64,000 nucleotides of DNA from Flavobacteriaceae bacterium (lineage in GTDB: Bacteria > Bacteroidota > Bacteroidia > Flavobacteriales > Flavobacteriaceae). Of this stretch, positions 1 to 64,000 are shown in pieces. Position 1 is the stretch's first letter. Each line of letters opens with the position of its first letter. The position numbers and the translations under genes were made by a program. Location: NCBI GenBank assembly GCA_016649715.1, contig JAENXC010000010.1, forward strand, positions 1 to 64,000, in the 5' to 3' direction. A model generated the notes under the pieces. The model searched no databases and was not told the DNA's origin. It saw nothing but the letters and a program-made list of their open reading frames with translations.

Positions 1-537
1 GGTTGCGATCTTACTGGTGCAAACGGTGTTTGGTACAACTTTGTTCCTTTTGGTGATGGTACGGCCAATGCAATGATAGTAACCCCTGGCGGTGCCAGCT
101 CGGTTACCTTCTATACTGCACCGAGCGAGAACGCTACGGAAACAGACCTTACCCTTGTGCCACAGCAGACCAACCAGTGCGCGCCAGGTACCTCTGCTTC
201 CATATACACTTTGGCAGGTCAGGCATACTATGTGTTCGTATTGAACACTGGGGCTATTACCGATATTAAAATTGACGGTACTAACCTTGGTGTGGCAGAC
301 AATACCATTGCAGGTTTCAGTTATTATCCGAACCCGACCAATGGTATCCTGAACCTAAATAGTATTGACAACATCGAAAATGTTTCGATGTACAATATTT
401 TGGGTCAGGTTTTGATCAACAGCCGTGTAGATGCCACAACATCTCAATTAGATATTTCTGGTCTTAAAACTGGAACTTATTTGATGAAGGTAACTGTTAA
501 CGATCAGACAGGTACTTATAGAGTGTTGAAACAATAA
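1..537 (+). CDS. T9SS-secreted protein, C-terminal part (5' end outside window)
   Basis: The reading frame is open from the first base, so this is the 3' end of a longer gene. The last ~70 residues are a type A T9SS sorting domain: a YYPNPTNG motif, a LYNILGQ-like strand (here MYNILGQ), and a final GTYLMKV...YRVLK strand. Such domains direct export across the outer membrane by the PorU/PorV system of Bacteroidota. The segment before it is a beta-rich module. The DNA is nearly identical to the 3' end of the next gene (4171-4708), and the similarity stops at the stop codon, which points to recent duplication or gene conversion. The function of the mature protein is unknown; adhesion or surface binding is only a guess. 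Confidence 0.9.
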   Translation, partial: GCDLTGANGVWYNFVPFGDGTANAMIVTPGGASSVTFYTAPSENATETDLTLVPQQTNQCAPGTSASIYTLAGQAYYVFVLNTGAITDIKIDGTNLGVADNTIAGFSYYPNPTNGILNLNSIDNIENVSMYNILGQVLINSRVDATTSQLDISGLKTGTYLMKVTVNDQTGTYRVLKQ

Positions 538-567
538 ACATTCTTTTAATTTTAATTTTTTGAGGAG

Positions 568-595
568 CCACCCGCTATTTGCGGGTGGTTTTTTT
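568..595 (+). terminator. Rho-independent terminator
   Basis: Perfect 8-bp stem (CCACCCGC / GCGGGTGG) with a 5-nt loop, followed by a run of T. It ends transcription of the partial T9SS gene. Confidence 0.9.
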
Positions 596-774
596 GTAGT
601 TACTCAAAATGATTTTAGACTTTTTTCTTTTGAATGAATTCAGATTTATAAATTTATACAACTAAAAATTCGTTTATACGATCTCAAGATACTTCGGAAT
701 CGTTGATTTTACCTATGTTTCAAATGGCTTAACAATCTTATTATCAAAAGTTTTGATATATGCTTTTTTTAGAA

Positions 775-782
775 TAGCTTTA
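775..782 (+). promoter_or_regulatory. Possible -7 box (TAGCTTTA) before the 1295-aa T9SS gene
   Basis: One mismatch from TAnnTTTG, about 38 nt before the ATG. The next T9SS gene has a similar box (TATCTTTA, 4816-4823), and the third has an exact TATATTTG (6566-6573). No convincing TTG is seen 19 nt upstream, so this is weak. Confidence 0.35.
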
Positions 783-820
783 GTTCCTTAAAATAGATTA
801 CTAACTAAAATTATTTTATT

Positions 821-3800
821 ATGAAAAAATTTACACTATTAATTTTACTATTGATGTTCGCGGTCAGTTTTGGACAGCAACCGACTGTTAAAACAGAAGG
901 GAACAACAACCCTATTCATTACAATCAACAGCAAAAGAAACAGACAGTTGTCAAAACTCAAAAGGCCGACAGCCGTTCTGAAGCAAAATCAAACGGGGCA
1001 AACAACCCTATTTCCTTAAAAAAGGTAAAACAGACCTCAAATGATGGAAATTCGAGTTTTGATTTCGGAAATTCAGCAACCACTTCAGGAAATGTTACCC
1101 CTTTGCATAGAAATTTGATAGGGACTACGTCTTTGTCAGCTTCCAAAAGCACTTGGGGATCAGTAATGAACCCACCCGCTGGAACCGCATCCAGAAATAT
1201 GCAGTCGGATTTCTTCTACAAAAATTTGGCACCTGTTGTTATAACCCATAGTGTGTCGCAAAGTATCGTGCCCGGATCGATAACTTGTAACGCTGGAGGT
1301 ATTCCAGACGAAAACAGTTTTTATCGCGATTTTGATCTTGCAAATGATTTTGGCATAGCCAATGATTTCGATGTTTCAAGTGTTGAGTTTGGTGTAGAGC
1401 AGATCACAGGCCCTGTGGCGCTTACGTTGAATATTTATTCCACAGCCGGGCCCTTTCCTTCTGGATTCCCAGGATCGTTAACATTGAAGGGAACTGCAAA
1501 CTATACAGTTACCTTACCAGATAACCTTACAATAGTTTCGGTTCCATTGAATGCCACAATCCCTGCTGGAGCAATTATGGTTTATGAAATGAAAATAAAC
1601 TTGGGTGCGACCAATTCATTTTTCCCAGGTTCCAATTCAGCGGGACAGACTGGCGTTTCTTGGATTGCCGCTGCTGCCTGTGGAATTACAACACCCACTG
1701 ATCTTGGCGCTATCGGTTTTCCTAATGTGCATATGATTATGAACGTTGTTGGGGAAGAAGCTGGCGGCGGCGGTGGCGGTGCTTGTGGAAGCCCGATACT
1801 TGAGGTAAACCAAGATGTGGACGATACTTGTATGGCAAATATAACACAGACCGGTTTGGCCCAATCCTATATTCCTACTGCACCTATCTCTGCCGGTGCC
1901 GGTATAAAATTTAGAGCTGCATCTACAGGCTTAAATGTTAACCTGTCTTTATGGGATGGTCTTCCAAATGCTGCTGGAACCATGCTTGCAAGCGGAACCA
2001 GCCAAACGGACGGAACAGTATGGACTGATGTTTTTTGGGATCCGGTAGTGAATGTTACTGTTGGTACTACCTATTATATTGTTATAGATGGAGATGTTTC
2101 TTTGCCTTGTATTGCTGGAGCTTTAAATAATCCATATCCCGGCGGAAATGTGTTTGCAAATGCCGGATATACTCCATTTCCAAATTACGACTATACTTTT
2201 AGAACCTATAGCTGTGATAGCGGCGGTGGCGGTAGTGGACCTTGCAACTCTAGTGTTGCCAGCAACGGTTTTGAAGATGGGCGTGGATGTAGTATCAATA
2301 ATAACTGGACTGTTGCCAACGACATTGTTGTTGCCGCAGGGAATGATGCTATGCTTAACAGCATAATTCCAAACGTATTTATGAATCCAGGAGCTACCGC
2401 AAACTCAGTGGACGTTATCATCTGGAGCGATGCAGGTGGATTTCCAGGTACTGCAATCAGTACTCAATTGGGCGTCGTGCCAACCTCACAGACTGTTTTG
2501 GGTAGCAATTATGGATTTAACATATCAGCCGTGACTATGGATCTATCTCCCGTTCCACTTCCAGGCGATGCGGGTTCCGATACCACTTATTGGATTTCCA
2601 TCCAGGTCACTACCTCAGATGGAGGGAATGCCTATTGGGAAGACTCCACTGCCAGTTCTATAGGTAACCCTTTGGCCTTCAATGACGGCACGGGATGGAT
2701 AATACCCGATCCTGCCCAGGACGGAGTATATACTTTTATAGCCGACTGTACACCCATTGGTGGCGGTGGCGGAGGTCCCTGTTCCGAAGAAAACCCGAAC
2801 GACTTTACCTTTGAGGACGGCTTAAACTGTTCCTCTGCAGCTGCTTTTAAGACCGCCAACGACGTAACTGTTGCGGCCGACGAGAACTTCACTTTGACCA
2901 ACATAACCGCGAGTATTTTCGCCAACGGAGGCATTGCCAATGTTGATGTTTACTATTATAGCGATTCGGCAGGGCTTCCGGGCACACAGATAGGTTTCGA
3001 GCCTTCCGTTACCATAGATAGCCAAACCGTCATTGGAAACAATTTCGGCCTAAATGTGAACGAGGTGAAGCTGACCGTTCCACCTTTTATGTTTGCCGGA
3101 CAGGCCGGTGTTCCGACCACTTACTGGATCCAACTTTCCGTTGCCGATGGTGGTGGTACGGGTGCGGTTTACTGGGTTATTACCACTTCAACTTCCGTGG
3201 GCAACCCTACCGCCCAGTTTAACGGTGGATGGAGCATTTATGACCCAACTTATGATGGTGTTTATATCTGGGAAGGAAACTGCGAACCAATCGGCGGTGG
3301 CGGTTCCTATGACGATTGCTCCGGAGCCATTGCACTTGCCTGTGGCGACAGTGTTGTAGGAGAGACCTTGACTGCGACTGATTCTGGTGGCAACCCTGCT
3401 CCCGATGTGTTCTATAAGTTTACTGGCAGCGGTACTCCACAGTTGGTTACAATTTCACTTTGCGGTGGTGGAACCGACTATGATTCTGTACTTCGCATAT
3501 TTGACGATTGCGACCTACTTAATCAGCTTGCATTCAATGATGATTTCTGCGGTCTTCAGAGCGAGGTAACCTTTGTTTCCGACGGCACATCTACCTATTA
3601 TATTATGGTTGAGGGCTTCAGTTCCAGCTCCGGTAACTTTAGCCTTGACGTTACCTGCGGTACCCCCTTGCCAAATGATGGTTGTAGCGGTGCGATAGCA
3701 GTTAGCTGCGGCGATTCTGTTAGCGGCACCACTGTTGGTGCAACTACAGATTCCGGAACTCCCGCTTGTGGTCCTGCAATCACATCTCCTGGCGTATGGT

Positions 3801-4708
3801 ACACTCTTGACGACAACAGCGGTCTTCCAGGAAATATTACCTTGTCCTTGTGCAACGGTACCAATTTCGATTCCAAGATCTCCGTTTATACCGGCTCTTG
3901 TTCAGCACTTGTGTGTGTTGGTGGAAATGATGATGCCTGTGGACTTCAGAGTGAAATTACTTTTGCTACTGATGGCAATACCAAGTTTTATATCCTTATC
4001 CATAGCTTTGGCGGTGCGACTGGCAACTTCACAATGGACGTTATCTGTACCCCAACACCTCCACCGAATGATATGATAGTCAATTCAATAGATGTGGATG
4101 AAATAGGGTTCCCTTATACTGATCCTGCGGTTAACATGCCTGCTGCAACTACAGAAAACGGTAACCCAGCGGGTTGCGATCTTACTGGAGCTAACGGTGT
4201 TTGGTATAACTTTGTTCCTTTTGGTGATGGTACTGCCAATGCAATGATAGTAACCCCTGGCGGTGCCAGTTCTGTTACCTTCTATACCGCACCGAGCGAG
4301 AACGCTACGGAAACAGACCTTACCCTTGTGCCACAGCAGACCAACCAGTGTGCGCCAGGTACCTCTGCGTCCATATACACTTTGGCAGGTCAGGCATACT
4401 ATGTGTTCGTATTGAACACCGGGGCTATTACCGATATTAAAATTGACGGTACTAACCTTGGTGTTGCAGACAATACCATTGCAGGTTTCAGTTATTATCC
4501 GAACCCGACCAATGGTATCTTGAACCTAAATAGTATTGACAACATCGAAAATGTTTCGTTGTACAATATTTTGGGTCAGGTTTTGATCAACAACCGTGTA
4601 GATGCCACAACATCTCAATTAGATATTTCTGGTCTTAAAACTGGAACTTATTTGATGAAGGTAACTGTTAACGGTCAGACTGGTACTTATAGAGTGCTGA
4701 AACAGTAA
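821..4708 (+). CDS. Large modular T9SS-secreted surface protein
   Basis: 1295 residues. A Sec signal peptide (MKKFTLLILLLMFAVSFG, cut after about residue 18) is followed by a low-complexity Asn/Gln/Lys stretch and an N-terminal beta region. A series of modules follows, separated by glycine runs near residues 315, 466, 646 and 824. The two modules at about 470-645 and 652-823 are related to each other and to a module in the next gene. Two Cys-containing repeats that start with DDCSGAIAL and DGCSGAIAV (about 829-1085) resemble pre-peptidase C-terminal type beta-sandwiches. The last ~73 residues are a type A T9SS sorting domain (YYPNPTNG). No catalytic motif is seen. It is likely secreted or anchored on the cell surface, perhaps in adhesion; that role is inference. 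Confidence 0.92.
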   Translation: MKKFTLLILLLMFAVSFGQQPTVKTEGNNNPIHYNQQQKKQTVVKTQKADSRSEAKSNGANNPISLKKVKQTSNDGNSSFDFGNSATTSGNVTPLHRNLIGTTSLSASKSTWGSVMNPPAGTASRNMQSDFFYKNLAPVVITHSVSQSIVPGSITCNAGGIPDENSFYRDFDLANDFGIANDFDVSSVEFGVEQITGPVALTLNIYSTAGPFPSGFPGSLTLKGTANYTVTLPDNLTIVSVPLNATIPAGAIMVYEMKINLGATNSFFPGSNSAGQTGVSWIAAAACGITTPTDLGAIGFPNVHMIMNVVGEEAGGGGGGACGSPILEVNQDVDDTCMANITQTGLAQSYIPTAPISAGAGIKFRAASTGLNVNLSLWDGLPNAAGTMLASGTSQTDGTVWTDVFWDPVVNVTVGTTYYIVIDGDVSLPCIAGALNNPYPGGNVFANAGYTPFPNYDYTFRTYSCDSGGGGSGPCNSSVASNGFEDGRGCSINNNWTVANDIVVAAGNDAMLNSIIPNVFMNPGATANSVDVIIWSDAGGFPGTAISTQLGVVPTSQTVLGSNYGFNISAVTMDLSPVPLPGDAGSDTTYWISIQVTTSDGGNAYWEDSTASSIGNPLAFNDGTGWIIPDPAQDGVYTFIADCTPIGGGGGGPCSEENPNDFTFEDGLNCSSAAAFKTANDVTVAADENFTLTNITASIFANGGIANVDVYYYSDSAGLPGTQIGFEPSVTIDSQTVIGNNFGLNVNEVKLTVPPFMFAGQAGVPTTYWIQLSVADGGGTGAVYWVITTSTSVGNPTAQFNGGWSIYDPTYDGVYIWEGNCEPIGGGGSYDDCSGAIALACGDSVVGETLTATDSGGNPAPDVFYKFTGSGTPQLVTISLCGGGTDYDSVLRIFDDCDLLNQLAFNDDFCGLQSEVTFVSDGTSTYYIMVEGFSSSSGNFSLDVTCGTPLPNDGCSGAIAVSCGDSVSGTTVGATTDSGTPACGPAITSPGVWYTLDDNSGLPGNITLSLCNGTNFDSKISVYTGSCSALVCVGGNDDACGLQSEITFATDGNTKFYILIHSFGGATGNFTMDVICTPTPPPNDMIVNSIDVDEIGFPYTDPAVNMPAATTENGNPAGCDLTGANGVWYNFVPFGDGTANAMIVTPGGASSVTFYTAPSENATETDLTLVPQQTNQCAPGTSASIYTLAGQAYYVFVLNTGAITDIKIDGTNLGVADNTIAGFSYYPNPTNGILNLNSIDNIENVSLYNILGQVLINNRVDATTSQLDISGLKTGTYLMKVTVNGQTGTYRVLKQ

Positions 4709-4732
4709 AACTTAAGCTTATTTTTTAATGCA

Positions 4733-4766
4733 AAGCCATTCACATTAGTGGGTGGCTTTTTTTTTT
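4733..4766 (+). terminator. Rho-independent terminator
   Basis: 11-bp stem with two G-U pairs (AAGCCATTCAC / GTGGGTGGCTT), loop ATTA, then a long T run. Same design as the terminators of the two following genes. Confidence 0.9.
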
Positions 4767-4866
4767 CTAAAATATAAATTTCCTTTAGAATTTTTGTTTT
4801 GCATTATATTTTGAATATCTTTAGTCCTTCAAAACACCAATATTAACTTTTAAAACAAATTTAATT

Positions 4867-6483
4867 ATGAAAAAAATTACAATTTTAACTTTAATGCTTT
4901 TTGGCGCCATTGGTTTTAGCCAAAACAAAGCACTAAGCACAGATGCGCGCACGTATCCGCGCACCGCTCAACTACCTGCGGCTTATTACAACTCTACAGC
5001 TACGGCAGTAGGGGAGACTACTGGAGTGAATTCGAATGGTGACATTAATCTTGATGTACGTGTTCCTTTTACAGGAACTTACCACTCTAAATCTCCTGAC
5101 GCTATTATTTATGACAATGGCCCTTACTTTAACGTTGCCGGTCCTCCAGACATCAGCTTTTTGCAAGATGCTACTTTAGGGATGGGTACTTATGGTTTTG
5201 GCGTTTCGTTTATCAATGGAATAAGTATTTCGGATGACGTAGTACTTACCGGCGATTTTGATATTACATCAATAGATGTATTTGCATATCAAACAGGCTC
5301 TACTGCACCATCTATTACAGCAGTGTATATGCAGGTTTGGGACGATGACCCAAGTGGAGGTGGAGCAAGTGTAATATGGGGAGATCTTACTACAGACCGT
5401 CTTGACAACGCAGTTGCTACAGATGCCTTCAGACAGTTGGAAAGTGCTCCAGGTGATACATCCAGAGAAATTCAAAGAGTATCTATCAATACTACTGGTC
5501 TTTCATTGACCGCTGGTACTTACTGGATTGAGTATTCTCTTGAAGGTTCTGGTGCTTCTGGCCCTTGGGCTCCTCCTATTGTTATTACAGGAAGTTCCAC
5601 AACAGGAAATGCACTGCAAAACATTGCTGGTGTTTATGCACCTACTGTTGACGTTGGACCTCAAGGCTTTCCCTTTGTTATGTATGGCACCCCAGTTGGT
5701 GGCGGTGGCGCATGTTCCGAAGAGAACCCCAACGACTTTACCTTTGAGAACGGTATAAACTGTTCCTCCGCAAGTCCGTTTATGACCGCAAACGACTTAA
5801 CGGTTGCGATTGGCCAGAACTTCACGCTTACCAACATAACCGCGAGTATTTTCGCCACCCCTGCCGCTGGTATAACCAATGTTGATGTTAACTTTTATTC
5901 CGATGCGGCCGGCCTTCCCGGAGCAGCGTTCAGTTCTCCCCAGACTGCTGTCATAGATGGCCAAACTGTTATTGGAACCAACTTCGGTCTGGATGTGTAC
6001 GAGGTAGAGATGCATTTAGCAACACCGGTTACGTTTCCCGGAAATGCCGTTACTCCAACCACATATTGGATCGAGCTTTCCGTTACCGATGGTGCTTCAT
6101 CGGGCTCAGTTTACTGGGTCGTGACCTCTTCCTCTGCCGTGGGCAATCCTGCCGCCCTGTTTGACGGTGGATGGACCATTTTTGACCCACTTTTTGACGG
6201 TGTTTATATTTGGGACGGTACCTGCGATCCATTGGGTGTTGCCGATAACACACTTGGAGGTTTCACTTACTATCCAAACCCCACCAATGGCCTTCTTTCC
6301 TTGAAGTCTGTTAACAATATAGAAACAGTATCTATATTCAACCTTTTGGGCCAAAAAGTGATGAATGCCAATATTGGAGCTACCACTTCTGATCTTGACA
6401 TTTCCGGCTTAAAAACTGGAACTTACCTAATGCAGGTAACTGTTGACGGCCAGACCGGTACATTCAAAGTATTGAAAAACTAA
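4867..6483 (+). CDS. T9SS-secreted modular protein
   Basis: 538 residues with a signal peptide (MKKITILTLMLFGAIGFSQ) that matches the next gene's exactly up to that Q. An N-terminal beta-rich region (about 20-277) leads to a GGGG linker near residue 278. The module that follows (about 282-455) begins CSEENPNDFTFE and is closely related to residues 652-823 of the preceding 1295-aa protein. The end is a type A T9SS sorting domain (YYPNPTNG, then LLGQ, then GTYLMQV). The gene has its own promoter-like box (TATCTTTA, 4816-4823) and its own terminator. The unique N-terminal half probably sets the binding specificity, but I recognise no family for it. Confidence 0.92.
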   Translation: MKKITILTLMLFGAIGFSQNKALSTDARTYPRTAQLPAAYYNSTATAVGETTGVNSNGDINLDVRVPFTGTYHSKSPDAIIYDNGPYFNVAGPPDISFLQDATLGMGTYGFGVSFINGISISDDVVLTGDFDITSIDVFAYQTGSTAPSITAVYMQVWDDDPSGGGASVIWGDLTTDRLDNAVATDAFRQLESAPGDTSREIQRVSINTTGLSLTAGTYWIEYSLEGSGASGPWAPPIVITGSSTTGNALQNIAGVYAPTVDVGPQGFPFVMYGTPVGGGGACSEENPNDFTFENGINCSSASPFMTANDLTVAIGQNFTLTNITASIFATPAAGITNVDVNFYSDAAGLPGAAFSSPQTAVIDGQTVIGTNFGLDVYEVEMHLATPVTFPGNAVTPTTYWIELSVTDGASSGSVYWVVTSSSAVGNPAALFDGGWTIFDPLFDGVYIWDGTCDPLGVADNTLGGFTYYPNPTNGLLSLKSVNNIETVSIFNLLGQKVMNANIGATTSDLDISGLKTGTYLMQVTVDGQTGTFKVLKN

Positions 6484-6502
6484 TTTTTCATAATTGATAT
6501 GG

Positions 6503-6537
6503 AAAGCCATCCACGAAAGTGGGTGGCTTTTTTTTTT
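6503..6537 (+). terminator. Rho-independent terminator
   Basis: 12-bp stem (AAAGCCATCCAC / GTGGGTGGCTTT, one G-U pair) closed by a GAAA tetraloop, then a T run. Confidence 0.92.
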
Positions 6538-6565
6538 AATAAGTTTTTTTAAACTTTCTTTTTCA

Positions 6566-6573
6566 TATATTTG
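6566..6573 (+). promoter_or_regulatory. -7 box TATATTTG before the 520-aa T9SS gene
   Basis: Exact match to TAnnTTTG, 45 nt before the ATG. The region 19 nt upstream is T-rich without a clear TTG. Confidence 0.5.
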
Positions 6574-6618
6574 AACTATTAATGAAAAAATAATATTAAT
6601 TTCTAAAACAGAATTAAC

Positions 6619-8181
6619 ATGAAAAAAATTACAATTTTAACTTTAATGCTATTTGGCGCCATTGGTTTTAGCCAAAGCAAAGCTCTTAAATCGGCAAGCG
6701 ATTCAGATTATTCACAACAATCACAACGCACTACTACGGTGAAATTTGAAAAGCCCATCACGGCCAAGAGCTTTGATGAGTTTGTATCTGTTCCAACCAG
6801 AACAGTTTTACTTTCTAAAACTACTGCAACTGAATTAAACCACAGAGGTACTCTTGCGGTTACTATGTACACAGATAAAACTGTATTTGAGGCAGCTTAC
6901 ACCGGTACTTTCGTAACGGAAAATTTTGCTGGTGGCCCTGGAGCAGGTAACATTATTCCTTGTGGCCCTGTTGTAAGTAGTGCAGGCGATGGCTGTTTCC
7001 CTGCAGGCGAGTTGGAAGATGGTTTTAATATTACAGCTTCTTCAGGAGGTGACGTGATATATATTGGTTCAGGGGCTATAGGCAATACCTCAACCTTAAT
7101 GGGGGCCAATACCTTTGCAGACTATACCCTTTTAAATTTTGCGCCAGACGGAGCACATGCAGTAGGTATGGATTTATTTGTTGATAGCGTTGGTAATGCT
7201 GATGTTCGTATTTTTGATACGACAGGTGCATTGATGGATACCTTCACAGTTTCAAATCCTTCAAATACTGAAAATTTCATTGGATTTATCTCTGATGATG
7301 CAATTGGCCACATCGAGATTCAAGCCGAAGCTGATGCGGGTGAACTTTTTGGAAATTTAGAATTTGGAACAGATCCACTTGGTGGTGGCGGTACTGCTTG
7401 TAATCAAGAGCATATTGTTGTAGGTGATGCGAACGGTGGATCAGGATCATCACAGGATTCTGATTATAAAACTGCTGCAGACATTGTTGTTCCTGCTGGT
7501 GGGGATTTCACCATTGATACTATTGAAGTTCCCTTCTTGACTTTTGCTCCAGAAGATGCTCCTATTATAGCGAAAGTTGTATATTATGACGATGTTGCTG
7601 GTTTGCCAGGTACAGAGCTAGGAAACGAAACTGTTGTTCCAACAATTTTAAGTTCAGCTATTTGGATAAATCCAGTTGCCTATATATTTGAAACTAGTCT
7701 TGCATTAACTCCTTTTACTTTCTCTGGTGATGTAGCTAATGACACTACTTACTGGATTGAAATCTCTATGGGAACTGCTACCAACCAAGCAACTGTTTTC
7801 TGGGCATATACAGAGGGTACAGGTTTAGAAGGAGAACCAATGGTTCAGTTTAATGCTGCTGATGGATTTTGGACTGTGCCAGAGCCTACAAGAGAGGTGA
7901 TTTATAATTTTTCAGGAGAGTGTAGCCCACTGGGTGTTGCCGATAACACTCTTGGAGGTTTCACTTACTATCCAAACCCAACCAATGGTCTTCTTTCCTT
8001 GAAGTCTGTTAACAATATAGAAACAGTATCTATATTCAACCTTTTGGGCCAAAAAGTGATGAATGCCAAGATTGGAGCTACTACTTCAGAGCTTAACATT
8101 TCCAACTTAAAAACTGGTACTTATCTAATGCAGGTAACTGTTGACGGCCAGACCGGTACTTTTAGAGTATTGAAAAACTAA
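6619..8181 (+). CDS. T9SS-secreted protein with beta-sandwich N-domain
   Basis: 520 residues. It shares its signal peptide and C-terminal sorting domain with the preceding gene but has a different middle. Residues about 70-250 look like the exported beta-sandwich domains often called choice-of-anchor or PEP-CTERM-like; a conserved-looking pattern is the acidic VDSVGNADVRIFD strand. A GGGG linker near residue 255 precedes a second module (about 259-440) that aligns loosely with the linker-flanked modules of the two preceding proteins (AGLPG, TTYWIE and VFWAY landmarks). The T9SS domain starts near residue 445. Predicted to be extracellular or surface-bound; the ligand is unknown. Confidence 0.92.
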   Translation: MKKITILTLMLFGAIGFSQSKALKSASDSDYSQQSQRTTTVKFEKPITAKSFDEFVSVPTRTVLLSKTTATELNHRGTLAVTMYTDKTVFEAAYTGTFVTENFAGGPGAGNIIPCGPVVSSAGDGCFPAGELEDGFNITASSGGDVIYIGSGAIGNTSTLMGANTFADYTLLNFAPDGAHAVGMDLFVDSVGNADVRIFDTTGALMDTFTVSNPSNTENFIGFISDDAIGHIEIQAEADAGELFGNLEFGTDPLGGGGTACNQEHIVVGDANGGSGSSQDSDYKTAADIVVPAGGDFTIDTIEVPFLTFAPEDAPIIAKVVYYDDVAGLPGTELGNETVVPTILSSAIWINPVAYIFETSLALTPFTFSGDVANDTTYWIEISMGTATNQATVFWAYTEGTGLEGEPMVQFNAADGFWTVPEPTREVIYNFSGECSPLGVADNTLGGFTYYPNPTNGLLSLKSVNNIETVSIFNLLGQKVMNAKIGATTSELNISNLKTGTYLMQVTVDGQTGTFRVLKN

Positions 8182-8202
8182 TTTTTCATAATTGATATAT
8201 GA

Positions 8203-8234
8203 AAAGCCATCCACGAAAGTGGGTGGTTTTTTTT
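8203..8234 (+). terminator. Rho-independent terminator
   Basis: Same stem and GAAA loop as the terminator of the preceding gene, with one changed pair (C to U, giving G-U), then a T run. Confidence 0.9.
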
Positions 8235-8241
8235 ATTTAAC

Positions 8242-8249
8242 TAACTTTG
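8242..8249 (+). promoter_or_regulatory. -7 box TAACTTTG four nt before an ATG
   Basis: Exact TAnnTTTG. Only 4 nt separate its last base from the ATG of the glycosyltransferase, which predicts a leaderless or nearly leaderless transcript. Confidence 0.55.
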
Positions 8250-8253
8250 CGCC

Positions 8254-9255
8254 ATGCCTCGAAAATATTCCTTTATAATCCCAGTTTTTAATCGTCCGCA
8301 GGAAGTAAAGGAGCTTTTGGAAAGTTTTGCAAAACTCGATTTTAAAGAAGCTTTTGAAATTGTGTTGGTGGAAGATGGCTCCACAGAAACTTCAAAAGCA
8401 ATAGTAGATCAATATTCCGATAGGCTTTCTATTTCATATTATTTTAAACAAAATTCCGGACCGGGAGATTCCAGGAATTTTGGGATGAGGCAGGCAAAAG
8501 GAGACTTTTTCATTATCCTCGATTCCGATTGTTTGTTGCCATCTCACTATTTGAAAACTGTGGATTCATTTCTGAACAAAACATTTTACCATTGTTTTGG
8601 TGGGGCAGATGCTGCGCATGAAAGTTTTACACCTTTACAAAAAGCCATAAACTACACGATGACCTCTTTTTTTACCACGGGCGGTATTCGCGGTAGTGAA
8701 ACCAGCATCAACCGTTTTGAACCCAGAAGTTTTAATATGGGAATTTCAAAAGAAGTATTTGAAAAAACGGGTGGTTACGCAAAAATCCATCCCGGAGAAG
8801 ACCCCGATCTTTCACAGCGAATTTTGAAGGCAGGTTATAAAACAACCTTTCTTCCCAATGCTTTTGTTTACCATAAAAGACGCATTTCTTGGAAAAAATT
8901 TTATGTGCAGGTAAAAAAGTTTGGATTCGTAAGGCCAATTTTGAACCAGTGGCATCCCTCTGCTGCAAAAATTACATTTTGGTTCCCCACATTTTTTGTA
9001 CTGTTTGTGGTGATTTCAGTTTTATTATCCTTTTTTCTGAATCCTTTGTTTTTATTGCCGCTGCTCTCGTATTTGAGTTTGGTATTGATTGATTCTTCCC
9101 TAAAGAATAAAAGCATTTATATTGGATCGCTTTCCGTTGTAGCCGTGTTTGTTCAGTTTTTTGGTTATGGCTTGGCTTTTTTGAAATCCAGTTTTTTTAT
9201 ATATCTTTTGAAGAAAGATCCGCAGAAACAATTTCCCTCTTTATTTTTTAGTTAA
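8254..9255 (+). CDS. Family 2 glycosyltransferase with membrane tail
   Basis: 333 residues. The GT-A fold starts at the N-terminus (FIIPVFNRP, residues 7-15), with the nucleotide-binding EDGS at 40-43 and the metal-binding DSD at 90-92. A later GEDPDLSQR segment resembles the acceptor/base ED motif, and a following R-rich stretch (HKRRISWKKFY) is typical of family 2. Residues from about 240 hold hydrophobic segments, so the enzyme is membrane-bound. It transfers a sugar from a nucleotide donor to a glycan or lipid acceptor that cannot be named from sequence. The ATG lies 4 nt behind a -7 box. The next gene starts 26 nt downstream. Confidence 0.9.
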   Translation: MPRKYSFIIPVFNRPQEVKELLESFAKLDFKEAFEIVLVEDGSTETSKAIVDQYSDRLSISYYFKQNSGPGDSRNFGMRQAKGDFFIILDSDCLLPSHYLKTVDSFLNKTFYHCFGGADAAHESFTPLQKAINYTMTSFFTTGGIRGSETSINRFEPRSFNMGISKEVFEKTGGYAKIHPGEDPDLSQRILKAGYKTTFLPNAFVYHKRRISWKKFYVQVKKFGFVRPILNQWHPSAAKITFWFPTFFVLFVVISVLLSFFLNPLFLLPLLSYLSLVLIDSSLKNKSIYIGSLSVVAVFVQFFGYGLAFLKSSFFIYLLKKDPQKQFPSLFFS

Positions 9256-9281
9256 TTTTAGTAACTTTCAAACAGACCGAT

Positions 9282-10232
9282 ATGTCCAAGGGATTTTTCA
9301 AAAACAGTAAAAACACAAAAGTGAAACGCTTTTTGTTTTTTCTCTTGCTCGCCACAATTTTTTGGGTTTTAGCCAAGTTCAGCAGAGAGTTTACTGCTGC
9401 AATGACTGCAAAGATCAATTATGTAAATATTCCCGAAACCGCTGCCCTGTCTGAAAATAACACCCGAAGTATAACTTTTGACCTTACCGCAAACGGTTTT
9501 GAAATACTCTTCTATAAGTTTAAAAAACCTACAATCGCTGTTCCGGTAGGGAAATATTATTCTAAGGAGAAGGGTGGTTTTAAAATTTCAAGAAGTGAGT
9601 TGCGGAGCATGGTAGCATCTAATTTCAGTCGAAATAAGGATATAAAAAATCTTTCGGTGGATGAATTGAATGTGCGCTTGGACCCCATCATTCTAAAAAA
9701 GGTTAGGGTAAAAGCAAAGGCTACTTTTACATTTAAAGATGGTTTTAAACCAGTTGACAGCATAAAAATTGTTCCCGATTCCGTTACCATTTCTGGTCCC
9801 TCCGGAACTTTGAAGAACATTCATACAATTGAAACCGAATTGCTATCCATTACAGATGTGGAAAAAGATGTTTCTGAAACCGCAAAAATTGAAAGTCCTG
9901 GTAGTGAAATAGTCTCCATTAAACCCAACAAAGTAAAGATAATGCTGGCTGTTGCAGAGTTCTCACAAGGCCAATTCTCTCTACCTGTAGAAGTTATCAA
10001 CCTGCCGCCAGCTGTTGAAATTAAGTTGGTTCCCCAAAAAGTTTTGGTTTCTTTCGATGTTTCCGTAAACGATTTTACCGAAATTTCCAAAGAGAACTTT
10101 CGGTTGGTCTGCGATTATTCCCAAAGAAACAAAGATGAAAGTTTTATGATTCCATTTCTCGAAAAGAAACCGCAAAACATACGCAATGTGCTCTTCGAAC
10201 CAAAAAAAGTCGATTTTTTTGTATTTAAATAA
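9282..10232 (+). CDS. YbbR-like domain protein, membrane-anchored
   Basis: 316 residues with one N-terminal transmembrane helix (about 17-33). The extracytoplasmic part carries repeats of the YbbR fold, with a recognisable PDSVTISGPSGTLKNI strand-turn-strand near 165-180. In Firmicutes YbbR/CdaR proteins regulate the diadenylate cyclase; in Bacteroidota the family is common but its partner is not settled, and no cyclase gene is adjacent here. Its stop codon overlaps the start of coaE by one base (TAATG), so the two are translationally coupled. Confidence 0.82.
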   Translation: MSKGFFKNSKNTKVKRFLFFLLLATIFWVLAKFSREFTAAMTAKINYVNIPETAALSENNTRSITFDLTANGFEILFYKFKKPTIAVPVGKYYSKEKGGFKISRSELRSMVASNFSRNKDIKNLSVDELNVRLDPIILKKVRVKAKATFTFKDGFKPVDSIKIVPDSVTISGPSGTLKNIHTIETELLSITDVEKDVSETAKIESPGSEIVSIKPNKVKIMLAVAEFSQGQFSLPVEVINLPPAVEIKLVPQKVLVSFDVSVNDFTEISKENFRLVCDYSQRNKDESFMIPFLEKKPQNIRNVLFEPKKVDFFVFK

Positions 10233-10840
10233 TGCTTCAATTTCAAAAATCAATAACTAATAAAGTGAAAATAATTGGGTTAACAGGCGGCATTGGGAGC
10301 GGAAAAACCACCGTTGCACGAATGTTTTCAGAATTGGGCGTACCGGTTTATATTGCAGATTTAGAAGCAAAAAAACTTACCGATACCTCAAAGGTAATCC
10401 GCCGTAAACTAATAGCCCTTCTTGGCGAAGAAACTTATAATGGGCCAAAACTTAACCGCAAATTTGTTGCCGATAAAATTTTCAATGATAAAGAACTTTT
10501 AGAAGTCGTGAACGCAATCATCCATCCAAAGGTTGCTGCACATTTCAAAAAATGGGTTGCAAAACAAATTACACCCTATGTTATTAAAGAGGCTGCAATA
10601 CTTTTTGAAAATAGCGGTTATAAAAATTGTGATTTGGTAATTTTAGTCACTGCCCCCAAGCAAGTTCGCCTCGCTCGAGTTATGGCTCGCGACAATGCAT
10701 CAAAAACCGACATAGAAAAACGAATGGACAATCAATGGAGCGATGCGGAAAAGCAAAAGCTGGCAGATTTAATCATTGAAAATTTAGACCTACAAACCAC
10801 CCAGGAAAAAGTGGAGGTGATCCACCAATCCCTAATCTAA
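10232..10840 (+). CDS. coaE: Dephospho-CoA kinase
   Basis: 202 residues, the usual length for CoaE. Walker A is GGIGSGKT at residues 19-26. Conserved features of the family are the DLEAKKLT segment after the P-loop, the IHPKV motif, and the LVILVTAPKQVRLARVMARD stretch. It phosphorylates the 3'-hydroxyl of dephospho-CoA, the last step of CoA synthesis, in the cytoplasm. The ATG overlapping the upstream stop is used here. An in-frame GTG 33 nt downstream would give a start closer to the family norm and cannot be excluded. Confidence 0.95.
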   Translation: MLQFQKSITNKVKIIGLTGGIGSGKTTVARMFSELGVPVYIADLEAKKLTDTSKVIRRKLIALLGEETYNGPKLNRKFVADKIFNDKELLEVVNAIIHPKVAAHFKKWVAKQITPYVIKEAAILFENSGYKNCDLVILVTAPKQVRLARVMARDNASKTDIEKRMDNQWSDAEKQKLADLIIENLDLQTTQEKVEVIHQSLI

Positions 10841-10912
10841 GCACTCATTATTGCTATTCCCACCTTTTGTTAACATTTGGTTAAAGGAGCAAGTGGCTAA
10901 ATGTTAAAATCA

Positions 10913-10920
10913 TACTTTTG
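10913..10920 (+). promoter_or_regulatory. -7 box TACTTTTG four nt before the histidine-kinase ATG
   Basis: Exact TAnnTTTG match, 4 nt before the ATG. No clear TTG lies at the usual distance. It predicts a leaderless transcript for the two-component operon. Confidence 0.5.
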
Positions 10921-10924
10921 ATAT

Positions 10925-12484
10925 ATGAATAAAAAGCTATTCGTATTGCTCATAGCACTCATGAGCCTCTCATTATTGGGGATAGTATTTGTTCAGGGGT
11001 ATTGGATTTCAAATGCGTACCGGACCAAAGCAGATCAGTTTACCATAAACGCAAAACAAGTGCTTTTGTCTGTTGCCAAAGAAATCAAGTTGAAGGAAAC
11101 CGAAGCTTATTATCAACTTTACATTCCATATGTGGATAGTATTAAAGTCCCTGATAACGTAAGTTTTACGGAGTTTGCATATAAATTTCAAAATAAGGCC
11201 ACCAATGAAACCTACATTTTTACCGATGGCCTTTTGGAACAGGATTATAAACTTTCCTCCGGTCTTTTAGATACTGAAACGGATAGTATCCAATTCAAGA
11301 AACTGTCAAACAGAAAGACCAAAACCAAGATTTCTGAAGGCATTGATGGCATTGCAACACCCGAGACCCGAGTTGAATCTTTTACGAGGATGAAAGATTA
11401 TGAACAAAAACAGTTTGAAAGTTTTGTTAGCGACATAACCGCTCTTATGCCAATAAATAAAAGGGTTAACGCAAATGAGATTGCCGAATTGATAGATAAG
11501 GAAATAAAAGAAAGAGGACTAAATTCAAAATTTGAATTTGCAGTTTACAGCAATAACTTGGAAACCAAAGTACGATCAAAAAAATTTAAGTACAATGAAG
11601 CAAACACATATGTGGTGCCACTTTTTGACAGTGAAAATAAAGCAAATTATGAGCTGTATGTAAATTTTTCAGAAAGAGGAAGACTGGTGCTCAACAGTAT
11701 TTTGGGGATGGCCATCCTGTCTTTGGTTTTTACCGCCGTTATTATACTAGCTTATGCAAGCGCTATTTCGCAGATATATAGACAACGCCAAATTTCGCAA
11801 ATAAAAAGTGATTTTATAAACAATATGACCCACGAGTTCAAAACCCCGATTGCTACCATCAATCTTGCATTGGACTCTCTTAAAAACCCAAAGGTTAAAG
11901 ATGATAAGGATTTTTTGGAACGCTATCTGGGAATGATCCGTGAAGAGAACAAACGAATGCACTTTCAAGTGGAAAATGTGCTGCGAATTTCAAAACTCGA
12001 AAAAAACGAATTGGATATTCATAAAGATCGCATCAGTTTGCAAGAAGTTGTTGAAGATGCCATTTCACACGTAAGTTTGATTGTTGAAGATAGTGGCGGC
12101 TATATCAAAACACATTATGGAGCCCTAAAATCTATGGTTTTGGCCAATGAATCGCACCTTAGCGGTGTGATTGTGAACTTGCTGGACAACGCCATAAAAT
12201 ATTCTGAAGACGAACCAAAAATAGACATTTATTCAGAAAATATTAAAAATTTCGTTATCCTGAAAATACGGGATCAGGGAATAGGGATGACCAAACCAGT
12301 TCAAAAAAGAATATTTGAAAAATTTTACCGGGAACATACCGGCGACATACACAACGTAAAAGGCCACGGCCTTGGTCTTGCTTACGTAAAACGCATTTTG
12401 GACGATCACGATGCCGAAATATACGTGGAAAGTGAAAAAGGAAAAGGCAGCACATTTATTATTAAACTACACCTAATATCTTAA
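10925..12484 (+). CDS. Membrane sensor histidine kinase
   Basis: 519 residues. TM helix 1 is at about 5-27 and TM helix 2 at about 258-282, with an extracytoplasmic sensor domain of ~230 residues between them. The HisKA domain carries the phosphoacceptor His303 (THEFKTP). The HATPase domain shows the N box (LLDNAIKYS, about 418-426), the G1 box (DQGIGM), an F box (FEKFYR) and the G2 box (GHGLGLAYVKRI). It autophosphorylates and passes phosphate to the regulator encoded 4 nt downstream. The pair resembles RprX/RprY of Bacteroides; the signal is unknown. Confidence 0.93.
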   Translation: MNKKLFVLLIALMSLSLLGIVFVQGYWISNAYRTKADQFTINAKQVLLSVAKEIKLKETEAYYQLYIPYVDSIKVPDNVSFTEFAYKFQNKATNETYIFTDGLLEQDYKLSSGLLDTETDSIQFKKLSNRKTKTKISEGIDGIATPETRVESFTRMKDYEQKQFESFVSDITALMPINKRVNANEIAELIDKEIKERGLNSKFEFAVYSNNLETKVRSKKFKYNEANTYVVPLFDSENKANYELYVNFSERGRLVLNSILGMAILSLVFTAVIILAYASAISQIYRQRQISQIKSDFINNMTHEFKTPIATINLALDSLKNPKVKDDKDFLERYLGMIREENKRMHFQVENVLRISKLEKNELDIHKDRISLQEVVEDAISHVSLIVEDSGGYIKTHYGALKSMVLANESHLSGVIVNLLDNAIKYSEDEPKIDIYSENIKNFVILKIRDQGIGMTKPVQKRIFEKFYREHTGDIHNVKGHGLGLAYVKRILDDHDAEIYVESEKGKGSTFIIKLHLIS

Positions 12485-12488
12485 AATT

Positions 12489-13205
12489 ATGGAAACAGAA
12501 AACAAAAAGATCCTTCTTGTTGAAGACGACCCCAACTTTGGGACAGTATTGAAAGATTACCTTGCCATGAACGATTATAACGTTACCCACGCAAAAAACG
12601 GAATGGAAGGTTTTGAAAAATTCAAAAAAGACGATTACGATCTATGCATACTCGATGTGATGATGCCCTATAAAGATGGGTTTACCTTGGCGAAGGAAAT
12701 CCGCGAGAAAAATGAAGACGTACCAATCATTTTTCTAACTGCGAAAGCAATGAAAGAAGACGTGCTGAAAGGTTATAAAGTGGGTGCTGACGATTACTTA
12801 AACAAACCTTTTGACAGTGAAGTGCTTTTGATGAAAATAAAAGCCATCATTCAAAGAAAAGCTACAGATTCTATTGCGGACAGTAAACAATTTGAATTTC
12901 AAATGGGCAATTTCTATCTGAATTCCAAACTTCGTTTTTTATCATATAATAAAGAAACACCAATTAAACTTTCACCAAAAGAAAACGAATTGTTACGTCT
13001 TTTGGCGCTCCATAAAAACGACTTAATGCCCCGTGAACTCGCTCTTACCAAAATATGGCGGGACGATAATTACTTTACGTCAAGAAGTATGGACGTTTAC
13101 ATTGCTAAGCTCCGTAAATACTTGAGTTTAGACGATGGCGTGGAAATAGTGAACATTCACGGCGAAGGGTTCCGTTTGGTTGTGAAAAGTGAAGTTGACA
13201 ATTAA
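12489..13205 (+). CDS. OmpR-family response regulator (RprY-like)
   Basis: 238 residues. The receiver domain has the acidic pair ED at about 13-14, phosphoacceptor Asp56 (CILDVMMP) and a Thr/Lys pair (FLTAKA, NKPFD). The C-terminal winged-helix domain contains SPKENELLRLLALHKN and the recognition segment RSMDVYIAKLRKYL. It is a DNA-binding transcription regulator controlled by the kinase encoded just upstream, with which it forms an operon. A bidirectional hairpin terminator follows. Confidence 0.95.
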   Translation: METENKKILLVEDDPNFGTVLKDYLAMNDYNVTHAKNGMEGFEKFKKDDYDLCILDVMMPYKDGFTLAKEIREKNEDVPIIFLTAKAMKEDVLKGYKVGADDYLNKPFDSEVLLMKIKAIIQRKATDSIADSKQFEFQMGNFYLNSKLRFLSYNKETPIKLSPKENELLRLLALHKNDLMPRELALTKIWRDDNYFTSRSMDVYIAKLRKYLSLDDGVEIVNIHGEGFRLVVKSEVDN

Positions 13206-13227
13206 AGTTTGATTAATATAAGTGTAA

Positions 13228-13256
13228 AAAAAAACGCCACTATCGGGCGTTTTTTT
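13228..13256. terminator. Bidirectional terminator between response regulator and miaA
   Basis: 11-bp stem (A-run plus ACGCC / GGCGT plus T-run) with a 7-nt loop, flanked by A and T runs so that it can act on both strands. The right arm and part of the loop lie inside the 3' end of miaA, so the last miaA codons are part of the hairpin. Confidence 0.85.
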
Positions 13257-14157
13257 CTTTTATGAAATTTATAATTGTTGAAGCATCCGTATTATAATCA
13301 AACCAATGAATGGCTTCATTTTTTTTGAACCAAGTATTTTGTCTTTTCGCAAATCTTCGGGTATTTTTCTTTATTTCTGAAATAGCTACTTCTCTTGAAA
13401 TATTTCCGTCGAAATATTCAAAGAGTTCACGGTAGCCAACAGTTTGCAATGCGTTTTTTTCTTTATACTGAAGAAGTTCATTTGCTTCTTCCAACAATCC
13501 AGCTTCAATCATTTGGTCTACACGAAGATTTATGCGTGTGTAAATTGTTTCCCTTTCAGCAGTAAGACCAATGAACAATGTTTCAAAATCTCTTTCGGTA
13601 GCTTCCTTTTTAAGAAAGGAAGAATACGGTTTTCCAGTTGCGCGATAAATCTCTAACGCTCGGACCAATCTGTGCGGATTGTGAATATCAACTTTTTCGT
13701 AATAAGGGGCATCGACTGTTTTTAATTCATTTTGAAGAAATTCGATTCCCTTTTTATCCAATTCAGAATTTAATTGTTCCCGAATTTCGGAAGGCACTTC
13801 GGGAAAAGTATCCAAGCCCTTCACCACGGCATCAACATATAGCCCAGAGCCGCCAACCATAACTACCAAATTATTTTTATTAAAAAGAATCTCCAATAAT
13901 GCTAGTGCATCTCTTTCAAAATCGCCCACAGAATACGTGTCAAAAATGCTGATGTTTTGAATGAAATGATGCGGAACTTCAGTCAATTCCTCTTCCGAAG
14001 GAACGGCGGTGCCAATGCTCATTTCTTTGTAAAACTGTCGGGAATCTGCCGAAATTATTTCCGTGGAAAAAGCTTTTGCGAGTTTTATAGCCAATGAAGA
14101 TTTGCCAATAGCCGTTGGCCCCACGACACAAATAAGCAATGGCTTCGCTGAATCCAT
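13240..14157 (-). CDS. miaA: tRNA dimethylallyltransferase
   Basis: 305 residues from ATG (MDSAKPLLICVV). Walker A GPTAIGKSS is at about 11-19, followed by SADSRQFYKEM and the GGSGLYVDAVVKGL motif, all diagnostic of MiaA. A C-terminal KRQNTWFKK segment binds tRNA. It prenylates A37 of tRNAs that read UNN codons. I chose this start, rather than the longer in-frame one at 14199, because its ATG overlaps the upstream channel gene's stop by one base (TGATG) and fits the family length. Last gene of a minus-strand operon. Confidence 0.95.
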   Translation of the reverse strand: MDSAKPLLICVVGPTAIGKSSLAIKLAKAFSTEIISADSRQFYKEMSIGTAVPSEEELTEVPHHFIQNISIFDTYSVGDFERDALALLEILFNKNNLVVMVGGSGLYVDAVVKGLDTFPEVPSEIREQLNSELDKKGIEFLQNELKTVDAPYYEKVDIHNPHRLVRALEIYRATGKPYSSFLKKEATERDFETLFIGLTAERETIYTRINLRVDQMIEAGLLEEANELLQYKEKNALQTVGYRELFEYFDGNISREVAISEIKKNTRRFAKRQNTWFKKNEAIHWFDYNTDASTIINFIKEKNAR

Positions 14158-15005
14158 CAGGCTTCGGGATTGTTTTCTGGGTGCAGCTCTTCCCCGCATT
14201 TATGGCAGAATTTGGCATCGTCCCTATGCTTTTGTTCGCCGCAGTTGCGACACGATTGGCTATTGACGTGCACATAATCCTCACTGTCCTTCCTCACGTA
14301 TTGTGCGCTAATAATACCAGTGGGCACTGCAATAACGCCATACCCAAGAATCATAATAAGGGTGGCCAAAAACTGACCGGCAGGAGTGACTGGCGCAATA
14401 TCGCCAAACCCAACCGTAGTCAGCGTAACGATGCACCAATAAACGTTGACAGGAATACTTTTAAAACCACTTTCTTCACCTTCAATGAGGTACATGAGCG
14501 TTCCAGCAATGATGGCGACGATGAGCACGGCAAAAATGAAGATGAAGATTTTAGCCCTGCTTTCCATGAGCGCTTTTCTCAGTTTGTTGCCTTCACCAAC
14601 ATACCGTGTTATCTTTAAAATCCTGAAAACACGCAGTAGTCGCAGTGCTCGCACCGTGAGTAAATAATTGCTTCCCACAAGAATAAAGGAGAGATACAGC
14701 GGAATGGTTGAAAGCAGATCGATAATTCCATAAAAACTGAAAATGTAGTTTTTCGGTTTCTTTACTGTAATAATTCGGGCTATATATTCAATTGTGAAAA
14801 AAATGGTTATTATCCATTCAATTACATAAAACAAACCGTGGTATTCTGTATCAATGGACCGCACACTCTCCAGCATGACGATCACAACGCTAAGCAGGAT
14901 CAGGATAAGCAAGATAATGTCAAAAAGCCTACCCATGGGCGTATCCGCTTCATAGATTATTTCGTGAAGTCGAAAACGCCAGGATTTTTTATTGGTTGGT
15001 TTCAA
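14157..15005 (-). CDS. Voltage-gated K+ channel with C-terminal zinc ribbon
   Basis: 282 residues. It has six transmembrane segments, including an S4 voltage sensor with arginines at 119, 122, 125 and 128 (VRALRLLRVFRIL). The pore loop carries the selectivity filter TVGFGD at 197-202. Two CxxC pairs (252/255 and 267/270) form a predicted zinc ribbon after the pore, a less usual cytoplasmic tail. The start is TTG (LKPTNKKSW...LHEIIYEADTP), supported because the LHEII-EADTP segment is the normal N-terminus of this channel family; no ATG lies nearby. It conducts K+ across the inner membrane. Coupled to miaA by a one-base overlap. Confidence 0.92.
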   Translation of the reverse strand: MKPTNKKSWRFRLHEIIYEADTPMGRLFDIILLILILLSVVIVMLESVRSIDTEYHGLFYVIEWIITIFFTIEYIARIITVKKPKNYIFSFYGIIDLLSTIPLYLSFILVGSNYLLTVRALRLLRVFRILKITRYVGEGNKLRKALMESRAKIFIFIFAVLIVAIIAGTLMYLIEGEESGFKSIPVNVYWCIVTLTTVGFGDIAPVTPAGQFLATLIMILGYGVIAVPTGIISAQYVRKDSEDYVHVNSQSCRNCGEQKHRDDAKFCHKCGEELHPENNPEA

Positions 15006-15043
15006 TGTGAATTTTTTGAAAGTCTAAAATACGCAACTTTAAC

Positions 15044-16423
15044 TTAATTGACCGTATTGGTTGAAAGGTTTACCGTTTTTAGCACTTTGTTTTTCCGAAG
15101 GTAATTTTGGATTATATGCTGCGCATCCCGGTTGTTCTGCATTGGGCTGATGATCGATTTCAGGATTGCGGGATTGTTGATTTGAAAATTTAAGTTGTAA
15201 AAACCGTAGCCTTTATAAACCCCGTTTTCAATCAAAACCACGGAACGTTCCTCAATTTCCCTGCCTCTGTCTATGATTAACATGTTTTGATTTTCGTAAC
15301 TGCACTTTTCCAAAAATGCTTTTACGCGGTTGTTATATTCGGCAACTGGCTCCTTATTCACACAAGCGCCATAGCATTCTTTTATTGTATAATTGAAACA
15401 TTGTTTTGTAGTTTCGTAAAGCCCCGTGAGCTTTTGGCATAACTGGTTTTCCTCCGTTATTTTGAAAAGGGAAGACTTTGCCTGTTGATAATTGCTGAAA
15501 GTGGTAATTGCTTTTTTTCTGCCGTCGGCCTTTTCAATACATAGGTTTATGTAACCGTTTTCATCCACAAATGAAGAAAGTTGGTGGGTAAACAAGGTGC
15601 GCCGAAGGGCTCTGTTGAACAATGGTTTGTTGTGTTTTATTTCTTCCGATTCCTTTAAAAGTGCAATAAGTTCGTTCCCGGTTTTTTCAAAAGTTACAGA
15701 TTTTACCTCCAGCTGAATTTTTTTCGATTTACGGTTATCACTGGTGAAATGCTGTGTCAATCTTTTTTTGATGTTCCTGCTTTTGCCGATGTAGATTATG
15801 TTTCCAGCTTCATTGCGCATGTAATAAACGCCTGTTTCCGATGGAGCATTTTGAATAATATCCAACAGTTTTGGCTCCAATTGCCGTTTCGGATCTTTCC
15901 GAAGCGTTTCGGTTATAATCTCTTTTGAAGTGTCTTTGGCTAGCAACATTTTGAAAAGCGCCACGGTTGCCTTCGCATCGCCCTGCGCGCGGTGGCGGTC
16001 GGTTAGCGGAATTCCCAAGGAACGAACTAATTTCCCTAAACTGTACGAAGGCATGTCTGGAATTAATTTCTTCGCAAGCTCCACCGTGCAAAGGGTTTCT
16101 TTTTCAAAATGATACCCCAAACGGTCAAATTCAGTGGTGAGTATTCTGTTGTCAAAAAGGGCATTGTGGGCAACCATAATGCAACCGTCGGTAATTTCAA
16201 TGATGCGTTTGGCCACTTCATAAAACTTGGGCGCATGCCGAAGCATTTCGTTGTTGATTCCGGTCAAATTCACTACGAAGGGTTGAATGGGCTTCTCAGG
16301 ATTTACGAGACTTGAGAACTGGTCCACAACTTTATGGCCATCAAATTTGTAGATTGCAATTTCGGTTATCCCTTCCTCATTGTATTTTCCGCCCGTGGTT
16401 TCTATGTCTAAAATTGCGTACAC
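15044..16423 (-). CDS. DEDD 3'-5' exonuclease fused to GIY-YIG nuclease
   Basis: 459 residues. The N-terminal RNase T/PolC-epsilon type exonuclease has Exo I (DIETTG; D6, E8), Exo II (AHNALFDNRIL; D91) and Exo III (HRAQGDA, H144 and D149). A GIY-YIG domain follows (GVYYM 198-202, YIG 211-213, R217), like the N-terminal nuclease of UvrC and Cho. Annotated genomes often call such proteins a PolIII epsilon subunit. The fusion suggests DNA repair, incising and then resecting DNA, rather than replicative proofreading; this is inference. It lies 38 nt upstream of the K+ channel gene. Confidence 0.9.
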   Translation of the reverse strand: MYAILDIETTGGKYNEEGITEIAIYKFDGHKVVDQFSSLVNPEKPIQPFVVNLTGINNEMLRHAPKFYEVAKRIIEITDGCIMVAHNALFDNRILTTEFDRLGYHFEKETLCTVELAKKLIPDMPSYSLGKLVRSLGIPLTDRHRAQGDAKATVALFKMLLAKDTSKEIITETLRKDPKRQLEPKLLDIIQNAPSETGVYYMRNEAGNIIYIGKSRNIKKRLTQHFTSDNRKSKKIQLEVKSVTFEKTGNELIALLKESEEIKHNKPLFNRALRRTLFTHQLSSFVDENGYINLCIEKADGRKKAITTFSNYQQAKSSLFKITEENQLCQKLTGLYETTKQCFNYTIKECYGACVNKEPVAEYNNRVKAFLEKCSYENQNMLIIDRGREIEERSVVLIENGVYKGYGFYNLNFQINNPAILKSIISPMQNNRDAQHIIQNYLRKNKVLKTVNLSTNTVN

Positions 16424-16447
16424 GCTTAAAAGTTATTGGGTTATTTG

Positions 16448-16750
16448 TTAATAGTTATTTTTTCTTTCTGGTTCAATCGCCCATAGATAAACTAATGTTG
16501 TTATTGGTTGCATACAGAAAATCATTAAAATAGTCCAAGTCCATTTTGTATTCTTTGTCTTCATATTATCTTTCCATAATTTGATGAGAATATATATTAA
16601 TCCAAGCAAATACACTATTTGAAGAACTATTAATACATTAAAAATTAAATTGTATTGCTCGCCATCTAAGTCGGAAAAAAAGTTATATGGGATAATTATG
16701 AGTATCAATATTGATGGAATACTCAAAAAAATTTTAAATTTTTTCGTCAT
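16448..16750 (-). CDS. Small membrane protein of unknown function
   Basis: 100 residues with a basic N-terminus (MTKKFK) and three likely transmembrane helices, at about 8-25, 38-60 and 70-90. No family recognised. The sequence is AT-rich and the gene sits between yggS and the exonuclease gene on the same strand. A short run of GTTATTT-type heptads (16440-16460) lies around its stop codon. It could be a later arrival in an otherwise conserved gene order. Confidence 0.6.
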   Translation of the reverse strand: MTKKFKIFLSIPSILILIIIPYNFFSDLDGEQYNLIFNVLIVLQIVYLLGLIYILIKLWKDNMKTKNTKWTWTILMIFCMQPITTLVYLWAIEPERKNNY

Positions 16751-16803
16751 TTAAATTTCTAAATTTTAGTATAGTTCAATTATTACTGCAAACTGATTTA
16801 CGA

Positions 16804-17481
16804 TTACTGATAATTCCGTTCTCCGAAAATCGCACTGCCTACACGGACCATATTACTTCCGTTAGCTATAGCTATCCTGTAATCGCCGCTCATTCCCATA
16901 CTGAGAACTTTGAAGCTGTCACCCTGAGCGCAGTCGAAGGGTTGAACTTTGAATCTATCAAATATCTTTTTCAATTTCTGAAATTCTTCGGAAACCTGTT
17001 TTTCATCATCGGTAAACGTTGCCATTCCCATCAAGCCCACAATCTTAACGTTTTTAAGTTTTTTTATTTCTTCCGAAGAAAGAAGTTCTGCTGCATCTGC
17101 TTCGTCCAGCCCGAATTTACTGTCTTCTTCCGCTATTTTTATTTGAAGCAAACACTCAATGGTCCGTTCGTTCTTTTCGGCTTCTTTGTTTATTTCCTTT
17201 AAAAGTTTCAAACTATCTACGGCGTGCACCATATTTACGAATGGCGCCATATATTTCACTTTGTTGCGCTGCACGTGGCCAATCATGTGCCATTGCACGT
17301 CCTTAGGCATTTCCTGCCATTTGGACTCCATTTCCTGGATTTTGTTTTCACCAAAAATACGTTGCCCTGCATCATAAGCTTCCATCAAATCGCTAATGGG
17401 TTTGGTTTTGGAAACCGCAACCAACATAACGTCTTCGGGCAGTTCGGCTTTAAATTTTTTTAAATTTTCTGAAATACTCAT
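16804..17481 (-). CDS. yggS: YggS-family PLP-binding protein with in-frame repeat insertion
   Basis: 225 residues, single-domain alanine-racemase-like TIM barrel. The PLP lysine is K25 (VAVSKTKP), and family motifs GENKIQE, WHMIGHVQRNK and LSMGMSGDY are present. YggS/PLPBP proteins act in PLP homeostasis and have no known catalytic activity. Around residues 178-192 the protein carries 13 extra residues including PFDCAQGD. They are encoded by a 39-bp gain in which a palindromic repeat lies between two copies of GAACTTTGAA. Without it the sequence would read RFKVLSMGMSGD, as expected for the family. The frame stays open, so the protein may be functional. Confidence 0.92.
   Translation of the reverse strand: MSISENLKKFKAELPEDVMLVAVSKTKPISDLMEAYDAGQRIFGENKIQEMESKWQEMPKDVQWHMIGHVQRNKVKYMAPFVNMVHAVDSLKLLKEINKEAEKNERTIECLLQIKIAEEDSKFGLDEADAAELLSSEEIKKLKNVKIVGLMGMATFTDDEKQVSEEFQKLKKIFDRFKVQPFDCAQGDSFKVLSMGMSGDYRIAIANGSNMVRVGSAIFGERNYQ
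16905..16953. repeat. Short palindromic element inserted in yggS with 10-bp direct repeats
   Basis: Core GTCACCCTGAGCGCAGTCGA (16918-16937, then AGGG) is flanked by GAACTTTGAA at 16905-16914 and again at 16944-16953. The arms ACCCT/AGGGT can pair. The same core is at 48124-48147, and variants are at 32950-32974 and 33738-33760. Confidence 0.85.
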
Positions 17482-17542
17482 CTCTTTTCTTTTCTCTTTT
17501 CTTTTTTCTTTCTTCTATCTTCTTTCCTCTTTCAACTATCTT
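17482..17542. repeat. Heptad array, CTTTCTT type
   Basis: From 17494, seven units of 7 bp follow in register, all beginning CT and mostly matching CTnTCnT, ending at the DUF1015 stop codon. Before them, CTCTTTT at 17482 is followed by a 5-nt unit. The array fills nearly the whole gap between yggS and the DUF1015 gene. Confidence 0.8.
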
Positions 17543-18780
17543 CAGAATTCATAAACAGTAACACCACTCCTCAGTTTCGGCTCAATGTAAGTGCTCTTCG
17601 GAGGCATTTTCAAACCTTCGTCTGCAATCATTTTCATCTCTTTAGTAGTTACGGGCAGCAAGCCGAAACCCACAGCAAAAGTTCCCGAATCGACCACTGT
17701 TTTCACGTATGCCAAATCTTTTTTCCCGTGTGAATATTCTATTCGCTGGTCGTTTCGCAAATCTTCAATGCCTAAAAGGGGTTTTAAAATGGTTACGTAC
17801 AAAATCTGCGTGTCCAGTGCATCGAGAGCGTTGTTGATTTCATATTTACTTTTCCGAAGATATAGCGAATAAAACTCGCCATCCAAATACATGCTGAAAT
17901 GATGCAGTTTTGAGGGTTTGTAATAATCTGTTCTTCTATTTTCAATTCTAAAATATTCATCCAGTTTAATTAAAAACTCCTCCTTTTTCATTCCGTTAAG
18001 GTCTTTTACCAAACGGTTGAATTCATAAATCTTCAAATCGCTTTCAGGAATTAAATAACTCATAAAATAATTATAAGCTTCTTCGCCCGTGTGATTTGGA
18101 TTTTCTTCCTTTAAATCTTTCGCCAACAAATAGGAGGAAGCCGAGCGGTGGTGGCCATCGGCAATATAAAGTGCAGGCATTTCACTGTAAATTTTCTGAA
18201 TTTTTTCAAGAAGTACCTCGTCGTCAATGTTCCAAACATAATGGGTGTCTCGATAGGTGGTCGTAAACTCATATTCGGGACGGCTTTGCATTACCTGTTC
18301 TATAATCGCTTCCAATTCGTCATTGTCGGGATAGGTGAGGAGCACAGCCTCGGCGTTGAAACCTACTGTTTTTAAATATTCCTTGAAAATAATTTCGCGG
18401 AATTCCAAAGTGTCTTCGTGTTTTTTTATGACGTCGTCCGCATAATCCTGCACACTCGCCGCACCAACGATACCGTTGAAAACAAGCCTATCTCGGTTCA
18501 CTATTTTATAAATGTAGAACGAAGGTTTTTTATCCTGAATAAAGATTCCGTCCTCCTTAAATTCCTGGTAGCGATTCTTCACCAAACCATAGCGCTCTTC
18601 GCCCGAAATTTCTTTTTGATATTTATAACCAGGGTTCACAATGTGCAAAAATGAAAACGGATTGTCCCGCAAACGCGATTCTACCTGCATTGCCGTATAG
18701 CTGTCATACGAACGTGCAGCGAGCAAACTCACTTTGTCCCGCGTAGGGCGGACGGCTTTAAAGGGGATTATTTTGGCCAT
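17542..18780 (-). CDS. DUF1015 family protein
   Basis: 412 residues, usual length of the DUF1015 family. Recognisable landmarks are the N-terminal IIPFKAVRPTRDKV segment, the PSFYIYKI stretch, and the ADGHHRSASSYLLAKD motif near the middle, which gives a conserved His-rich site. The family is widespread in bacteria and uncharacterised; a hydrolase- or kinase-like role has been proposed from its motifs only. It lies in a minus-strand run between hbd and yggS. The stop codon overlaps the end of the heptad array. Confidence 0.9.
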   Translation of the reverse strand: MAKIIPFKAVRPTRDKVSLLAARSYDSYTAMQVESRLRDNPFSFLHIVNPGYKYQKEISGEERYGLVKNRYQEFKEDGIFIQDKKPSFYIYKIVNRDRLVFNGIVGAASVQDYADDVIKKHEDTLEFREIIFKEYLKTVGFNAEAVLLTYPDNDELEAIIEQVMQSRPEYEFTTTYRDTHYVWNIDDEVLLEKIQKIYSEMPALYIADGHHRSASSYLLAKDLKEENPNHTGEEAYNYFMSYLIPESDLKIYEFNRLVKDLNGMKKEEFLIKLDEYFRIENRRTDYYKPSKLHHFSMYLDGEFYSLYLRKSKYEINNALDALDTQILYVTILKPLLGIEDLRNDQRIEYSHGKKDLAYVKTVVDSGTFAVGFGLLPVTTKEMKMIADEGLKMPPKSTYIEPKLRSGVTVYEF

Positions 18781-18786
18781 TTATTT

Positions 18787-18815
18787 AGTGTTCAGTTGGC
18801 AGTTGCAGTTGGCAG
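18787..18815. repeat. Imperfect heptad run AGTTGGC
   Basis: AGTTGGC, AGTTGC, AGTTGGC, AGTTCAT: 7-bp units with one shortened to 6 bp, in the gap between hbd and the DUF1015 start. Confidence 0.55.
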
Positions 18816-18827
18816 TTCATCAATAAA

Positions 18828-19724
18828 TTATTTTGAAAACATTTTCGAAACAACCTCCGCCTTTCGGTTTTCACTGTAATCATAAAACCCTTCACCACTT
18901 TTAGCGCCCAGCTTTCCGGCCATTACCATATTTACCAGCAATGGGCAGGGAGCGTATTTTGGGTTTTTGAAACCTTCGTACATCACTTTCAAAATGGAAA
19001 GACAAACGTCCAACCCAATAAAATCTGCCAAAGCCAAGGGTCCCATTGGGTGGGCCATCCCCAGCATCATTACGGTGTCAATTTCTTTAACGCCCGCAAC
19101 GCCGTTGTAAAGTGTTTCAACAGCTTCGTTTATCATCGGCATCAAAATGCGGTTTGCCACAAATCCGGGGTAGTCATTAACTTCCACGGGAACTTTGTTC
19201 AGCTTTTTTGAAAGCCCTTCCACCGTTTTGAAAGTCTCTTCGCTGGTGCTGTAGCCTTTAATTATTTCTACCAATTTCATAATCGGCACCGGATTCATAA
19301 AGTGCATCCCGATAACTTTTTCCGGACGTGATGTTACCGAAGCAATCTGCGTGATGGAAATAGAGGAAGTATTGCTCGCCAAAATGGTATCAGCTTCGCA
19401 GAATTTATCCAGATCTCGAAAAATTTTTAGTTTTAAATCTAAGTTTTCTGTTGCGGCTTCAACGACTAAATCGGCAGTTTTCACGCCCGTTTCGATGCTT
19501 GTAAAAGTTGAAATGTTATCCAAAGTTCTCTTTTTATCGACTTCCGGAATGCTTTCTTTTGCAACCATTCTGTCCAAATTTTTGGTGATGGTCGCCATTC
19601 CTTTGTCAAGCGATGCTTGCGAAACATCAATCAATTGTACTTTGTAATCAAATTGCGCAAAAGTGTGGGCAATGCCATTTCCCATCGTTCCTGCGCCTAT
19701 TACTGCTATATTCTTCATTTTCAA
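18828..19724 (-). CDS. hbd: 3-hydroxybutyryl-CoA dehydrogenase
   Basis: 298 residues. The NAD-binding Rossmann motif is GAGTMGNGIA at about 10-19. Then come the catalytic signatures VVEAATE and SNTSSISIT, the HFMNPVPIMKLVEII motif holding the catalytic His, and the C-terminal domain with DYPGFVANRILMPMINEA and DTVMMLGMAHPMGPLALAD. It reduces acetoacetyl-CoA to 3-hydroxybutyryl-CoA or runs the reverse step in fatty-acid degradation. The start could also be the second Met, two codons in. It lies between the oxidoreductase and DUF1015 genes on the same strand. Confidence 0.95.
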   Translation of the reverse strand: MKMKNIAVIGAGTMGNGIAHTFAQFDYKVQLIDVSQASLDKGMATITKNLDRMVAKESIPEVDKKRTLDNISTFTSIETGVKTADLVVEAATENLDLKLKIFRDLDKFCEADTILASNTSSISITQIASVTSRPEKVIGMHFMNPVPIMKLVEIIKGYSTSEETFKTVEGLSKKLNKVPVEVNDYPGFVANRILMPMINEAVETLYNGVAGVKEIDTVMMLGMAHPMGPLALADFIGLDVCLSILKVMYEGFKNPKYAPCPLLVNMVMAGKLGAKSGEGFYDYSENRKAEVVSKMFSK

Positions 19725-19751
19725 TTTATGATTTTATATTTTTTTTCTTTT

Positions 19752-19800
19752 GTCATCCGTCATCCGTCATCCGTCATCCGACTTCCAACTTCCAACTTTT
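19752..19800. repeat. Heptad array, GTCATCC type
   Basis: Four exact GTCATCC units, then GACTTCC, AACTTCC and AACTTTT in the same 7-bp register. It lies between hbd and the oxidoreductase gene and ends at the oxidoreductase stop codon. Confidence 0.85.
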
Positions 19801-20767
19801 ATATTTTTTTAAAATTCTCAATAATCATCATCGCGATGCGCAAAGCTTCTGTGCCTTGCCGCAACGAGACTTCTGGCGTTCTATCTGCTTTTATGGCTTC
19901 GTAAAAACTTTCCAGTTCATCGAGGATGGCGTTGTTGTTTTCAACCTTTGGGTTTTCGAAATAGATTTGCTTTTTAATTCCTTCCGCATTGGTCAACACC
20001 ATTGCGAAATCGTCCAGTTCTTTGGGAGCGTCCTTCATTTTTACTACTTCACATTGCTTTTCAAGGAAATCCACTGAAATGTATGCATCGCGCTGAAAGA
20101 AACGTGCCTTTCGCATTTTTTTAAGGGAAATTCTACTCGCGGTTAAATTCGCCACACAACCGTTTTCAAACTCAATACGGGCATTAGCAATGTCCGGCGT
20201 TTCGCTGATAACCGAAACCCCGCTTGCGCTTACGGCTTTTACAGGACTCTTTACAACACTCAAAATAGCGTCGATATCGTGAATCATCAAATCCAAAACT
20301 ACTGAAACATCCGTCCCGCGTGGATTGAATTCCGCCAGTCGGTGGGTTTCAATAAACATAGGGTTGTGTATTTTGTCCTTAATGGCCATAAATGCAGGGT
20401 TGAAGCGTTCCACTTGGCCCACTTGTCCACGAACTTTTTTTTCCTTTGCCAAATCGCGGATCTGCTCAGCTTGTGCAACGGTTTGTGTTATTGGTTTTTC
20501 AATAAAGAGGTGTTTTCCAGCTTTTATAACTTTTTCGGCACAATCAAAATGTGTACTGGTGGGCGTTACCACTACCACCATATCGCTGGCGGCAATGAGG
20601 CTTTCCATGGATGGAAAACTTTTGTAGCCGAATTCAGATTCAATTTGTTCCGAAGCTTCTTTGCTGGCGTCGAAGAAACCCACAAGCTCGTATTTTGTGG
20701 ATTGTTGCAGCAATTTTAAATGTATTTTTCCCAAGTGACCCGCACCCAGAACTCCCGCTTTTAGCAT
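19799..20767 (-). CDS. Gfo/Idh/MocA family oxidoreductase
   Basis: 322 residues. The N-terminal Rossmann domain has GAGHLGKIH (about 8-16), and the family's EKP motif is present (LFIEKPIT, near 96). The C-terminal alpha/beta domain carries the substrate region with a DLMIHDIDAIL motif (D and H conserved). Such enzymes use NAD(P) to oxidise or reduce sugars or related compounds; the substrate cannot be named. First gene of the minus-strand run that leads through hbd and yggS to miaA. A TACATTTG box (20784-20791) lies 16 nt before its ATG. Confidence 0.9.
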   Translation of the reverse strand: MLKAGVLGAGHLGKIHLKLLQQSTKYELVGFFDASKEASEQIESEFGYKSFPSMESLIAASDMVVVVTPTSTHFDCAEKVIKAGKHLFIEKPITQTVAQAEQIRDLAKEKKVRGQVGQVERFNPAFMAIKDKIHNPMFIETHRLAEFNPRGTDVSVVLDLMIHDIDAILSVVKSPVKAVSASGVSVISETPDIANARIEFENGCVANLTASRISLKKMRKARFFQRDAYISVDFLEKQCEVVKMKDAPKELDDFAMVLTNAEGIKKQIYFENPKVENNNAILDELESFYEAIKADRTPEVSLRQGTEALRIAMMIIENFKKI

Positions 20768-20783
20768 TGGCGTGTGTTTTTCA

Positions 20784-20791
20784 CAAATGTA
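20784..20791 (-). promoter_or_regulatory. -7 box TACATTTG for the oxidoreductase-hbd run
   Basis: Exact TAnnTTTG on the minus strand, 16 nt before the ATG. The upstream element is not a clear TTG (TTA at the 19-nt distance). Confidence 0.5.
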
Positions 20792-20918
20792 CGGGTTTCG
20801 GGGGAAAGTTTAAAAGTTTATAGGTTTAGAGTTGATAAGTATTGACACATATTTATCGAGTAGTAAATTGTGCTTTGAAAACAAAATTGGTTACTTTGTA
20901 CATCAAAAGTTAGATGCC

Positions 20919-21560
20919 GTGAAAGATACATTTACCCATCAAGGAATGCGGAAAAAATTGGTTGAAATCCTTAAAAAAAAAGGGATTGCAGATATTAATG
21001 TGCTGAATGCTATCGGTAAAATTCCGCGCCATCTTTTTATGGATTCTGGTTTTGTGAATCACGCTTATGTTGACAAAGCCTTTCCCATTGCGGCAGACCA
21101 AACCATTTCGCAACCTTATACCGTTGCGCGCCAAACGGAACTTTTAGGGGTGAATAAAGGCGATAAAATTCTCGAAATAGGAACGGGGAGTGGTTACCAA
21201 GCTGCAGTACTTTTGGAAATGGGAGCCACACTTTATACAATAGAAAGGCAAAACGAACTATTTAAAAAAACGAAACTTTTTCTACCCAAACTTGGCTACA
21301 AACCGAAGCGAATGATTTTTGGCGATGGTTATATTGGACTTGAAAGTGAAGCTCCATTTGATGGAATTATCGTCACCGCTGGAGCGCCTTTTGTTCCAAA
21401 TCCGCTGTTGGCGCAATTGAAAGTTGGGGGAAAATTGGTGATTCCTGTAGGTGAAGATGTTCAGACAATGACTGTTTTTTTACGTAAATCTGACACCGAA
21501 TTTGAGAAAGAAGAGTACGGTGAGTTCCGATTTGTACCTCTTTTGGAAGATAAAAACTAA
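20919..21560 (+). CDS. pcm: Protein-L-isoaspartate O-methyltransferase
   Basis: 213 residues from GTG (VKDTFTHQGMRKKLVEIL). The family motifs are IPRHLFM, QTISQPYTVARQTELL and the SAM-binding LEIGTGSGYQAAVL. It repairs isoaspartyl residues in damaged proteins using SAM. The frame stays open upstream to 20832, but the extra residues do not look like PCM, and flavobacterial homologs begin MKDT-HQG, so GTG 20919 is preferred. A TACTTTG box just upstream (20892-20898) fits this start. The 3' end overlaps the convergent GNAT gene by 4 bp. Confidence 0.93.
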   Translation: MKDTFTHQGMRKKLVEILKKKGIADINVLNAIGKIPRHLFMDSGFVNHAYVDKAFPIAADQTISQPYTVARQTELLGVNKGDKILEIGTGSGYQAAVLLEMGATLYTIERQNELFKKTKLFLPKLGYKPKRMIFGDGYIGLESEAPFDGIIVTAGAPFVPNPLLAQLKVGGKLVIPVGEDVQTMTVFLRKSDTEFEKEEYGEFRFVPLLEDKN

Positions 21561-22072
21561 CGGTTTATATAATATACCTCATTGTCTTGGTTATCAGGGT
21601 CTTTTTTATCTTCACTTGGAATAAATCCATGTCGTTTTAGGAGCTTTTTTGACGGATTATTCCTATAATCCGTGTAGGCTTCAATGGTTTCAAACCCTCT
21701 TTGGTTGAAACCAAAATCCAAAACTGCTTTTAGTGCTTCGCTCATAATTCCCTTGCCCTGAAATTTTGGGTCGAGGTCGTAACCCACCTCCGCAGTTTTT
21801 TTGTCCTCTGAAAAATTCCAGAGGCAAATTGAACCTATCAAAATGTTAGATTCTTTAGTTGTGATTCCCCAACTGATGGATTTGTCCGTTTTTAAATTTG
21901 AACTCAATAATTGAATATGCGCAATTGTCATTTCGCGCGTTTGTGGTTCTCTCTTTATATATTTATTGATTTCTTTGTCTGAACGAAAGTAATAAACCCT
22001 ATTCAAATCTGTTGGTAGGATTTTTCTAAGATTTAATCGTTCTGTTATGATGAAAGGGAAAGGTATGGCCAT
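21557..22072 (-). CDS. GNAT-family N-acetyltransferase
   Basis: 171 residues from MAIPFPFIITERLNLR. The RimJ/RimL-type GNAT fold is shown by TERLNLRKI at the start, the acetyl-CoA loop region DPKFQGKGIMSEAL (Q/R-x-x-G-x-G/A), and ETIEAYTDYRNNPSKKLLKRHGF. It likely acetylates an amine on a protein N-terminus or small molecule; the substrate is unknown. The frame continues to 22129, but those codons come from a palindromic repeat (22081-22144), so the Met after it is the likely start. Confidence 0.88.
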   Translation of the reverse strand: MAIPFPFIITERLNLRKILPTDLNRVYYFRSDKEINKYIKREPQTREMTIAHIQLLSSNLKTDKSISWGITTKESNILIGSICLWNFSEDKKTAEVGYDLDPKFQGKGIMSEALKAVLDFGFNQRGFETIEAYTDYRNNPSKKLLKRHGFIPSEDKKDPDNQDNEVYYINR

Positions 22073-22080
22073 AGCGATTT

Positions 22081-22144
22081 TCTCTGTGAACTCTGTGCCT
22101 CCGTGGTTAATTTTACAACACAGAGGCACAGAGTTCGCGGAGAT
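22081..22144. repeat. Inverted repeat with ~26-bp arms (CTCTGTGCCTC type)
   Basis: Left arm 22081-22106 and right arm 22119-22144 are near-perfect reverse complements (shared core GGCACAGAGTTC), with a 12-nt AT-rich loop. It lies between the GNAT and lipoprotein hydrolase genes and overlaps the would-be 5' extension of the GNAT frame. Possibly a dispersed element. Confidence 0.8.
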
Positions 22145-22145
22145 T

Positions 22146-22919
22146 TTATTTATTTTTCAAAAATTTAATCAATTCCTCTAAAGACTCCTTCGCGGCTTCT
22201 TCGTCATACTTCAAAAGATAATGTTTTTTGCTGATAAACGGAATGTACCTGTAATATTTTCCTTTTTTCAGACTTGCCACATCATAGCCGTGATAAGCAT
22301 CGTCATACACTTTTATAGTTGTATTTTCTGCTATCATATACTTCAAGATGGCATCAACTTTTACGATCCGATCTTTTCCACCAGTCATAACAAGCACTGG
22401 AACTTTTGGATTGAGTTGAATTTCATAACCATTTGCAGGATAAAACAATGCGATTGATTTTATGTGAAATTTTTTCAGTGCATCCGCATCATTGGCAAGT
22501 GGAATTAAACCCAATCCGGCACGCGACCAGCCCACAATACTTCCGTCGGAATTTGGGTTGATGTCTCCATTCTGTTTTGCCCATTTTAAAGCTTCTTCAA
22601 GCGTCCAAAGAATTTGCGCAGGCGCTTCTTCATCCACGTCTCTTTTGGAAGCTTTATAGGCCGCAACGTTATCTACCAACAAAACGGAAATACCTTCGGC
22701 ATTTAGTTTTTTGGCCACGTTATAATAATGGGTTGTGTCTTTAAAAATTCGCAACCCACCAGTGCCCGGAAGGAAAACTGCCCATTTGGAAGCGTCGAAA
22801 TCCTTCGCTTTTTGAAAGTGGAAAAAATCGGTCATTTTTGCGTCTTTCGGCACTTTTTGCATTGGGATGCAGCTTGTGAAAATTGAGAACATCAGTACTA
22901 GTTTTAATATAGTTTTCAT
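22146..22919 (-). CDS. Lipoprotein alpha/beta hydrolase
   Basis: 257 residues. A lipoprotein signal peptide (MKTILKLVLMFSIFTSC, Cys17 as lipid anchor) is followed by an alpha/beta-hydrolase fold. The nucleophile elbow is GWSRAGLG, the acid is likely in VMTGGKDRIV, and the His is in DDAYHGYD; together these give a Ser-Asp-His triad like that of the dienelactone-hydrolase family. It acts in the periplasm or at the outer membrane on an unknown ester or related substrate. It lies 14 nt downstream of the DUF5686 gene on the same strand, so the two may be co-transcribed. Confidence 0.85.
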   Translation of the reverse strand: MKTILKLVLMFSIFTSCIPMQKVPKDAKMTDFFHFQKAKDFDASKWAVFLPGTGGLRIFKDTTHYYNVAKKLNAEGISVLLVDNVAAYKASKRDVDEEAPAQILWTLEEALKWAKQNGDINPNSDGSIVGWSRAGLGLIPLANDADALKKFHIKSIALFYPANGYEIQLNPKVPVLVMTGGKDRIVKVDAILKYMIAENTTIKVYDDAYHGYDVASLKKGKYYRYIPFISKKHYLLKYDEEAAKESLEELIKFLKNK

Positions 22920-22933
22920 AGTTGTATTTTTAA

Positions 22934-25414
22934 TTAAAGCCCTAATAAATCCAAAAACTTCAGTCCAAAAACAAAGGCTCCATCACTGCTGCCGTTGTAA
23001 TAGGAACGAACATAATCCACGCGCAACAATCTAAATTTTCCAAAACCGAGGTTGTCTATACCTACGGAAATTTCGGAATATGGTTTTCTTTCTTCCGTAC
23101 TTAAAAAATGGGCGCCCGCCACCAAGTTGAGGTTCAGTTGATTGATTCCGGGAATTTTTCCCAAAATCCAACCCCGGAAATCGTGTTCCAAATGCCCTTC
23201 AAAATAACTTTTATTGGTGCTGAATTTATAATAGGGCATCAAATTAAAAACGTTGGTATAGTTCGGCGAAGTGCCCACCCGAGTTTGGTTTCCGTTGAAA
23301 TGTTTGTAGTCAATAAACGAAATTCCATCGCCGTTCGCGAAGGTTCCTCCTTTCAGATTATAATAAAACTGACCTTTGTTTCCAAGCGAAATAGATTGGT
23401 TTAAACTTGCTTCAAATTGGGTGTAATCGTAATTACTTTCGGTAATGGCCGCCCCGTTTTCCACAGAAAGGTTCAGCTCTGGATATTTGTTATCGCCAAT
23501 ATTGAATTTCATATCTGGGTTTGAAAAATACTTTTGGGCAAAGTTGATTCGAGCCCGCAGCTTGCTTTTCACAATATTGTGTTCTGCAATTGCAGCATTG
23601 TTGAAATCGTTCGGAGCTAATGGATTGTTGCTCGTGTAACTCACATCGACAAAGGGAATGGTTACATAGTCGGTATTGTTGAAAAGTGGTTTTCGGTTTT
23701 CGTAAGCCACGGAAGTATATAAATGCAGGCCGTTGAAAACTTCCTGACTGTATCGAATTTCCCCAAAATTAAGCTCGTAGAGCTTCATATAGTTTCGCTC
23801 GAAGAAAAGCGTTGCAAACGTATTTATCAATGGAGAAATAGGTTCCGTCTCGTTAAACTGTGCCACTGTGCTTCCGCCGGAAAGTGAAAGGCGCAGTTTA
23901 TCCTTCCAATTAAAATTCCGAAGGATATTCGCTGTAAACCGAAGTCTGTCCTCCGCGATTCCGTAATCCGCCCGAACAGCAGCGGAAAAGGTGTTTGTTT
24001 GGTTGTCGTCAAACCATTTGTTGAACGTCAACCCGGCCTTGCTGTTCCAGCCCTGCACGGTGTTGAAATTTATACTTCGCAGCGGACCTTCATAGCCTAC
24101 GGACCATTTTTCAAAGGAATTTTTAAAAGTGTAACCCGTTAAAATACTTAAAGCTCCTGGTTTGTTTGACTTGGCATCAAGTGAATCCAGATAGGGTTTT
24201 GAATGCCGCAACACTTGAATACTGTCTTTCTTTATGTAATCCTTCAATTCTTCATCGGTAAGTGGCACGGGGCGACTGCCCTTCCAATAGAGGCTGTCCT
24301 TTTTGTTGGCTTCGGGCTTAAAGGAAACTACCTCGTTTGTAAATGTTTTTTTGGTGAATTCGGGTTTAAAATTATAATTGCTATAAACAGCTATAAATCG
24401 GCCGTCTCCCTTCATTCCCAAGAGCCCAAAACCGAAATCGACGGTTTGTGAAATCTTTACCCAAAAATCATTTTTCGTGTCGTATTTATAATTTTGTTTC
24501 ACTTTCAAATCACTCACAAAAGGAATTTGAATGGCCGCGCCTGTTGTTGTAAGCTCCACGCCATAAAGCTGCCAATCGTCTTCCACAATATAAATGTAGC
24601 CTTGCCAAACCCTGTCATTTGGGCGTTTAGGGATTACCTTTATTTTATTGATAAGTTTCGGACCTTCGTAAAAAACGCCGTCCAACTTGTAATTGTAGTA
24701 ACTCAAAGCGTTATTCGCAATTGGTGAAACCAGTGCTGCGTTCAGTTCAACCGTGTTTTCATAAAATGAAATATTCGCGTTTTGGGCACTGTTGAAACTA
24801 AAACCGTTATCATTGCCGCTCACTTTGCTGGCGATTATTTTTTCGGTGAATTTATCAGGTTTTTGGAAAGCAATTTCCGAAATGGTTTCCGAAAGATAAA
24901 TGATGCCAGTCCGTGTGGAATCCAACATTCCATCAAAATCGCCCACTTCCTGACCCATTATTTTTTTAGGTACGTCTTTTACCTTCCAAAGCCCGCGGGA
25001 GTAAAAATCGGCAGTGTATTCGCTCAATTTTTCAAGATTTTCCTTTCGTTGGGCAATGGTCTTGCGGATGATGCGGTAGGCGGGATCTTCGGAAGTGTTT
25101 ACAACCACTTCATCAAGACTTGTGGTTTCTTCATCAAGCAAAACATTCAATATAAAGGGAAACGAAGTTGGGGAAATGGTTTTCGTCAAGGTTTTGAATC
25201 CCAAAAACTGAAAAGTGATTTTGTATTCAGTCCTTTCAGTAACATTTAATGAGTAATTTCCATCATCATTGGTGGTAGTGCCAATGTAGCTATGCTGAAG
25301 GTAAATATTGACGTAGGGAAGGGGTCGGCTCTTGTTATCGGTGACTTTTCCAACTATTTGTGCAGAAATATTCGCTGAAATAAAGAAGAAAAAGAGAAGG
25401 AGTTTTGTGTGCAT
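22934..25414 (-). CDS. DUF5686 / carboxypeptidase-regulatory-like outer-membrane protein
   Basis: 826 residues. Signal peptide (about 1-18), then a CarboxypepD_reg-like beta-sandwich (about 19-95: VTDNKSRPLPYVNIYLQ, GTTTNDDGNYSL), then the long DUF5686 region. The C-terminal part is rich in alternating beta strands and Tyr/Asn turns and ends GLKFLDLLGL, like an outer-membrane beta-barrel. Such proteins are common in Bacteroidota and uncharacterised; many resemble TonB-dependent receptors without a plug. The role is unknown, and membrane-embedded transport or assembly is inference. Confidence 0.9.
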   Translation of the reverse strand: MHTKLLLFFFFISANISAQIVGKVTDNKSRPLPYVNIYLQHSYIGTTTNDDGNYSLNVTERTEYKITFQFLGFKTLTKTISPTSFPFILNVLLDEETTSLDEVVVNTSEDPAYRIIRKTIAQRKENLEKLSEYTADFYSRGLWKVKDVPKKIMGQEVGDFDGMLDSTRTGIIYLSETISEIAFQKPDKFTEKIIASKVSGNDNGFSFNSAQNANISFYENTVELNAALVSPIANNALSYYNYKLDGVFYEGPKLINKIKVIPKRPNDRVWQGYIYIVEDDWQLYGVELTTTGAAIQIPFVSDLKVKQNYKYDTKNDFWVKISQTVDFGFGLLGMKGDGRFIAVYSNYNFKPEFTKKTFTNEVVSFKPEANKKDSLYWKGSRPVPLTDEELKDYIKKDSIQVLRHSKPYLDSLDAKSNKPGALSILTGYTFKNSFEKWSVGYEGPLRSINFNTVQGWNSKAGLTFNKWFDDNQTNTFSAAVRADYGIAEDRLRFTANILRNFNWKDKLRLSLSGGSTVAQFNETEPISPLINTFATLFFERNYMKLYELNFGEIRYSQEVFNGLHLYTSVAYENRKPLFNNTDYVTIPFVDVSYTSNNPLAPNDFNNAAIAEHNIVKSKLRARINFAQKYFSNPDMKFNIGDNKYPELNLSVENGAAITESNYDYTQFEASLNQSISLGNKGQFYYNLKGGTFANGDGISFIDYKHFNGNQTRVGTSPNYTNVFNLMPYYKFSTNKSYFEGHLEHDFRGWILGKIPGINQLNLNLVAGAHFLSTEERKPYSEISVGIDNLGFGKFRLLRVDYVRSYYNGSSDGAFVFGLKFLDLLGL

Positions 25415-25594
25415 TCGCTATTTTGACAGTTGTTTTTAGAGGTATGCAAATTAGTCATAAAAGGATTTCAAATTTGTTAAAGAAGCGTTAGAACGTATCC
25501 CTTTTTCACGCCCGCTGCCATATTCCCACTGAAAACGGCACTATAATTGTTCAAAACCTCTTTAGAAAGAGTTTAGAAAACACAGGATTTTAAG

Positions 25595-25602
25595 TACCTT
25601 TG
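25595..25602 (+). promoter_or_regulatory. -7 box TACCTTTG for the mutL gene cluster
   Basis: Exact TAnnTTTG, 13 nt before the ATG of the 94-aa gene that leads the mutL-rhomboid run. Confidence 0.55.
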
Positions 25603-25615
25603 AAGCACGACAATT

Positions 25616-25900
25616 ATGGGACTAATAAGCAAGAGAAAAAATAAGAAGTACGGTTACAAACCGCGTCATTACGAGTTTGATGGCGAAAGCAGCCCATTTT
25701 CAATGGGGCATAAATTTGACGAATTCAGAACCACAGTTGGCGACAATAAGGGTTTAAAAGGAAAATTTAAAACTGCTTGGGCAGATCTTCGGCAAACTTC
25801 CGATAGAAATGCAAACCGAAGGCTTATTGTTATAGTTGCAGTTCTCGTACTGCTGTTCCTTTTTATTATTGAATTCGATTTATCTATTTTCTACGCATAA
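25616..25900 (+). CDS. Small single-pass membrane protein upstream of mutL
   Basis: 94 residues. The N-terminal ~65 residues are basic and soluble (KRKNKKYGYKPRHYEFD...). One transmembrane helix lies at about 70-86 (IVIVAVLVLLFLFIIEF) near the C-terminus, so the soluble part probably faces the cytoplasm. Similar small proteins beside mutL in flavobacteria are sometimes labelled riboflavin synthase beta; nothing in this sequence supports that name. It ends 6 nt before mutL and is likely in the same transcript. Confidence 0.8.
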   Translation: MGLISKRKNKKYGYKPRHYEFDGESSPFSMGHKFDEFRTTVGDNKGLKGKFKTAWADLRQTSDRNANRRLIVIVAVLVLLFLFIIEFDLSIFYA

Positions 25901-25906
25901 ATTTTA

Positions 25907-27754
25907 ATGGCAGATATCATTCAGTTATTACCGGACCATGTTGCAAACCAAATTGCAGCAGGCGAAGTTGTGCAACGGCCAGCTTCGGTAGTAAAGGAAC
26001 TGCTGGAAAACGCCATTGATGCAAAGGCAACTTCCGTAACGCTGGTTGTAAAAGATGCCGGAAAAACCCTCGTTCAAGTCACAGACAACGGAATGGGGAT
26101 GAGCCTTACCGATGCCCGGCTAAGTTTTGAACGCCACGCCACTTCAAAAATTAAATCGGCTGAAGATCTTTTTAACCTGCACACCAAAGGATTTCGGGGC
26201 GAGGCTTTGGCTTCCATTGCCGCAATTGCGCATGTGGAACTGAAAACCAAAACAGACAATTCTGAAATTGGAACGCATTTAACCATTGAAGGCAGCAAAG
26301 TAATTTCGCAAGATCCTGCCGTAGTTCCAAAAGGAACGACTATTTCAGTCAAAAATCTTTTTTATAATATTCCCGCAAGGCGAAATTTCTTAAAAAGCAA
26401 TCCCGTGGAAACCCGCCATATTATTGACGAATTCCACCGCGTGGCTTTGGCGCACCCCAATGTAGCATTCCAAATGCTTCACAACGGCGGCGATGTTTTC
26501 AATCTTCCTGCTGAAAATTTACGGCAACGGATTGTACATATCTTCGGCAGTAAAACCAACGAAAAACTGGTTCCCGTGCACGAAGAAACCGAAATTTTAA
26601 AAATTGAAGGTTTTGTTTTGAAACCTGAATTCGGAAAAAAAAGCAGGGGAGAGCAGTTCTTTTTCGTGAACAATCGCTTTATAAAAAGCCCGTATCTGCA
26701 CCATGCCGTAGCTTCGGCGTTTGAAGGGTTGATGAAGAATAACATTCATCCGGGCTATTTCCTTTTTTTGGAAGTGGACCCACATTCCATTGACATCAAC
26801 ATCCACCCCACAAAAACCGAGATAAAATTTGAAGACGAACATTCCATTTATGCAATGCTCCGCGCGACGGTAAAACACAGTTTGGGACAGTTCAACATTG
26901 CGCCAGTGCTCGATTTTGATAGGGATAAAGGTTTTGATACGCCTTATGAATACAGTAAAAAATCGCCGACAGCTCCTTCCATTGAAGTGGATAGGGATTT
27001 TAATCCATTCAAAGAAAAACCGAAGCAGGGCAATATCAATTTCCCTTTTAAGAGAGAGCAAACCCAATCGTGGGAATCACTTTACGTCGGGTTGAAAGAT
27101 GAAAAAAATACTACAGTTTCCAACTTGGGGGATATTGAATTTGAAAGCGAGGAAGTAACTGGAAGTCTTTTTGAAAACCACGATGCCGAAACGGGACAGT
27201 TAACTTTTCAACTTCAGAATAAATACATCGTGAGTCCGTTGAAAAATGGGATGATGATTATTCATCAAAACCTTGCACATCAACGGATTCTATACGAGGA
27301 ATTGCTAAAAAATATTACCGTGAAAGAAGCCGTGAGCCAGCAATTATTGTTTCCGCTGCAACTGCATTTTTCAAAACCCGATGTGGAAATAATTGAAAAA
27401 ATCCGCGAACAGCTTGAAAATATAGGTTTTATTTTTTCTGAATTGAAAGATGAAACTGTTGAGATTAGCGGAATTCCAGTGCTGATATTGGAAAGCCATG
27501 TTGTAAATTTGCTCAACCAATTAGTGCACGACATTAAAGAGGAAGTGCCCGACACTGGTTTCAGCCAAAATGATATGCTTGTAAAATCCATGGCGGCCAG
27601 TATGGCCATAAAAACAGGTGTTTCATTGAACAAAGAGGAACGCGAACATTTAATAAACCAACTGTTTGCCTGCAAAGAACCAAGCGTTAGTCCGACCAAT
27701 AAACCAGTTTTTACCACCTTGGACGTGAGTGATCTGGATAAAAAATTTATGTAA
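25907..27754 (+). CDS. mutL: DNA mismatch repair protein MutL
   Basis: 615 residues. The GHKL ATPase is intact: ELLENAIDA (about 33-41), TDNGMGM, GFRGEALASI, then the transducer domain with NIHPTKTEIKF. The C-terminal dimerisation/endonuclease domain starts near 430. There the usual metal-binding DQHA-x2-E motif reads HQNLAHQRILYEE (H453 in place of D), and the last cysteine motif is ACKEPSVSPTNKP, so endonuclease activity is doubtful. It links MutS mismatch recognition to strand removal. It directly abuts the rhomboid gene (stop, then ATG with no gap). Confidence 0.95.
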   Translation: MADIIQLLPDHVANQIAAGEVVQRPASVVKELLENAIDAKATSVTLVVKDAGKTLVQVTDNGMGMSLTDARLSFERHATSKIKSAEDLFNLHTKGFRGEALASIAAIAHVELKTKTDNSEIGTHLTIEGSKVISQDPAVVPKGTTISVKNLFYNIPARRNFLKSNPVETRHIIDEFHRVALAHPNVAFQMLHNGGDVFNLPAENLRQRIVHIFGSKTNEKLVPVHEETEILKIEGFVLKPEFGKKSRGEQFFFVNNRFIKSPYLHHAVASAFEGLMKNNIHPGYFLFLEVDPHSIDINIHPTKTEIKFEDEHSIYAMLRATVKHSLGQFNIAPVLDFDRDKGFDTPYEYSKKSPTAPSIEVDRDFNPFKEKPKQGNINFPFKREQTQSWESLYVGLKDEKNTTVSNLGDIEFESEEVTGSLFENHDAETGQLTFQLQNKYIVSPLKNGMMIIHQNLAHQRILYEELLKNITVKEAVSQQLLFPLQLHFSKPDVEIIEKIREQLENIGFIFSELKDETVEISGIPVLILESHVVNLLNQLVHDIKEEVPDTGFSQNDMLVKSMAASMAIKTGVSLNKEEREHLINQLFACKEPSVSPTNKPVFTTLDVSDLDKKFM

Positions 27755-28489
27755 ATGGCAAGAATTACCGATACCGTAAAATTTCTTTTAATACTGAATG
27801 TGCTCTTTTTTATAGGATCACAATTTACTGGCGGGATTGCCGAGCGTCTTTTTGCGCTCTATTATTTTGAAAACCCCAATTTTCAATATTGGCAACCGCT
27901 GACATCTATGTTTATGCACGCCAATTTTTTCCACATACTTTTTAATATGTATGCGCTGTGGGCTTTTGGTTCACCTTTGGAAATGCGCTGGGGACAAAAG
28001 AAGTTTCTCTTCTTTTACTTTTCCGCAGGACTTGGTTCGGCGTTGATTTATACTTTGGTTAATTACTATCAAGTTCATTCTGCTATGGATGCGTTGATGA
28101 ATGCAGGGATGAGCCATGAGCAGATTATGGATCTTTTGAACACTGGAAGCTACAACACTGCTATTTTAGATTCCGTTTCGCAAGATACAATTCAAAGTAT
28201 GTACAATACTTATAACGGCATTGCTCTCGGCGCTTCGGGTGCGGTTTATGGTGTTTTGGTAGCTTTCGGAATAATGTTCCCAGCTGTAGAATTAATGTTG
28301 ATTTTTCTCCCTATTCCAATCAAAGCAAAATTTTTCATCCCCGGAATTATCCTCTTGGATTTGATTTTCGGAATTACCGGAACACCTACAGGAATTGCAC
28401 ATTGGGCCCACATTGGCGGAGCTTTTTTCGGATTTATAATGGCGTGGTACTGGAAGAAAAACAGTTTTGATAACCATCGCTGGAATTAG
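27755..28489 (+). CDS. Rhomboid-family intramembrane serine protease (first of two)
   Basis: 244 residues, multi-pass membrane protein. The catalytic serine lies in GASGAVYG and the catalytic His in AHIGGAFFGF; the oxyanion-side HANFFHILFNMYALW motif (H and N conserved) is also present, so the enzyme should be active. It cleaves transmembrane helices within the inner membrane; the substrate is unknown. A ~50-residue insert between TM segments (about 108-150) is absent from the second copy. It begins immediately after mutL and is followed 2 nt later by a second rhomboid gene. Confidence 0.93.
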   Translation: MARITDTVKFLLILNVLFFIGSQFTGGIAERLFALYYFENPNFQYWQPLTSMFMHANFFHILFNMYALWAFGSPLEMRWGQKKFLFFYFSAGLGSALIYTLVNYYQVHSAMDALMNAGMSHEQIMDLLNTGSYNTAILDSVSQDTIQSMYNTYNGIALGASGAVYGVLVAFGIMFPAVELMLIFLPIPIKAKFFIPGIILLDLIFGITGTPTGIAHWAHIGGAFFGFIMAWYWKKNSFDNHRWN

Positions 28490-28491
28490 GT

Positions 28492-29388
28492 ATGGCAGCT
28501 CCGAACCTTGCATATCAATATAAAACGGCCAGTGTTTTGGTCAAGCTCATTGTTATCAATGTTGCTGTGTTTCTATTTGTTCATCTGGGCTCGTTTTTCT
28601 TTAAAATTGAATCAAAAGATTTGATGGATTGGTTTGTTTTGAGGGTTGATTTGAATACACTCGTTTTTCGTCCGTGGACGTTGATTACATACAGCTTTTT
28701 GCATTTTGGCGATCCCCCAAAGAGTTATGGGATTTTTCACATCTTTTTTAATATGCTTTTGCTCTATTGGTTTGGGAAGTTTGTTTTAAACCTTTTTACG
28801 GGAAAAAGACTGCTGACAATTTATTTACTCGGTGCTATTTTTGGGGGTTTGCTATTTGTTTTATCATATAACTTCTTTCCTGTTTTTGAAGATAAACGCG
28901 GATTTGTAATTGGCGCATCTGGAGCGGTTACTGCTCTTTATATTTTTATTGCTACCTATACCCCAAATACCGAAGTTCGAATTTTAAAGTTCACTATTAA
29001 ACTTTGGCACATCGCTCTGGCTATTTTTCTTTATGATTTGGTGCGTATTCCAATCTCTGGCAATGCCGGAGGCTTGATGGCGCACGTTGGTGGCGCTTTG
29101 TTTGGATTTGTGTATGCTACACAACTCGCCAAAGGAAACGATATAGGAAAATGGTTTGAAAATTTTATGGATTGGATTGCCAATCTTTTCAAGCCACGAA
29201 CTAAAAAGCCTTTCAAAAAAGTACATCGTACAACACAACCCGCTTCGCAGCGTTCTAAACCCAAAGAGGCAAAATCCGGTCATCAAATAAAGGTGGACGG
29301 CATTTTGGACAAAATAGGCAAAAGCGGTTATGAAAGTCTGACGAAAGAAGAAAAAGACTTTTTGTTCAAAGCCGGAAAAGACGACTAA
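28492..29388 (+). CDS. Rhomboid-family intramembrane serine protease (second)
   Basis: 298 residues. The same core as the preceding protein: a HIFFNMLLLYWFG segment, the GASGAVTALY serine motif and the AHVGGALFGFVYA histidine motif. After the last helix there is a basic cytoplasmic tail of ~90 residues. The tail ends in a DUF6576-like segment (KVDGILDKIGKSGYESLTKEEKDFLF pattern), which is common in Bacteroidota rhomboids. The two adjacent rhomboids probably have different substrates or a shared pathway. The next gene starts 3 nt later. Confidence 0.93.
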   Translation: MAAPNLAYQYKTASVLVKLIVINVAVFLFVHLGSFFFKIESKDLMDWFVLRVDLNTLVFRPWTLITYSFLHFGDPPKSYGIFHIFFNMLLLYWFGKFVLNLFTGKRLLTIYLLGAIFGGLLFVLSYNFFPVFEDKRGFVIGASGAVTALYIFIATYTPNTEVRILKFTIKLWHIALAIFLYDLVRIPISGNAGGLMAHVGGALFGFVYATQLAKGNDIGKWFENFMDWIANLFKPRTKKPFKKVHRTTQPASQRSKPKEAKSGHQIKVDGILDKIGKSGYESLTKEEKDFLFKAGKDD

Positions 29389-29391
29389 CCA

Positions 29392-30408
29392 ATGCGGAAA
29401 TTTCTCAACAAAATGATTTACTGGGGCAACCTGCTTGCGGCATTTCTTTTGCTTGTTTCCTTCATTTTGCCCTATTTACCGCCTAAAAGTTTCCCCACGC
29501 TTTCATTGATCAGTTTAGTGGTTTCGCTGCTGATAATTGTAAATTTTATTTTCGCAATTTATTGGGCAATCCAACTTAGGCGTAGGTTTTTTATATCGTT
29601 TACCGTACTTTTTATATCCTATTTTTATTTCAATGTTTTTTATGAAATATCTTCGGAAGCGGACACTTCACAATATAAAAACACGCTGAATGTGCTTTCC
29701 TACAACGTCCGTCTATTCAACGCTTATGAAAAAAAACCCGATACGGATGCTTCCGCAATAATTTCAGAAATACTTGCCGAGGAAAATCCAGATGTGGTCT
29801 GCATTCAAGAATATTACAAACCCAATAAAATTGATTTTTCCGTATATCCGTATCAATATATTCACTTCAAATCTGAAAAGGCGAAACTTGGGCACGCCAT
29901 CTTTTCAAAATATCCGATACTGAATACGGGTGCGTTTGATTTTGAGGAAACCTACAACAATACACTCTTTGCAGAAATTGTGAAAGGAGCCGATACCATT
30001 CGTATTTACAGTGTCCATTTACAGTCGCTCGGCATCATTCCACGGGTGAGTTTTTTACAGGAAAGCGATAACGAAAAACTCCGAAAACGGGTTTCACACG
30101 CTTTTGAAAAGCAACAAAACCAAGTGGAAGCCATTTTGGCGCACAAAGAGAAAAACACGCATCCCGTAATTATCTGTGGCGATTTCAACAACACGCCGTT
30201 TTCATACAGCTACCGAAAATTGAAAGATGGCATGCAGGATGCCTTCCGCGAACGCGGCAATGGTTTGGGAACAACCTTCAAATTTGAAAAATACCCAATG
30301 CGGATAGATTATATTTTTGCTTCAAAAGGGTTTGATATTTTATCATTCGAAACGATGAGAAAAACATTTTCTGACCATTATGCCGTTCGGGCTACTGTTG
30401 GCTGGTAA
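29392..30408 (+). CDS. Membrane-anchored endonuclease/exonuclease/phosphatase family protein
   Basis: 338 residues. Two to three hydrophobic helices occupy about 8-75, then an EEP (DNase I-like) domain follows. Signatures are LSYNVRLFN, the metal-binding Glu in VVCIQEYY, YSVHLQS, ICGDFNNTPFSY, and the final DYIFASKG...FSDHYAVRA, which holds the catalytic Asp-His. It is a metal-dependent phosphodiesterase, of nucleic acid or phospholipid headgroups; which one cannot be told. Last gene of the mutL-rhomboid run; it converges on the WbqC gene across a heptad array. Confidence 0.9.
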   Translation: MRKFLNKMIYWGNLLAAFLLLVSFILPYLPPKSFPTLSLISLVVSLLIIVNFIFAIYWAIQLRRRFFISFTVLFISYFYFNVFYEISSEADTSQYKNTLNVLSYNVRLFNAYEKKPDTDASAIISEILAEENPDVVCIQEYYKPNKIDFSVYPYQYIHFKSEKAKLGHAIFSKYPILNTGAFDFEETYNNTLFAEIVKGADTIRIYSVHLQSLGIIPRVSFLQESDNEKLRKRVSHAFEKQQNQVEAILAHKEKNTHPVIICGDFNNTPFSYSYRKLKDGMQDAFRERGNGLGTTFKFEKYPMRIDYIFASKGFDILSFETMRKTFSDHYAVRATVGW

Positions 30409-30411
30409 ATT

Positions 30412-30502
30412 CAATTAACAATTAACAATTAACAATTAACAGTTAGCAATAATCAATTTCATTCTTTAATTCAACCTGCAACCTGCAACAATCAACCATT
30501 AA
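30412..30502. repeat. Heptad array, CAATTAA type (13 units)
   Basis: Four exact CAATTAA units, then CAGTTAG, CAATAAT, CAATTTC, three diverged units, two CCTGCAA, CAATCAA and CCATTAA, all in one 7-bp register. It fills the gap between convergent genes and runs through the stop codon of the WbqC-family gene. Confidence 0.85.
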
Positions 30503-31118
30503 CAAAAGATTGTCTTTCCAAATAACCCAATGCATTCGGACCTTCATTAAAAAGTAAATCCAACACCGAAAGATTCGGCAAAAACGGATGGTTTGCGCCG
30601 TGGACTTGCGTATAAACTTCTGCCTGAAAATTAGAAGTTCTCTTCGCATCAATCAAAAGGCGGAGGTCTGCAATTTCAGGATTTGTTTCATAGGAAGTGG
30701 TTTTTGAAACTTCAACCTCAATTCCTATCAACTCACATAACAAATCGAATATTTTTAGGTTGTACTCCGTCAAATTTCCAACGGGTTCCGTGAACAAATG
30801 TTCCAAATCGTCTTCGTAATATTCAAAAAAAGGTGAAGTGCGATACGCGCTCTGCAAGCTTTTCCAATGCTGCTCCTGCCACGGAAAATCATTTTCAACA
30901 ACCACATTTTTTGTTTTTTGTCGCTTGCTGGTTCGGTTGTGTTTTATGGGAATGTTCAAAAGCAGCTTTCCGTTGCTGTGCGCAATAAAAGCTCGGTTGC
31001 GGTAGGTCTGTTTTTGGTAATTGTCTTCAACTTCAAAAACAACTTTTTCAGCCTGGGCCACAGCCGTCATTTGTTCAACAGACGGAAAATAGGAGGGAAG
31101 AAGGAGGATTGTTTTCAT
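30492..31118 (-). CDS. WbqC-family protein
   Basis: 208 residues from MKTILLLPSYFPSVEQM. Family landmarks are LLPSYFPS at the start, YQKQTYRNRAFIAHSNGKLLLNIPI, and the WQEQHWKSLQSAYRTSPFFEYYEDD segment. WbqC proteins are found near O-antigen and lipopolysaccharide genes; the function is not established. The frame is open a further 138 codons upstream, but that region is the heptad array read as protein, so I reject the extension. A TATTTTTG box (31136-31143) lies 17 nt before this ATG. Confidence 0.88.
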   Translation of the reverse strand: MKTILLLPSYFPSVEQMTAVAQAEKVVFEVEDNYQKQTYRNRAFIAHSNGKLLLNIPIKHNRTSKRQKTKNVVVENDFPWQEQHWKSLQSAYRTSPFFEYYEDDLEHLFTEPVGNLTEYNLKIFDLLCELIGIEVEVSKTTSYETNPEIADLRLLIDAKRTSNFQAEVYTQVHGANHPFLPNLSVLDLLFNEGPNALGYLERQSFVNG

Positions 31119-31135
31119 TTGAAAATTAAAGGCTT

Positions 31136-31143
31136 CAAAAATA
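31136..31143 (-). promoter_or_regulatory. -7 box TATTTTTG for the WbqC gene
   Basis: Exact TAnnTTTG on the minus strand, 17 nt before the chosen start; it supports that start. Confidence 0.45.
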
Positions 31144-31153
31144 GGAAAGAAAA

Positions 31154-31293
31154 GAACAAAGAACAAAGAACCAAGAACCAAGAACCAAAAGTCAAGAGCA
31201 AAGAATAAAATGTGAGAATTTTCAAAACTTTGAACCTGAAACCTGAAACCTGAAACCTGTAACGTGGAAGTTGAAACAAGAAACGTGAAACCT
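31154..31293. repeat. Heptad array, GAAACCT/GAACCAA type (20 units in register)
   Basis: Starting at 31154, 140 bp can be cut into 20 consecutive 7-bp units. Most match GAA[AC]C-N-[AT]: two GAACAAA, three GAACCAA, then AAGTCAA, GAGCAAA, GAATAAA. Three diverged units follow, then TGAACCT, three GAAACCT, GTAACGT, GGAAGTT, GAAACAA, GAAACGT and GAAACCT. It lies between the divergent WbqC and udk genes, just before the udk -7 box. Confidence 0.92.
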
Positions 31294-31300
31294 TTTTCGC

Positions 31301-31308
31301 TACCTTTG
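31301..31308 (+). promoter_or_regulatory. -7 box TACCTTTG for the udk-divIC-mutAB operon
   Basis: Exact TAnnTTTG, 17 nt before the udk ATG and 7 nt after the end of the heptad array. The array occupies the place where the -33 element would be. Confidence 0.55.
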
Positions 31309-31325
31309 CGTAAACCAAAAAAACT

Positions 31326-31946
31326 ATGCTCATAATTGGCATTGCTGGTGGTACCGGCAGCGGAAAAACAACTGTGGTTGATCAAATAGTTGCGGAACTT
31401 CCGGAAGATGAAGTCTGCGTCATTTCGCAGGATTCCTATTATCACGACAACAGCCATCTGTCTTTTGAGGAACGCACAAAAATCAATTTTGATCATCCCA
31501 AAGCCATCGATTTTGATTTGTTGGTAAGCCATTTAAAGGAACTTCGGAAGGGAAATTCTTTTGAACAACCGGTTTATTCCTTCGTGGAGCACAATAGAAC
31601 TGGAGAAACAATTACTACCTTCCCAAAAAAGGTTATTATTGTTGAAGGAATTTTGATCTTGGCGCATCCAGACGTTCGCGAAATGTTCGACATAAAAATA
31701 TTCGTGCACGCCGACAGCGACGAGCGGTTGATACGCAGGTTGAAACGTGACATTGCTACCCGCGGCCGCGATTTGGAAGAAGTTTTAAACCGCTACCAAA
31801 CCACGCTGAAGCCGATGCACCAACAATTCATAGAACCGACCAAGGAATTTGCGGACATCATTATTCCCACAAATAAACACAACACCGTGGCCGTTGACCT
31901 AATAAGAAATATTATTCACCAAAAATTAAGCTATACCGAATCGTGA
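31326..31946 (+). CDS. udk: Uridine kinase
   Basis: 206 residues, the normal Udk length. Walker A GGTGSGKTT is at about 7-15, then QDSYYHD, the NFDHPKAIDFDLL motif, and the RRLKRDIATRGRD lid with catalytic arginines. It phosphorylates uridine and cytidine with ATP or GTP in pyrimidine salvage. First gene of a tightly overlapping operon: its TGA overlaps the GTG of divIC by 4 nt. Confidence 0.96.
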   Translation: MLIIGIAGGTGSGKTTVVDQIVAELPEDEVCVISQDSYYHDNSHLSFEERTKINFDHPKAIDFDLLVSHLKELRKGNSFEQPVYSFVEHNRTGETITTFPKKVIIVEGILILAHPDVREMFDIKIFVHADSDERLIRRLKRDIATRGRDLEEVLNRYQTTLKPMHQQFIEPTKEFADIIIPTNKHNTVAVDLIRNIIHQKLSYTES

Positions 31947-32275
31947 AGCTCTCAGAAATAAAAAAGAACAAATGGGTTAGGTTTATAAGCAATAAATATG
32001 TGCTTATCCTTATTTTGTTTATTGTTTGGATGATTTTTTTTGATGCCAATTCCTATCTGATCCATCACGAATTAGACAATGATATCAATGCTTTGGAAGA
32101 CAATTCCGAATTTTACCAAAAGGAAATAAAACACGACAAAACCTTCATCAAAAAAATGGAGGACAGCAGCGAGATGGAGAAATTTGCCAGAGAAAAGTAC
32201 TATTTGAAAAAGGAAAACGAGGACATTTATATAATTGAGCACGAGGACAGCATCAAAAAAGAGGAAAAGAGATGA
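31943..32275 (+). CDS. Septum formation initiator (FtsB/DivIC family)
   Basis: 110 residues starting with GTG. One transmembrane helix lies at about 18-36 (VLILILFIVWMIFFD) with a coiled coil after it (about 45-95), then a FAREKYYLKKENEDIYII segment that is the family signature. Such proteins join FtsL/FtsQ in the divisome. Overlaps udk by 4 nt upstream and mutA by 4 nt downstream (ATGA), which indicates coupled translation. Confidence 0.9.
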   Translation: MKLSEIKKNKWVRFISNKYVLILILFIVWMIFFDANSYLIHHELDNDINALEDNSEFYQKEIKHDKTFIKKMEDSSEMEKFAREKYYLKKENEDIYIIEHEDSIKKEEKR

Positions 32276-33669
32276 GCGATTTTTTGTTTGATGGGTTTGA
32301 TGAAGTTTCCGCAAAACAATGGAAGCAGAAAATACAGTACGACCTTAAAGGCGCCGATTATAACGAAACTTTGGTTTGGCAAAGTCCCGAAGGCTTAAAC
32401 GTAAAACCGTTCTATCACCAAGACGATTTTAAAGAAGATTTTCAGCCCATTCCCGGTCAGCCACAATCTTGGGCAATCGCACAGCAAGTTTTTATAGATG
32501 ATGAAAAAATAGCGAATAATATTGCGCTGGATGCTTTGGAGAGAGGAGCAGAGGCAATAATTTTTACTGCCGCCGAAGATTTTGACCCGAGAATCGTTTT
32601 TAAGGATTTTCCTTTTGAAACAGCTACAATTTACTTCAACCTAACATTCCTTTCCGAAGCTTTTTACACTAAACTCATCAAATTCTTTTCGCACTTGCCT
32701 GCCAATTCGGTAGGGAAAAATGCTACCGTTTTTTATAACATAGATATAATAGGAAACCTCACCCGCACGGGCAACTGGTTTCACAACCTAAAGAAAGACC
32801 ACGAAATTCTGGAAAACATTTTTCAGAAATATGCTTCTGAAAATCTCCTTTCAATTGATGCAACCTTATACCAAAACGCAGGTGCAAACACCGTCCAGCA
32901 ATTGGCATACGCCTTGGCCCATGCCAACGAATATTTGAATCACGAATTTGTCACCTCGAGCGCAGTCGAGAGGTCGTCGTTAACCTTCAACCTCGCTATC
33001 GGCTCCAACTACTTTTTCGAAATAGCAAAAATCCGCGCCCTGCGTAAACTTTACGCAACTCTGGCAAAAGAGTACAACTTAAAAGAAACCTGCCACATAA
33101 TTGCAACACCGTCAAAACGCGACAAAACCCTTTACGATTTCAACGTAAACCTGCTTCGAAGCACCACAGAATGTATGAGTGCAGTTTTGGGCGGCGCAGA
33201 CACAGTTTGCAATTTGTCTTACGATGCCCTTTACCACAAAAGCAACGAGTTCGGCGAACGCATTTCACGAAATCAATTACTTATCTTAAAGTACGAGAGT
33301 TATTTTGACGCTGTAAGCAATCCTTCAGACGGGACTTATTATATTGAAAACGTAACAGATGAACTAGCCGAAAAAGCCCTTCAACTTTTTAAGGAAATAG
33401 AAAAAGGCGGCGGTTTCCTCAAACAATTAAAAGAGGGAATCATTCAGAAAAAAATAAAGGAAAGTGCTGAAAAGGAACAACAACTCTTCGATAGCGGTAA
33501 ACTGAAATTGTTGGGAACCAACTATCACCCCAATAAAAAAGATAGAATGAAAGACGATTTGGAACTTTTCCCATTCGTGAAAAACAATCCAGTCAAAACC
33601 ATTATCGCTCCAATTGTTGAAAAACGCTTGGCAGAAAAAGTTGAACAGGAAAGAATAAGCAATGAGTAG
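32272..33669 (+). CDS. mutA: Methylmalonyl-CoA mutase small (beta) subunit
   Basis: 465 residues. It is a TIM-barrel-type MCM fold that lacks a B12-binding domain and keeps the family segments [39 protein letters not shown], and [19 protein letters not shown]. It pairs with the catalytic large subunit encoded downstream. Around residues 227-235 (TSSAVERSS) the frame contains a CCTCGAGCGCAGTCGAGAGG palindrome, a variant of the yggS element, in a loop before the conserved LAIGSNYF. The gene overlaps mutB by 8 nt. Confidence 0.93.
32950..32974. repeat. Palindromic element in mutA
   Basis: GTCACCTCGAGCGCAGTCGA then GAGGT. It shares GTCACC and GAGCGCAGTCGA with the elements at 16918 and 48124. 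In frame; encodes about VTSSAVER. Confidence 0.7.
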
Positions 33670-35884
33670 AAAAGATTTACATCATATTAGCCTAAAAAGG
33701 TCCGAAGACGGAAGAAGGAAGACGGAAGTTTCTGCGGGTCACTCTGAGCTTGTCAAAGGGCAACCAGAAACCAGAAACCAGAAACACTCGTCTTCCGAAG
33801 CTTTTTCAGCGAAGGAGGATGAAACTTTTTTGACGGCCGAAGAAATCCCCCTAAAAAAACGATACAATGCTGAAGACACAGCAAACCTCAAACACCTAAA
33901 TTTCGTAGCTGGAATCGCCCCGTACCTCCGCGGCCCATACTCCACAATGTACGTCCGCCGTCCGTGGACTATTCGCCAATATGCAGGATTTTCAACGTCA
34001 GAAGATAGCAACGCCTTTTATAGAAGAAATCTAGCCGCAGGTCAAAAAGGACTTTCCGTAGCCTTCGATCTCGCCACACACCGAGGTTATGACAGCGACC
34101 ACCTAAGAGTGGAAGGCGATGTTGGCAAAGCAGGCGTAGCTATAGACAGCGTAGAGGATATGAAAATCCTTTTCGACCAAATACCCTTGGACAAGATGAG
34201 CGTTTCTATGACGATGAACGGCGCCGTGCTACCAATTATGGCGTTCTATATTGTTGCTGCGAAAGAGCAGGGCGTTTCCCCAAAAGAGTTGGAGGGAACC
34301 ATCCAAAACGATATTCTAAAGGAATTCATGGTGCGCAACACTTACATCTATCCGCCCAAGGAATCAATGAAGATTGTTAGCGATATTTTTGAATACTCTT
34401 CCAAGAATATGCCAAAGTTCAACAGCATCTCCATCTCCGGCTACCATATGCAGGAAGCGGGAGCTACGGCAGATATTGAACTGGCTTATACTTTGGCAGA
34501 CGGTCTCGAATACATCCGCACCGGAATAAAAGCGGGAATGGACATAGACACTTTTGCGCCACGCCTCTCCTTCTTTTGGGGTATCGGGATGAATCACTTT
34601 ATGGAAATCGCGAAGTTACGCGCCGCCAGAATGCTGTGGGCAAAGATTGTTAAACAGTTCAATCCCAAAGACGAAAAATCCCTTGCCTTGCGTACCCACT
34701 GCCAAACCAGCGGATGGAGCCTTACTGAGCAAGACCCATTTAACAACGTTGCAAGAACCGTTATTGAAGCAACCGCAGCAGTTTTCGGCGGAACGCAATC
34801 GCTACATACAAATGCTTTGGATGAAGCCATCGCGCTACCAACCGATTTCTCCGCACGTATTGCAAGAAACACCCAGATTTTCCTTCAAACCGAAACCCAG
34901 ATCACCAAAACGGTCGATCCTTGGGCTGGAAGTTATTACTTAGAAAACCTTACCGATGAGATCGCCAACAAAGCTTGGGCATTAATAGAAGAAGTAGAAG
35001 AATTGGGCGGAATGACCAAAGCCATTGAGGCAGGCATCCCCAAACTTCGCATAGAGGAAGCTTCAGCAAGAAAGCAGGCGCGCATTGATAGCGGGCAGGA
35101 CATCATCGTAGGCGTAAACAAATACCGTCTTGCAAAAGAAGACCCACTGCAAATCTTGGATGTGGACAACCAAATGGTCCGTACTTCGCAGATTGAACGC
35201 CTAAACCACATAAAAGCCACCCGCGACAACAAAAAGGTAGCAAAGAGCCTAGCAGATATTACCGAATGCGCAAAGACAGGTCGCGGAAATTTACTAGCTT
35301 TAGCCGTAGAAGCTGCCCGACACAGGGCGACTTTGGGCGAAATCTCTACCGCGATGGAAAAGGAATTCGGCAGGTATAAAGCACAAATTAGATCTTTTAG
35401 CGGCGTGTATAGTAAAGAAATAAAGAAAGACGAAAGTTTTATAAAGGCAAGGCAAATGGCAGACCAGTTCGCAGAGTTGGAAGGCCGCCGTCCGCGTATT
35501 ATGATTGCCAAAATGGGGCAGGACGGGCACGACCGCGGCGCCAAGGTGGTTGCCACTGGCTATGCCGATGTAGGTTTTGATGTGGACATAGGTCCCCTCT
35601 TCCAAACGCCCGCAGAAGCCGCCAAACAAGCAGTGGAAAACGACGTACATATCCTCGGCGTTTCCTCCCTCGCCGCAGGCCACAAAACCCTTGTGCCACA
35701 GGTTATAGAGGCTCTAAAAAAATACGGCCGCCAAGATATTATGGTCATCGTGGGCGGCGTAATCCCGCACCAAGATTACCAATACCTTTTTGATGCCGGC
35801 GCTGTTGCGGTTTATGGCCCAGGTACTCGTATTAGTGATGCTGCTATTGAGATGTTGGGGATTTTGATTGAGGGGGTGGAGTGA
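33662..35884 (+). CDS. mutB: Methylmalonyl-CoA mutase large subunit
   Basis: 740 residues. The TIM barrel starts at about residue 75 ([21 protein letters not shown], substrate and AdoCbl contacts). The C-terminal B12-binding domain has the D-x-H-x-x-G motif ([11 protein letters not shown], about 619-629). With the small subunit it interconverts methylmalonyl-CoA and succinyl-CoA. The N-terminus (about residues 15-42) is unusual: 84 bp of heptad repeats surrounding a palindromic element encode [20 protein letters not shown] and a PETRNQK segment. Because 84 is divisible by 3, the frame survives. Last gene of the udk operon; no terminator was recognised. Confidence 0.95.
33704..33787. repeat. 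Composite repeat inside mutB: heptads, palindromic element, heptads
   Basis: GAAGACG, GAAGAAG, GAAGACG, GAAGTTT; then 28 bp containing GTCACTCTGAGCTTGTCAAA (33738-33757, then GGG); then GCAACCA, GAAACCA, GAAACCA, GAAACAC. The 7-bp register holds across all twelve units. Confidence 0.85.
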
Positions 35885-35985
35885 ATGTGCAAAGTATAAA
35901 GTTGAAGATAAATATAAATATAAATAATATTATTAAAGCCTAAGATTACCTTATTAGTTTGTAAAAAACACTACAATTTTAGAAA

Positions 35986-36768
35986 ATGCCAATAATAGTT
36001 CCACATCAAAATTCAAGTCCAGTAGTCTTTCCTAACGAAAATTATCGGATTGTAAAATATATGGATTTGACAAAGTTCGTTTCTTTATTACAAAGAAAAG
36101 CTCTATTCTTTTGTAGATTAGACAAATTAGAGGATCATTTTGAGGGAACTACCGCAAAATCAAATTGGAAAAAACGATTTGACTACCACGCTACACAACA
36201 TCTTCGTACTCCAAACTTTAAGAAATTAACTGATCAAGAAATATTAAAAGCCGTGGAAGCCGACTTTGAAGGGGATAGAAAGATGAAAGCTTTGAAATGC
36301 ATTTGCTGTTGGAATATTGATGATTTCGAATCTGCCGCCCTTTGGAAAATATATTCAGACTTTAGTCAAGGTATAATGATAACTTCAAAAATATCAGCAC
36401 TAATTGATTCTTTTAACGAAAATACAGATGATATTGACCTGAGCGAAGTGCAGTATATAAATCATAAATTAGATGATATGCCTGACTTTAACATGATGTA
36501 TCCAGTATTTCATAAAAATAAAGCTTATACATATGAAAAAGAACTTCGACTTATATACACTGTTGATTTTGAAGTTGGTTGGCTTTATGATTGGTCGAAA
36601 GAGGAAGTAGAACAAGGAAAATATTTGCCAGTTAATTTGGATAAATTAATTGATGAAATAATTGTAAGCCCATATTCACCAGATTGGTATATTAAACTTA
36701 TTGACAACCTTTGTAAAACCTATGGACTAAAAGTTGATGTAATTAAGTCGGAATTGGCAAGGGAATAA
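35986..36768 (+). CDS. DUF2971 domain protein
   Basis: 260 residues. The DUF2971 pattern is visible: a start region with YRIVKYMDLTKFVSLLQ, LFFCRLDKLEDHFEG, CICCWNIDDFESAALWKIYS, QGIMITSKIS, and the C-terminal YTYEKELRLIY. The family is scattered through bacteria, often in variable gene regions, and has no established biochemical role. The gene is more AT-rich than its neighbours, stands alone between mutB and a repeat-filled gap, and has its own weak TAGTTTG box near 35954. Possible horizontal acquisition. Confidence 0.82.
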   Translation: MPIIVPHQNSSPVVFPNENYRIVKYMDLTKFVSLLQRKALFFCRLDKLEDHFEGTTAKSNWKKRFDYHATQHLRTPNFKKLTDQEILKAVEADFEGDRKMKALKCICCWNIDDFESAALWKIYSDFSQGIMITSKISALIDSFNENTDDIDLSEVQYINHKLDDMPDFNMMYPVFHKNKAYTYEKELRLIYTVDFEVGWLYDWSKEEVEQGKYLPVNLDKLIDEIIVSPYSPDWYIKLIDNLCKTYGLKVDVIKSELARE

Positions 36769-36905
36769 AATAATATTTCACAGCAAATTAATATAAATGA
36801 GTTATGCTCTAAATAAATGGTGTTACTCAGAGAAATCTTAAAAATGCTTAAACTTTTGTCAATTCATAACATCAGTAATATTTATCTCATAAAACTTGTT
36901 CCCCC

Positions 36906-37002
36906 TGCTAGCGCACGTTTGCAACGTGTGCCCGCACAGTTACTCAGAGCCAGTTTCTAATTTTGCCAAAGGCAAGGAACGCGTTGCAAACGCGCACCAG
37001 CA
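36906..37002. repeat. REPIN-like inverted pair of short hairpins
   Basis: Left unit TGCTAGCGCACGTTTGCAAC (36906-36925, then GTGTGCCC) and right unit 36981-37002 are inverted copies sharing CGTTTGCAACG; each can itself fold. This is the layout of non-autonomous elements mobilised by REP-associated (RAYT, Y1) transposases. No transposase gene is in the window. Confidence 0.75.
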
Positions 37003-37034
37003 TTAAATATCTTTTTATTTAAGAAGTTAGTTAA

Positions 37035-37061
37035 AGCTAGCCCACGCTACCGCGAGCGTCC
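37035..37061. repeat. Hairpin element GCTAGCCCACGCTACCGCG
   Basis: CACGCT / AGCGTC arms around ACCGCG, with a GCTAGC start like the left unit of the preceding pair. Possibly a third member of the same mobile-hairpin group. Confidence 0.5.
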
Positions 37062-37166
37062 CATTGGTGAGAACCACAACCCTTTAAAATAAATACCACT
37101 TTTAAATCAACATCCCCAAAAATAATTTACCTTGGTATATCGCTAACAACCAAAAGATTATAGCTT

Positions 37167-37718
37167 ATGAAAACCATTTCCAAATTCGCTTTAGTACTAC
37201 TACTAATTTTCACCACAATTGGGTGTAAAAACAACACTACTCCCGAAGCAGAGGCAGAAACAGCCGAAGACGCCAGCGCCCAAATGCTATCGGAAACCCC
37301 ACCACCCGCCGAAACAAAACCTGGCTTCGCAACCCTCTCCTTCAAAATGGACGGCACCCTTATAGAAGGCACCGCGCCCAGTGTTATGGCCATGTACGTT
37401 CCCGCTAAAAAGGAAGTAAACATTAGGGCCAGCACCCCCAAAGGCCTTTTCGCAATAATAATTGACAAGGTAGAAGGCACCGGCACATACACCATTAAAG
37501 GAACCTCGTCCAATGGCGGAGGATTAATGATGACGGACAAAATGTATGAAGTAAAAAAATCTGGAACACCCTTCACCGTTACCATAGATACCGTTGAAGA
37601 TATTACAGCCGTTTCAACCCCAGATGCAAAAGCCATCCGCGGAACATTTGAAGGAAAAATCATGGATGATGCGGGCAATACAATAATGATAACCGAAGGA
37701 AAATTCAGCAGTCAGTAA
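37167..37718 (+). CDS. Lipoprotein of unknown function
   Basis: 183 residues. A lipoprotein signal peptide (KFALVLLLIFTTIGC, Cys20) is followed by a Glu/Ala/Pro-rich linker to about residue 50. A beta-rich domain of ~130 residues follows, holding patterns like TLSFKMDGTLIEG, YTIKG and FEGKI. This resembles small outer-membrane lipoproteins of Bacteroidota with a DUF6252-like beta-sandwich, but I am not certain of the family. No operon partner is evident. Confidence 0.75.
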   Translation: MKTISKFALVLLLIFTTIGCKNNTTPEAEAETAEDASAQMLSETPPPAETKPGFATLSFKMDGTLIEGTAPSVMAMYVPAKKEVNIRASTPKGLFAIIIDKVEGTGTYTIKGTSSNGGGLMMTDKMYEVKKSGTPFTVTIDTVEDITAVSTPDAKAIRGTFEGKIMDDAGNTIMITEGKFSSQ

Positions 37719-37888
37719 ACTTTTCCGATTTTAGTTTTAAAAATGCATTTTCATCATTTCTATATAACTATTCAAGCATCTTTAATACATTTTTAGGGAT
37801 GCTTTAATTTTTATAGTTGAAACAGATAGTGCTAGCTTTTTCATAGCGGAATTAAGTATTTTTAAAAAATTCACCAAGCACGATTCCC

Positions 37889-37896
37889 TATCTTTG
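37889..37896 (+). promoter_or_regulatory. -7 box TATCTTTG for the DUF6122 gene
   Basis: Exact TAnnTTTG, 16 nt before the ATG. Confidence 0.5.
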
Positions 37897-37912
37897 CCCA
37901 AAAATATCCTGA

Positions 37913-38221
37913 ATGCTCCAAATTCTGGTACATTACACTTTACACCTTTTGGTCCCTGGCCTAATAGCCTATATCTTTTTCAGAAAAGAATGGAAAAAGG
38001 CGTGGTTAATTATGCTGGCCACAATGTTGGTAGATGTAGATCACCTCTTCGCCACCCCAATTTTCGAACCTGGCCGTTGCAGTATCAATTTCCATCCGCT
38101 GCACACCTATTGGGCAATGGCAGTTTACTTAGTGTTGTTATTTTTCAAGAAAACCAGAATCATCGCCGTGGGATTATTATTCCACATGCTCACAGACTTT
38201 ATAGATTGTCAATGGAGTTGA
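37913..38221 (+). CDS. DUF6122 family membrane protein
   Basis: 102 residues, three hydrophobic segments (about 5-22, 29-47, 69-88). Conserved-looking polar motifs are HYTLHLLVPG, DVDHLFATPIFEPGRCSINFHPLH and LTDFIDC. These His/Asp motifs resemble those of the metal-dependent YdjM-like membrane hydrolases. The function is unproven. It has its own TATCTTTG promoter box. I chose this frame over an overlapping one because the translated protein has a coherent membrane topology. Confidence 0.82.
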   Translation: MLQILVHYTLHLLVPGLIAYIFFRKEWKKAWLIMLATMLVDVDHLFATPIFEPGRCSINFHPLHTYWAMAVYLVLLFFKKTRIIAVGLLFHMLTDFIDCQWS

Positions 38222-38224
38222 AAA

Positions 38225-38255
38225 AGTAGGCAGTAGCAGTAGCAGTATTCAGTTG
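38225..38255. repeat. GCAGTA-type short tandem repeat
   Basis: Three units of GCAGTA-like hexamers followed by 7-nt spaced units (TTCAGTT, GCACTAT). A mixed 6/7-bp run after the DUF6122 gene. Confidence 0.5.
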
Positions 38256-38342
38256 CACTATAAATAAAATCGCAATAGAAATAACTACATTGGCTTTTAG
38301 TCTTGGTTCTTAATTCATTTCAGTCATGTTTCCAAATTTTAA

Positions 38343-38377
38343 CTACCGTCTACCTACTAAAGACTACCGACTATCTG
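38343..38377. repeat. Heptad array, CTACCGA type (5 units)
   Basis: CTACCGT, CTACCTA, CTAAAGA, CTACCGA, CTATCTG in register. The last unit covers the rlmH stop codon. Confidence 0.75.
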
Positions 38378-38844
38378 TGGTGATACGGTTCATTCCGAAG
38401 AATCGTAAACCCCCTATAAAGCTGTTCAATAAAAAATAGCCGAACCATTTGGTGCGAAAAGGTCATTGAAGAAAGTGAAACCTTCCCATTAGCGCGTGCA
38501 TAAACAGCCTCACTAAACCCGTATGGACCACCAATCACGAAGATGAGGTTCTTCAAACCGCTGTTCATCTTCTTCTGAAGAAACTCCGCAAACCCTTCTG
38601 AAGTAAAGGTTTTTCCTTTTTCATCAAGCAGGATTAAAACATCAGCAGTAGAAGTTCGCTTTAATATTTCTTCCCCCTCCGCTTGCTTTTGAAGTTGTTC
38701 AGACAAGTTTCTGGCATTTTTCACATCCGGAATCACCTCGATTTCAAACGAAATATAAAACCCCAACCGTTTGGTGTAGTCATCCATCAAGGTTTGCAGT
38801 TGGTTGTTGTCGGTTTTGCCAATGGCCAGTAATGTAATTTTCAT
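38371..38844 (-). CDS. rlmH: 23S rRNA (pseudouridine1915-N3)-methyltransferase
   Basis: 157 residues, full length for RlmH. SPOUT fold markers are LIFVIGGPYGFSEAVY (SAM-binding knot), SLSSMTFSHQMVRLFFIEQLYR and the invariant C-terminal PYHH before the final Arg. It methylates pseudouridine 1915 in helix 69 of 23S rRNA. A TACTTTTG box lies exactly 4 nt before the ATG, so the mRNA may be leaderless. The 3' end overlaps a heptad array. Confidence 0.97.
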   Translation of the reverse strand: MKITLLAIGKTDNNQLQTLMDDYTKRLGFYISFEIEVIPDVKNARNLSEQLQKQAEGEEILKRTSTADVLILLDEKGKTFTSEGFAEFLQKKMNSGLKNLIFVIGGPYGFSEAVYARANGKVSLSSMTFSHQMVRLFFIEQLYRGFTILRNEPYHHR

Positions 38845-38848
38845 AATT

Positions 38849-38856
38849 CAAAAGTA
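38849..38856 (-). promoter_or_regulatory. -7 box TACTTTTG four nt before rlmH ATG
   Basis: Exact TAnnTTTG on the minus strand with the same 4-nt spacing to ATG as for the genes at 8254 and 10925. Confidence 0.5.
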
Positions 38857-38881
38857 ATAGATTTTAAAGGTTTTTGCATAA

Positions 38882-38912
38882 CTGCCTACTGAAACTGAAT
38901 ACTGCCAACTCT
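38882..38912. repeat. Imperfect heptad run CTGCCTA/CTGAATA
   Basis: CTGCCTA, CTGAAA (6 nt), CTGAATA, CTGCCAA, CTC: between the divergent rlmH and nadC genes. Confidence 0.6.
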
Positions 38913-38942
38913 TTTTGTTATTTTAGCTGAAATTTCCTTGCT

Positions 38943-39803
38943 ATGATTTCAGACAAACAATTCAACAAAGAAATAGACATCATCATCGCCAATGCTATCC
39001 GTGAGGACATTGGGGAAGGCGATCACAGCTCCCTGGCCTGTATTTCGGAAGATGCCACGGGTTCTGCAAAACTTTTAGTGAAGGACGAAGGCATCATCGC
39101 CGGAGTGGAATTTGCCCGCCAAGTTTTTGAATACGTTGACCCAGGACTTGAACTTGACATCAAAATAAAAGACGGCAGCCCAATAAAATATGGCGATGTA
39201 TGTTTTTACGTTTCGGGCCTTTCGCAATCCATTCTAAAGTCGGAAAGATTGGTGCTGAACGCCATGCAGCGCATGAGCGCCATCGCCACCAAAACCAACA
39301 AATACGTAAAACTGTTGGAGGGAACAAATACAAAAATCATGGACACCCGAAAAACCACGCCCGGCATTCGCGCTTTGGAAAAGTGGGCCGTAAAAATAGG
39401 TGGCGGCGAGAACCACCGTTTCGCGCTTTACGATATGGTAATGCTAAAAGACAACCACATCGATTTCTGCGGCGGAATAACGAAGGCGATTGAAAAAACA
39501 AAACGCTACTTGGAAAACAATCATCTCGACCTCAAAATAATCGTAGAAGCCAGAAATCTTGCGGAAATAGAAGAAATACTTAAGACCGATGGCGTTTACC
39601 GAATCTTGACAGACAATTTCAATTACGAAGACACCCGCAAAGCTGTCAAGTTAATCAACGGAAAATGTCTTATCGAATCCAGCGGTGGCATCACTTTGGA
39701 AACCGCCAGAAAATATGCCGAATGTGGTGTGGATTACATTTCAAGCGGTGCATTGACGCACTCCGTTCACAATATGGACCTTAGCCTAAAAGCTGTTAAA
39801 TGA
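38943..39803 (+). CDS. nadC: Nicotinate-nucleotide pyrophosphorylase (carboxylating)
   Basis: 286 residues. Signatures are REDIGEGDHSS at the start, MQRMSAIATKT, the active-site MDTRKTTPGIRALEKWAVKIGGGENHR, MLKDNHI, and the C-terminal SSGGITLETARKYAECGVDYISSGALTHS. It turns quinolinate and PRPP into nicotinate mononucleotide in NAD synthesis. The stop overlaps the start of the next gene by 4 nt (ATGA), so the two are coupled. Confidence 0.97.
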   Translation: MISDKQFNKEIDIIIANAIREDIGEGDHSSLACISEDATGSAKLLVKDEGIIAGVEFARQVFEYVDPGLELDIKIKDGSPIKYGDVCFYVSGLSQSILKSERLVLNAMQRMSAIATKTNKYVKLLEGTNTKIMDTRKTTPGIRALEKWAVKIGGGENHRFALYDMVMLKDNHIDFCGGITKAIEKTKRYLENNHLDLKIIVEARNLAEIEEILKTDGVYRILTDNFNYEDTRKAVKLINGKCLIESSGGITLETARKYAECGVDYISSGALTHSVHNMDLSLKAVK

Positions 39804-40714
39804 ACGAAGAAGGGGAAAAGGAAACCAACATTCCCGTCATTCGGGATTTGGTAAGGCTCAGTAAAAGAATAAAACTTCCCGGCTTGGGTGATTTTTCGCT
39901 GTACCATTTGCTGGACATTTATGTAACAGGAATATTGAAAGGTTCTTTTTCGCCTCGCGCCAGTTCCATTGCATACAGTTTTTTTCTCGCGCTATTCCCT
40001 TTTTTACTGCTTTTACTAAACCTTATTCCCTATATCCCGATAGAAGGTTTTCAAACTCGCTTTCTTATATTTATGGAAGCCTTATTACCAGAGCAGACCA
40101 CTCAGTTCTTTTATCCAATAATTGCGGATATTGCAGTGAACCCTCGGGCAGGTTTAATATCCTTTGTGTTTTTTCTTTCTATATTCCTATCAACGAATGG
40201 CGTAAACGCTATCTTCAGCGCGTTTGAATATTCATTTCACGTGACCATGAACCGCAATTTTTTTAGACAATACTTTGTGGCGCTGGTGGTTTCCATTTTC
40301 TTGGCATTGTTGTTGTTAACTTCGGTAGGGGTCATACTTTATGGAGAATACATAATCCACGACCTTCAGTCCAGAGCTTATATTGATAATGATCTTTTCT
40401 GGATTTCGTTCTTTCAATTTCTTGTTTTTGTAGTAATGATTTATGTGGTTATCGCCACACTTTATTATTTTGGAACCAAAGAAGGTAGGTCGTCCAGCTT
40501 TTTTTCAATTGGCGCAGTAACAACCACGGTGTTGTTTCTGCTTACCACATACTTTTTCGGTGTCTATATCAACAATTTTTCAAATTATAACGAGTTATAC
40601 GGTTCCATTGGTGCACTTTTGATTTTGATGTTATATATTTGGATAAATGCAAACCTCTTGCTGCTGGGTTTTGAATTGAATGTTTCAATTAAGCGGCTAA
40701 AAGAAAAAATGTAA
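39800..40714 (+). CDS. YihY/BrkB-family inner-membrane protein
   Basis: 304 residues with about six transmembrane helices. The family signature is SSIAYSFFLALFPFLLLLL near 55-75, plus NGVNAIFSAFEYSFHV and the C-terminal LYGSIGALLILMLYIWINANLLLLGFELN. The YihY family was once misnamed ribonuclease BN; the membrane proteins have no proven function and may be transporters. Translationally coupled to nadC. Confidence 0.92.
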   Translation: MNEEGEKETNIPVIRDLVRLSKRIKLPGLGDFSLYHLLDIYVTGILKGSFSPRASSIAYSFFLALFPFLLLLLNLIPYIPIEGFQTRFLIFMEALLPEQTTQFFYPIIADIAVNPRAGLISFVFFLSIFLSTNGVNAIFSAFEYSFHVTMNRNFFRQYFVALVVSIFLALLLLTSVGVILYGEYIIHDLQSRAYIDNDLFWISFFQFLVFVVMIYVVIATLYYFGTKEGRSSSFFSIGAVTTTVLFLLTTYFFGVYINNFSNYNELYGSIGALLILMLYIWINANLLLLGFELNVSIKRLKEKM

Positions 40715-40777
40715 ACGTTAAACCTAATTTTTAAATTATGAAATGCCCACTAACTAATTATAAACAAACAGAAGATG

Positions 40778-40785
40778 TATATTTG
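40778..40785 (+). promoter_or_regulatory. -7 box TATATTTG for the DUF2147 gene
   Basis: Exact TAnnTTTG, 38 nt before the ATG; it overlaps two alternative inverted repeats (40742-40799). Confidence 0.5.
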
Positions 40786-40823
40786 GGCATTCCATCTTCT
40801 TAACTCTCAAATATTATATACAG

Positions 40824-41252
40824 ATGAAAAAAATACTTTTAACCCTCTCCCTCGTTGCCCTTACCGTTATGACGGCTGTGGCACAGGACGTAACCGGAAA
40901 ATGGAAAACCCTTGACGACGAAACCGGCGAAGAAAAATCAATCGTCGAAATCTACAAACAAAACGGAAAAGTGTATGGGAAAGTAGTGGAGATATTGAAC
41001 CCTGCCAAGAAAAACGCCAACTGCGATAAATGTGAAGGTGCAGAAAAGGGAAAACCCATTTTCGGCATGGTAATCATTAAAGGTCTTGAAAAAGATGGCG
41101 ATGAATACAATGGCGGTACCATCACGGATCCAAACAACGGCAAGGTCTATAAATGCTATATAGAACTTGATGGCCCCAACAAATTGGACGTTCGCGGCTA
41201 TATAGGTTTCTCTCTTTTGGGAAGAACACAAACCTGGACTCGCGTTAACTAA
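40824..41252 (+). CDS. DUF2147 family secreted protein
   Basis: 142 residues. Signal peptide (KKILLTLSLVALTVMTAVA, cut near residue 20), then the DUF2147 domain: TGKWKTLDDETGEEKSIVEIYK, GKVYGKVVEIL, CDKCEGAEKGKPIFGMVII, GGTITDPNNGKVYKCYIE, RGYIGFSLLGRTQTW. A periplasmic lipocalin-like beta-barrel is expected. The function is unknown. A strong terminator follows. Confidence 0.93.
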   Translation: MKKILLTLSLVALTVMTAVAQDVTGKWKTLDDETGEEKSIVEIYKQNGKVYGKVVEILNPAKKNANCDKCEGAEKGKPIFGMVIIKGLEKDGDEYNGGTITDPNNGKVYKCYIELDGPNKLDVRGYIGFSLLGRTQTWTRVN

Positions 41253-41275
41253 AAAATATTAAAAACAGTATCTTT

Positions 41276-41302
41276 AGGCCACCAATTTTGGTGGCCTTTT
41301 TT
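41276..41302 (+). terminator. Rho-independent terminator
   Basis: Perfect 10-bp stem (AGGCCACCAA / TTGGTGGCCT) with a 2-nt loop as drawn (8 bp and 6 nt in practice), then a T run. Confidence 0.93.
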
Positions 41303-41362
41303 ATTCCGGGCGTAGCAAAGAAACCTTCAAAAGCATAACTATTTTTTTTAATATCTTTCAAG

Positions 41363-41405
41363 CTCATAGTTAATAACTCATAACCCAAAACTCATAACTC
41401 AAAAA
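41363..41405. repeat. Heptad array, CTCATAA type, ending at the priA start codon
   Basis: CTCATAG, TTAATAA, CTCATAA, CCCAAAA, CTCATAA, CTCAAAA in register, then one A and the GTG start of priA. Confidence 0.85.
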
Positions 41406-43877
41406 GTGTATTTCATTGACGTTATTCTGCCAATTCCGTTAAAACAATCTTTCACGTACAGCGTGAACAAGGACGAAGCAGCCTTCCTAAAACCAGGGAT
41501 GCGCGTGGCTATTCCTTTTGGAAAATCCAAAGTTTACACTGGTATTGTCTATCAAGTACACGACCAACCGCCCGTGGGCTATGAAACCAAATCCATCGAT
41601 CATATTTTGGATGAGGAACCTATCATCACAACCTTTCAATTGAAACATTGGGAATGGCTAGCCCATTATTATATGTGTTCTTTGGGCGAAGTGATAAAAG
41701 CAGCATTGCCCAGCGCATTTTTGTTGGAAAGTGAAACCATGATAAAACTTTCCTGCCTGCCGGCAGGCACGGCTTCGGAAAAAAATTATGATGAAAATTT
41801 GCTGTCCGATGAAGAGTTTTTGGTTTTTGAAGCCCTGCAGCACCAATCCTCACTTCATATAAATGATGTGCGGGCCATCCTCGATAAAAAGAACGTGGTT
41901 TCTGTAATTCAGAAGTTAATTGAAAAAGGAATAGTTACCGTGGAGGAAACGGTTTACGAACAATACACCCCAAAACTGAAACGCTACATAAAGCTCACGC
42001 AGAAATACACTTCGGAAGAAAAGTTGCGCGAACTTTTGGACACCTTGAGCCGAGCGCCAAAACAGCGCGATGTGCTGATGAACCTTTTTATGCTGAACAG
42101 CCAGACCAAAAAACCGATTAGTTCCACAGCACTTCAAAAAAAGAGTGGAGCCTCTTCAGCCACTTTGAAATCTCTTTTAGATAAAGATATTTTGGAAGAA
42201 TATTTTATACAGCACGACCGGGTGGAATTTTCTGGCGAATCTTCATCGGAAATAAAAACCTTGAACGAAGCACAGACAAAGGCATATGAAGAAATAAAAA
42301 CTTCCTTTGCAAGCAAGGATGTGGTCCTGCTCCACGGAGTTACTTCCAGCGGAAAAACCGAAATCTACGTCAGGCTTATTGAAAAAATGATTGCTTCGGG
42401 AAAACAGGTTTTGTATATGCTTCCCGAAATAGCTTTAACAACCCAACTCATCAGTCGTCTTCAAAAATATTTTGGCGAAAAGATTTCTGTTTACCATTCC
42501 AAATTTTCTGTGAACGAACGCGTTGAGGTTTGGAACAACGTGCTTGCCGAAAAGCCGAAAGCGCAAATAGTTATTGGCGCACGTTCTTCATTATTTCTTC
42601 CTTTTAAAAATCTGGGGTTCATTATTGTCGATGAAGAACACGAACCCAGTTTTAAACAATTCAGTCCCGCCCCGCGCTACAACGCTCGCGATAGCGCTGT
42701 TGTTTTGGCGAATCTTCACAAAGCAAAACTTTTAATGGGTTCCGCAACGCCTTCGCTGGAAAGTTACCACAACGCAAAAACGGATAAGTTCGGTTTGGTA
42801 ACCTTGAAAAAGCGCTTCGGAAATGTGATGATGCCGGATATTGAATTGGTGGATATAAAAGAGAAGAACCGCAAGAAACAGATGACGGGCCATTTCAGTG
42901 ACAGGCTTTTGGAAGAAATGCGCGAGGTTTTAAAAAATAGCGAACAGATAATCCTTTTTCAGAATAGACGAGGTTTTTCGCCCGTTGTGGAATGTACCAC
43001 TTGCGGGGTTTCGCCTCAATGCCCAAACTGTGATGTTAGCTTGACGTTCCATCAACACAAAAACCAACTGCGCTGCCATTACTGCGGCTATCATGTGGCT
43101 ATGATGCAAAGCTGTATTGCCTGTGGAAGCCAAACTTTGGATACTAAAGGTTTCGGAACAGAACAGATAGAAACGGAATTGAAATCGTTGTTTCCAAACC
43201 ACAAAATAGCCCGGATGGATCAAGACACAACGAAGGGAAAACATTCCTATTCAAAATTGATAGAGGCTTTGGAAAATGAGGAAATAGATATATTGGTTGG
43301 CACGCAAATGCTCGCCAAAGGTTTGGATTTTAGAAATATCAGTCTCGTGGGTGTGATGAACGCGGACAACCTCCTAAACTTTCCGGATTTTAGGGCGCAC
43401 GAACGCAGTTTTCAATTGCTACTGCAAGTATCGGGCAGGGCAGGGCGCACCCAAAAACGCGGTAAGGTTTTGATACAGACTTACAATCCGTTCCATCAAA
43501 TTTTGAAGCAGGTAAGTGTGAATGATTATGAATCGATGTATAAAGAGCAACTTGAGGAAAGGTACAATTATAAATATCCGCCTTTTTTCAGAACGATAAA
43601 AATTACTTTTAAGGACAAAAATCTGACGCATGTCCAAAGAGCATCGGCTTGGTTTGGCCTCGCACTGGAAAGACAATTCAAGGAAAATGTTTTGGGTCCG
43701 GAACCACCGCCGGTTGGGAGGATTAAAAATAAATACATCATAAACCTTCTCGTCAAAATTCCAAAGAAGCAATCTTTGGAAAAGACAAAGAAATACATAG
43801 AAAATGTACAACGCAGTTTCAATTCCATCAAGGAATTTTCAAGCGTTCGCGTTACAATTGATGTAGATAATTATTAG
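41406..43877 (+). CDS. priA: Primosomal protein N' (replication restart helicase)
   Basis: 823 residues from GTG (VYFIDVILPIPLKQSFTY, the usual PriA N-terminus). The 3'-DNA-binding domain comes first, then SF2 helicase motifs: Walker A GVTSSGKTE, Walker B VDEEHEPSF (DEEH), and MGSATPSLES. Eight zinc-binding cysteines lie in CTTCGVSPQCPNC and CHYCGYH...CIACGS. A CLPAG stretch near residues 117-121 is encoded by a 16-bp perfect palindrome, probably an inserted repeat in a linker. It reloads the replisome at stalled forks. The end overlaps the convergent LytTR gene by 4 nt. Confidence 0.96.
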   Translation: MYFIDVILPIPLKQSFTYSVNKDEAAFLKPGMRVAIPFGKSKVYTGIVYQVHDQPPVGYETKSIDHILDEEPIITTFQLKHWEWLAHYYMCSLGEVIKAALPSAFLLESETMIKLSCLPAGTASEKNYDENLLSDEEFLVFEALQHQSSLHINDVRAILDKKNVVSVIQKLIEKGIVTVEETVYEQYTPKLKRYIKLTQKYTSEEKLRELLDTLSRAPKQRDVLMNLFMLNSQTKKPISSTALQKKSGASSATLKSLLDKDILEEYFIQHDRVEFSGESSSEIKTLNEAQTKAYEEIKTSFASKDVVLLHGVTSSGKTEIYVRLIEKMIASGKQVLYMLPEIALTTQLISRLQKYFGEKISVYHSKFSVNERVEVWNNVLAEKPKAQIVIGARSSLFLPFKNLGFIIVDEEHEPSFKQFSPAPRYNARDSAVVLANLHKAKLLMGSATPSLESYHNAKTDKFGLVTLKKRFGNVMMPDIELVDIKEKNRKKQMTGHFSDRLLEEMREVLKNSEQIILFQNRRGFSPVVECTTCGVSPQCPNCDVSLTFHQHKNQLRCHYCGYHVAMMQSCIACGSQTLDTKGFGTEQIETELKSLFPNHKIARMDQDTTKGKHSYSKLIEALENEEIDILVGTQMLAKGLDFRNISLVGVMNADNLLNFPDFRAHERSFQLLLQVSGRAGRTQKRGKVLIQTYNPFHQILKQVSVNDYESMYKEQLEERYNYKYPPFFRTIKITFKDKNLTHVQRASAWFGLALERQFKENVLGPEPPPVGRIKNKYIINLLVKIPKKQSLEKTKKYIENVQRSFNSIKEFSSVRVTIDVDNY
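41754..41769. repeat. Perfect 16-bp palindrome TGCCTGCCGGCAGGCA inside priA
   Basis: Resembles the element near 63754. In frame, in a variable linker of PriA. Confidence 0.7.
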
Positions 43878-44611
43878 GCGTTTTGCGAAGCTGCCAAAGC
43901 TTCAATAAGGTCGGCCTTCCTGTTTCGGCTCAAAGGTAGTTTGTCTTTGTCCAATTCAATGGTCTTACTGTTGTAACGCTGCACCTTGTCCAGATTCACG
44001 ATGTAGGATTTGTGGGTTCGCAAAAAGCGTTCGTTCGGCAATAGCGATTGAAAGGCTTTCATAGTAGAAAGGACCACCAGTGAATCGTGCTCGGTAACCA
44101 ATTTTACATAATCGCCAAGGGCTTCAATATAGCGCAGTTCGTTCAGGAAAACTTTTCGTTTTTTCAGATTGCTTTTTACGAAGATAAAATCTTCATCGTC
44201 AAAGCCCTCCTCGTTTTTCAGCTTGTAGTTGGTAATTGCTTTGTGAACAGCGTTCATAAAACGATCTTTTGCTATGGGTTTTCTTAAGTAATCCACGGCA
44301 TCATAATCAAAAGCCTTGAAAGCGTATTTGGTTTTCCCCGTAACAAAAATAACTTGAGGTTTTCTTTGTATGTCGTCCAACAGATCAAATCCGGAAAGGA
44401 TAGGCATTTCAATATCGAGGAAAATCAGGTCAATTTCCGTAGAGGCGAGACCCATTTTGGCCTCGACGGCATTTTTATATTCGCCAACAAGCTCCAGCGA
44501 TGGGTGCATTTGGATGAGCTTCACAATGGAAAGCCGTTGCAGTGTAGAGTCATCTACAATTGCACATTTAAGAATTGTTTTTTCCACAATAGTAGGTTTT
44601 GCGTAAGGCAA
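43874..44611 (-). CDS. LytTR-family response regulator
   Basis: 245 residues. The receiver domain has DD at 20-21, phosphoacceptor D66 (IFLDIEMP) and K in YLRKPIAKD. The LytTR DNA-binding domain (about 140-240) shows VKSNLKKRKVFLNELRYIEALGDYVKLVT and FLRTHKSYIVNLDKV. It should be controlled by a LytS-type histidine kinase, but no partner kinase is encoded next to it. It likely regulates transcription of unknown genes. Confidence 0.93.
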   Translation of the reverse strand: MPYAKPTIVEKTILKCAIVDDSTLQRLSIVKLIQMHPSLELVGEYKNAVEAKMGLASTEIDLIFLDIEMPILSGFDLLDDIQRKPQVIFVTGKTKYAFKAFDYDAVDYLRKPIAKDRFMNAVHKAITNYKLKNEEGFDDEDFIFVKSNLKKRKVFLNELRYIEALGDYVKLVTEHDSLVVLSTMKAFQSLLPNERFLRTHKSYIVNLDKVQRYNSKTIELDKDKLPLSRNRKADLIEALAASQNA

Positions 44612-44716
44612 TAATATGCAAATAATCGATGAAATGCAACTTTTTTTGATTTTAATCGAAAAAAACGTACACTTCGTCTAAAATCCTAATCTTTGAATAC
44701 TAATCAGAATTTAGGT

Positions 44717-44746
44717 TTGATAATACGAAATAAAGTATTATTTTTG
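44717..44746 (+). promoter_or_regulatory. rpsF operon promoter (TTG-N19-TATTTTTG)
   Basis: TTG at 44717-44719, 19 nt, then TATTTTTG at 44739-44746: full match to the Bacteroidota housekeeping promoter. The rpsF ATG follows after 54 nt. Confidence 0.85.
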
Positions 44747-44800
44747 CACCCTCTTTGGCAGAAAGCCAAGGTTTTAATCATTAATTTTAATAGATTTTTT

Positions 44801-45139
44801 ATGAATCATTACGAAACTGTTTTCATCTTAAATCCCGTTTTATCTGATGATCAGATAAAGGAAACAGTAAAGAAATACGAAGATCTTCTTGTTTCTAAAG
44901 GTGCTAAGATGATATCCAAAGAAAATTGGGGCTTGAAAAAACTTGCTTACCCAATCCAGAACAAAAAAAGTGGGTTTTACCACCTTTTTGAATTCACCGT
45001 TGAAGGTGAAGCAGTTCACGAACTGGAAATTGAATTTAAAAGGGACGAGCGTTTTATGCGTTTCCTTACTGTGAGCCTTGACAAACACGCGATTGCTTGG
45101 GCAGAAAAAAGAAGAAACCGCGATAAAAAATCAGCATAA
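44801..45139 (+). CDS. rpsF: 30S ribosomal protein S6
   Basis: 112 residues from MNHYETVFILNPVLSDDQIKE. The start is chosen because this is the family's N-terminus and because an in-frame upstream extension (to a TTG at 44693) would include the promoter. The ferredoxin-like fold markers WGLKKLAYPI and GFYHLFEF are present. It binds S18 on the small subunit. First gene of the rpsF-rpsR-rplI operon. Confidence 0.97.
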   Translation: MNHYETVFILNPVLSDDQIKETVKKYEDLLVSKGAKMISKENWGLKKLAYPIQNKKSGFYHLFEFTVEGEAVHELEIEFKRDERFMRFLTVSLDKHAIAWAEKRRNRDKKSA

Positions 45140-45142
45140 GTT

Positions 45143-45439
45143 ATGGCAACATTACAACAACAAGCAAAAGGAAAAAAAGACGGAGAGATCAGGTATCTTA
45201 CCCCGCTTAACATAGACACCAACAAAACAAAAAAATACTGTCGTTTCAAAAGATCCGGTATTAAGTATGTTGACTATAAAGACGCAGATTTCTTATTGAA
45301 ATTTGTGAACGAACAAGGGAAAATTCTTCCCAGAAGGCTTACCGGAACTTCATTGAAGTATCAACGCAAAGTGGCCGTTGCCGTTAAAAGAGCGCGCCAT
45401 TTGGCACTTATGCCTTACGTAGCCGATTTATTAAAATAA
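45143..45439 (+). CDS. rpsR: 30S ribosomal protein S18
   Basis: 98 residues. The conserved core is [51 protein letters not shown]. The N-terminus is extended by ~25 basic residues, as is usual in Bacteroidota. It heterodimerises with S6. It starts 3 nt after rpsF. Confidence 0.97.
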
Positions 45440-45455
45440 AAAACCAGAGAGCAAT

Positions 45456-45980
45456 ATGGAACTTATATTAAAAAAAGACGTAGAAAATCTGGGATTTGCA
45501 GATGATCTTGTAAGTGTGAAAAACGGTTACGGAAGAAACTTTTTGATTCCACAAGGGCACGCAGTATTAGCTACCCCATCGGCCAAAAAAGTATTGGCAG
45601 AAACTATGAAACAACGCGCTTTCAAAGAAAAGAAAGTGGTAGACGAAGCCAAAACACAGGCTGAAAAACTGAACGGACTGGAAATAAAAATCACTGCCAA
45701 AACTGGTGAAGGTGATAAATTGTTCGGTTCTGTTACAAACGGAGATCTTGCCGAAGCCCTTGAAAAAGAAGGCGTTTCCATAGATAAAAAATACATCAAT
45801 GTTGCCGGGGGCGCCGTTAAGCGTACTGGTCAATATGATGCTACCATCCGTTTCCACAGAGACGTTGTGAGCACCTTTACTTTTGAAGTAGTTGCCGAAC
45901 CTAAACCGGAAGCTAAATCTAAATCTAAATCGGTAGCTAAATCAGAGGATAAAACCGAAGATAACACCGAAGCTAAATAG
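45456..45980 (+). CDS. rplI: 50S ribosomal protein L9 with charged tail
   Basis: 174 residues. The N-domain (LILKKDVENLGFADDLVSVKNGYGRNFLIPQG) and C-domain (KLFGSVTNGDLAEAL, DKKYINV) are both complete by about residue 148. A further ~25 residues rich in Lys, Ser, Glu and Asp follow, encoded partly by 6-bp AAATCT-like repeats. L9 binds 23S rRNA and helps keep frame. Last gene of the operon, followed by a terminator. Confidence 0.96.
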   Translation: MELILKKDVENLGFADDLVSVKNGYGRNFLIPQGHAVLATPSAKKVLAETMKQRAFKEKKVVDEAKTQAEKLNGLEIKITAKTGEGDKLFGSVTNGDLAEALEKEGVSIDKKYINVAGGAVKRTGQYDATIRFHRDVVSTFTFEVVAEPKPEAKSKSKSVAKSEDKTEDNTEAK

Positions 45981-46004
45981 AAAACACGATTAATTGTTAT
46001 AAAG

Positions 46005-46032
46005 CCTTTCTCGTTCTCGAGAAAGGTTTTTT
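46005..46032 (+). terminator. Rho-independent terminator of the ribosomal protein operon
   Basis: Perfect 9-bp stem (CCTTTCTCG / CGAGAAAGG), TTCT loop, then T runs. Confidence 0.93.
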
Positions 46033-46103
46033 GTTTTTTTGAAATTTTTTCACGTAGAAAAGAGAATAAAGAATTCTTGATAAAAATCAACTGTTATCGT
46101 TTA

Positions 46104-46143
46104 ACAGACAACAGACAACAGACAACTGAGAACCGAGAACTGA
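46104..46143. repeat. Heptad array, ACAGACA type, ending at an ATG
   Basis: Three exact ACAGACA units, then ACTGAGA, ACCGAGA and ACTGA joined directly to the ATG of the DUF6495 gene. Confidence 0.85.
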
Positions 46144-46617
46144 ATGAAGTACGCCAGATTAACAAAAGAACAATTTGAAGAACTGCAACAGGAATTCATA
46201 AATTTCCTTGCCACACAGTCCATTACCGCTGAAGAATGGAAAAAGTTAAAAAACGAGAAACCCGAAGTTGCCGAACAGGAATTAGACATTTTCAGCGATT
46301 TAATTTGGGAAGGAGTTTTGATTAAAGTGAACTATTTGGAACACATCTCGCCCAAACAGTTGATGCTTTTTCATATTACGGAAGCATTTATGGAACTGAT
46401 TGCTATAAAAATTGAGGATGAAAATATAGACATTACCAATGAATACGGCTACAAATGGCTTCAGCAGAACTTGCATAATGACGCAGTAAGCCTTTACACT
46501 TCAACCAAAGCCATAAAAGATGACCGCAATAAGGATATTTTTGTGTTGATACAACAGGGCTCGGTCATCACAAAAGGAGAACTTTATAATTATTTTGGGG
46601 AATTGCTAAAGGAGTAA
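46144..46617 (+). CDS. DUF6495 family protein
   Basis: 157 residues, soluble. Landmarks MKYARLTKEQFEELQQEFINFLA, ITAEEWKKLK, DIFSDLIWEGVLIKVNYLEHISP and the C-terminal GELYNYFGELL match an uncharacterised protein family conserved in flavobacteria. No catalytic motif is seen. The start codon is preceded directly by a heptad array, so the array would be part of the 5' leader or promoter region. Confidence 0.85.
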   Translation: MKYARLTKEQFEELQQEFINFLATQSITAEEWKKLKNEKPEVAEQELDIFSDLIWEGVLIKVNYLEHISPKQLMLFHITEAFMELIAIKIEDENIDITNEYGYKWLQQNLHNDAVSLYTSTKAIKDDRNKDIFVLIQQGSVITKGELYNYFGELLKE

Positions 46618-46623
46618 ATTTCA

Positions 46624-46641
46624 TCCCGATAACTATCGGGA
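46624..46641. repeat. Palindrome TCCCGATAACTATCGGGA
   Basis: 8-bp perfect arms with a 2-nt centre, just after the DUF6495 stop. Probably a dispersed element of the same kind as other short palindromes here. Confidence 0.65.
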
Positions 46642-46661
46642 CCAAGAAAACAAATTCCAAA

Positions 46662-46736
46662 CAAATTCCAAAAACCAAAACTCCAAATTCCTAGACTATG
46701 TTTTGGAATTTGGAGTTTTGTGATTTGGAATTTCCC
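46662..46736. repeat. Long inverted repeat flanked by CAAATTC-type heptads
   Basis: A perfect 16-bp inverted repeat (46676-46691 with 46705-46720; arms start CAAAACTCC) with a 13-nt loop. The left side is made of CAAATTC, CAAAAAC, CAAAACT, CCAAATT heptads and the right side is the inverse. It lies between convergent genes and may also act as a bidirectional terminator. Confidence 0.75.
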
Positions 46737-46740
46737 CTTC

Positions 46741-47982
46741 CTATTCGTACCTCAAACTTTCAATGGGGTCCAACCCCGCTGCTTTTGATGCAGGATAAGA
46801 ACCAGCAATCACAGCAACTATGAAAGTGATTATGGTTGCCCAAATCATTGCTGCCCAGGGCAAAGAAAAATCAAATTCAAAGATTTTTGCAAAAGCATAG
46901 CCGGTTAATATTCCAAGAATAATTCCTAAGACACTACCAAACTGGCCAATAACAATGGTTTCCATAAAAAATTGAGTGGAAATCGTGGAACGTTTTGCAC
47001 CCATTGCTTTTCGGACACCAATTTCTTGAGTCCGCTCGGTTACGGAAACCAGCATAATATTCATCAACGCGATGGAAGAGCCAAGAATGGTAATAATACT
47101 GATGATCCAAGCGGCAATTTCCAGATATTTCGTAATGGAGGCAATCCGGTTAATAAGGTCGTCACTGCGCTCTATTCCAAAGTTATTCGCTTCCACGGGA
47201 TTTAGCCCGCGAATGTTTCTGAAAGTAATGATGGCTTCATCCTGTGCAGCTTCCATCAGCTGTTTGTCGTCCACTTTTACGCTAATGTTGTAGTTTATGT
47301 TGGGCTGCGTATAAATTCCACGTGCCACTTGCACCGGGATCAAAACCTTTAGATCTTGATTGTTCCCAAATGTGGAGCCTTTAGATTCCAACAAACCAAT
47401 AATCTTGAACTTTACTCCGCGAATACTAATAGTCTTGTTGATTGGGTCATCGTTTTCAAAGAGGTTTTTCTGAAAATCGGAACCTATCAAACAGACTTTA
47501 TTGTTGTTTTGGATGTCGAAAAATGTAAAATTCCTACCCTTGTCTATTTCGGTTCCAGTGTTTTCCAAATAGTTTTCGTTTACGCCATAAACTTGCACCT
47601 CGGGATCGGTTTTTTCGGAGCCAAATTTCACTTCGGCTACAGAAGTTCCTTGAAACGAAAGCGAAGTTTTAGTGGAGGGAAATTCATATTTGTCCAAAAA
47701 CTCGCGGACATTGTTATAACTGATTATTGGATTTATTTTTTCGCGTTCACCGCTGCGGTTCGTCTGCACGGTAAATTCATATTGCTGAATGTTGAATGTA
47801 TTTGCGCCCATAGATGCAAAATTTCCGGAAATGGTGGTCTCCAAAGCCTTTACCGCACTCAAAATACCTACCAAAGCCCAAATTCCAATCCCGATGATGA
47901 CGATAGTTAGAATGGTGCGCAGTAGTTGACTTTTAATAGAATCCAGCGCAATGCGCACATTTTCCCAAAACAGTGAAAACAT
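46741..47982 (-). CDS. MacB-type ABC transporter permease
   Basis: 413 residues from MFSLFWENVRIALDSIKSQ. TM1 is near 20-40 (ILTIVIIGIGIWALVGIL), then a MacB periplasmic core domain, then three C-terminal helices with the FtsX signature (NIMLVSVTERTQEIGVRKAMGA). Such permeases work in mechanotransmission, lipoprotein release or export with a separate ATPase, which is not encoded next to this gene. The frame opens 11 codons earlier (48015), so a longer start is possible. Confidence 0.9.
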   Translation of the reverse strand: MFSLFWENVRIALDSIKSQLLRTILTIVIIGIGIWALVGILSAVKALETTISGNFASMGANTFNIQQYEFTVQTNRSGEREKINPIISYNNVREFLDKYEFPSTKTSLSFQGTSVAEVKFGSEKTDPEVQVYGVNENYLENTGTEIDKGRNFTFFDIQNNNKVCLIGSDFQKNLFENDDPINKTISIRGVKFKIIGLLESKGSTFGNNQDLKVLIPVQVARGIYTQPNINYNISVKVDDKQLMEAAQDEAIITFRNIRGLNPVEANNFGIERSDDLINRIASITKYLEIAAWIISIITILGSSIALMNIMLVSVTERTQEIGVRKAMGAKRSTISTQFFMETIVIGQFGSVLGIILGILTGYAFAKIFEFDFSLPWAAMIWATIITFIVAVIAGSYPASKAAGLDPIESLRYE

Positions 47983-48062
47983 ATTTATTGATTGTGTTTT
48001 TTCATTAGACAGCAAAAGTTGGATAAAGTTACTATTATTTAAGATATTTGCGCTGTTAGGAA

Positions 48063-48168
48063 TTCAAAGTTCAAAATTCAAGATTACTGAATCTTTCCAT
48101 TCTGAACTTTGAATTTTAAAAATGTCACCCTGAGCGCAGTCGAAGGGTTAAATCTTGAATATTTAATT
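48063..48168. repeat. Heptad-like arrays flanking a palindromic element upstream of hisS
   Basis: TTCAAAG, TTCAAAA, TTCAAGA at 48063-48083; a GAACTTTGAA copy at 48104-48113; the element GTCACCCTGAGCGCAGTCGA (48124-48143, then AGGG); then CTTGAAT and ATTTAAT units. Same element and flanking decamer as in yggS. Confidence 0.75.
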
Positions 48169-49542
48169 TTGAAAAAACCATCTATCCCAAAAGGCACCCG
48201 CGATTTCAACCCGGAAGAAGTTTCCAGGCGCAATTATATTTTCAATACCATAAAGGAAACCTTTTCACTTTATGGTTTTCAGCCTATTGAAACACCTTCC
48301 TTTGAAAACAGCGAAACTTTGATGGGAAAATATGGCGAAGAGGGCGATCGGTTGATTTTTAAAATTTTGAACAGTGGGGATTATATTTCAAAAGTTGATG
48401 AAAAATTATATTCAGAAAAGGATAGCAACAAAATAACTCCAAAAATTTCCGAAAAAGCCCTTCGTTACGATCTCACAGTTCCTTTCGCCCGTTATGTAGT
48501 GCAACACCAAAACGAGATAACCTTTCCTTTTAAACGCTATCAAATTCAGCCCGTTTGGCGCGCGGACCGACCTCAAAAAGGGCGTTTCCGCGAGTTTTTT
48601 CAGTGCGATGCAGATGTTGTGGGTTCCACCTCGCTTTGGCAGGAAGTGGAATTTGTGCAACTCTACGATGCAGTTTTCAGTAAACTTGGATTGAAAGGAG
48701 TAAGCATAAAAATTAACAACCGAAAAATATTGAGTGGCATTGCAGAAACCATCGGCGCAGAAGATAAGCTGATAGATTTTACTGTGGCTTTGGACAAGCT
48801 CGACAAAATAGGGGAGGAAGGCGTGAAAAAAGAAATGCGCGAAAAAGGGATTTCTGAAGTCGCATTACAAAAGTTACAACCTTTGTTTTCATTTAAGGGA
48901 AGTAACGAGGAAAAGATAGGTTCTTTAAAAGAAATGCTCCACACTTCGGAAATGGGCATGAAAGGCATTGCGGAATTACAGTTCATTTCTGATGCTATAG
49001 AAAAGCTAGGTCTAGGCGCTTCTTCGCTGCAAATTGACGTGACATTGGCCCGTGGATTGAATTATTACACAGGCGCGATCCTCGAAGTTTCCGCTCCCGA
49101 AAAAGTAAATATGGGAAGCATCGGCGGCGGCGGAAGATATGACGACCTCACAGGAATTTTTGGGTTGAACGATATGAGCGGGATGGGCATTTCATTTGGT
49201 TTGGACCGGATTTATCTCGTTTTGGAAGAACTCAACCTTTTCCCCGAAACCGTTTCGGAAAACAGCAAAGTGCTATTTATCAATTTTGGCGATAAAGAAG
49301 CTTTATATGCAATGAAGACGATAAAAAAACTTCGGAATCTTGGGATTAAAGCTGAATTATATCCAGATTCCGCAAAGATGGGCAAACAGATGGGCTATGC
49401 CGATAAACGGAATATTCCCTTCACAATTCTTGCGGGCGAAAAAGAAATAGACGCACAAAAGTACACACTCAAAAACATGAAAACTGGGGAACAGCGCGAA
49501 CTCGGTTTTTCAGAATTGGAAGAAGCTCTTAAGACACTATAA
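48169..49542 (+). CDS. hisS: Histidyl-tRNA synthetase
   Basis: 457 residues from TTG ([17 protein letters not shown]). The class II motifs are present: [30 protein letters not shown] (motif 2), and [14 protein letters not shown] with GGGGRYDDL for histidine. A C-terminal anticodon-binding domain follows. The frame is open back to a TTG at 48109, but those ~20 residues (including TLSAVEG) are encoded by the palindromic element, and homologs start at [11 protein letters not shown]. There is no in-frame ATG before residue ~45, so TTG 48169 is the best start. Confidence 0.93.
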
Positions 49543-49558
49543 AAAGTCCTCGAAAGTA

Positions 49559-49702
49559 CTATCCAAAATTAATGTCATCAACCCTTTCCTGAATTTCTGA
49601 CTTTGCGTTTTCCTGGATTTTCCGTTCTACCTCCAGCCTTGCTGCCTCGGAGAGAAGTCCAGCAATGCGAAGTTTTGTTAAATTTTTTAATGTTTCATTC
49701 AT
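49559..49702 (-). CDS. 47-residue protein coupled to an upstream membrane protein
   Basis: Small open frame (MNETLKNLTKLRIAGLLSEA at the start, ending DDINFG), predicted soluble, helical and charged. Its ATG overlaps the stop of the 202-residue membrane-protein gene by 4 nt (ATGA), the usual sign of coupled translation. It has no recognisable domain. It is the third gene of a small cluster with its own strong promoter at 50471-50500. I believe it is real on account of the overlap, but it could be a chance frame. Confidence 0.6.
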   Translation of the reverse strand: MNETLKNLTKLRIAGLLSEAARLEVERKIQENAKSEIQERVDDINFG

Positions 49703-50307
49703 TCTTCCCCAATTTCGTTAATGATTTTTTCATAGGAAATAACATAGTCAATCTGTTTTTCCTCTGAAACGTGTTTGCGGGGAGTTTCAAGTATGATGAA
49801 GTCGAAAAGTTTTGAGATTATTTTTTTGAGGCGTAGCTCTGTTGATATGAATGCTTTATGAAGGTAATTTGCTAAAAAGGTCATTGCTATAGACAATACT
49901 ATAAGCAATGTGAAATAAACATATGCTGAAAAATCTGTCATTGGGACAAGTGTGTATATTAAAAAGAAGCATCCCACAAAAAGAAATGAGTTGCTTATAA
50001 ATTTAAAAGACTTTTTCAAATGAGTATCCAACTGTTCTCCAACAAACTTCAGAAGGAGTCCAGAGCATAGCGCCATCATAGGAAGGCTTAATGAAAACAT
50101 AAAAGAGGACATATAGGCAAAACCAAATACGCCCTCTTTATCATTAAAAAGGTAAAAAACATGTAAGAAGGGTGTCAAAACTGCCACCACAGCTAACATT
50201 GTAAGATATATGCTTACCTTAGATTTATTCTTCAGAATCAAGAATCCCGTTACAGTTTCTGTCTCCTGGAGGGCAGACTTTGATTTTGTCGATTTGTTGC
50301 TCATCAC
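49699..50307 (-). CDS. Four-helix membrane protein of unknown function
   Basis: 202 residues. Hydrophobic segments lie at about 32-53, 62-86, 104-122 and 127-147, with a charged C-terminal tail of ~50 residues (RLKKIISKLF...SYEKIINEIGEE). No family recognised. The frame's first Met codons lie inside the preceding small lipoprotein gene (83-nt overlap). Met37 (at 50199), just after that gene's stop, is an alternative start but would shorten the first helix. AT-rich, and probably accessory. Confidence 0.7.
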   Translation of the reverse strand: MMSNKSTKSKSALQETETVTGFLILKNKSKVSIYLTMLAVVAVLTPFLHVFYLFNDKEGVFGFAYMSSFMFSLSLPMMALCSGLLLKFVGEQLDTHLKKSFKFISNSFLFVGCFFLIYTLVPMTDFSAYVYFTLLIVLSIAMTFLANYLHKAFISTELRLKKIISKLFDFIILETPRKHVSEEKQIDYVISYEKIINEIGEE

Positions 50308-50380
50308 TAATTTGGTTTTCTGGAGTACAGCTAATAGCTACAGTGGCTAGCATTAAAAATGCAAAAAAATAATTTTTCAT
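50225..50380 (-). CDS. 51-residue lipoprotein with EF-hand-like loop
   Basis: Lipoprotein signal peptide MKNYFFAFLMLATVAISC (Cys18) followed by a short polar chain ending DRNCNGILDSEE, which matches the D-x-N-x-N-G-x-x-D-x-x-E calcium-binding loop. A full TTG-N19-TACTTTTG promoter lies upstream, with a ~84-nt leader. It overlaps the start of the following membrane-protein frame by 83 nt. Likely lipidated and exported; the role is unknown. Confidence 0.65.
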   Translation of the reverse strand: MKNYFFAFLMLATVAISCTPENQISDEQQIDKIKVCPPGDRNCNGILDSEE

Positions 50381-50470
50381 AATATAGGATTTAAAGGTTC
50401 AATGGTAAAAATAAACCTTTATAATACCTATACCAAGGTGTAACTCAATAACTTATTAACTCATTTTTAA

Positions 50471-50500
50471 CAAAAGTAAGAATAATCACCATATGTGCAA
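50471..50500 (-). promoter_or_regulatory. Promoter (TTG-N19-TACTTTTG) of the small lipoprotein cluster
   Basis: On the minus strand, TTG (50500-50498), 19 nt, TACTTTTG (50478-50471): full consensus. Confidence 0.8.
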
Positions 50501-50523
50501 CTTTTTTTTAAATATGAAGAATA

Positions 50524-50551
50524 AAAAAACCCTCCAGAATTGAAGGGTTTT
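50524..50551 (-). terminator. Terminator of the tRNA-Met gene
   Basis: 10-bp stem (AAAACCCTTC / GGAGGGTTTT) with a 6-nt loop, then T residues on the minus strand. Confidence 0.85.
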
Positions 50552-50555
50552 ATTG

Positions 50556-50629
50556 TAGCGAGAGCGGGGCACGATCCCGCGACCTCCGGGTTATGAATCC
50601 GACGCTCTAACCAGCTGAGCTACCTCGCC
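50556..50629 (-). tRNA. tRNA-Met (anticodon CAU)
   Basis: Cloverleaf: acceptor GGCGAGG with TCTCGCT (G-U at both ends), D-stem GCTC/GAGC, anticodon loop TTCATAA, T-stem GCGGG/CCCGC, discriminator A, no encoded CCA. It lacks the initiator marks (three G-C pairs in the anticodon stem), so it is an elongator Met tRNA, or less likely an Ile tRNA whose CAU is modified. The T-loop reads ATCGTGC rather than TTCRANN. Confidence 0.93.
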
Positions 50630-50676
50630 ATAATTTTCGAACCTACGCACACAGAAGCTTAATGCGTAAGCGGCTG

Positions 50677-50706
50677 CAAAGATAGAAACAAAATTAGCTG
50701 TCGCAA
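50677..50706 (-). promoter_or_regulatory. tRNA-Met promoter (TTG-N19-TATCTTTG)
   Basis: TTG (50706-50704), 19 nt, TATCTTTG (50684-50677): full consensus, about 47 nt before the mature tRNA end. Confidence 0.85.
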
Positions 50707-50784
50707 ATAATAGATTCTCTTTTTATTGAATTTATTTTGACTTTCAAGGGTGCTTTTTTAAATGAAATATTTTCAATCTTTCAT

Positions 50785-50814
50785 TTGAGGTTAAGATTAA
50801 TATCTATATATTGG
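50785..50814 (+). promoter_or_regulatory. Promoter of the START-like gene (TTG-N19-TATATTGG)
   Basis: TTG 50785-50787, 19 nt, then TATATTGG (one mismatch from TAnnTTTG), 20 nt before the ATG. Confidence 0.6.
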
Positions 50815-50834
50815 GCGTCAACTAACAGAAAGTT

Positions 50835-51221
50835 ATGGAAGACAAAACAAAATATGAAATGGAATTTCCCATACAGGTTTCCCCTTCATTATTATATCAA
50901 TATATATCCACGCCTTCGGGGCTTTCGGAATGGTATGCAGATAACGTAAATTCACGTGGTGAATATTACACTTTTATTTGGTCACAAAGCGAAGAACGAG
51001 CCAAACTATTGAGTAAAAAAAGCCCCGAACGCATAAAGTTCAGGTGGGATGAAGACGAAGATGAAGAGTTTTATTTCGAAATGCGGATCCAGGTGGACGA
51101 AATAACCAAGGACGTTTCGCTGATGATAACCGATTTTGCCGAGGAAGATGAAGTGGAAGAAGGAAAATTGCTCTGGGAGAATATGATTTCAAACTTAAAG
51201 CAAATTTTAGGCTCGTCCTAA
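50835..51221 (+). CDS. START-like domain protein
   Basis: 128 residues. SRPBCC/AHSA1-like fold: YEMEFPIQVSPSLLYQYISTPSGLSEWYADNV at the start, a very acidic middle (WDEDEDEEFYFEM), a strand VSLMITDFA, and a C-terminal helix LLWENMISNLKQIL that closes the cavity. The family is conserved in Bacteroidota and presumably binds a hydrophobic ligand; the ligand is unknown. Its terminator overlaps the promoter of the next gene. Confidence 0.88.
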   Translation: MEDKTKYEMEFPIQVSPSLLYQYISTPSGLSEWYADNVNSRGEYYTFIWSQSEERAKLLSKKSPERIKFRWDEDEDEEFYFEMRIQVDEITKDVSLMITDFAEEDEVEEGKLLWENMISNLKQILGSS

Positions 51222-51239
51222 AAACCCTATAAAATATAG

Positions 51240-51247
51240 TATCTTTG
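51240..51247 (+). promoter_or_regulatory. -7 box TATCTTTG for the class IV aminotransferase gene
   Basis: Exact TAnnTTTG directly in front of the terminator hairpin that follows, which places the predicted transcription start inside the hairpin. Confidence 0.55.
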
Positions 51248-51249
51248 AG

Positions 51250-51278
51250 CCGTCTTTTAAAAAAAGGACGGTTTTTTT
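51250..51278 (+). terminator. Hairpin terminator ending at the ATG of the next gene
   Basis: 9-bp stem (CCGTCTTTT / AAAGGACGG, one G-U pair), AAAA loop, seven T, then ATG. It should end the START-gene transcript. Confidence 0.8.
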
Positions 51279-52124
51279 ATGATAAACCTTAACGGAAAAT
51301 TATTGCCCAAAGAGAAAGCAAGTATTGCAATTGATAACCGAGGTTTGAATTATGGCGATGCCGTTTTTGAAACCCTGCGTTTTTGCGGCGGAAAAATATA
51401 TTTTTGGGAAGACCATTACTTTCGTTTAATGGCCTCCATGCGCATCCTCAGGATGGAAATTCCAATGAACTTTACGATGGAATTTATAGAGGAAGAAATT
51501 TTTAAAACTCTCAATTTCAAAGAAAACGAAGTTACTTCATTTCGTATAAAACTTTTGGTTTGGCGTAAAACCGGGGGAAAATATACTCCCAATACCAATG
51601 AAATTGAGTATGCAATTTCCTTTGAAAAACTGACAACGCCATTTTATATTTTAGAGGAAGCGCAGTGCGAAGTGGAATTATTCAAAGATCATTTTATCAG
51701 TTCTGGGCTGCTTTCCACCTTAAAAACCAATAACCGGCTCATCAATATTTTGGGAAGTATTTTTGCTAAAGAAAATGATTATCAAAACTGTTTGTTATTG
51801 AACGAAAACAAACAAGTGGTGGAAGCGCTAAACGGAAATATTTTTTTGGTCTCGGGAAGCGAAATAAAAACGCCACCCTTGTCCGACGGCTGTCTTAATG
51901 GAATTATGCGGAAACAACTGATTTCAATAATTAATCTAATGCCGGATTTCACCATTGAAGAAACTTCAATTTCTCCTTTTGAACTTCAAAAAGCGGATGA
52001 AATATTTATTACAAATGTAATTCAGGGAATTGTTCCGATAACAAAGTACCGTAAAAAGGAATACGGGAATCTAGTTGCCAAATCATTATTGCCAAAACTG
52101 AACTTAAAGGCGCGGATGGGCTAA
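51279..52124 (+). CDS. Class IV aminotransferase (branched-chain / ADC-lyase fold)
   Basis: 281 residues. Fold-type IV PLP enzyme: DNRGLNYGDAVFETLRFCGGKIYFWEDHYFRL at the start, LKTNNRLINILGSIFAKE with the likely PLP lysine (K151 or nearby), LLLNENKQVVEALNGNIFLV, PLSDGCLNGIMRKQL, and DEIFITNVIQGIVPI. The candidate activities (branched-chain transaminase, D-amino-acid transaminase, aminodeoxychorismate lyase) cannot be told apart here. The 3' end overlaps the convergent yqgE gene by 4 nt. Confidence 0.9.
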   Translation: MINLNGKLLPKEKASIAIDNRGLNYGDAVFETLRFCGGKIYFWEDHYFRLMASMRILRMEIPMNFTMEFIEEEIFKTLNFKENEVTSFRIKLLVWRKTGGKYTPNTNEIEYAISFEKLTTPFYILEEAQCEVELFKDHFISSGLLSTLKTNNRLINILGSIFAKENDYQNCLLLNENKQVVEALNGNIFLVSGSEIKTPPLSDGCLNGIMRKQLISIINLMPDFTIEETSISPFELQKADEIFITNVIQGIVPITKYRKKEYGNLVAKSLLPKLNLKARMG

Positions 52125-52681
52125 TTGGAACTTGGATTTTCCGGAGCGTTGGACCATAACATATAATCGCCACCAAACTCAATCATTTTTTCCTTCCAAA
52201 AATTGATGTTGGTTTTGCCAATAATGCTGTTGTTGTAGTTGTTGGGGACCACCACCCAACTGTTTACTTCCAGTTCCTGCTCCAATTGCTCACTTTCCCA
52301 GCCTGAGTAGCCAAGGAAAAAACGGATTTGGTCTTTTTTTAGCTTGTCTTCTTTCAGCAAATCCAGTATTGCGCTGAAATCGCCGCCCCAATAAATACCG
52401 TTGGAGATTTCTATGCTGTCTGGAATTATTTCTGGGATGCAATGAATAAAATACAGATTGTCCTGCTCTACAGGGCCACCATTATATACGGGAAGCTTTG
52501 AATTCACTTCGGGCACAAAGTCGCGAAGCCTGTATTCCAAAGGTTTGTTGAGGATAAAACCAACAGATCCACTGTCGTTGTATTCCGCCAAAAGCACTAC
52601 CGAACGATTAAAGGAAACATCGCCAATAATGGAAGGTTCAGCAACCAATAATAAGCCTTTGGCTGGTTTTAAAGTGGTCAT
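52121..52681 (-). CDS. YqgE/AlgH family protein
   Basis: 186 residues. Landmarks: KGLLLVAEPSIIGDVSFNRSVVLLAEYNDSGSVGFILNKPL, VYNGGPVEQDNLYFIH, and FFLGYSGWESEQLEQEL. The family is conserved across Gram-negative bacteria and its biochemical role is not known. A TAGCTTTA box (52700-52707) lies just upstream. Confidence 0.95.
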   Translation of the reverse strand: MTTLKPAKGLLLVAEPSIIGDVSFNRSVVLLAEYNDSGSVGFILNKPLEYRLRDFVPEVNSKLPVYNGGPVEQDNLYFIHCIPEIIPDSIEISNGIYWGGDFSAILDLLKEDKLKKDQIRFFLGYSGWESEQLEQELEVNSWVVVPNNYNNSIIGKTNINFWKEKMIEFGGDYMLWSNAPENPSSN

Positions 52682-52819
52682 ATAGTCTTTTTGGTAAACT
52701 AAAGCTAAGTAATAATTTTAGAATTACCAAAAATTTACACAATTCATATTATAATTGTCTTTAATACAATAAAATAGCAAAAACCTTATGCTTTATTAAT
52801 ATTTTAAGTATCAGCCAAT

Positions 52820-52858
52820 TAAAAAATCCTTCTTTCCAAATCAATGGGAAGAAGGATT
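52820..52858 (-). terminator. Terminator of the HU gene
   Basis: 12-bp stem (AATCCTTCTTCC with one bulged base opposite), then a T run on the minus strand. Confidence 0.85.
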
Positions 52859-52885
52859 CTTAAGATTGTAAAATAGTATTTACAA

Positions 52886-53158
52886 TTAGTTTACGCTGCT
52901 TTGTAAATCTGAACCAGCTTTGAACTTTACTACATTTTTAGCAGCAATTTTAATGGTTTTCCCTGTTTGTGGGTTTCTTCCTTCTCTTGCAGCTCTTTTA
53001 GAAACTGACCAAGATCCAAAACCTACTAAGGATACTCTGTTGCCTTTTTTAAGGGATTTTTGAACGTTGCCCAAGAAAGACTCTAAGGATTTCTTAGCAG
53101 CAGCTTTTGTAATTCCGGCATCAGCTGCCATTGCATCGATTAAATCTGATTTGTTCAT
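52886..53158 (-). CDS. HU-family nucleoid protein
   Basis: 90 residues. Dimerisation helices MNKSDLIDAMAADAGITKAAAKKSLESFL, then the DNA-binding arm with GFGSWSVSKRAAREGRNPQTGKTIKI, and the conserved KAGSDL end. It bends and packs DNA. Transcribed from a full-consensus promoter with a ~45-nt leader. Confidence 0.97.
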   Translation of the reverse strand: MNKSDLIDAMAADAGITKAAAKKSLESFLGNVQKSLKKGNRVSLVGFGSWSVSKRAAREGRNPQTGKTIKIAAKNVVKFKAGSDLQSSVN

Positions 53159-53205
53159 AATTTTTTTAAATTAAATTGTTGGTTAAACTTCGATTAATTG
53201 CCCTA

Positions 53206-53235
53206 CAAATTTAATAGGAATATCCGTTCAGGCAA
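53206..53235 (-). promoter_or_regulatory. HU promoter (TTG-N19-TAAATTTG)
   Basis: TTG (53235-53233), 19 nt, TAAATTTG (53213-53206): full consensus on the minus strand. Confidence 0.88.
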
Positions 53236-53339
53236 GTAACCACGGCATAAATCCCTGTATTTGTTGATAACTTGGGCGGTTTGTTAATAAACATGGTCTT
53301 TTTTGTGGGCTTTTTAATGAATTCAGCACTGACAAGGGT

Positions 53340-54290
53340 TTACGATAGTTTAGAATTTTCATCAAAGGTATATCCATTTAAGAGGGAAGAAATGTCCATT
53401 TTCCGTTTTCCCGGCAATTGGATTTCCACTATTAAAATATATCCGTCCGAACACGCCACTTTCAATTCTTTTTTTGAAGTTTGAATAGTTCCCGGTTCAA
53501 AATTGTGATTGATTTTTTCGAAACTTACGGCATAAATTTTTGCTTTTAGTTCTTCGTTATTATTATGAAGTACAGCCCAAGCAACTGGATAGGGGGAAAG
53601 TCCTCTTATAAAGGCGTCTATTTCTTTTCCGCGTTTGGCCCAATCAATCCGTGTGTTTTCGGGAGTAAGTTTCGGGGCTTCTTTTAAAACGCCACTTTCG
53701 GGCTGCGGTTTTGGGTTTGCACTGTCTTCTTCAATTAAAATTATTGTTTCCAAAACAAGCTCGCTGCCCTTTTCCATTAATTTATCGTGGAGGGTTTCCG
53801 CGGTTTCGTCTTTTTCAATAGCAATTTCTTTGTTTGCAATTATGGAACCGGTATCAATCTTTTCATCTATAAAAAAAGTGGTGACCCCCGTTTTTTCTTC
53901 GTTGTTGATGATTGCCCAATTTATGGGCGCCGCGCCCCTGTATTGCGGCAACAGCGATGCGTGTAGGTTGAAAGTTCCCAATTTGGGCATTTGCCAAACC
54001 GCTTTTGGAAGCATCCGGAAAGCCACAACCACTTGTAGGTTTGCATCTAAATCTTTTAGTTCCTTTAGAAAAGATGTGTCCTTTAAATTTGTGGGTTGAA
54101 GTACTTTTAGGTTTTGGGAAACGGCGTAGTCTTTTACGGCGGAAGCCATTAATTTTCTGCCACGTCCCGCAGGTCTGTCGGGTGCGGTGATTACGCCAAC
54201 AATGTTTTTACCCGCTTCCACCATTTTTTTTAAGACACCAACGGCAAAATCTGGAGTTCCCATAAATACTATTCTTAAATCTTTCGGCAT
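53340..54290 (-). CDS. fmt: Methionyl-tRNA formyltransferase
   Basis: 316 residues. Signatures: RIVFMGTPDFAVGVL at the start, VITAPDRPAGRGRKL, FNLHASLLPQYRGAAPINWAI (catalytic Asn and His), GVTTFFIDEKIDTGSI (catalytic Asp), and a C-terminal OB-fold. It formylates the initiator Met-tRNA. It starts 4 nt after recQ on the same strand. Confidence 0.97.
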   Translation of the reverse strand: MPKDLRIVFMGTPDFAVGVLKKMVEAGKNIVGVITAPDRPAGRGRKLMASAVKDYAVSQNLKVLQPTNLKDTSFLKELKDLDANLQVVVAFRMLPKAVWQMPKLGTFNLHASLLPQYRGAAPINWAIINNEEKTGVTTFFIDEKIDTGSIIANKEIAIEKDETAETLHDKLMEKGSELVLETIILIEEDSANPKPQPESGVLKEAPKLTPENTRIDWAKRGKEIDAFIRGLSPYPVAWAVLHNNNEELKAKIYAVSFEKINHNFEPGTIQTSKKELKVACSDGYILIVEIQLPGKRKMDISSLLNGYTFDENSKLS

Positions 54291-54294
54291 TTTT

Positions 54295-56193
54295 TCAGTT
54301 TAAATAATATTGGTTCCGTGGATTGATTTTTATCTTTTCGGCATCCATCAACAGTCGGATAACTTTTAAGGTATCTGTTTCGGCAAAAGTAAGTTTTTCT
54401 GAAATTTCACGCGAGTTTAAATTTCTTTCTTCAAGCAGCGCGAGTATTTGTGATGAAAGAATTTTTATTTCCTTGTTAGTTAAATTGGAACTTTGGGTTC
54501 TGCAAACCGAGCAGATTCCACATTTGCTGGCCGTTGTTTCACCAAAATAGGAAACCAATTGTACGCTTCTACAGGTTTTGGTGTTTTCAATATAATGCAA
54601 CACAGAATTTACCTGTGCGGTTTTTTTCCGATTCAAAGCTTCCACTTCGCGCGAAACTACGTTTATGGTTTTCTCGTCTTCGCGTGGCACGAGGAATGTG
54701 AGTGTGGCATCGGTTATCTGTAACACCAGTTCCACAACGTGGTCGCGTTCCATTTTTTTTAGGATTGAAACAATGGCTTCTATGGATTGTCCGGTTTTGG
54801 TGGCAATCAAATCTAAATTTATTGAAGTGGGTATTTCAAAAATTCCACCGTAAATCCTTAAAACTGTTTTCCCAATGATGGAAGTTGTTGCATCTTTTTC
54901 AAAGTAATTGAGAACTTTTTCCGAAGAAATCAAAAACTGAACGATGGATTTTCGTCCAAATTCCTGCGAAAGTTGAATAATCCCCAGACGGTCCAAACTG
55001 TTGAGTGCATTGTATGCCAGCAGCGTGTTGAGGTTATAGGTTTTGCAAAATTCGGAAAAACTAAAATTGTACTTTGTGAATTCGCCTTCGCCATAAGGGA
55101 TTTGAAAATAATTGTTAAGCGTGCGGTAAATCTTTTTTAAATCGGGGGTGGTGGGCAACGATTCCACGAATTGGTTTTTCACATTTATTTTGTCGTACTC
55201 ATTATATAGTAGCACCGCCACCGCATAGTCTCCATCGCGGCCTGCTCTGCCCGCTTCCTGAAAATAACTTTCCAAACTTTCGGGTATTTGCAGATGGATG
55301 ACGAAACGAACATTTGGGTGGTCAATGCCCATTCCAAAAGCATTGGTAGCAACCATTGTTGAAATGCCGCCACTACGCCAATTTTGAAGTTTTTGCGCTT
55401 TTTCTTTTGCTGAAATTCCGCCGTGATAAAAAGTGGCGGAAATTCCAAGGCTGTTCAATTGGTCGCTTATTTCAACCGAATTCTTTCTGCTTCTCACATA
55501 TACAATCGCGGAACCCTGGTTGTTTTTGAGCAACTGTTCGGTTTTGTAAAGCTTGTCGTCTTGCTTAAAGACTTGGTACGATAGATTTTCCCTAACAAAC
55601 GAATTTTTGAAAACCGCGGGAAGTTCCATTTTCAATTCGGAAATGGTGTCTTCTAAAACCTCCGTCGTTGCGGTGGCAGTGAGCGCAATTATGTGGACCA
55701 GCGGATGGATTTCACGAAGAATTGTAATGTTTTTGTAAGCTGGGCGAAAGTCATTTCCCCATTGCGAGATGCAATGTGCCTCGTCCACCGCTATCAAATT
55801 CACGTTCATCTGTTTTATGTAATTTTGGACGATTTCCTGTTGCAGTCTTTCGGGAGATAAATAGAGGAATTTGTAATTTCCGTAGAGCGCATTGTCCAGC
55901 AAGGTGTTCAGCTCGTCAAAAGAAATTCCGCCGGTGAGTTTCAATGCTTTTATGCCGCGTTCCTTCAGCGTATTTATTTGGTCGCCCATCAAAGCGACCA
56001 ATGGCGAAATCACTATGCAAATCCCTTCCATAGCCAAAGCTGGAGCTTGAAAACACAATGATTTTCCGCCGCCCGTTGGCAAAAGCGCTACTGTGTCCTT
56101 CCCGTTCAAAACGGACGCGATTATCTCTTCCTGCATCGGTTTGAAGGAAGTGTAGCCCCAATATTTGGTCAGGATGTCGCGAACGTTTTTCAA
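54295..56193 (-). CDS. recQ: ATP-dependent DNA helicase RecQ
   Basis: 632 residues. SF2 motifs: Walker A LLPTGGGKSLCFQ, DEAH as VDEAHCISQWGNDFRP, SAT-like LTATAT, and the motif VI QEAGRAGRDG. A zinc-binding RQC region (CRSVQLVSYFG...CGICSVC) and a helical C-terminal region follow. It unwinds recombination intermediates 3'-5'. Leads a two-gene unit with fmt. Confidence 0.96.
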   Translation of the reverse strand: MKNVRDILTKYWGYTSFKPMQEEIIASVLNGKDTVALLPTGGGKSLCFQAPALAMEGICIVISPLVALMGDQINTLKERGIKALKLTGGISFDELNTLLDNALYGNYKFLYLSPERLQQEIVQNYIKQMNVNLIAVDEAHCISQWGNDFRPAYKNITILREIHPLVHIIALTATATTEVLEDTISELKMELPAVFKNSFVRENLSYQVFKQDDKLYKTEQLLKNNQGSAIVYVRSRKNSVEISDQLNSLGISATFYHGGISAKEKAQKLQNWRSGGISTMVATNAFGMGIDHPNVRFVIHLQIPESLESYFQEAGRAGRDGDYAVAVLLYNEYDKINVKNQFVESLPTTPDLKKIYRTLNNYFQIPYGEGEFTKYNFSFSEFCKTYNLNTLLAYNALNSLDRLGIIQLSQEFGRKSIVQFLISSEKVLNYFEKDATTSIIGKTVLRIYGGIFEIPTSINLDLIATKTGQSIEAIVSILKKMERDHVVELVLQITDATLTFLVPREDEKTINVVSREVEALNRKKTAQVNSVLHYIENTKTCRSVQLVSYFGETTASKCGICSVCRTQSSNLTNKEIKILSSQILALLEERNLNSREISEKLTFAETDTLKVIRLLMDAEKIKINPRNQYYLN

Positions 56194-56247
56194 GTTGAAT
56201 AGGTAATTATGTTAATAGGTTTTTGAGTTATTCAGTAAATCAGTTAC

Positions 56248-56787
56248 TCAAAACCCAATATTTTTTAATATAAAATCCACACGTTCTTCAATGGTACCCA
56301 CGGGAACTTCGTGTGCTTTGTAGCCGTAATTTTCATAACCATTTTTTAGGAAATTGAAGATTTTTTCAGCCTGCCCAAAAGATTCGTAACGCTCGTTGTC
56401 CTGTTCGTAAATAGCTTCCCACGGCGGAAGTACGAAGATTTCATCATATCTATTATCGAGACAGGTTTTCGAAAAATTTTCGGGGTAGGGCGAGTTTACA
56501 AAATTCATGTAAGCGGTAACGTCGGGCATTCCACGGTCATAAAAAAGTATGGCTGAACCAGAATCTTTTCCTTCGTGGAATTGTTTCAGTCTTCCTTCCA
56601 GCAATTTTTCACTGAAAAGAATTGGGTTCTCCAAAAACAATTGCTCAATACCTTCTTTTTGGGCTTCAAGGATTACATTGCGCGAAATTTCGTGCATCAC
56701 GGCGTAACCTTCTTTTTCCAAATAATTTATCAGTGCTGTTTTTCCCGAGCCAGGGCCGCCCGTGATTACAATTCTTTTCGTTTTCAA
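56248..56787 (-). CDS. AAA_28-type ATPase/kinase
   Basis: 179 residues. Walker A GGPGSGKTALINYL at about 10-23, then EISRNVILEAQKEG, and a Walker B-like ILFYDRGMPDVTAYM. The pattern matches the small P-loop AAA_28 (NadR kinase-like) family. It may phosphorylate a small molecule; the substrate is unknown. Confidence 0.88.
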   Translation of the reverse strand: MKTKRIVITGGPGSGKTALINYLEKEGYAVMHEISRNVILEAQKEGIEQLFLENPILFSEKLLEGRLKQFHEGKDSGSAILFYDRGMPDVTAYMNFVNSPYPENFSKTCLDNRYDEIFVLPPWEAIYEQDNERYESFGQAEKIFNFLKNGYENYGYKAHEVPVGTIEERVDFILKNIGF

Positions 56788-56837
56788 ACAGTAAAATTTT
56801 ATACAAAGTAAGTAAATAAATATTTGTGGTGAAAGTG

Positions 56838-56845
56838 TATCTTTG
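56838..56845 (+). promoter_or_regulatory. -7 box TATCTTTG for the DUF493 gene
   Basis: Exact TAnnTTTG, 24 nt before the ATG; the upstream in-frame TTG at 56843 lies inside it, which rules out the longer start. Confidence 0.6.
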
Positions 56846-56869
56846 TTGCCTACGCAGCAATACTATTTA

Positions 56870-57160
56870 ATGGAGCAAGACAAAAACATCACAGAATTTT
56901 ACGAACGCCTAAAAAAACAACTGGAAGAAGATACTTCGTGGCCTTCGCCCTATCTTTTCAAATTTATTGTGCCCGCCAATCTTGAAAAAATAGCCGAAAT
57001 AGATGCCATTTTTGACAAAAGCGATGCCGAAATTAATACTCGCGATTCTGCAAAAGGAACCTATACAAGCGTTTCAATAAAAGTTACGATGCAATCACCG
57101 GACGCAGTGATAAAAAAATATCTCGAAGTTTCCAACGTTGAAGGTGTTATTTCACTATAA
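56870..57160 (+). CDS. DUF493 family protein
   Basis: 96 residues from MEQDKNITEFYERLKKQL. The domain shows WPSPYLFKFIVPANLEKIAEIDAIF, TYTSVSIKVTMQSPDAVIKKYLEVSNVEGVISL. It is a small ACT-like fold (YbeD family) of unknown function, probably a regulatory or binding protein. It is followed 73 nt later by the DUF4290 gene. Confidence 0.92.
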   Translation: MEQDKNITEFYERLKKQLEEDTSWPSPYLFKFIVPANLEKIAEIDAIFDKSDAEINTRDSAKGTYTSVSIKVTMQSPDAVIKKYLEVSNVEGVISL

Positions 57161-57233
57161 TTTTTAGTATTTTGCGCATGAAATGATTTTCAATCTTTCC
57201 GAATAAAATAATTCTTTCCTTAACAAAAACATT

Positions 57234-57902
57234 TTGATACAAGAAGTAGCCCAAATAGAATATAACACAGAGCGCCCAAAATTGATTATCCCGGAATATG
57301 GCCGCCACATTCAAAAAATGGTAGATCAAGCCATTGCCACAGAAGACAGGGACGAACGCAACAAAATTGCCAAAAGCATCATTGCGGTAATGGGAAACCT
57401 GAACCCGCACCTTCGAGATGTTCCGGACTTTCAGCCAATGCTTTGGGACCAGCTTTTTATAATTTCAGATTTTAAATTGGACGTGGACTCTCCTTTTCCA
57501 ATCCCTTCACGGGAAGAGCTTATGGAGCGGCCAGATCCGTTGAAATATCCACAAAACCACCCGAAATATCGTTTTTATGGCAACAATATAAAGCGAATGA
57601 TAGACGTGGCTACTGAATGGGAAGAAGGCGATAAAAAAGAAGGGCTTATTCTAACAATTGCGAACCACATGAAAAAATGTTTCCTCAACTGGAACAAAGA
57701 CACTGTGGAAGACGATGTTATATTCCAGCACCTTTTTGAGCTTTCCGATGGAAAAATCAATTTAAAAAACAGCGATGAGGATTTGAGTGATGCTTCCAAT
57801 TTATTGAAGAACAAAAAGCGCTACAGCACCAGCTCTGGCAAGAATAATTACAAGTCCAGCAGCAGCAGCAATAACAACAATCGCAACCGTAAACGCAATT
57901 AA
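57234..57902 (+). CDS. DUF4290 family protein
   Basis: 222 residues starting with TTG (LIQEVAQIEYNTERPKLIIPEYGRHIQ); no ATG lies before residue 29, and homologs include this N-terminus. The domain covers about residues 1-180 (LRDVPDFQPMLWDQLFIISDF, HPKYRFYGNNIKRMID, CFLNWNKDTV). The tail is low-complexity Ser/Asn/Lys/Arg. The family is specific to Bacteroidota, lies regularly beside murA, and has no known function. Confidence 0.92.
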   Translation: MIQEVAQIEYNTERPKLIIPEYGRHIQKMVDQAIATEDRDERNKIAKSIIAVMGNLNPHLRDVPDFQPMLWDQLFIISDFKLDVDSPFPIPSREELMERPDPLKYPQNHPKYRFYGNNIKRMIDVATEWEEGDKKEGLILTIANHMKKCFLNWNKDTVEDDVIFQHLFELSDGKINLKNSDEDLSDASNLLKNKKRYSTSSGKNNYKSSSSSNNNNRNRKRN

Positions 57903-57920
57903 AATTTCAACCGTTATTTT

Positions 57921-59234
57921 ATGGGTACTTTCCAAATAGAGGGCGGGCATAAACTGAAGGGCGAAATAACGCCACAGGGAGCCAAAAACGAAGCCCTTCA
58001 AATTCTTTGCGCAGTATTATTGACGCCCGAAAAAGTTATAATCGAGAATATTCCGGATATTCTTGACGTCAATAAACTGATAAAAATTTTAGAAAATCTC
58101 GGCGTTAAAATCCAAAAATTAGGCAAAGGCAAATATGCCTTTACAGCTGATGATATTAATCTTGGCTATCTGGAATCCGAACTTTTTAAACAGGAGGGAA
58201 GCTCCCTGCGTGGTTCCATAATGATTGTAGGGCCGCTATTGGCAAGGTTTGGCAAAGGATATATTCCAAGACCAGGCGGGGACAAAATAGGAAGAAGAAG
58301 ACTTGACACCCACTTTGAAGGTTTTATAAAGCTGGGCGCGAAATTCCGTTACAATAAAGAAGAACGTTTTTACGGAGTGGAAGCACCCAAAGGTTTAAAA
58401 GGAGCTTATATGCTTTTGGACCAAGCTTCCGTTACGGGGACCGCAAACATTGTGATGGCGGCTGTTTTGGCCAAAGGCACAACCACAATTTACAATGCAG
58501 CTTGTGAACCCTACATTCAGCAACTTTGCAAAATGCTGAACGCTATGGGCGCCAATATCAGTGGTACTGGTTCAAATTTATTGGTTATTGAAGGCGTAAA
58601 AAATCTTGGCGGATGCAAACACCGCGTTTTGCCCGATATGGTTGAAATAGGCAGTTGGATTGGCCTTGCGGCAATGACACAAAGCGAAATTACAATCAAA
58701 AATGTGAGTTGGGAAAATTTGGGATTGATTCCTGAAACTTTCCGAAAACTCGGAATAAAATTAGACAAAAGAGGTGATGATATTCATATTCCTTCACAAA
58801 AGGAATACGAAATCCAAGGCTATATAGATGGCTCCATCCTTACCGTTGCCGATGCACCATGGCCTGGATTTACCCCAGATTTGTTGAGCATCGTCCTCGT
58901 GGTTTGCACACAAGCCAAGGGAAGTGTGCTCATTCACCAAAAAATGTTTGAAAGCCGCTTGTTTTTCGTGGATAAACTGATAGATATGGGTGCGAAAATC
59001 ATTCTTTGTGATCCGCACAGAGCTACTGTTATTGGCCATAATTTTCAGTCGAACCTTAAAGCGACCACGATGGTTTCGCCAGATATTCGGGCTGGAATTG
59101 CATTGTTGATAGCAGCGCTTTCGGCAGAAGGCACAAGCACCATCCACAATATAGAACAGATAGACAGAGGTTACGAAAATATTGATGAAAGACTTCGGGC
59201 GATTGGGGCAAAGATTACACGCACGGAGCCTTGA
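57921..59234 (+). CDS. murA: UDP-N-acetylglucosamine 1-carboxyvinyltransferase (Asp variant)
   Basis: 437 residues. Two-domain EPSP-synthase fold with the PEP-binding KNE (K22, N23). The active-site loop reads RPGGDKIGRRRLD, with Asp121 where E. coli MurA has the fosfomycin-target Cys115; Asp at this place is known to confer fosfomycin insensitivity in other bacteria. It adds enolpyruvate to UDP-GlcNAc in the first committed step of peptidoglycan synthesis. It starts 18 nt after the DUF4290 gene. Confidence 0.96.
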   Translation: MGTFQIEGGHKLKGEITPQGAKNEALQILCAVLLTPEKVIIENIPDILDVNKLIKILENLGVKIQKLGKGKYAFTADDINLGYLESELFKQEGSSLRGSIMIVGPLLARFGKGYIPRPGGDKIGRRRLDTHFEGFIKLGAKFRYNKEERFYGVEAPKGLKGAYMLLDQASVTGTANIVMAAVLAKGTTTIYNAACEPYIQQLCKMLNAMGANISGTGSNLLVIEGVKNLGGCKHRVLPDMVEIGSWIGLAAMTQSEITIKNVSWENLGLIPETFRKLGIKLDKRGDDIHIPSQKEYEIQGYIDGSILTVADAPWPGFTPDLLSIVLVVCTQAKGSVLIHQKMFESRLFFVDKLIDMGAKIILCDPHRATVIGHNFQSNLKATTMVSPDIRAGIALLIAALSAEGTSTIHNIEQIDRGYENIDERLRAIGAKITRTEP

Positions 59235-59240
59235 GACAAG

Positions 59241-59828
59241 CTATGTCTTCCGATTTTTATTAATCTCATCCTGTAGTTTTCTGCGCAACTTTTGTTCGCG
59301 TTCCAAGCTGTTTCTGCGGTAATCTTCCAACTCTATTTCCATTTCAGCCATTTTTAATTGGGCCGCGTTTGTGATTTTGTTGCTGTTCAAAAATCTGTAA
59401 AACAGAAATCCACTTATCGATAACAAAATCAGGATGATGCCCCACATAATAATGTTGTAAGTAGCTTTGGAAGTCAAAATTCCAAAGATTGCAATCCCGT
59501 CTTCCTTTTCTTTTGCGTTTGTAAGGTTTTGCTGAGTGTTCTTTAAGTTTTGGCGAAGGGAATCAACTTCATTTTTCTGTAGCCCCAATTCGTTTTCCTG
59601 CGCAAACATCTTTTTTTCCAAGCCGGAGATGGAGTCCAAAATATTTCTTTTTAAAGTAGCCAATTGCGTTTTTTTGATGACCTTATATTCTTGGTAACTG
59701 TTGCTTTTTTCAAAAGCTTCAGTCATCTGTTCGTTCAGCGTGTTTTTTCGAACTTGAATGGAATCTTGAGCCGACGCTTGGAGTGCATATAGAAATAGGG
59801 GAAGGGCAATAATAAAAATCTTCTTCAT
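59241..59828 (-). CDS. Coiled-coil protein with signal peptide and one membrane helix
   Basis: 195 residues. Signal peptide (MKKIFIIALPLFLYALQASA), then a coiled coil (about 30-105) rich in Lys, Gln, Asn and Leu. One TM helix lies at about 125-145 (IIMWGIILILLSISGFLFYRFL), followed by a charged cytoplasmic tail with EDYRRNSLEREQKLRRKLQDEI. Similar flavobacterial proteins have been mislabelled tRNA methyltransferase; no methyltransferase motif is present. The role is unknown. Confidence 0.82.
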   Translation of the reverse strand: MKKIFIIALPLFLYALQASAQDSIQVRKNTLNEQMTEAFEKSNSYQEYKVIKKTQLATLKRNILDSISGLEKKMFAQENELGLQKNEVDSLRQNLKNTQQNLTNAKEKEDGIAIFGILTSKATYNIIMWGIILILLSISGFLFYRFLNSNKITNAAQLKMAEMEIELEDYRRNSLEREQKLRRKLQDEINKNRKT

Positions 59829-59905
59829 GGTTTCAGGTTTGTGTGCGATGCTTTATTTAACAATGCAAGAGTAGAAAAATTGTACACAACCGCCCAAATT
59901 TTACT

Positions 59906-60154
59906 TCAAATTACAAAATCTTTAACAAACTCCTTAGTTTTTACTTTAGAATATGCGAGTGCACCAGAAGGACATTTCTTTACTTGTGCAATGATTTTAT
60001 TTGTATTAGCACCTTCTAAATCAATCCAAGGTATCACTGAGGTTTTGAATACTTCCGAAAGGCCTTTAGCACAAGCCTCGGCATGGATGCATCGGCATGG
60101 TTCATAAGTGACAATAACTTCACCATTGCTATATACGTTTTTGTAGGTTTCCAT
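59906..60154 (-). CDS. Divergent 4Fe-4S mono-cluster protein (YjdI-like)
   Basis: 82 residues from METYKNVYSNGEVIV. Cysteines in CRCIHAEAC and KKCPSGAL match the Fer4_19 domain, which binds one iron-sulfur cluster. The frame extends to 60205, but a TAGTTTTG box (60203-60210) covers that start, so Met at 60154 is preferred; the Met at 60199 is not excluded. Function unknown, perhaps electron transfer or redox sensing. Confidence 0.85.
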   Translation of the reverse strand: METYKNVYSNGEVIVTYEPCRCIHAEACAKGLSEVFKTSVIPWIDLEGANTNKIIAQVKKCPSGALAYSKVKTKEFVKDFVI

Positions 60155-60202
60155 AGATTTACAATTTGGGATTCTGTAACGACTATTTAATGATTTCATC
60201 GA

Positions 60203-60210
60203 CAAAACTA
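60203..60210 (-). promoter_or_regulatory. -7 box TAGTTTTG for the Fe-S protein gene
   Basis: Exact TAnnTTTG on the minus strand; sets a lower bound for the start codon. Confidence 0.5.
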
Positions 60211-60267
60211 CGTTTTTTATCGATGTAATGCGAAAAATAGGAATAATCGTACAGAAATTAACATATT

Positions 60268-61572
60268 TTAAGAAATTGCTTTTTTGTATATCTGTAAATA
60301 TCTTTCCCGTGCTTCTTTGTGATTGACTATTTTTTTAGGATAATTTGTTGTTCCAAATTCTGGAATATATTTTTTGATGTATTTGTAGTCTTTATCAAAT
60401 TTTTCAATTTGAGTTGTGGGGTTAAAAATTCTGAAGTACGGTGCGGCATCAACCCCGCTACCCGAGGCCCACTGCCAGTTGCCAACGTTGCTGGACATTT
60501 CATAATCCAAAAGCTTTTCGGCAAAATAAGCTTCGCCCCAACGCCAATCAATCAAAAGATGCTTGCATAAAAAACTTGCCACGACCATCCGCACGCGGTT
60601 GTGCATATAACCAGTTGTATTCAATTGCCGCATTCCGGCATCCACCATAGGATAGCCAGTTTCACCCTCTTTCCATTTTTTGAATTCCTCTTCGTTGTTT
60701 CGCCATTCAATTCTATCATACTTCTTTTTAAAGGCATTTGCTACGGTTTCTGGGAAATGCCACAGGATTTGCATAAAAAACTCCCGCCAAATAAGTTCCT
60801 GCCAAAAAACCTCGTTTTTTTCAGCAGTTGCTTTTTTAATCATTTTACGGATGCTAACGGTGCCAAAACGAAGATGCGGTCCCAAACGTGAAGTAGCGTC
60901 TTCCACAGGAAAATTGCGCGTTTTTTCATATTCCTGAATGGTTGTTGGCGTAACATCATAGTCCGGAATTTCTATTTTTGACTTTTTGAAACCAATATCA
61001 CTTAAAGTAAGGTTGGGCAATTGTGAGTTTTGATAGAGATTTTCCAGAAACGGACTGGTGTGGTATATCTTTTCGTCATATGCTTTTTTGAATTTCTCCT
61101 TCCATTTCTTCATATAGGGTGTATAGACAATGTACGGATCGCCATCGTCTTTCACCACTTCGTCCTTTTCAAAAATTACTTGGTCTTTGAAAGTGCGGAA
61201 ACCTATTTCCTTTTCAACGAGTAGCTTTTCAATCGCTTCATCACGTTTTGTTGCGTAAGGTTCGTAATCGCGATTGGCAATTACATTTTGAACGTCAAAT
61301 GCTGAAATTATTTTTTTGAAAACCTCTTCAGGCTTGCCGTGATAGATAGCGATGCTGCTGCTGTGCCCTTGCAATTCAGTGCATATTTCTTGAAGCGTTT
61401 CAAAAATAAAAGTGACTCGTGCATCGTCTTTTGGAAGCTCGCTTACTATTTCTGAATCGAAAATAAATATGGGGAGTACTGGAAATTTGCCGTGGAGCGC
61501 TTCGTAAAAACCCACATTGTCATCCAAACGCAGATCTCTTCTAAACCAAAAGATGTTTACTTTTTCTACCAA
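60268..61572 (-). CDS. phrB: Deoxyribodipyrimidine photolyase / cryptochrome
   Basis: 434 residues. N-terminal alpha/beta antenna domain (NIFWFRRDLRLDDNVGF), then an FAD domain with LGPHLRFGTVSIR, WQELIWREFFMQIL, GYPMVDAGMRQL, TGYMHNRVRMVVASFLCKHL and the signature NVGNWQWASGSGVDAAPYFRIFNP. It repairs UV pyrimidine dimers with light. The gene for an SRPBCC protein lies 11 nt upstream on the same strand, a common pairing. Confidence 0.96.
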   Translation of the reverse strand: MVEKVNIFWFRRDLRLDDNVGFYEALHGKFPVLPIFIFDSEIVSELPKDDARVTFIFETLQEICTELQGHSSSIAIYHGKPEEVFKKIISAFDVQNVIANRDYEPYATKRDEAIEKLLVEKEIGFRTFKDQVIFEKDEVVKDDGDPYIVYTPYMKKWKEKFKKAYDEKIYHTSPFLENLYQNSQLPNLTLSDIGFKKSKIEIPDYDVTPTTIQEYEKTRNFPVEDATSRLGPHLRFGTVSIRKMIKKATAEKNEVFWQELIWREFFMQILWHFPETVANAFKKKYDRIEWRNNEEEFKKWKEGETGYPMVDAGMRQLNTTGYMHNRVRMVVASFLCKHLLIDWRWGEAYFAEKLLDYEMSSNVGNWQWASGSGVDAAPYFRIFNPTTQIEKFDKDYKYIKKYIPEFGTTNYPKKIVNHKEARERYLQIYKKAIS

Positions 61573-61583
61573 GGGAGTGTTTT

Positions 61584-62045
61584 TTAGAATTTTCCGAAGA
61601 GTTCAACCAGTTTGTTCTGCCGGTATTCAAAGATTTCGTCAAGTTTTGGTTTTACTAAAAAAGGATGCGCCAATTGCCCTAGAACACCAAGCGGAAGTTT
61701 GTAGTGAAGCAAGTCTTCCATTTCAACTCCGCCATCAACTTCTTTTATAAAATGCTTGTGATGCCAAAGCGCGTAAGGCCCAAAACGCTGCTCATCTACA
61801 AAATATTCTTTATCCACTACGTGGGTTATTTCGGTAACCCATTTGGTTTTAAGGCCTAAAATCGGGGTGTAAATATATTCAATAACTTGTCCAGCAAACA
61901 TGGGTCTTTCTGCACCAGACTGAATATGGAAACCCATATAATCTGGTGTGATTACCCTTAAGTTTTTCGGGTCCGATAGAAATTTCCAAGCTTCGTCTAT
62001 AGTGATAGGTAAATTTTGTTTTGCGTGGAGCGTATAAATTTTCAT
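61584..62045 (-). CDS. SRPBCC-family ligand-binding protein
   Basis: 153 residues. The START/Bet v1-like cavity fold is shown by QNLPITIDEAWKFLSDPKNLRVITPDYMGF, KTKWVTEITHVVDKEYFVDEQRFGPYALWHHKHFIKEVDGGVEMEDLLHYKLPLG. It is co-transcribed with the photolyase gene. The ligand is unknown. Confidence 0.9.
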   Translation of the reverse strand: MKIYTLHAKQNLPITIDEAWKFLSDPKNLRVITPDYMGFHIQSGAERPMFAGQVIEYIYTPILGLKTKWVTEITHVVDKEYFVDEQRFGPYALWHHKHFIKEVDGGVEMEDLLHYKLPLGVLGQLAHPFLVKPKLDEIFEYRQNKLVELFGKF

Positions 62046-62374
62046 TCAGTCTTTATATCGATTAAATGATAATTTCTGATTCATGCGCAATAATCTATAG
62101 GTATTTGCTTTAACATCACGCTTGCGGAAATACGGTCTGAATATTTTCTTTAAAAACTTCAACATTTTCTCAAATTTTCTTTAAAAATACTTTGTTTCAG
62201 AATATATAAAAAAGTTTAAACAAAAGTTTAACAATTCTTCCGTATTTAAACAATAGCTTGAATTTCGAGGATTCTTTTATTAGTGATCTTTTACTTTTTT
62301 AAGCTTTCCTTAACTATTAAGAAATTTCCAAACTGTAACTTCGTAAAAAATATAAACACTTTAAAACCATTACA
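62046..62374. other. AT-rich gap with a 14-bp direct repeat; no gene
   Basis: No credible coding frame. ATTTTCTTTAAAAA occurs at 62143-62156 and again at 62174-62187 (31 bp apart), directly before a TACTTTG box (62188-62194). A possible operator for the DUF2911 gene 180 nt downstream, or unrelated. Confidence 0.6.
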
Positions 62375-63220
62375 ATGAAAAAGATTATTTTCCTTTTTTC
62401 TGCCTTGATGCTAACTGCTGGTATTCAGGCACAAATTGAAACACCACAACCAAGTCCGTTTCAAAAAATTGAACAAAAAGTAGGGCTTACAGATGTAACA
62501 CTAGAATATTCAAGACCTTCAATGAGAGGTAGGACTATTATGGGAAGTTTGGTTCCTTATGACGCAATTTGGCGTACCGGTGCTAATGCAAACACCAAAA
62601 TTACTTTTGAGGATGGCGTGGAAATTGGAGGTAAATCATTGTTGGCAGGGACCTATGCAATTTACACAAAGCCAGGAACCTCAAGCTGGGAAGTTTATTT
62701 TTACAATGATGCAACCAATTGGGGAACTCCGGAAAAATGGGATGAAGATAAGGTAGTGGCAAAAGTAACCGTACCAGCTTACCCAATGCCTATGAAAATT
62801 GAAACATTCACAATGTCCTTTGACGATTTGAAAAACGATTCGGCAACTCTGGGAATGCTTTGGGAAAACACTTATGTTGGTGTGCCAATTAAATTCAATA
62901 CAGACAAGACAGTAACTGAAAGCATTCAAAGAGTAATGAACGGCCCAACTTCCAATGATTATTATGCTTCTGCCGTTTACTACCTTGAAGCTGGTAAAGA
63001 CATTAACCAAGCCAAAACCTGGATTGATAAATCTTTTGAAATGAACAAAGATCCTAAATATTATCAGTTGCGCCAAAAGTCGCTGATCTATGCAAAAGCT
63101 GGGGATAAAAAAGGAGCTATTGAAGCTGCTAAAAAATCATTGCAACTTGCAAAAACTGCTGGGAATAGTGATTATATAACTTTAAATGAAAAATCATTGA
63201 AAGAATGGGGCGCGATGTAA
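62375..63220 (+). CDS. DUF2911 family secreted protein
   Basis: 281 residues. Signal peptide (KKIIFLFSALMLTAGIQA), then the DUF2911 domain (about 25-165: QKVGLTDVTLEYSRPSMRGRTIMGSLVPYDAIWRTGANANTKITF, GGKSLLAGTYAIYTKPG). The C-terminal ~90 residues form tetratricopeptide-like helices (YYLEAGKDINQAKTWIDKSFEM, AKAGDKKGAIEAAKKSLQLAK). Periplasmic or surface-located; function unknown. Confidence 0.93.
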   Translation: MKKIIFLFSALMLTAGIQAQIETPQPSPFQKIEQKVGLTDVTLEYSRPSMRGRTIMGSLVPYDAIWRTGANANTKITFEDGVEIGGKSLLAGTYAIYTKPGTSSWEVYFYNDATNWGTPEKWDEDKVVAKVTVPAYPMPMKIETFTMSFDDLKNDSATLGMLWENTYVGVPIKFNTDKTVTESIQRVMNGPTSNDYYASAVYYLEAGKDINQAKTWIDKSFEMNKDPKYYQLRQKSLIYAKAGDKKGAIEAAKKSLQLAKTAGNSDYITLNEKSLKEWGAM

Positions 63221-63246
63221 ATTGAGCCAGTTTTTTTAAAAAAGCA

Positions 63247-63276
63247 AAAGCCCCGAATTTTCGGGGCTTTCTTTAT
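63247..63276. terminator. Bidirectional terminator
   Basis: Perfect 10-bp stem AAAGCCCCGA / TCGGGGCTTT with an ATTT loop; serves the converging DUF2911 and Spy-like genes. Confidence 0.92.
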
Positions 63277-63725
63277 TTTGGACCTTTGGGGCCTTTCTCA
63301 CCTTTTCCGTGTCTATAACGGTCCAGTAGTTCTCTTTTAAAATCGTCTTCCACTTTTTTGAGAATGATTATCTTTTTTGGGGAAATTACACTCCGAAGCT
63401 CAGCGATCATCTGTTTGCGCAATGCCAACTCATCACTTTCAAACAATAGGCTTTTGTCAATTAGCGCATTGGCTTCGGCATCGTTCAAATTTTCCAAACC
63501 ATCGCGCAACTTTTGAAATATTTCAGTTTTTTCCTTTTTTCGCAAGTCGTGAAATTTTTCGTCAAAGGTATTGTAAACAGGCCAAAATTTTTCGGCCTCT
63601 GAAGACGTGAGTGCCAATTTCTCTGTAATGTAAGCCGTTTTCAAAGCTTTGATTTTATCGTGTTTTCCGTCTTGGGCAAAAACGCCGGCTGTGGAAAATA
63701 ATACTAAAAAAAGAATATTTTTCAT
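63273..63725 (-). CDS. Spy-like periplasmic protein, probable ECF-sigma-linked sensor
   Basis: 150 residues. Signal peptide (MKNILFLVLFSTAGVFAQ), then a helical domain with KALKTAYITEKLALTSSEAEKFWPVYN, the LTS-EAEKFWPVY signature of the Bacteroidota proteins called sensor of ECF-type sigma factor. It has a basic C-terminus (KGEKGPKGPK). In such loci it usually lies near a sigma factor gene; that gene would be beyond the window edge here. It may sense misfolded proteins or metals, by analogy with Spy/CpxP. Confidence 0.88.
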   Translation of the reverse strand: MKNILFLVLFSTAGVFAQDGKHDKIKALKTAYITEKLALTSSEAEKFWPVYNTFDEKFHDLRKKEKTEIFQKLRDGLENLNDAEANALIDKSLLFESDELALRKQMIAELRSVISPKKIIILKKVEDDFKRELLDRYRHGKGEKGPKGPK

Positions 63726-63753
63726 CTGTATAAAATATTTGAGAAGTAGGAAG

Positions 63754-63784
63754 ACCTACCTACCTGCGGCAAGCAGGCAGGTGG
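63754..63784. repeat. CCTGC-type palindrome between two minus-strand genes
   Basis: Arms ACCTACCTGC (63758-63767) and GCAGGCAGGT (63773-63782) with one mismatch and a 5-nt loop; related in sequence to the palindrome in priA. Confidence 0.65.
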
Positions 63785-63834
63785 AATGCCCAAATGTTCA
63801 TATTCACTTGATTTATAAATCGTTAATGGGCATT

Positions 63835-64000
63835 TCATCGTTCGTTTATTAAGGTTTCGGTATCCACGTTTTCCAAAAGGTAATTTTTGAGCGCGGTTTC
63901 CGAGAATTGTTTGTTTTCAAGTTTTAGGTCCGAAATATCTTCATCATCAATATAAGAAGTCAAATCGTAAATGTCCAAATTGAGGTTGCCTTCTTCAATA
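63835..64000 (-). CDS. C-terminal end of an unidentified protein (5' end outside window)
   Basis: The frame is open to the window edge and ends with TGA. 54 acidic residues are visible, containing LDIYDLTSYIDDEDISDLKL and ending LINER. No family recognised. Its place upstream of the Spy-like gene suggests an anti-sigma-like or accessory member of an ECF sigma locus, which is inference only. Confidence 0.75.
   Translation of the reverse strand, partial: IEEGNLNLDIYDLTSYIDDEDISDLKLENKQFSETALKNYLLENVDTETLINER

Follow-up and report, generated by a model that had tools for sequence, protein, structure and literature searches.

Heptanucleotide tandem arrays at gene boundaries in Aequorivita and the orientation of their YTGA-containing units

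Tandem repeats of 7 bp units have been described in several bacteria. The STRR heptamers of cyanobacteria comprise several tandem 7-mer sequences and, by their description, resemble the arrays considered here. Heptanucleotide repeats have also been mentioned for Calothrix. In Xanthomonas and Nostoc, the heptamers GGGAATC and GGGGA(C/T)T are mostly intergenic, belong to one dominant unit family per lineage and vary in length among species, as is the case here (Rehm et al. 2015, PMC4692102). For prokaryotic simple sequence repeats (SSRs), it has been reported that 7-bp units in at least three consecutive copies (7n3) are over-represented in Bacteroidetes (34 genera, median category 0.75), whereas the 6n3 and 8n3 classes stand at normal levels (Huang and Mrazek 2014, PMC4060949). 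Moreover, TAACTGA arrays have been found alongside other heptamer arrays in Aequorivita sublithincola and Gramella forsetii (MacGregor 2015, PMC4679880). The contact length of the polymerase was proposed as a mechanism (Mrazek et al. 2007, as cited). Thus, an excess of heptamers is already published for bacteria and specifically for Bacteroidetes, TAACTGA arrays are published for an Aequorivita species, and the statement of a preliminary description that neither a flavobacterial precedent nor a mechanism was known does not hold. Why seven is favoured in many bacteria has been left unsettled in print.

Here, we analysed a stretch of 64,000 nucleotides (the window) from a draft genome of the genus Aequorivita (Flavobacteriaceae). 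The following repeat features were inspected.

17488–17533, minus strand: GAAAGAG/GAAAGAA-like units (sense) in a period-7 array that separates the start of an Ala_racemase_N gene (16804–17481, minus) from the stop of a DUF1015 gene (17542–18780, minus)
19752–19798, plus strand: (GTCATCC)4 grading into AACTTCC, abutting the stop of a GFO_IDH_MocA gene (19799–20767, minus) and upstream of a 3HCDH gene (18828–19724, minus)
30412–30502, plus strand: CAATTAA and CAACCTG units in one register between two convergent gene ends; the final 11 bp overlap the end of the gene 30492–31532 (minus)
31154–31293, plus strand: about 20 in-register units, GAACAAA/GAACCAA followed by GAAACCT, between wbqC (minus, likely start 31118) and a uridine-kinase-like gene (plus, 31326)
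33704–33787, plus strand: heptamers GAAGACG and AACCAGA in the coding N-terminal linker of a methylmalonyl-CoA mutase gene (33662–35884)
38343–38377, plus strand: weak heptamer run at the stop of a SPOUT methyltransferase (RlmH-like) gene (38371–38844, minus)
41363–41405, plus strand: AACTCAT/AACCCAA array immediately upstream of priA (41406–43877, plus)
46103–46140, plus strand: AACAGAC (three times), AACTGAG and AACCGAG, flanked by a terminator-like hairpin (by eye) behind rplI and by the start of a DUF6495 gene (46144, plus)
46651–46733, plus strand: CAAATTC-type and TTTGGAA-type units between convergent genes, with the appearance of an inverted repeat by eye
48061–48085, minus strand: TTCAAAG/TTCAAAA array (TTGAANN on the minus strand) between a divergent macB-like permease gene and hisS

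The lag-7 score was compared with 1000 first-order shuffles for each of 12 stretches (uncorrected p). Eight of the nine main arrays beat their local shuffles, with p of about 0.001 for 17494–17542, 19752–19800, 30412–30502, 31154–31293, 33704–33787, 41363–41405 and 46104–46143 and 0.007 for 48063–48083; the value for 38343–38377 was 0.053. The recurrent strict 7-bp arrays claimed in the preliminary description are therefore real, and their units indeed drift by point changes while keeping register. Its three weaker runs were lost, since 18787 scores better at lags 13 and 6 (lag-7 p 0.107), 46662 at lag 11 (lag-7 p 0.084), and 38882 reached only p 0.318. The siting at non-coding or boundary sequence, also stated there, applies to seven of the nine main arrays, which are entirely or largely intergenic by the gene calls, but not to 33704–33787, which is coding and lies upstream of the Pfam match of its gene. 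The array at 31154–31293 overlaps a longest open reading frame (ORF) and is nevertheless probably intergenic because the likely wbqC start is the ATG at 31118, just ahead of the Pfam match.

The strict period of seven extends across the genome and the lineage. A sharp intergenic peak at lag 7, with echoes at 14 and 21, had been predicted in advance, and the self-match values in the own genome were 0.323, 0.306 and 0.305 at these lags, 0.294 at both 6 and 8, and about 0.284 at the median; the sample consisted of the window and contigs picked via GAAACNT hits, and the z-scores presume independence. In coding DNA of the own genome, the lag-7 peak is absent. An equal excess at six or eight, which would have spoken against the claim, is not seen in 37 kb of intergenic DNA sampled from the own genome blindly to repeats, where 18 period-7 arrays stand against two of period 6 and one of period 8. 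The corresponding counts were 20, 0 and 5 at 17 other Aequorivita loci and 27, 0 and 2 in the other Bacteroidota sampled. Furthermore, short exact repeats outside arrays number 210 at lag 7, 97 at lag 6 and 139 at lag 8, with a mean of 87 across lags 12–40. Coding DNA of the same own stretches (L157–L176) holds five arrays in 364 kb, as against 18 in the 37 kb between genes; rare in coding DNA, arrays are found chiefly between genes and in many cases at gene ends. If 18 arrays in 400 kb are typical, a genome would carry about 150. The excess of 7-bp tandem units over neighbouring lengths and the mainly intergenic siting are shared with the prokaryotic heptanucleotide SSRs; in contrast to 7n3 as defined in PMC4060949, the present arrays are mostly imperfect and fall into related families, of which ACTGANN is polar.

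The preliminary description held the units to be mutually unrelated. This view has to be abandoned because cyclic unit classes recur across loci, with 58 distinct classes in 107 assignments against 94.1 ± 3.3 by random draws. The largest class comprises six loci, a size within the up to seven reached by random draws, and AAACCTG, one of two such classes, is inflated because contigs were selected by AAACCTG. Many units belong to the families ACTGANN, TTGAANN and GAAACYT, to which the core YTGA is common. ACTGANN triples occur in 32 of 120 Flavobacteriaceae genomes and in nine of 28 Aequorivita genomes, while the reversed control pattern occurs in 14 of the 120 (74 hits in genome G305); for TTGAANN, the control pattern is equally common or commoner in several genomes. 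Since control patterns are frequent too, period-7 arrays come in many motifs, among which YTGA stands out only by numbers and orientation. TAACTGA, one member of ACTGANN, forms triples in eight of 28 Aequorivita genomes, and the own genome has three overlapping triple-unit hits at two places; none of the nine window arrays is a TAACTGA array, and no ACTGANN triple occurs in the window. Intergenic siting, the genus among the hosts and the neighbouring heptamers are likewise features of the TAACTGA repeats, but PMC4679880 singles out TAACTGA and finds related heptamers rare in BOGUAY, whereas here ACTGA is combined with many G-poor dinucleotides. The ACTGANN units, unlike the Xanthomonas and Nostoc heptamers of PMC4692102, lack G-tracts, so that quadruplexes are not expected; G-tracts are also absent from the window arrays.

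Comparisons between species, with one genome each, indicate how arrays change. In two close species pairs, seven of ten tandem-type length differences (at least 5 bp, identity of at least 0.7 to the neighbouring sequence) were multiples of 7, three of the seven sharing one region. At the hisS locus, six perfect AGTTATG units in A. sinensis stand against three in A. xiaoshiensis, whose array is one unit shorter. Patterns of 14 and 21 bp reflect duplication of several units at once. Whole-unit length change is thus documented by few events. All indels of the two pairs together (71 and 81) give no 7-bp peak (2 and 1); the bias is confined to arrays and does not demonstrate a preference for 7 bp at their birth. 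Five of 19 rows (own included) bear, ahead of the DUF6495 gene, arrays with different yet related units, four other species having different AAYNNAN units at the site of 46103–46140.

We consider it likely, with a probability of roughly 0.7, that the arrays are heptanucleotide minisatellites shaped by 7-bp tandem duplication, in-register drift and re-homogenisation in each species, on which the polarity of YTGA units is superimposed. Whole units would be gained or lost in 7-bp steps through slipped-strand duplication or another very local form of tandem duplication, would then drift by point mutation in register, and would be re-homogenised independently in each species. A loose coding linker could accommodate an array, coding arrays being otherwise rare. 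A further layer depends on sequence: units built on a YTGA core, ACTGANN foremost, then GAAACYT and more weakly TTGAANN, adjoin genes mostly one way, with the YTGA strand leading in 5' to 3' direction into the boundary, be it start or stop. Slipped-strand expansion fits the whole-unit changes and the turnover between species, and we infer it as the underlying process. However, ordinary slippage does not favour 7 bp sharply over 6 or 8 bp, and neutral slippage predicts no polarity. From the earlier interpretation, the period and the in-register drift are retained, and the unrelated units and the lack of precedent are not.

Polarity, which is absent from the preliminary description, is the new part of the finding as far as could be searched; no description of the rule was found in the open-licence PMC literature. 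In ACTGANN arrays, the ACTGA strand runs into the gene boundary, sense before starts and antisense after stops, in 54 of 63 loci. At a distance of up to 20 nt, the 3' side meets a stop in 34 of 41 cases and a next-gene start in 12 of 22, compared with 4 of 33 and 1 of 30 for the 5' side. Arrays planted as a null gave 22% for stops and 17% for starts on the 3' side, and 20% and 11% on the 5' side. The rule is also supported by a second array set and, outside the genus, by 14 of 16 usable loci; GAAACYT obeys it in 13 of 13 and TTGAANN less strictly in 18 of 25. Proximity is likewise apparent for arrays between tandem genes of the own genome: of 51, 27 have a start no more than 15 nt away, where 12.1 would be expected, and 14 have a stop no more than 5 nt away, against an expected 4.7. 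In other Aequorivita, 6 of 16 lie within 5 nt of a stop (1.4 expected), and the 4 of 16 within 15 nt of a start (3.5 expected) give no clear start-side effect. The window itself scarcely displays polarity. The forward siting before starts known from TAACTGA is seen in the ACTGANN family and not in the window, where 48061–48085 breaks the rule, its 5' side being closer to a gene (27 nt) than its 3' side (47 nt); the GAAACCT strand of 31154–31293 heads towards 31326, but this array was excluded from the count for lying within a longest ORF.

What imposes the orientation can be explained in different ways. Chance, biased gene calling or assembly artefacts are hardly credible as its cause. Gene ends were set by a simple longest-ORF script that leaves starts uncertain, but the effect is strongest at stops, which this choice does not move. 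Moreover, planted arrays were nearly unpolarised (204 of 377 closer on the 3' side, 23 further ones being swallowed as coding), simulations of the own repeat-blind stretches and of the other Aequorivita loci yielded close to no arrays, and the one-contig genome G007 carries arrays as well. It is a serious if tentative possibility that selection holds YTGA heptads one way at gene ends because they function as polar boundary elements. A protein or RNA would recognise YTGA at 7-nt steps on single-stranded RNA or DNA and might, for example, assist the initiation of translation ahead of starts and counter antisense transcription behind stops. Orientation and proximity far from the planted null, together with a rule that reaches beyond the genus, speak for such a role, and in PMC4679880 a translational role was argued for forward TAACTGA before starts; the reverse orientation after stops, a rule here, is represented there by one TAACTGA set just past a stop in F. 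litoralis. But arrays appear and vanish at one boundary among close species, many species lack them, a single action covering starts and stops is not evident, and TTGAANN is weak, its window array breaking the rule. A general stop-codon barrier is unsupported outside the YTGA families, as in non-YTGA arrays, whose direction was gauged by stop codons and base skew only, the gene-facing strand was richer in stop codons in 4 versus 3 cases at starts and 5 versus 10 at stops.

A mutational origin, which we regard as only slightly less probable, would have directional seeding or extension leave the 3' end of the YTGA strand at the first sequence constrained by selection, the gene. One rule would then cover starts and stops with no function needed, and the arrays do appear drawn to boundaries rather than merely tolerated there, given the share at stops over the planted 22%. 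T-runs are mildly enriched on the 5' side, with TTTTT within 20 nt of 16 of 72 ACTGA arrays (14 of 44 stop-side, 2 of 28 start-side) against a background of 11%, too mildly for a T-tract to be the fixed 5' end. Against it, unit age shows no gradient along ACTGA arrays (28 versus 30 of 70), which leaves growth polarity unsupported. Single ACTGA and TCAGT motifs are unbiased near stops (46 versus 57) and biased near starts (45 versus 20); single motifs could therefore serve as ready-made seeds at starts only, and array orientation is not simply inherited from single motifs. Decayed units far into the 5' flank are not claimed, since the 1.4–1.6 matches to the five core bases are close to the 1.34 given by base composition alone. 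The antisense promoter TAnnTTTG upstream of stop-side arrays was uninformative (4 versus 2 and 1 versus 1). Somewhat less probable again, a factor with a 7-nt step might read or make polar YTGA-core boundary heptads throughout the Flavobacteriaceae, the YTGA strand leading into the gene; the strict period and the orientation would then both follow from its step.

Polarity is a sharp new constraint for any explanation of heptamer arrays. If functional, it would point to an unrecognised gene-end signal in a bacterial group in which Shine-Dalgarno sequences are little used; if mutational, it would give a directional clue to the birth of such repeats. Aequorivita suits the question, with named isolated species, many natural arrays and species pairs that are 95–96% alike. 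Long arrays were also observed at three of the ten contig ends of the own draft genome that were examined.

The window, positions 1-64000 of contig C70, belongs to an Aequorivita genome of 3.40 Mb in 71 contigs, and its PriA protein is 92% identical to that of an Aequorivita MAG and 91% identical to that of A. antarctica. The self-match at increasing lags revealed peaks at 7, 14 and 21 in the intergenic DNA of this genome, as anticipated in the preliminary description, and no lag-7 peak in its coding DNA. A first sample for counting arrays came from contigs with GAAACNT hits. Therefore, a second sample was taken, which was chosen regardless of repeats and away from GAAACNT hits, partly on the same contigs. 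Its 37,463 bp of intergenic DNA contained 18 arrays of period 7 versus 2 and 1 of periods 6 and 8, and three arrays each of periods 14 and 21; five period-7 arrays were present in 363,904 bp of coding DNA. The proposed preference for seven over six and eight also holds for Bacteroidota loci outside the genus, which yielded 27, 0 and 2 arrays of periods 7, 6 and 8 when pooled, the next commonest periods being 14 and 16 (5 arrays each). One locus in this pool turned out to be Aequorivita and contributed 0 period-7 arrays, and two genomes of the same order yielded none either. Four other Aequorivita genomes had 6, 6, 5 and 8 arrays of period 7, 1, 1, 0 and 0 of period 6 and none of period 8; they are two close species pairs sampled in syntenic stretches, so that the two members of a pair share arrays. 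In a small control of 14 kb of intergenic DNA from E. coli K-12, no array of any period was found. Among short exact repeats outside arrays, lag 7 again forms the peak, with 210 cases; lags 6 and 8 have 97 and 139, and lags 12-40 average 87.

In the window itself, Tandem Repeats Finder reported numerous period-7 arrays. Compared with shuffles of each stretch, the lag-7 signal is significant for eight of the nine main arrays, with p 0.053 for the ninth; none of the three weaker runs for which the same period had been suggested is significant. Called ORFs cover two window arrays. The array at 31154-31293 is probably intergenic, with 31118 as the likely start of wbqC. The array at 33704-33787 is part of the coding sequence of methylmalonyl-CoA mutase, within an N-terminal linker that varies in length and sequence among species (11 others compared). 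In this mutB linker (window 33704-33800 and orthologues), heptamer arrays have been taken up as coding sequence, and some species encode an SVVEG-like repeat. Moreover, three of ten contig ends examined in this genome lie within heptamer arrays of 100-160 bp, which suggests that the arrays probably break assembly:

Heptamer arrays at contig ends
Locus L077, 8479-8639: end of contig C61
Locus L084, 1-122: end of contig C42
Locus L085, 1-106: end of contig C25

The units had been regarded as unrelated. This view is contradicted by 107 class assignments from 80 arrays of the genome, which fell into 58 cyclic classes where random draws give 94.1 +- 3.3; the six members of the largest class are within chance expectation. 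ACTGANN stands out; in 357 of 431 units its NN is CC, AC, AT, TT or CT, and G is rare. Perfect ACTGANN triples are present in 25 of the 28 Aequorivita genomes, and in the genome of the window there are 158 hits versus 42 for the reversed control (AGTCA core), overlapping hits in one array being counted repeatedly. Among 120 genomes of Flavobacteriaceae, 32 have such triples and 14 have the reversed control. One of the family, G305, has 74 control hits and 0 ACTGANN hits; its AGTCA repeats are another lineage-specific heptamer family. Of the 28 Aequorivita genomes, 18 contain GAAACYT triples and 25 contain TTGAANN triples; for TTGAANN, the control is equally common in several genomes. All three families have YTGA in common. 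Unlike these families, AAATTCC, AAGAACC and AAAGAGA units follow stops in sense orientation, as seen by eye in Aequorivita stretches.

The YTGA strand tends to run 5' to 3' into a gene boundary, either a start or a stop. The idea arose from a first set of ACTGANN arrays, in which the nearer boundary was on the 3' side in 35 of the 41 arrays used (of 46). For a second set, 40 regions were picked from the listing of triple units before the genes were seen; here, the 3' side was nearer in 34 of the 41 arrays used (of 43). On the 3' side, 21 of 26 stops were no more than 20 nt away, versus 2 of 23 on the 5' side (p 4e-7 by Fisher's test), and starts were less clear (6/15 versus 2/18). Merging homologous loci of both sets left 63 loci, of which 54 obey the polarity, with boundaries within 20 nt for 34/41 stops and 12/22 starts on the 3' side and 4/33 stops and 1/30 starts on the 5' side. 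The ACTGA strand is thus the sense strand upstream of starts and the antisense strand downstream of stops. Among 36 further loci, 19 had a centred, distinct array; 16 of the 18 usable ones, some having an orthologous gene in common, obey the polarity (14 of 16 outside the genus). When 377 arrays were planted randomly in real intergenic DNA and genes were re-called, the nearer boundary was on the 3' side in 54%, and boundaries lay within 20 nt in 22% (3' stop), 17% (3' start), 20% (5' stop) and 11% (5' start). GAAACYT arrays obey in 13 of 13 cases used (of 14); almost all of them are at starts, and there are just two next-gene stops. For TTGAANN, 18 of the 25 arrays used obey (29 in all; p 0.04), and the stop counts are 6/7 versus 0/13; the window's own array at 48061 is an exception. 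Near starts, with all families pooled, the sense strand has C>G in 37 of 47 arrays and G>C in 9.

Over-representation of heptamers in bacteria has been published, and heptamers are described as over-represented in Bacteroidetes, with 6n3 and 8n3 normal (Huang and Mrazek 2014, PMC4060949). Furthermore, flavobacterial arrays, for which the preliminary description knew of no account, have been published: TAACTGA arrays with neighbouring heptamers were reported for Aequorivita sublithincola, and one reverse TAACTGA set directly after a stop for F. litoralis (MacGregor 2015, PMC4679880). TAACTGA is ACTGANN with NN = TA. The YTGA family view and the polarity at stops are apparently new, as we did not find a description of either in the open-licence literature.

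Arrays also differ between species. In two close species pairs with intergenic substitution rates of 0.069 and 0.046, tandem-looking length differences of at least 5 bp were 5, 7, 8, 14, 21 and 36 bp in one pair and 7, 14, 28 and 28 bp in the other; seven of these ten are divisible by 7, and a single region accounts for three of the seven. All indels pooled show no peak at 7 in these pairs. At a given gene boundary, different species carry arrays of differing yet related units or no array. Upstream of the DUF6495 gene, five of 19 rows have an array:

Units upstream of the DUF6495 gene
Genome of the window: AACAGAC/AACTGAG
Second array: AACTGAT/AACAGAT
Third array: AATAGAT/AACGGAT
Fourth array: AACCCAC/AACCGAA
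Fifth array: AACCGAC/AACAGAC

The array preceding hisS contains six perfect AGTTATG units in A. sinensis, three in A. xiaoshiensis, whose array is shorter by one unit, and eight AGGTATG units in A. todarodis, the hisS anchors being uncertain for some species. These differences are the pattern of slippage and point mutation with lineage-wise turnover.

The period, the turnover and a few whole-unit changes were observed, and from these we infer slippage as the process: the arrays most likely arise by local duplication in steps of 7 bp, through slipped strands or a similar event. Polymerase contact length is a printed idea for why the step is seven, attributed to Mrazek 2007. The polarity needs something beyond slippage. 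A factor reading YTGA heptads may let selection maintain it, but the arrays turn over quickly. Alternatively, arrays might be born or grow directionally; this would fit poorly with the lack of an age gradient inside arrays and of biased seeds at stops, where single ACTGA and TCAGT motifs number 46 and 57 (45 versus 20 near starts). Arrays without YTGA do not have their stop codons facing the gene, as their stop-codon content gives no consistent direction, and this makes a plain stop-codon barrier unlikely.

At 46651-46733, between convergent genes, AAATTCC-type and TTTGGAA-type units resemble an inverted repeat, as they do in A. todarodis and A. soesokkakensis, and may form a bidirectional terminator built from heptamers. 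The window also contains two copies of a dispersed, roughly 95-bp element, one at 40728-40822, and at least 21 of the 28 Aequorivita genomes have copies with 71-89% identity. Among 14 copies in the sampled stretches, a start is the next boundary in 10 of 13 cases, nine of these within 30 nt. By eye, the element has a conserved AATGCCC...GGGCATT stem and variable insertions, and GAAGATG...CATCTTC is a possible interleaved pair. At gathering score, no Rfam family matched the window. In A. antarctica, LH_M31 and NORP10, the element is found at the position that in other species is occupied by the heptamer array preceding the DUF6495 gene.
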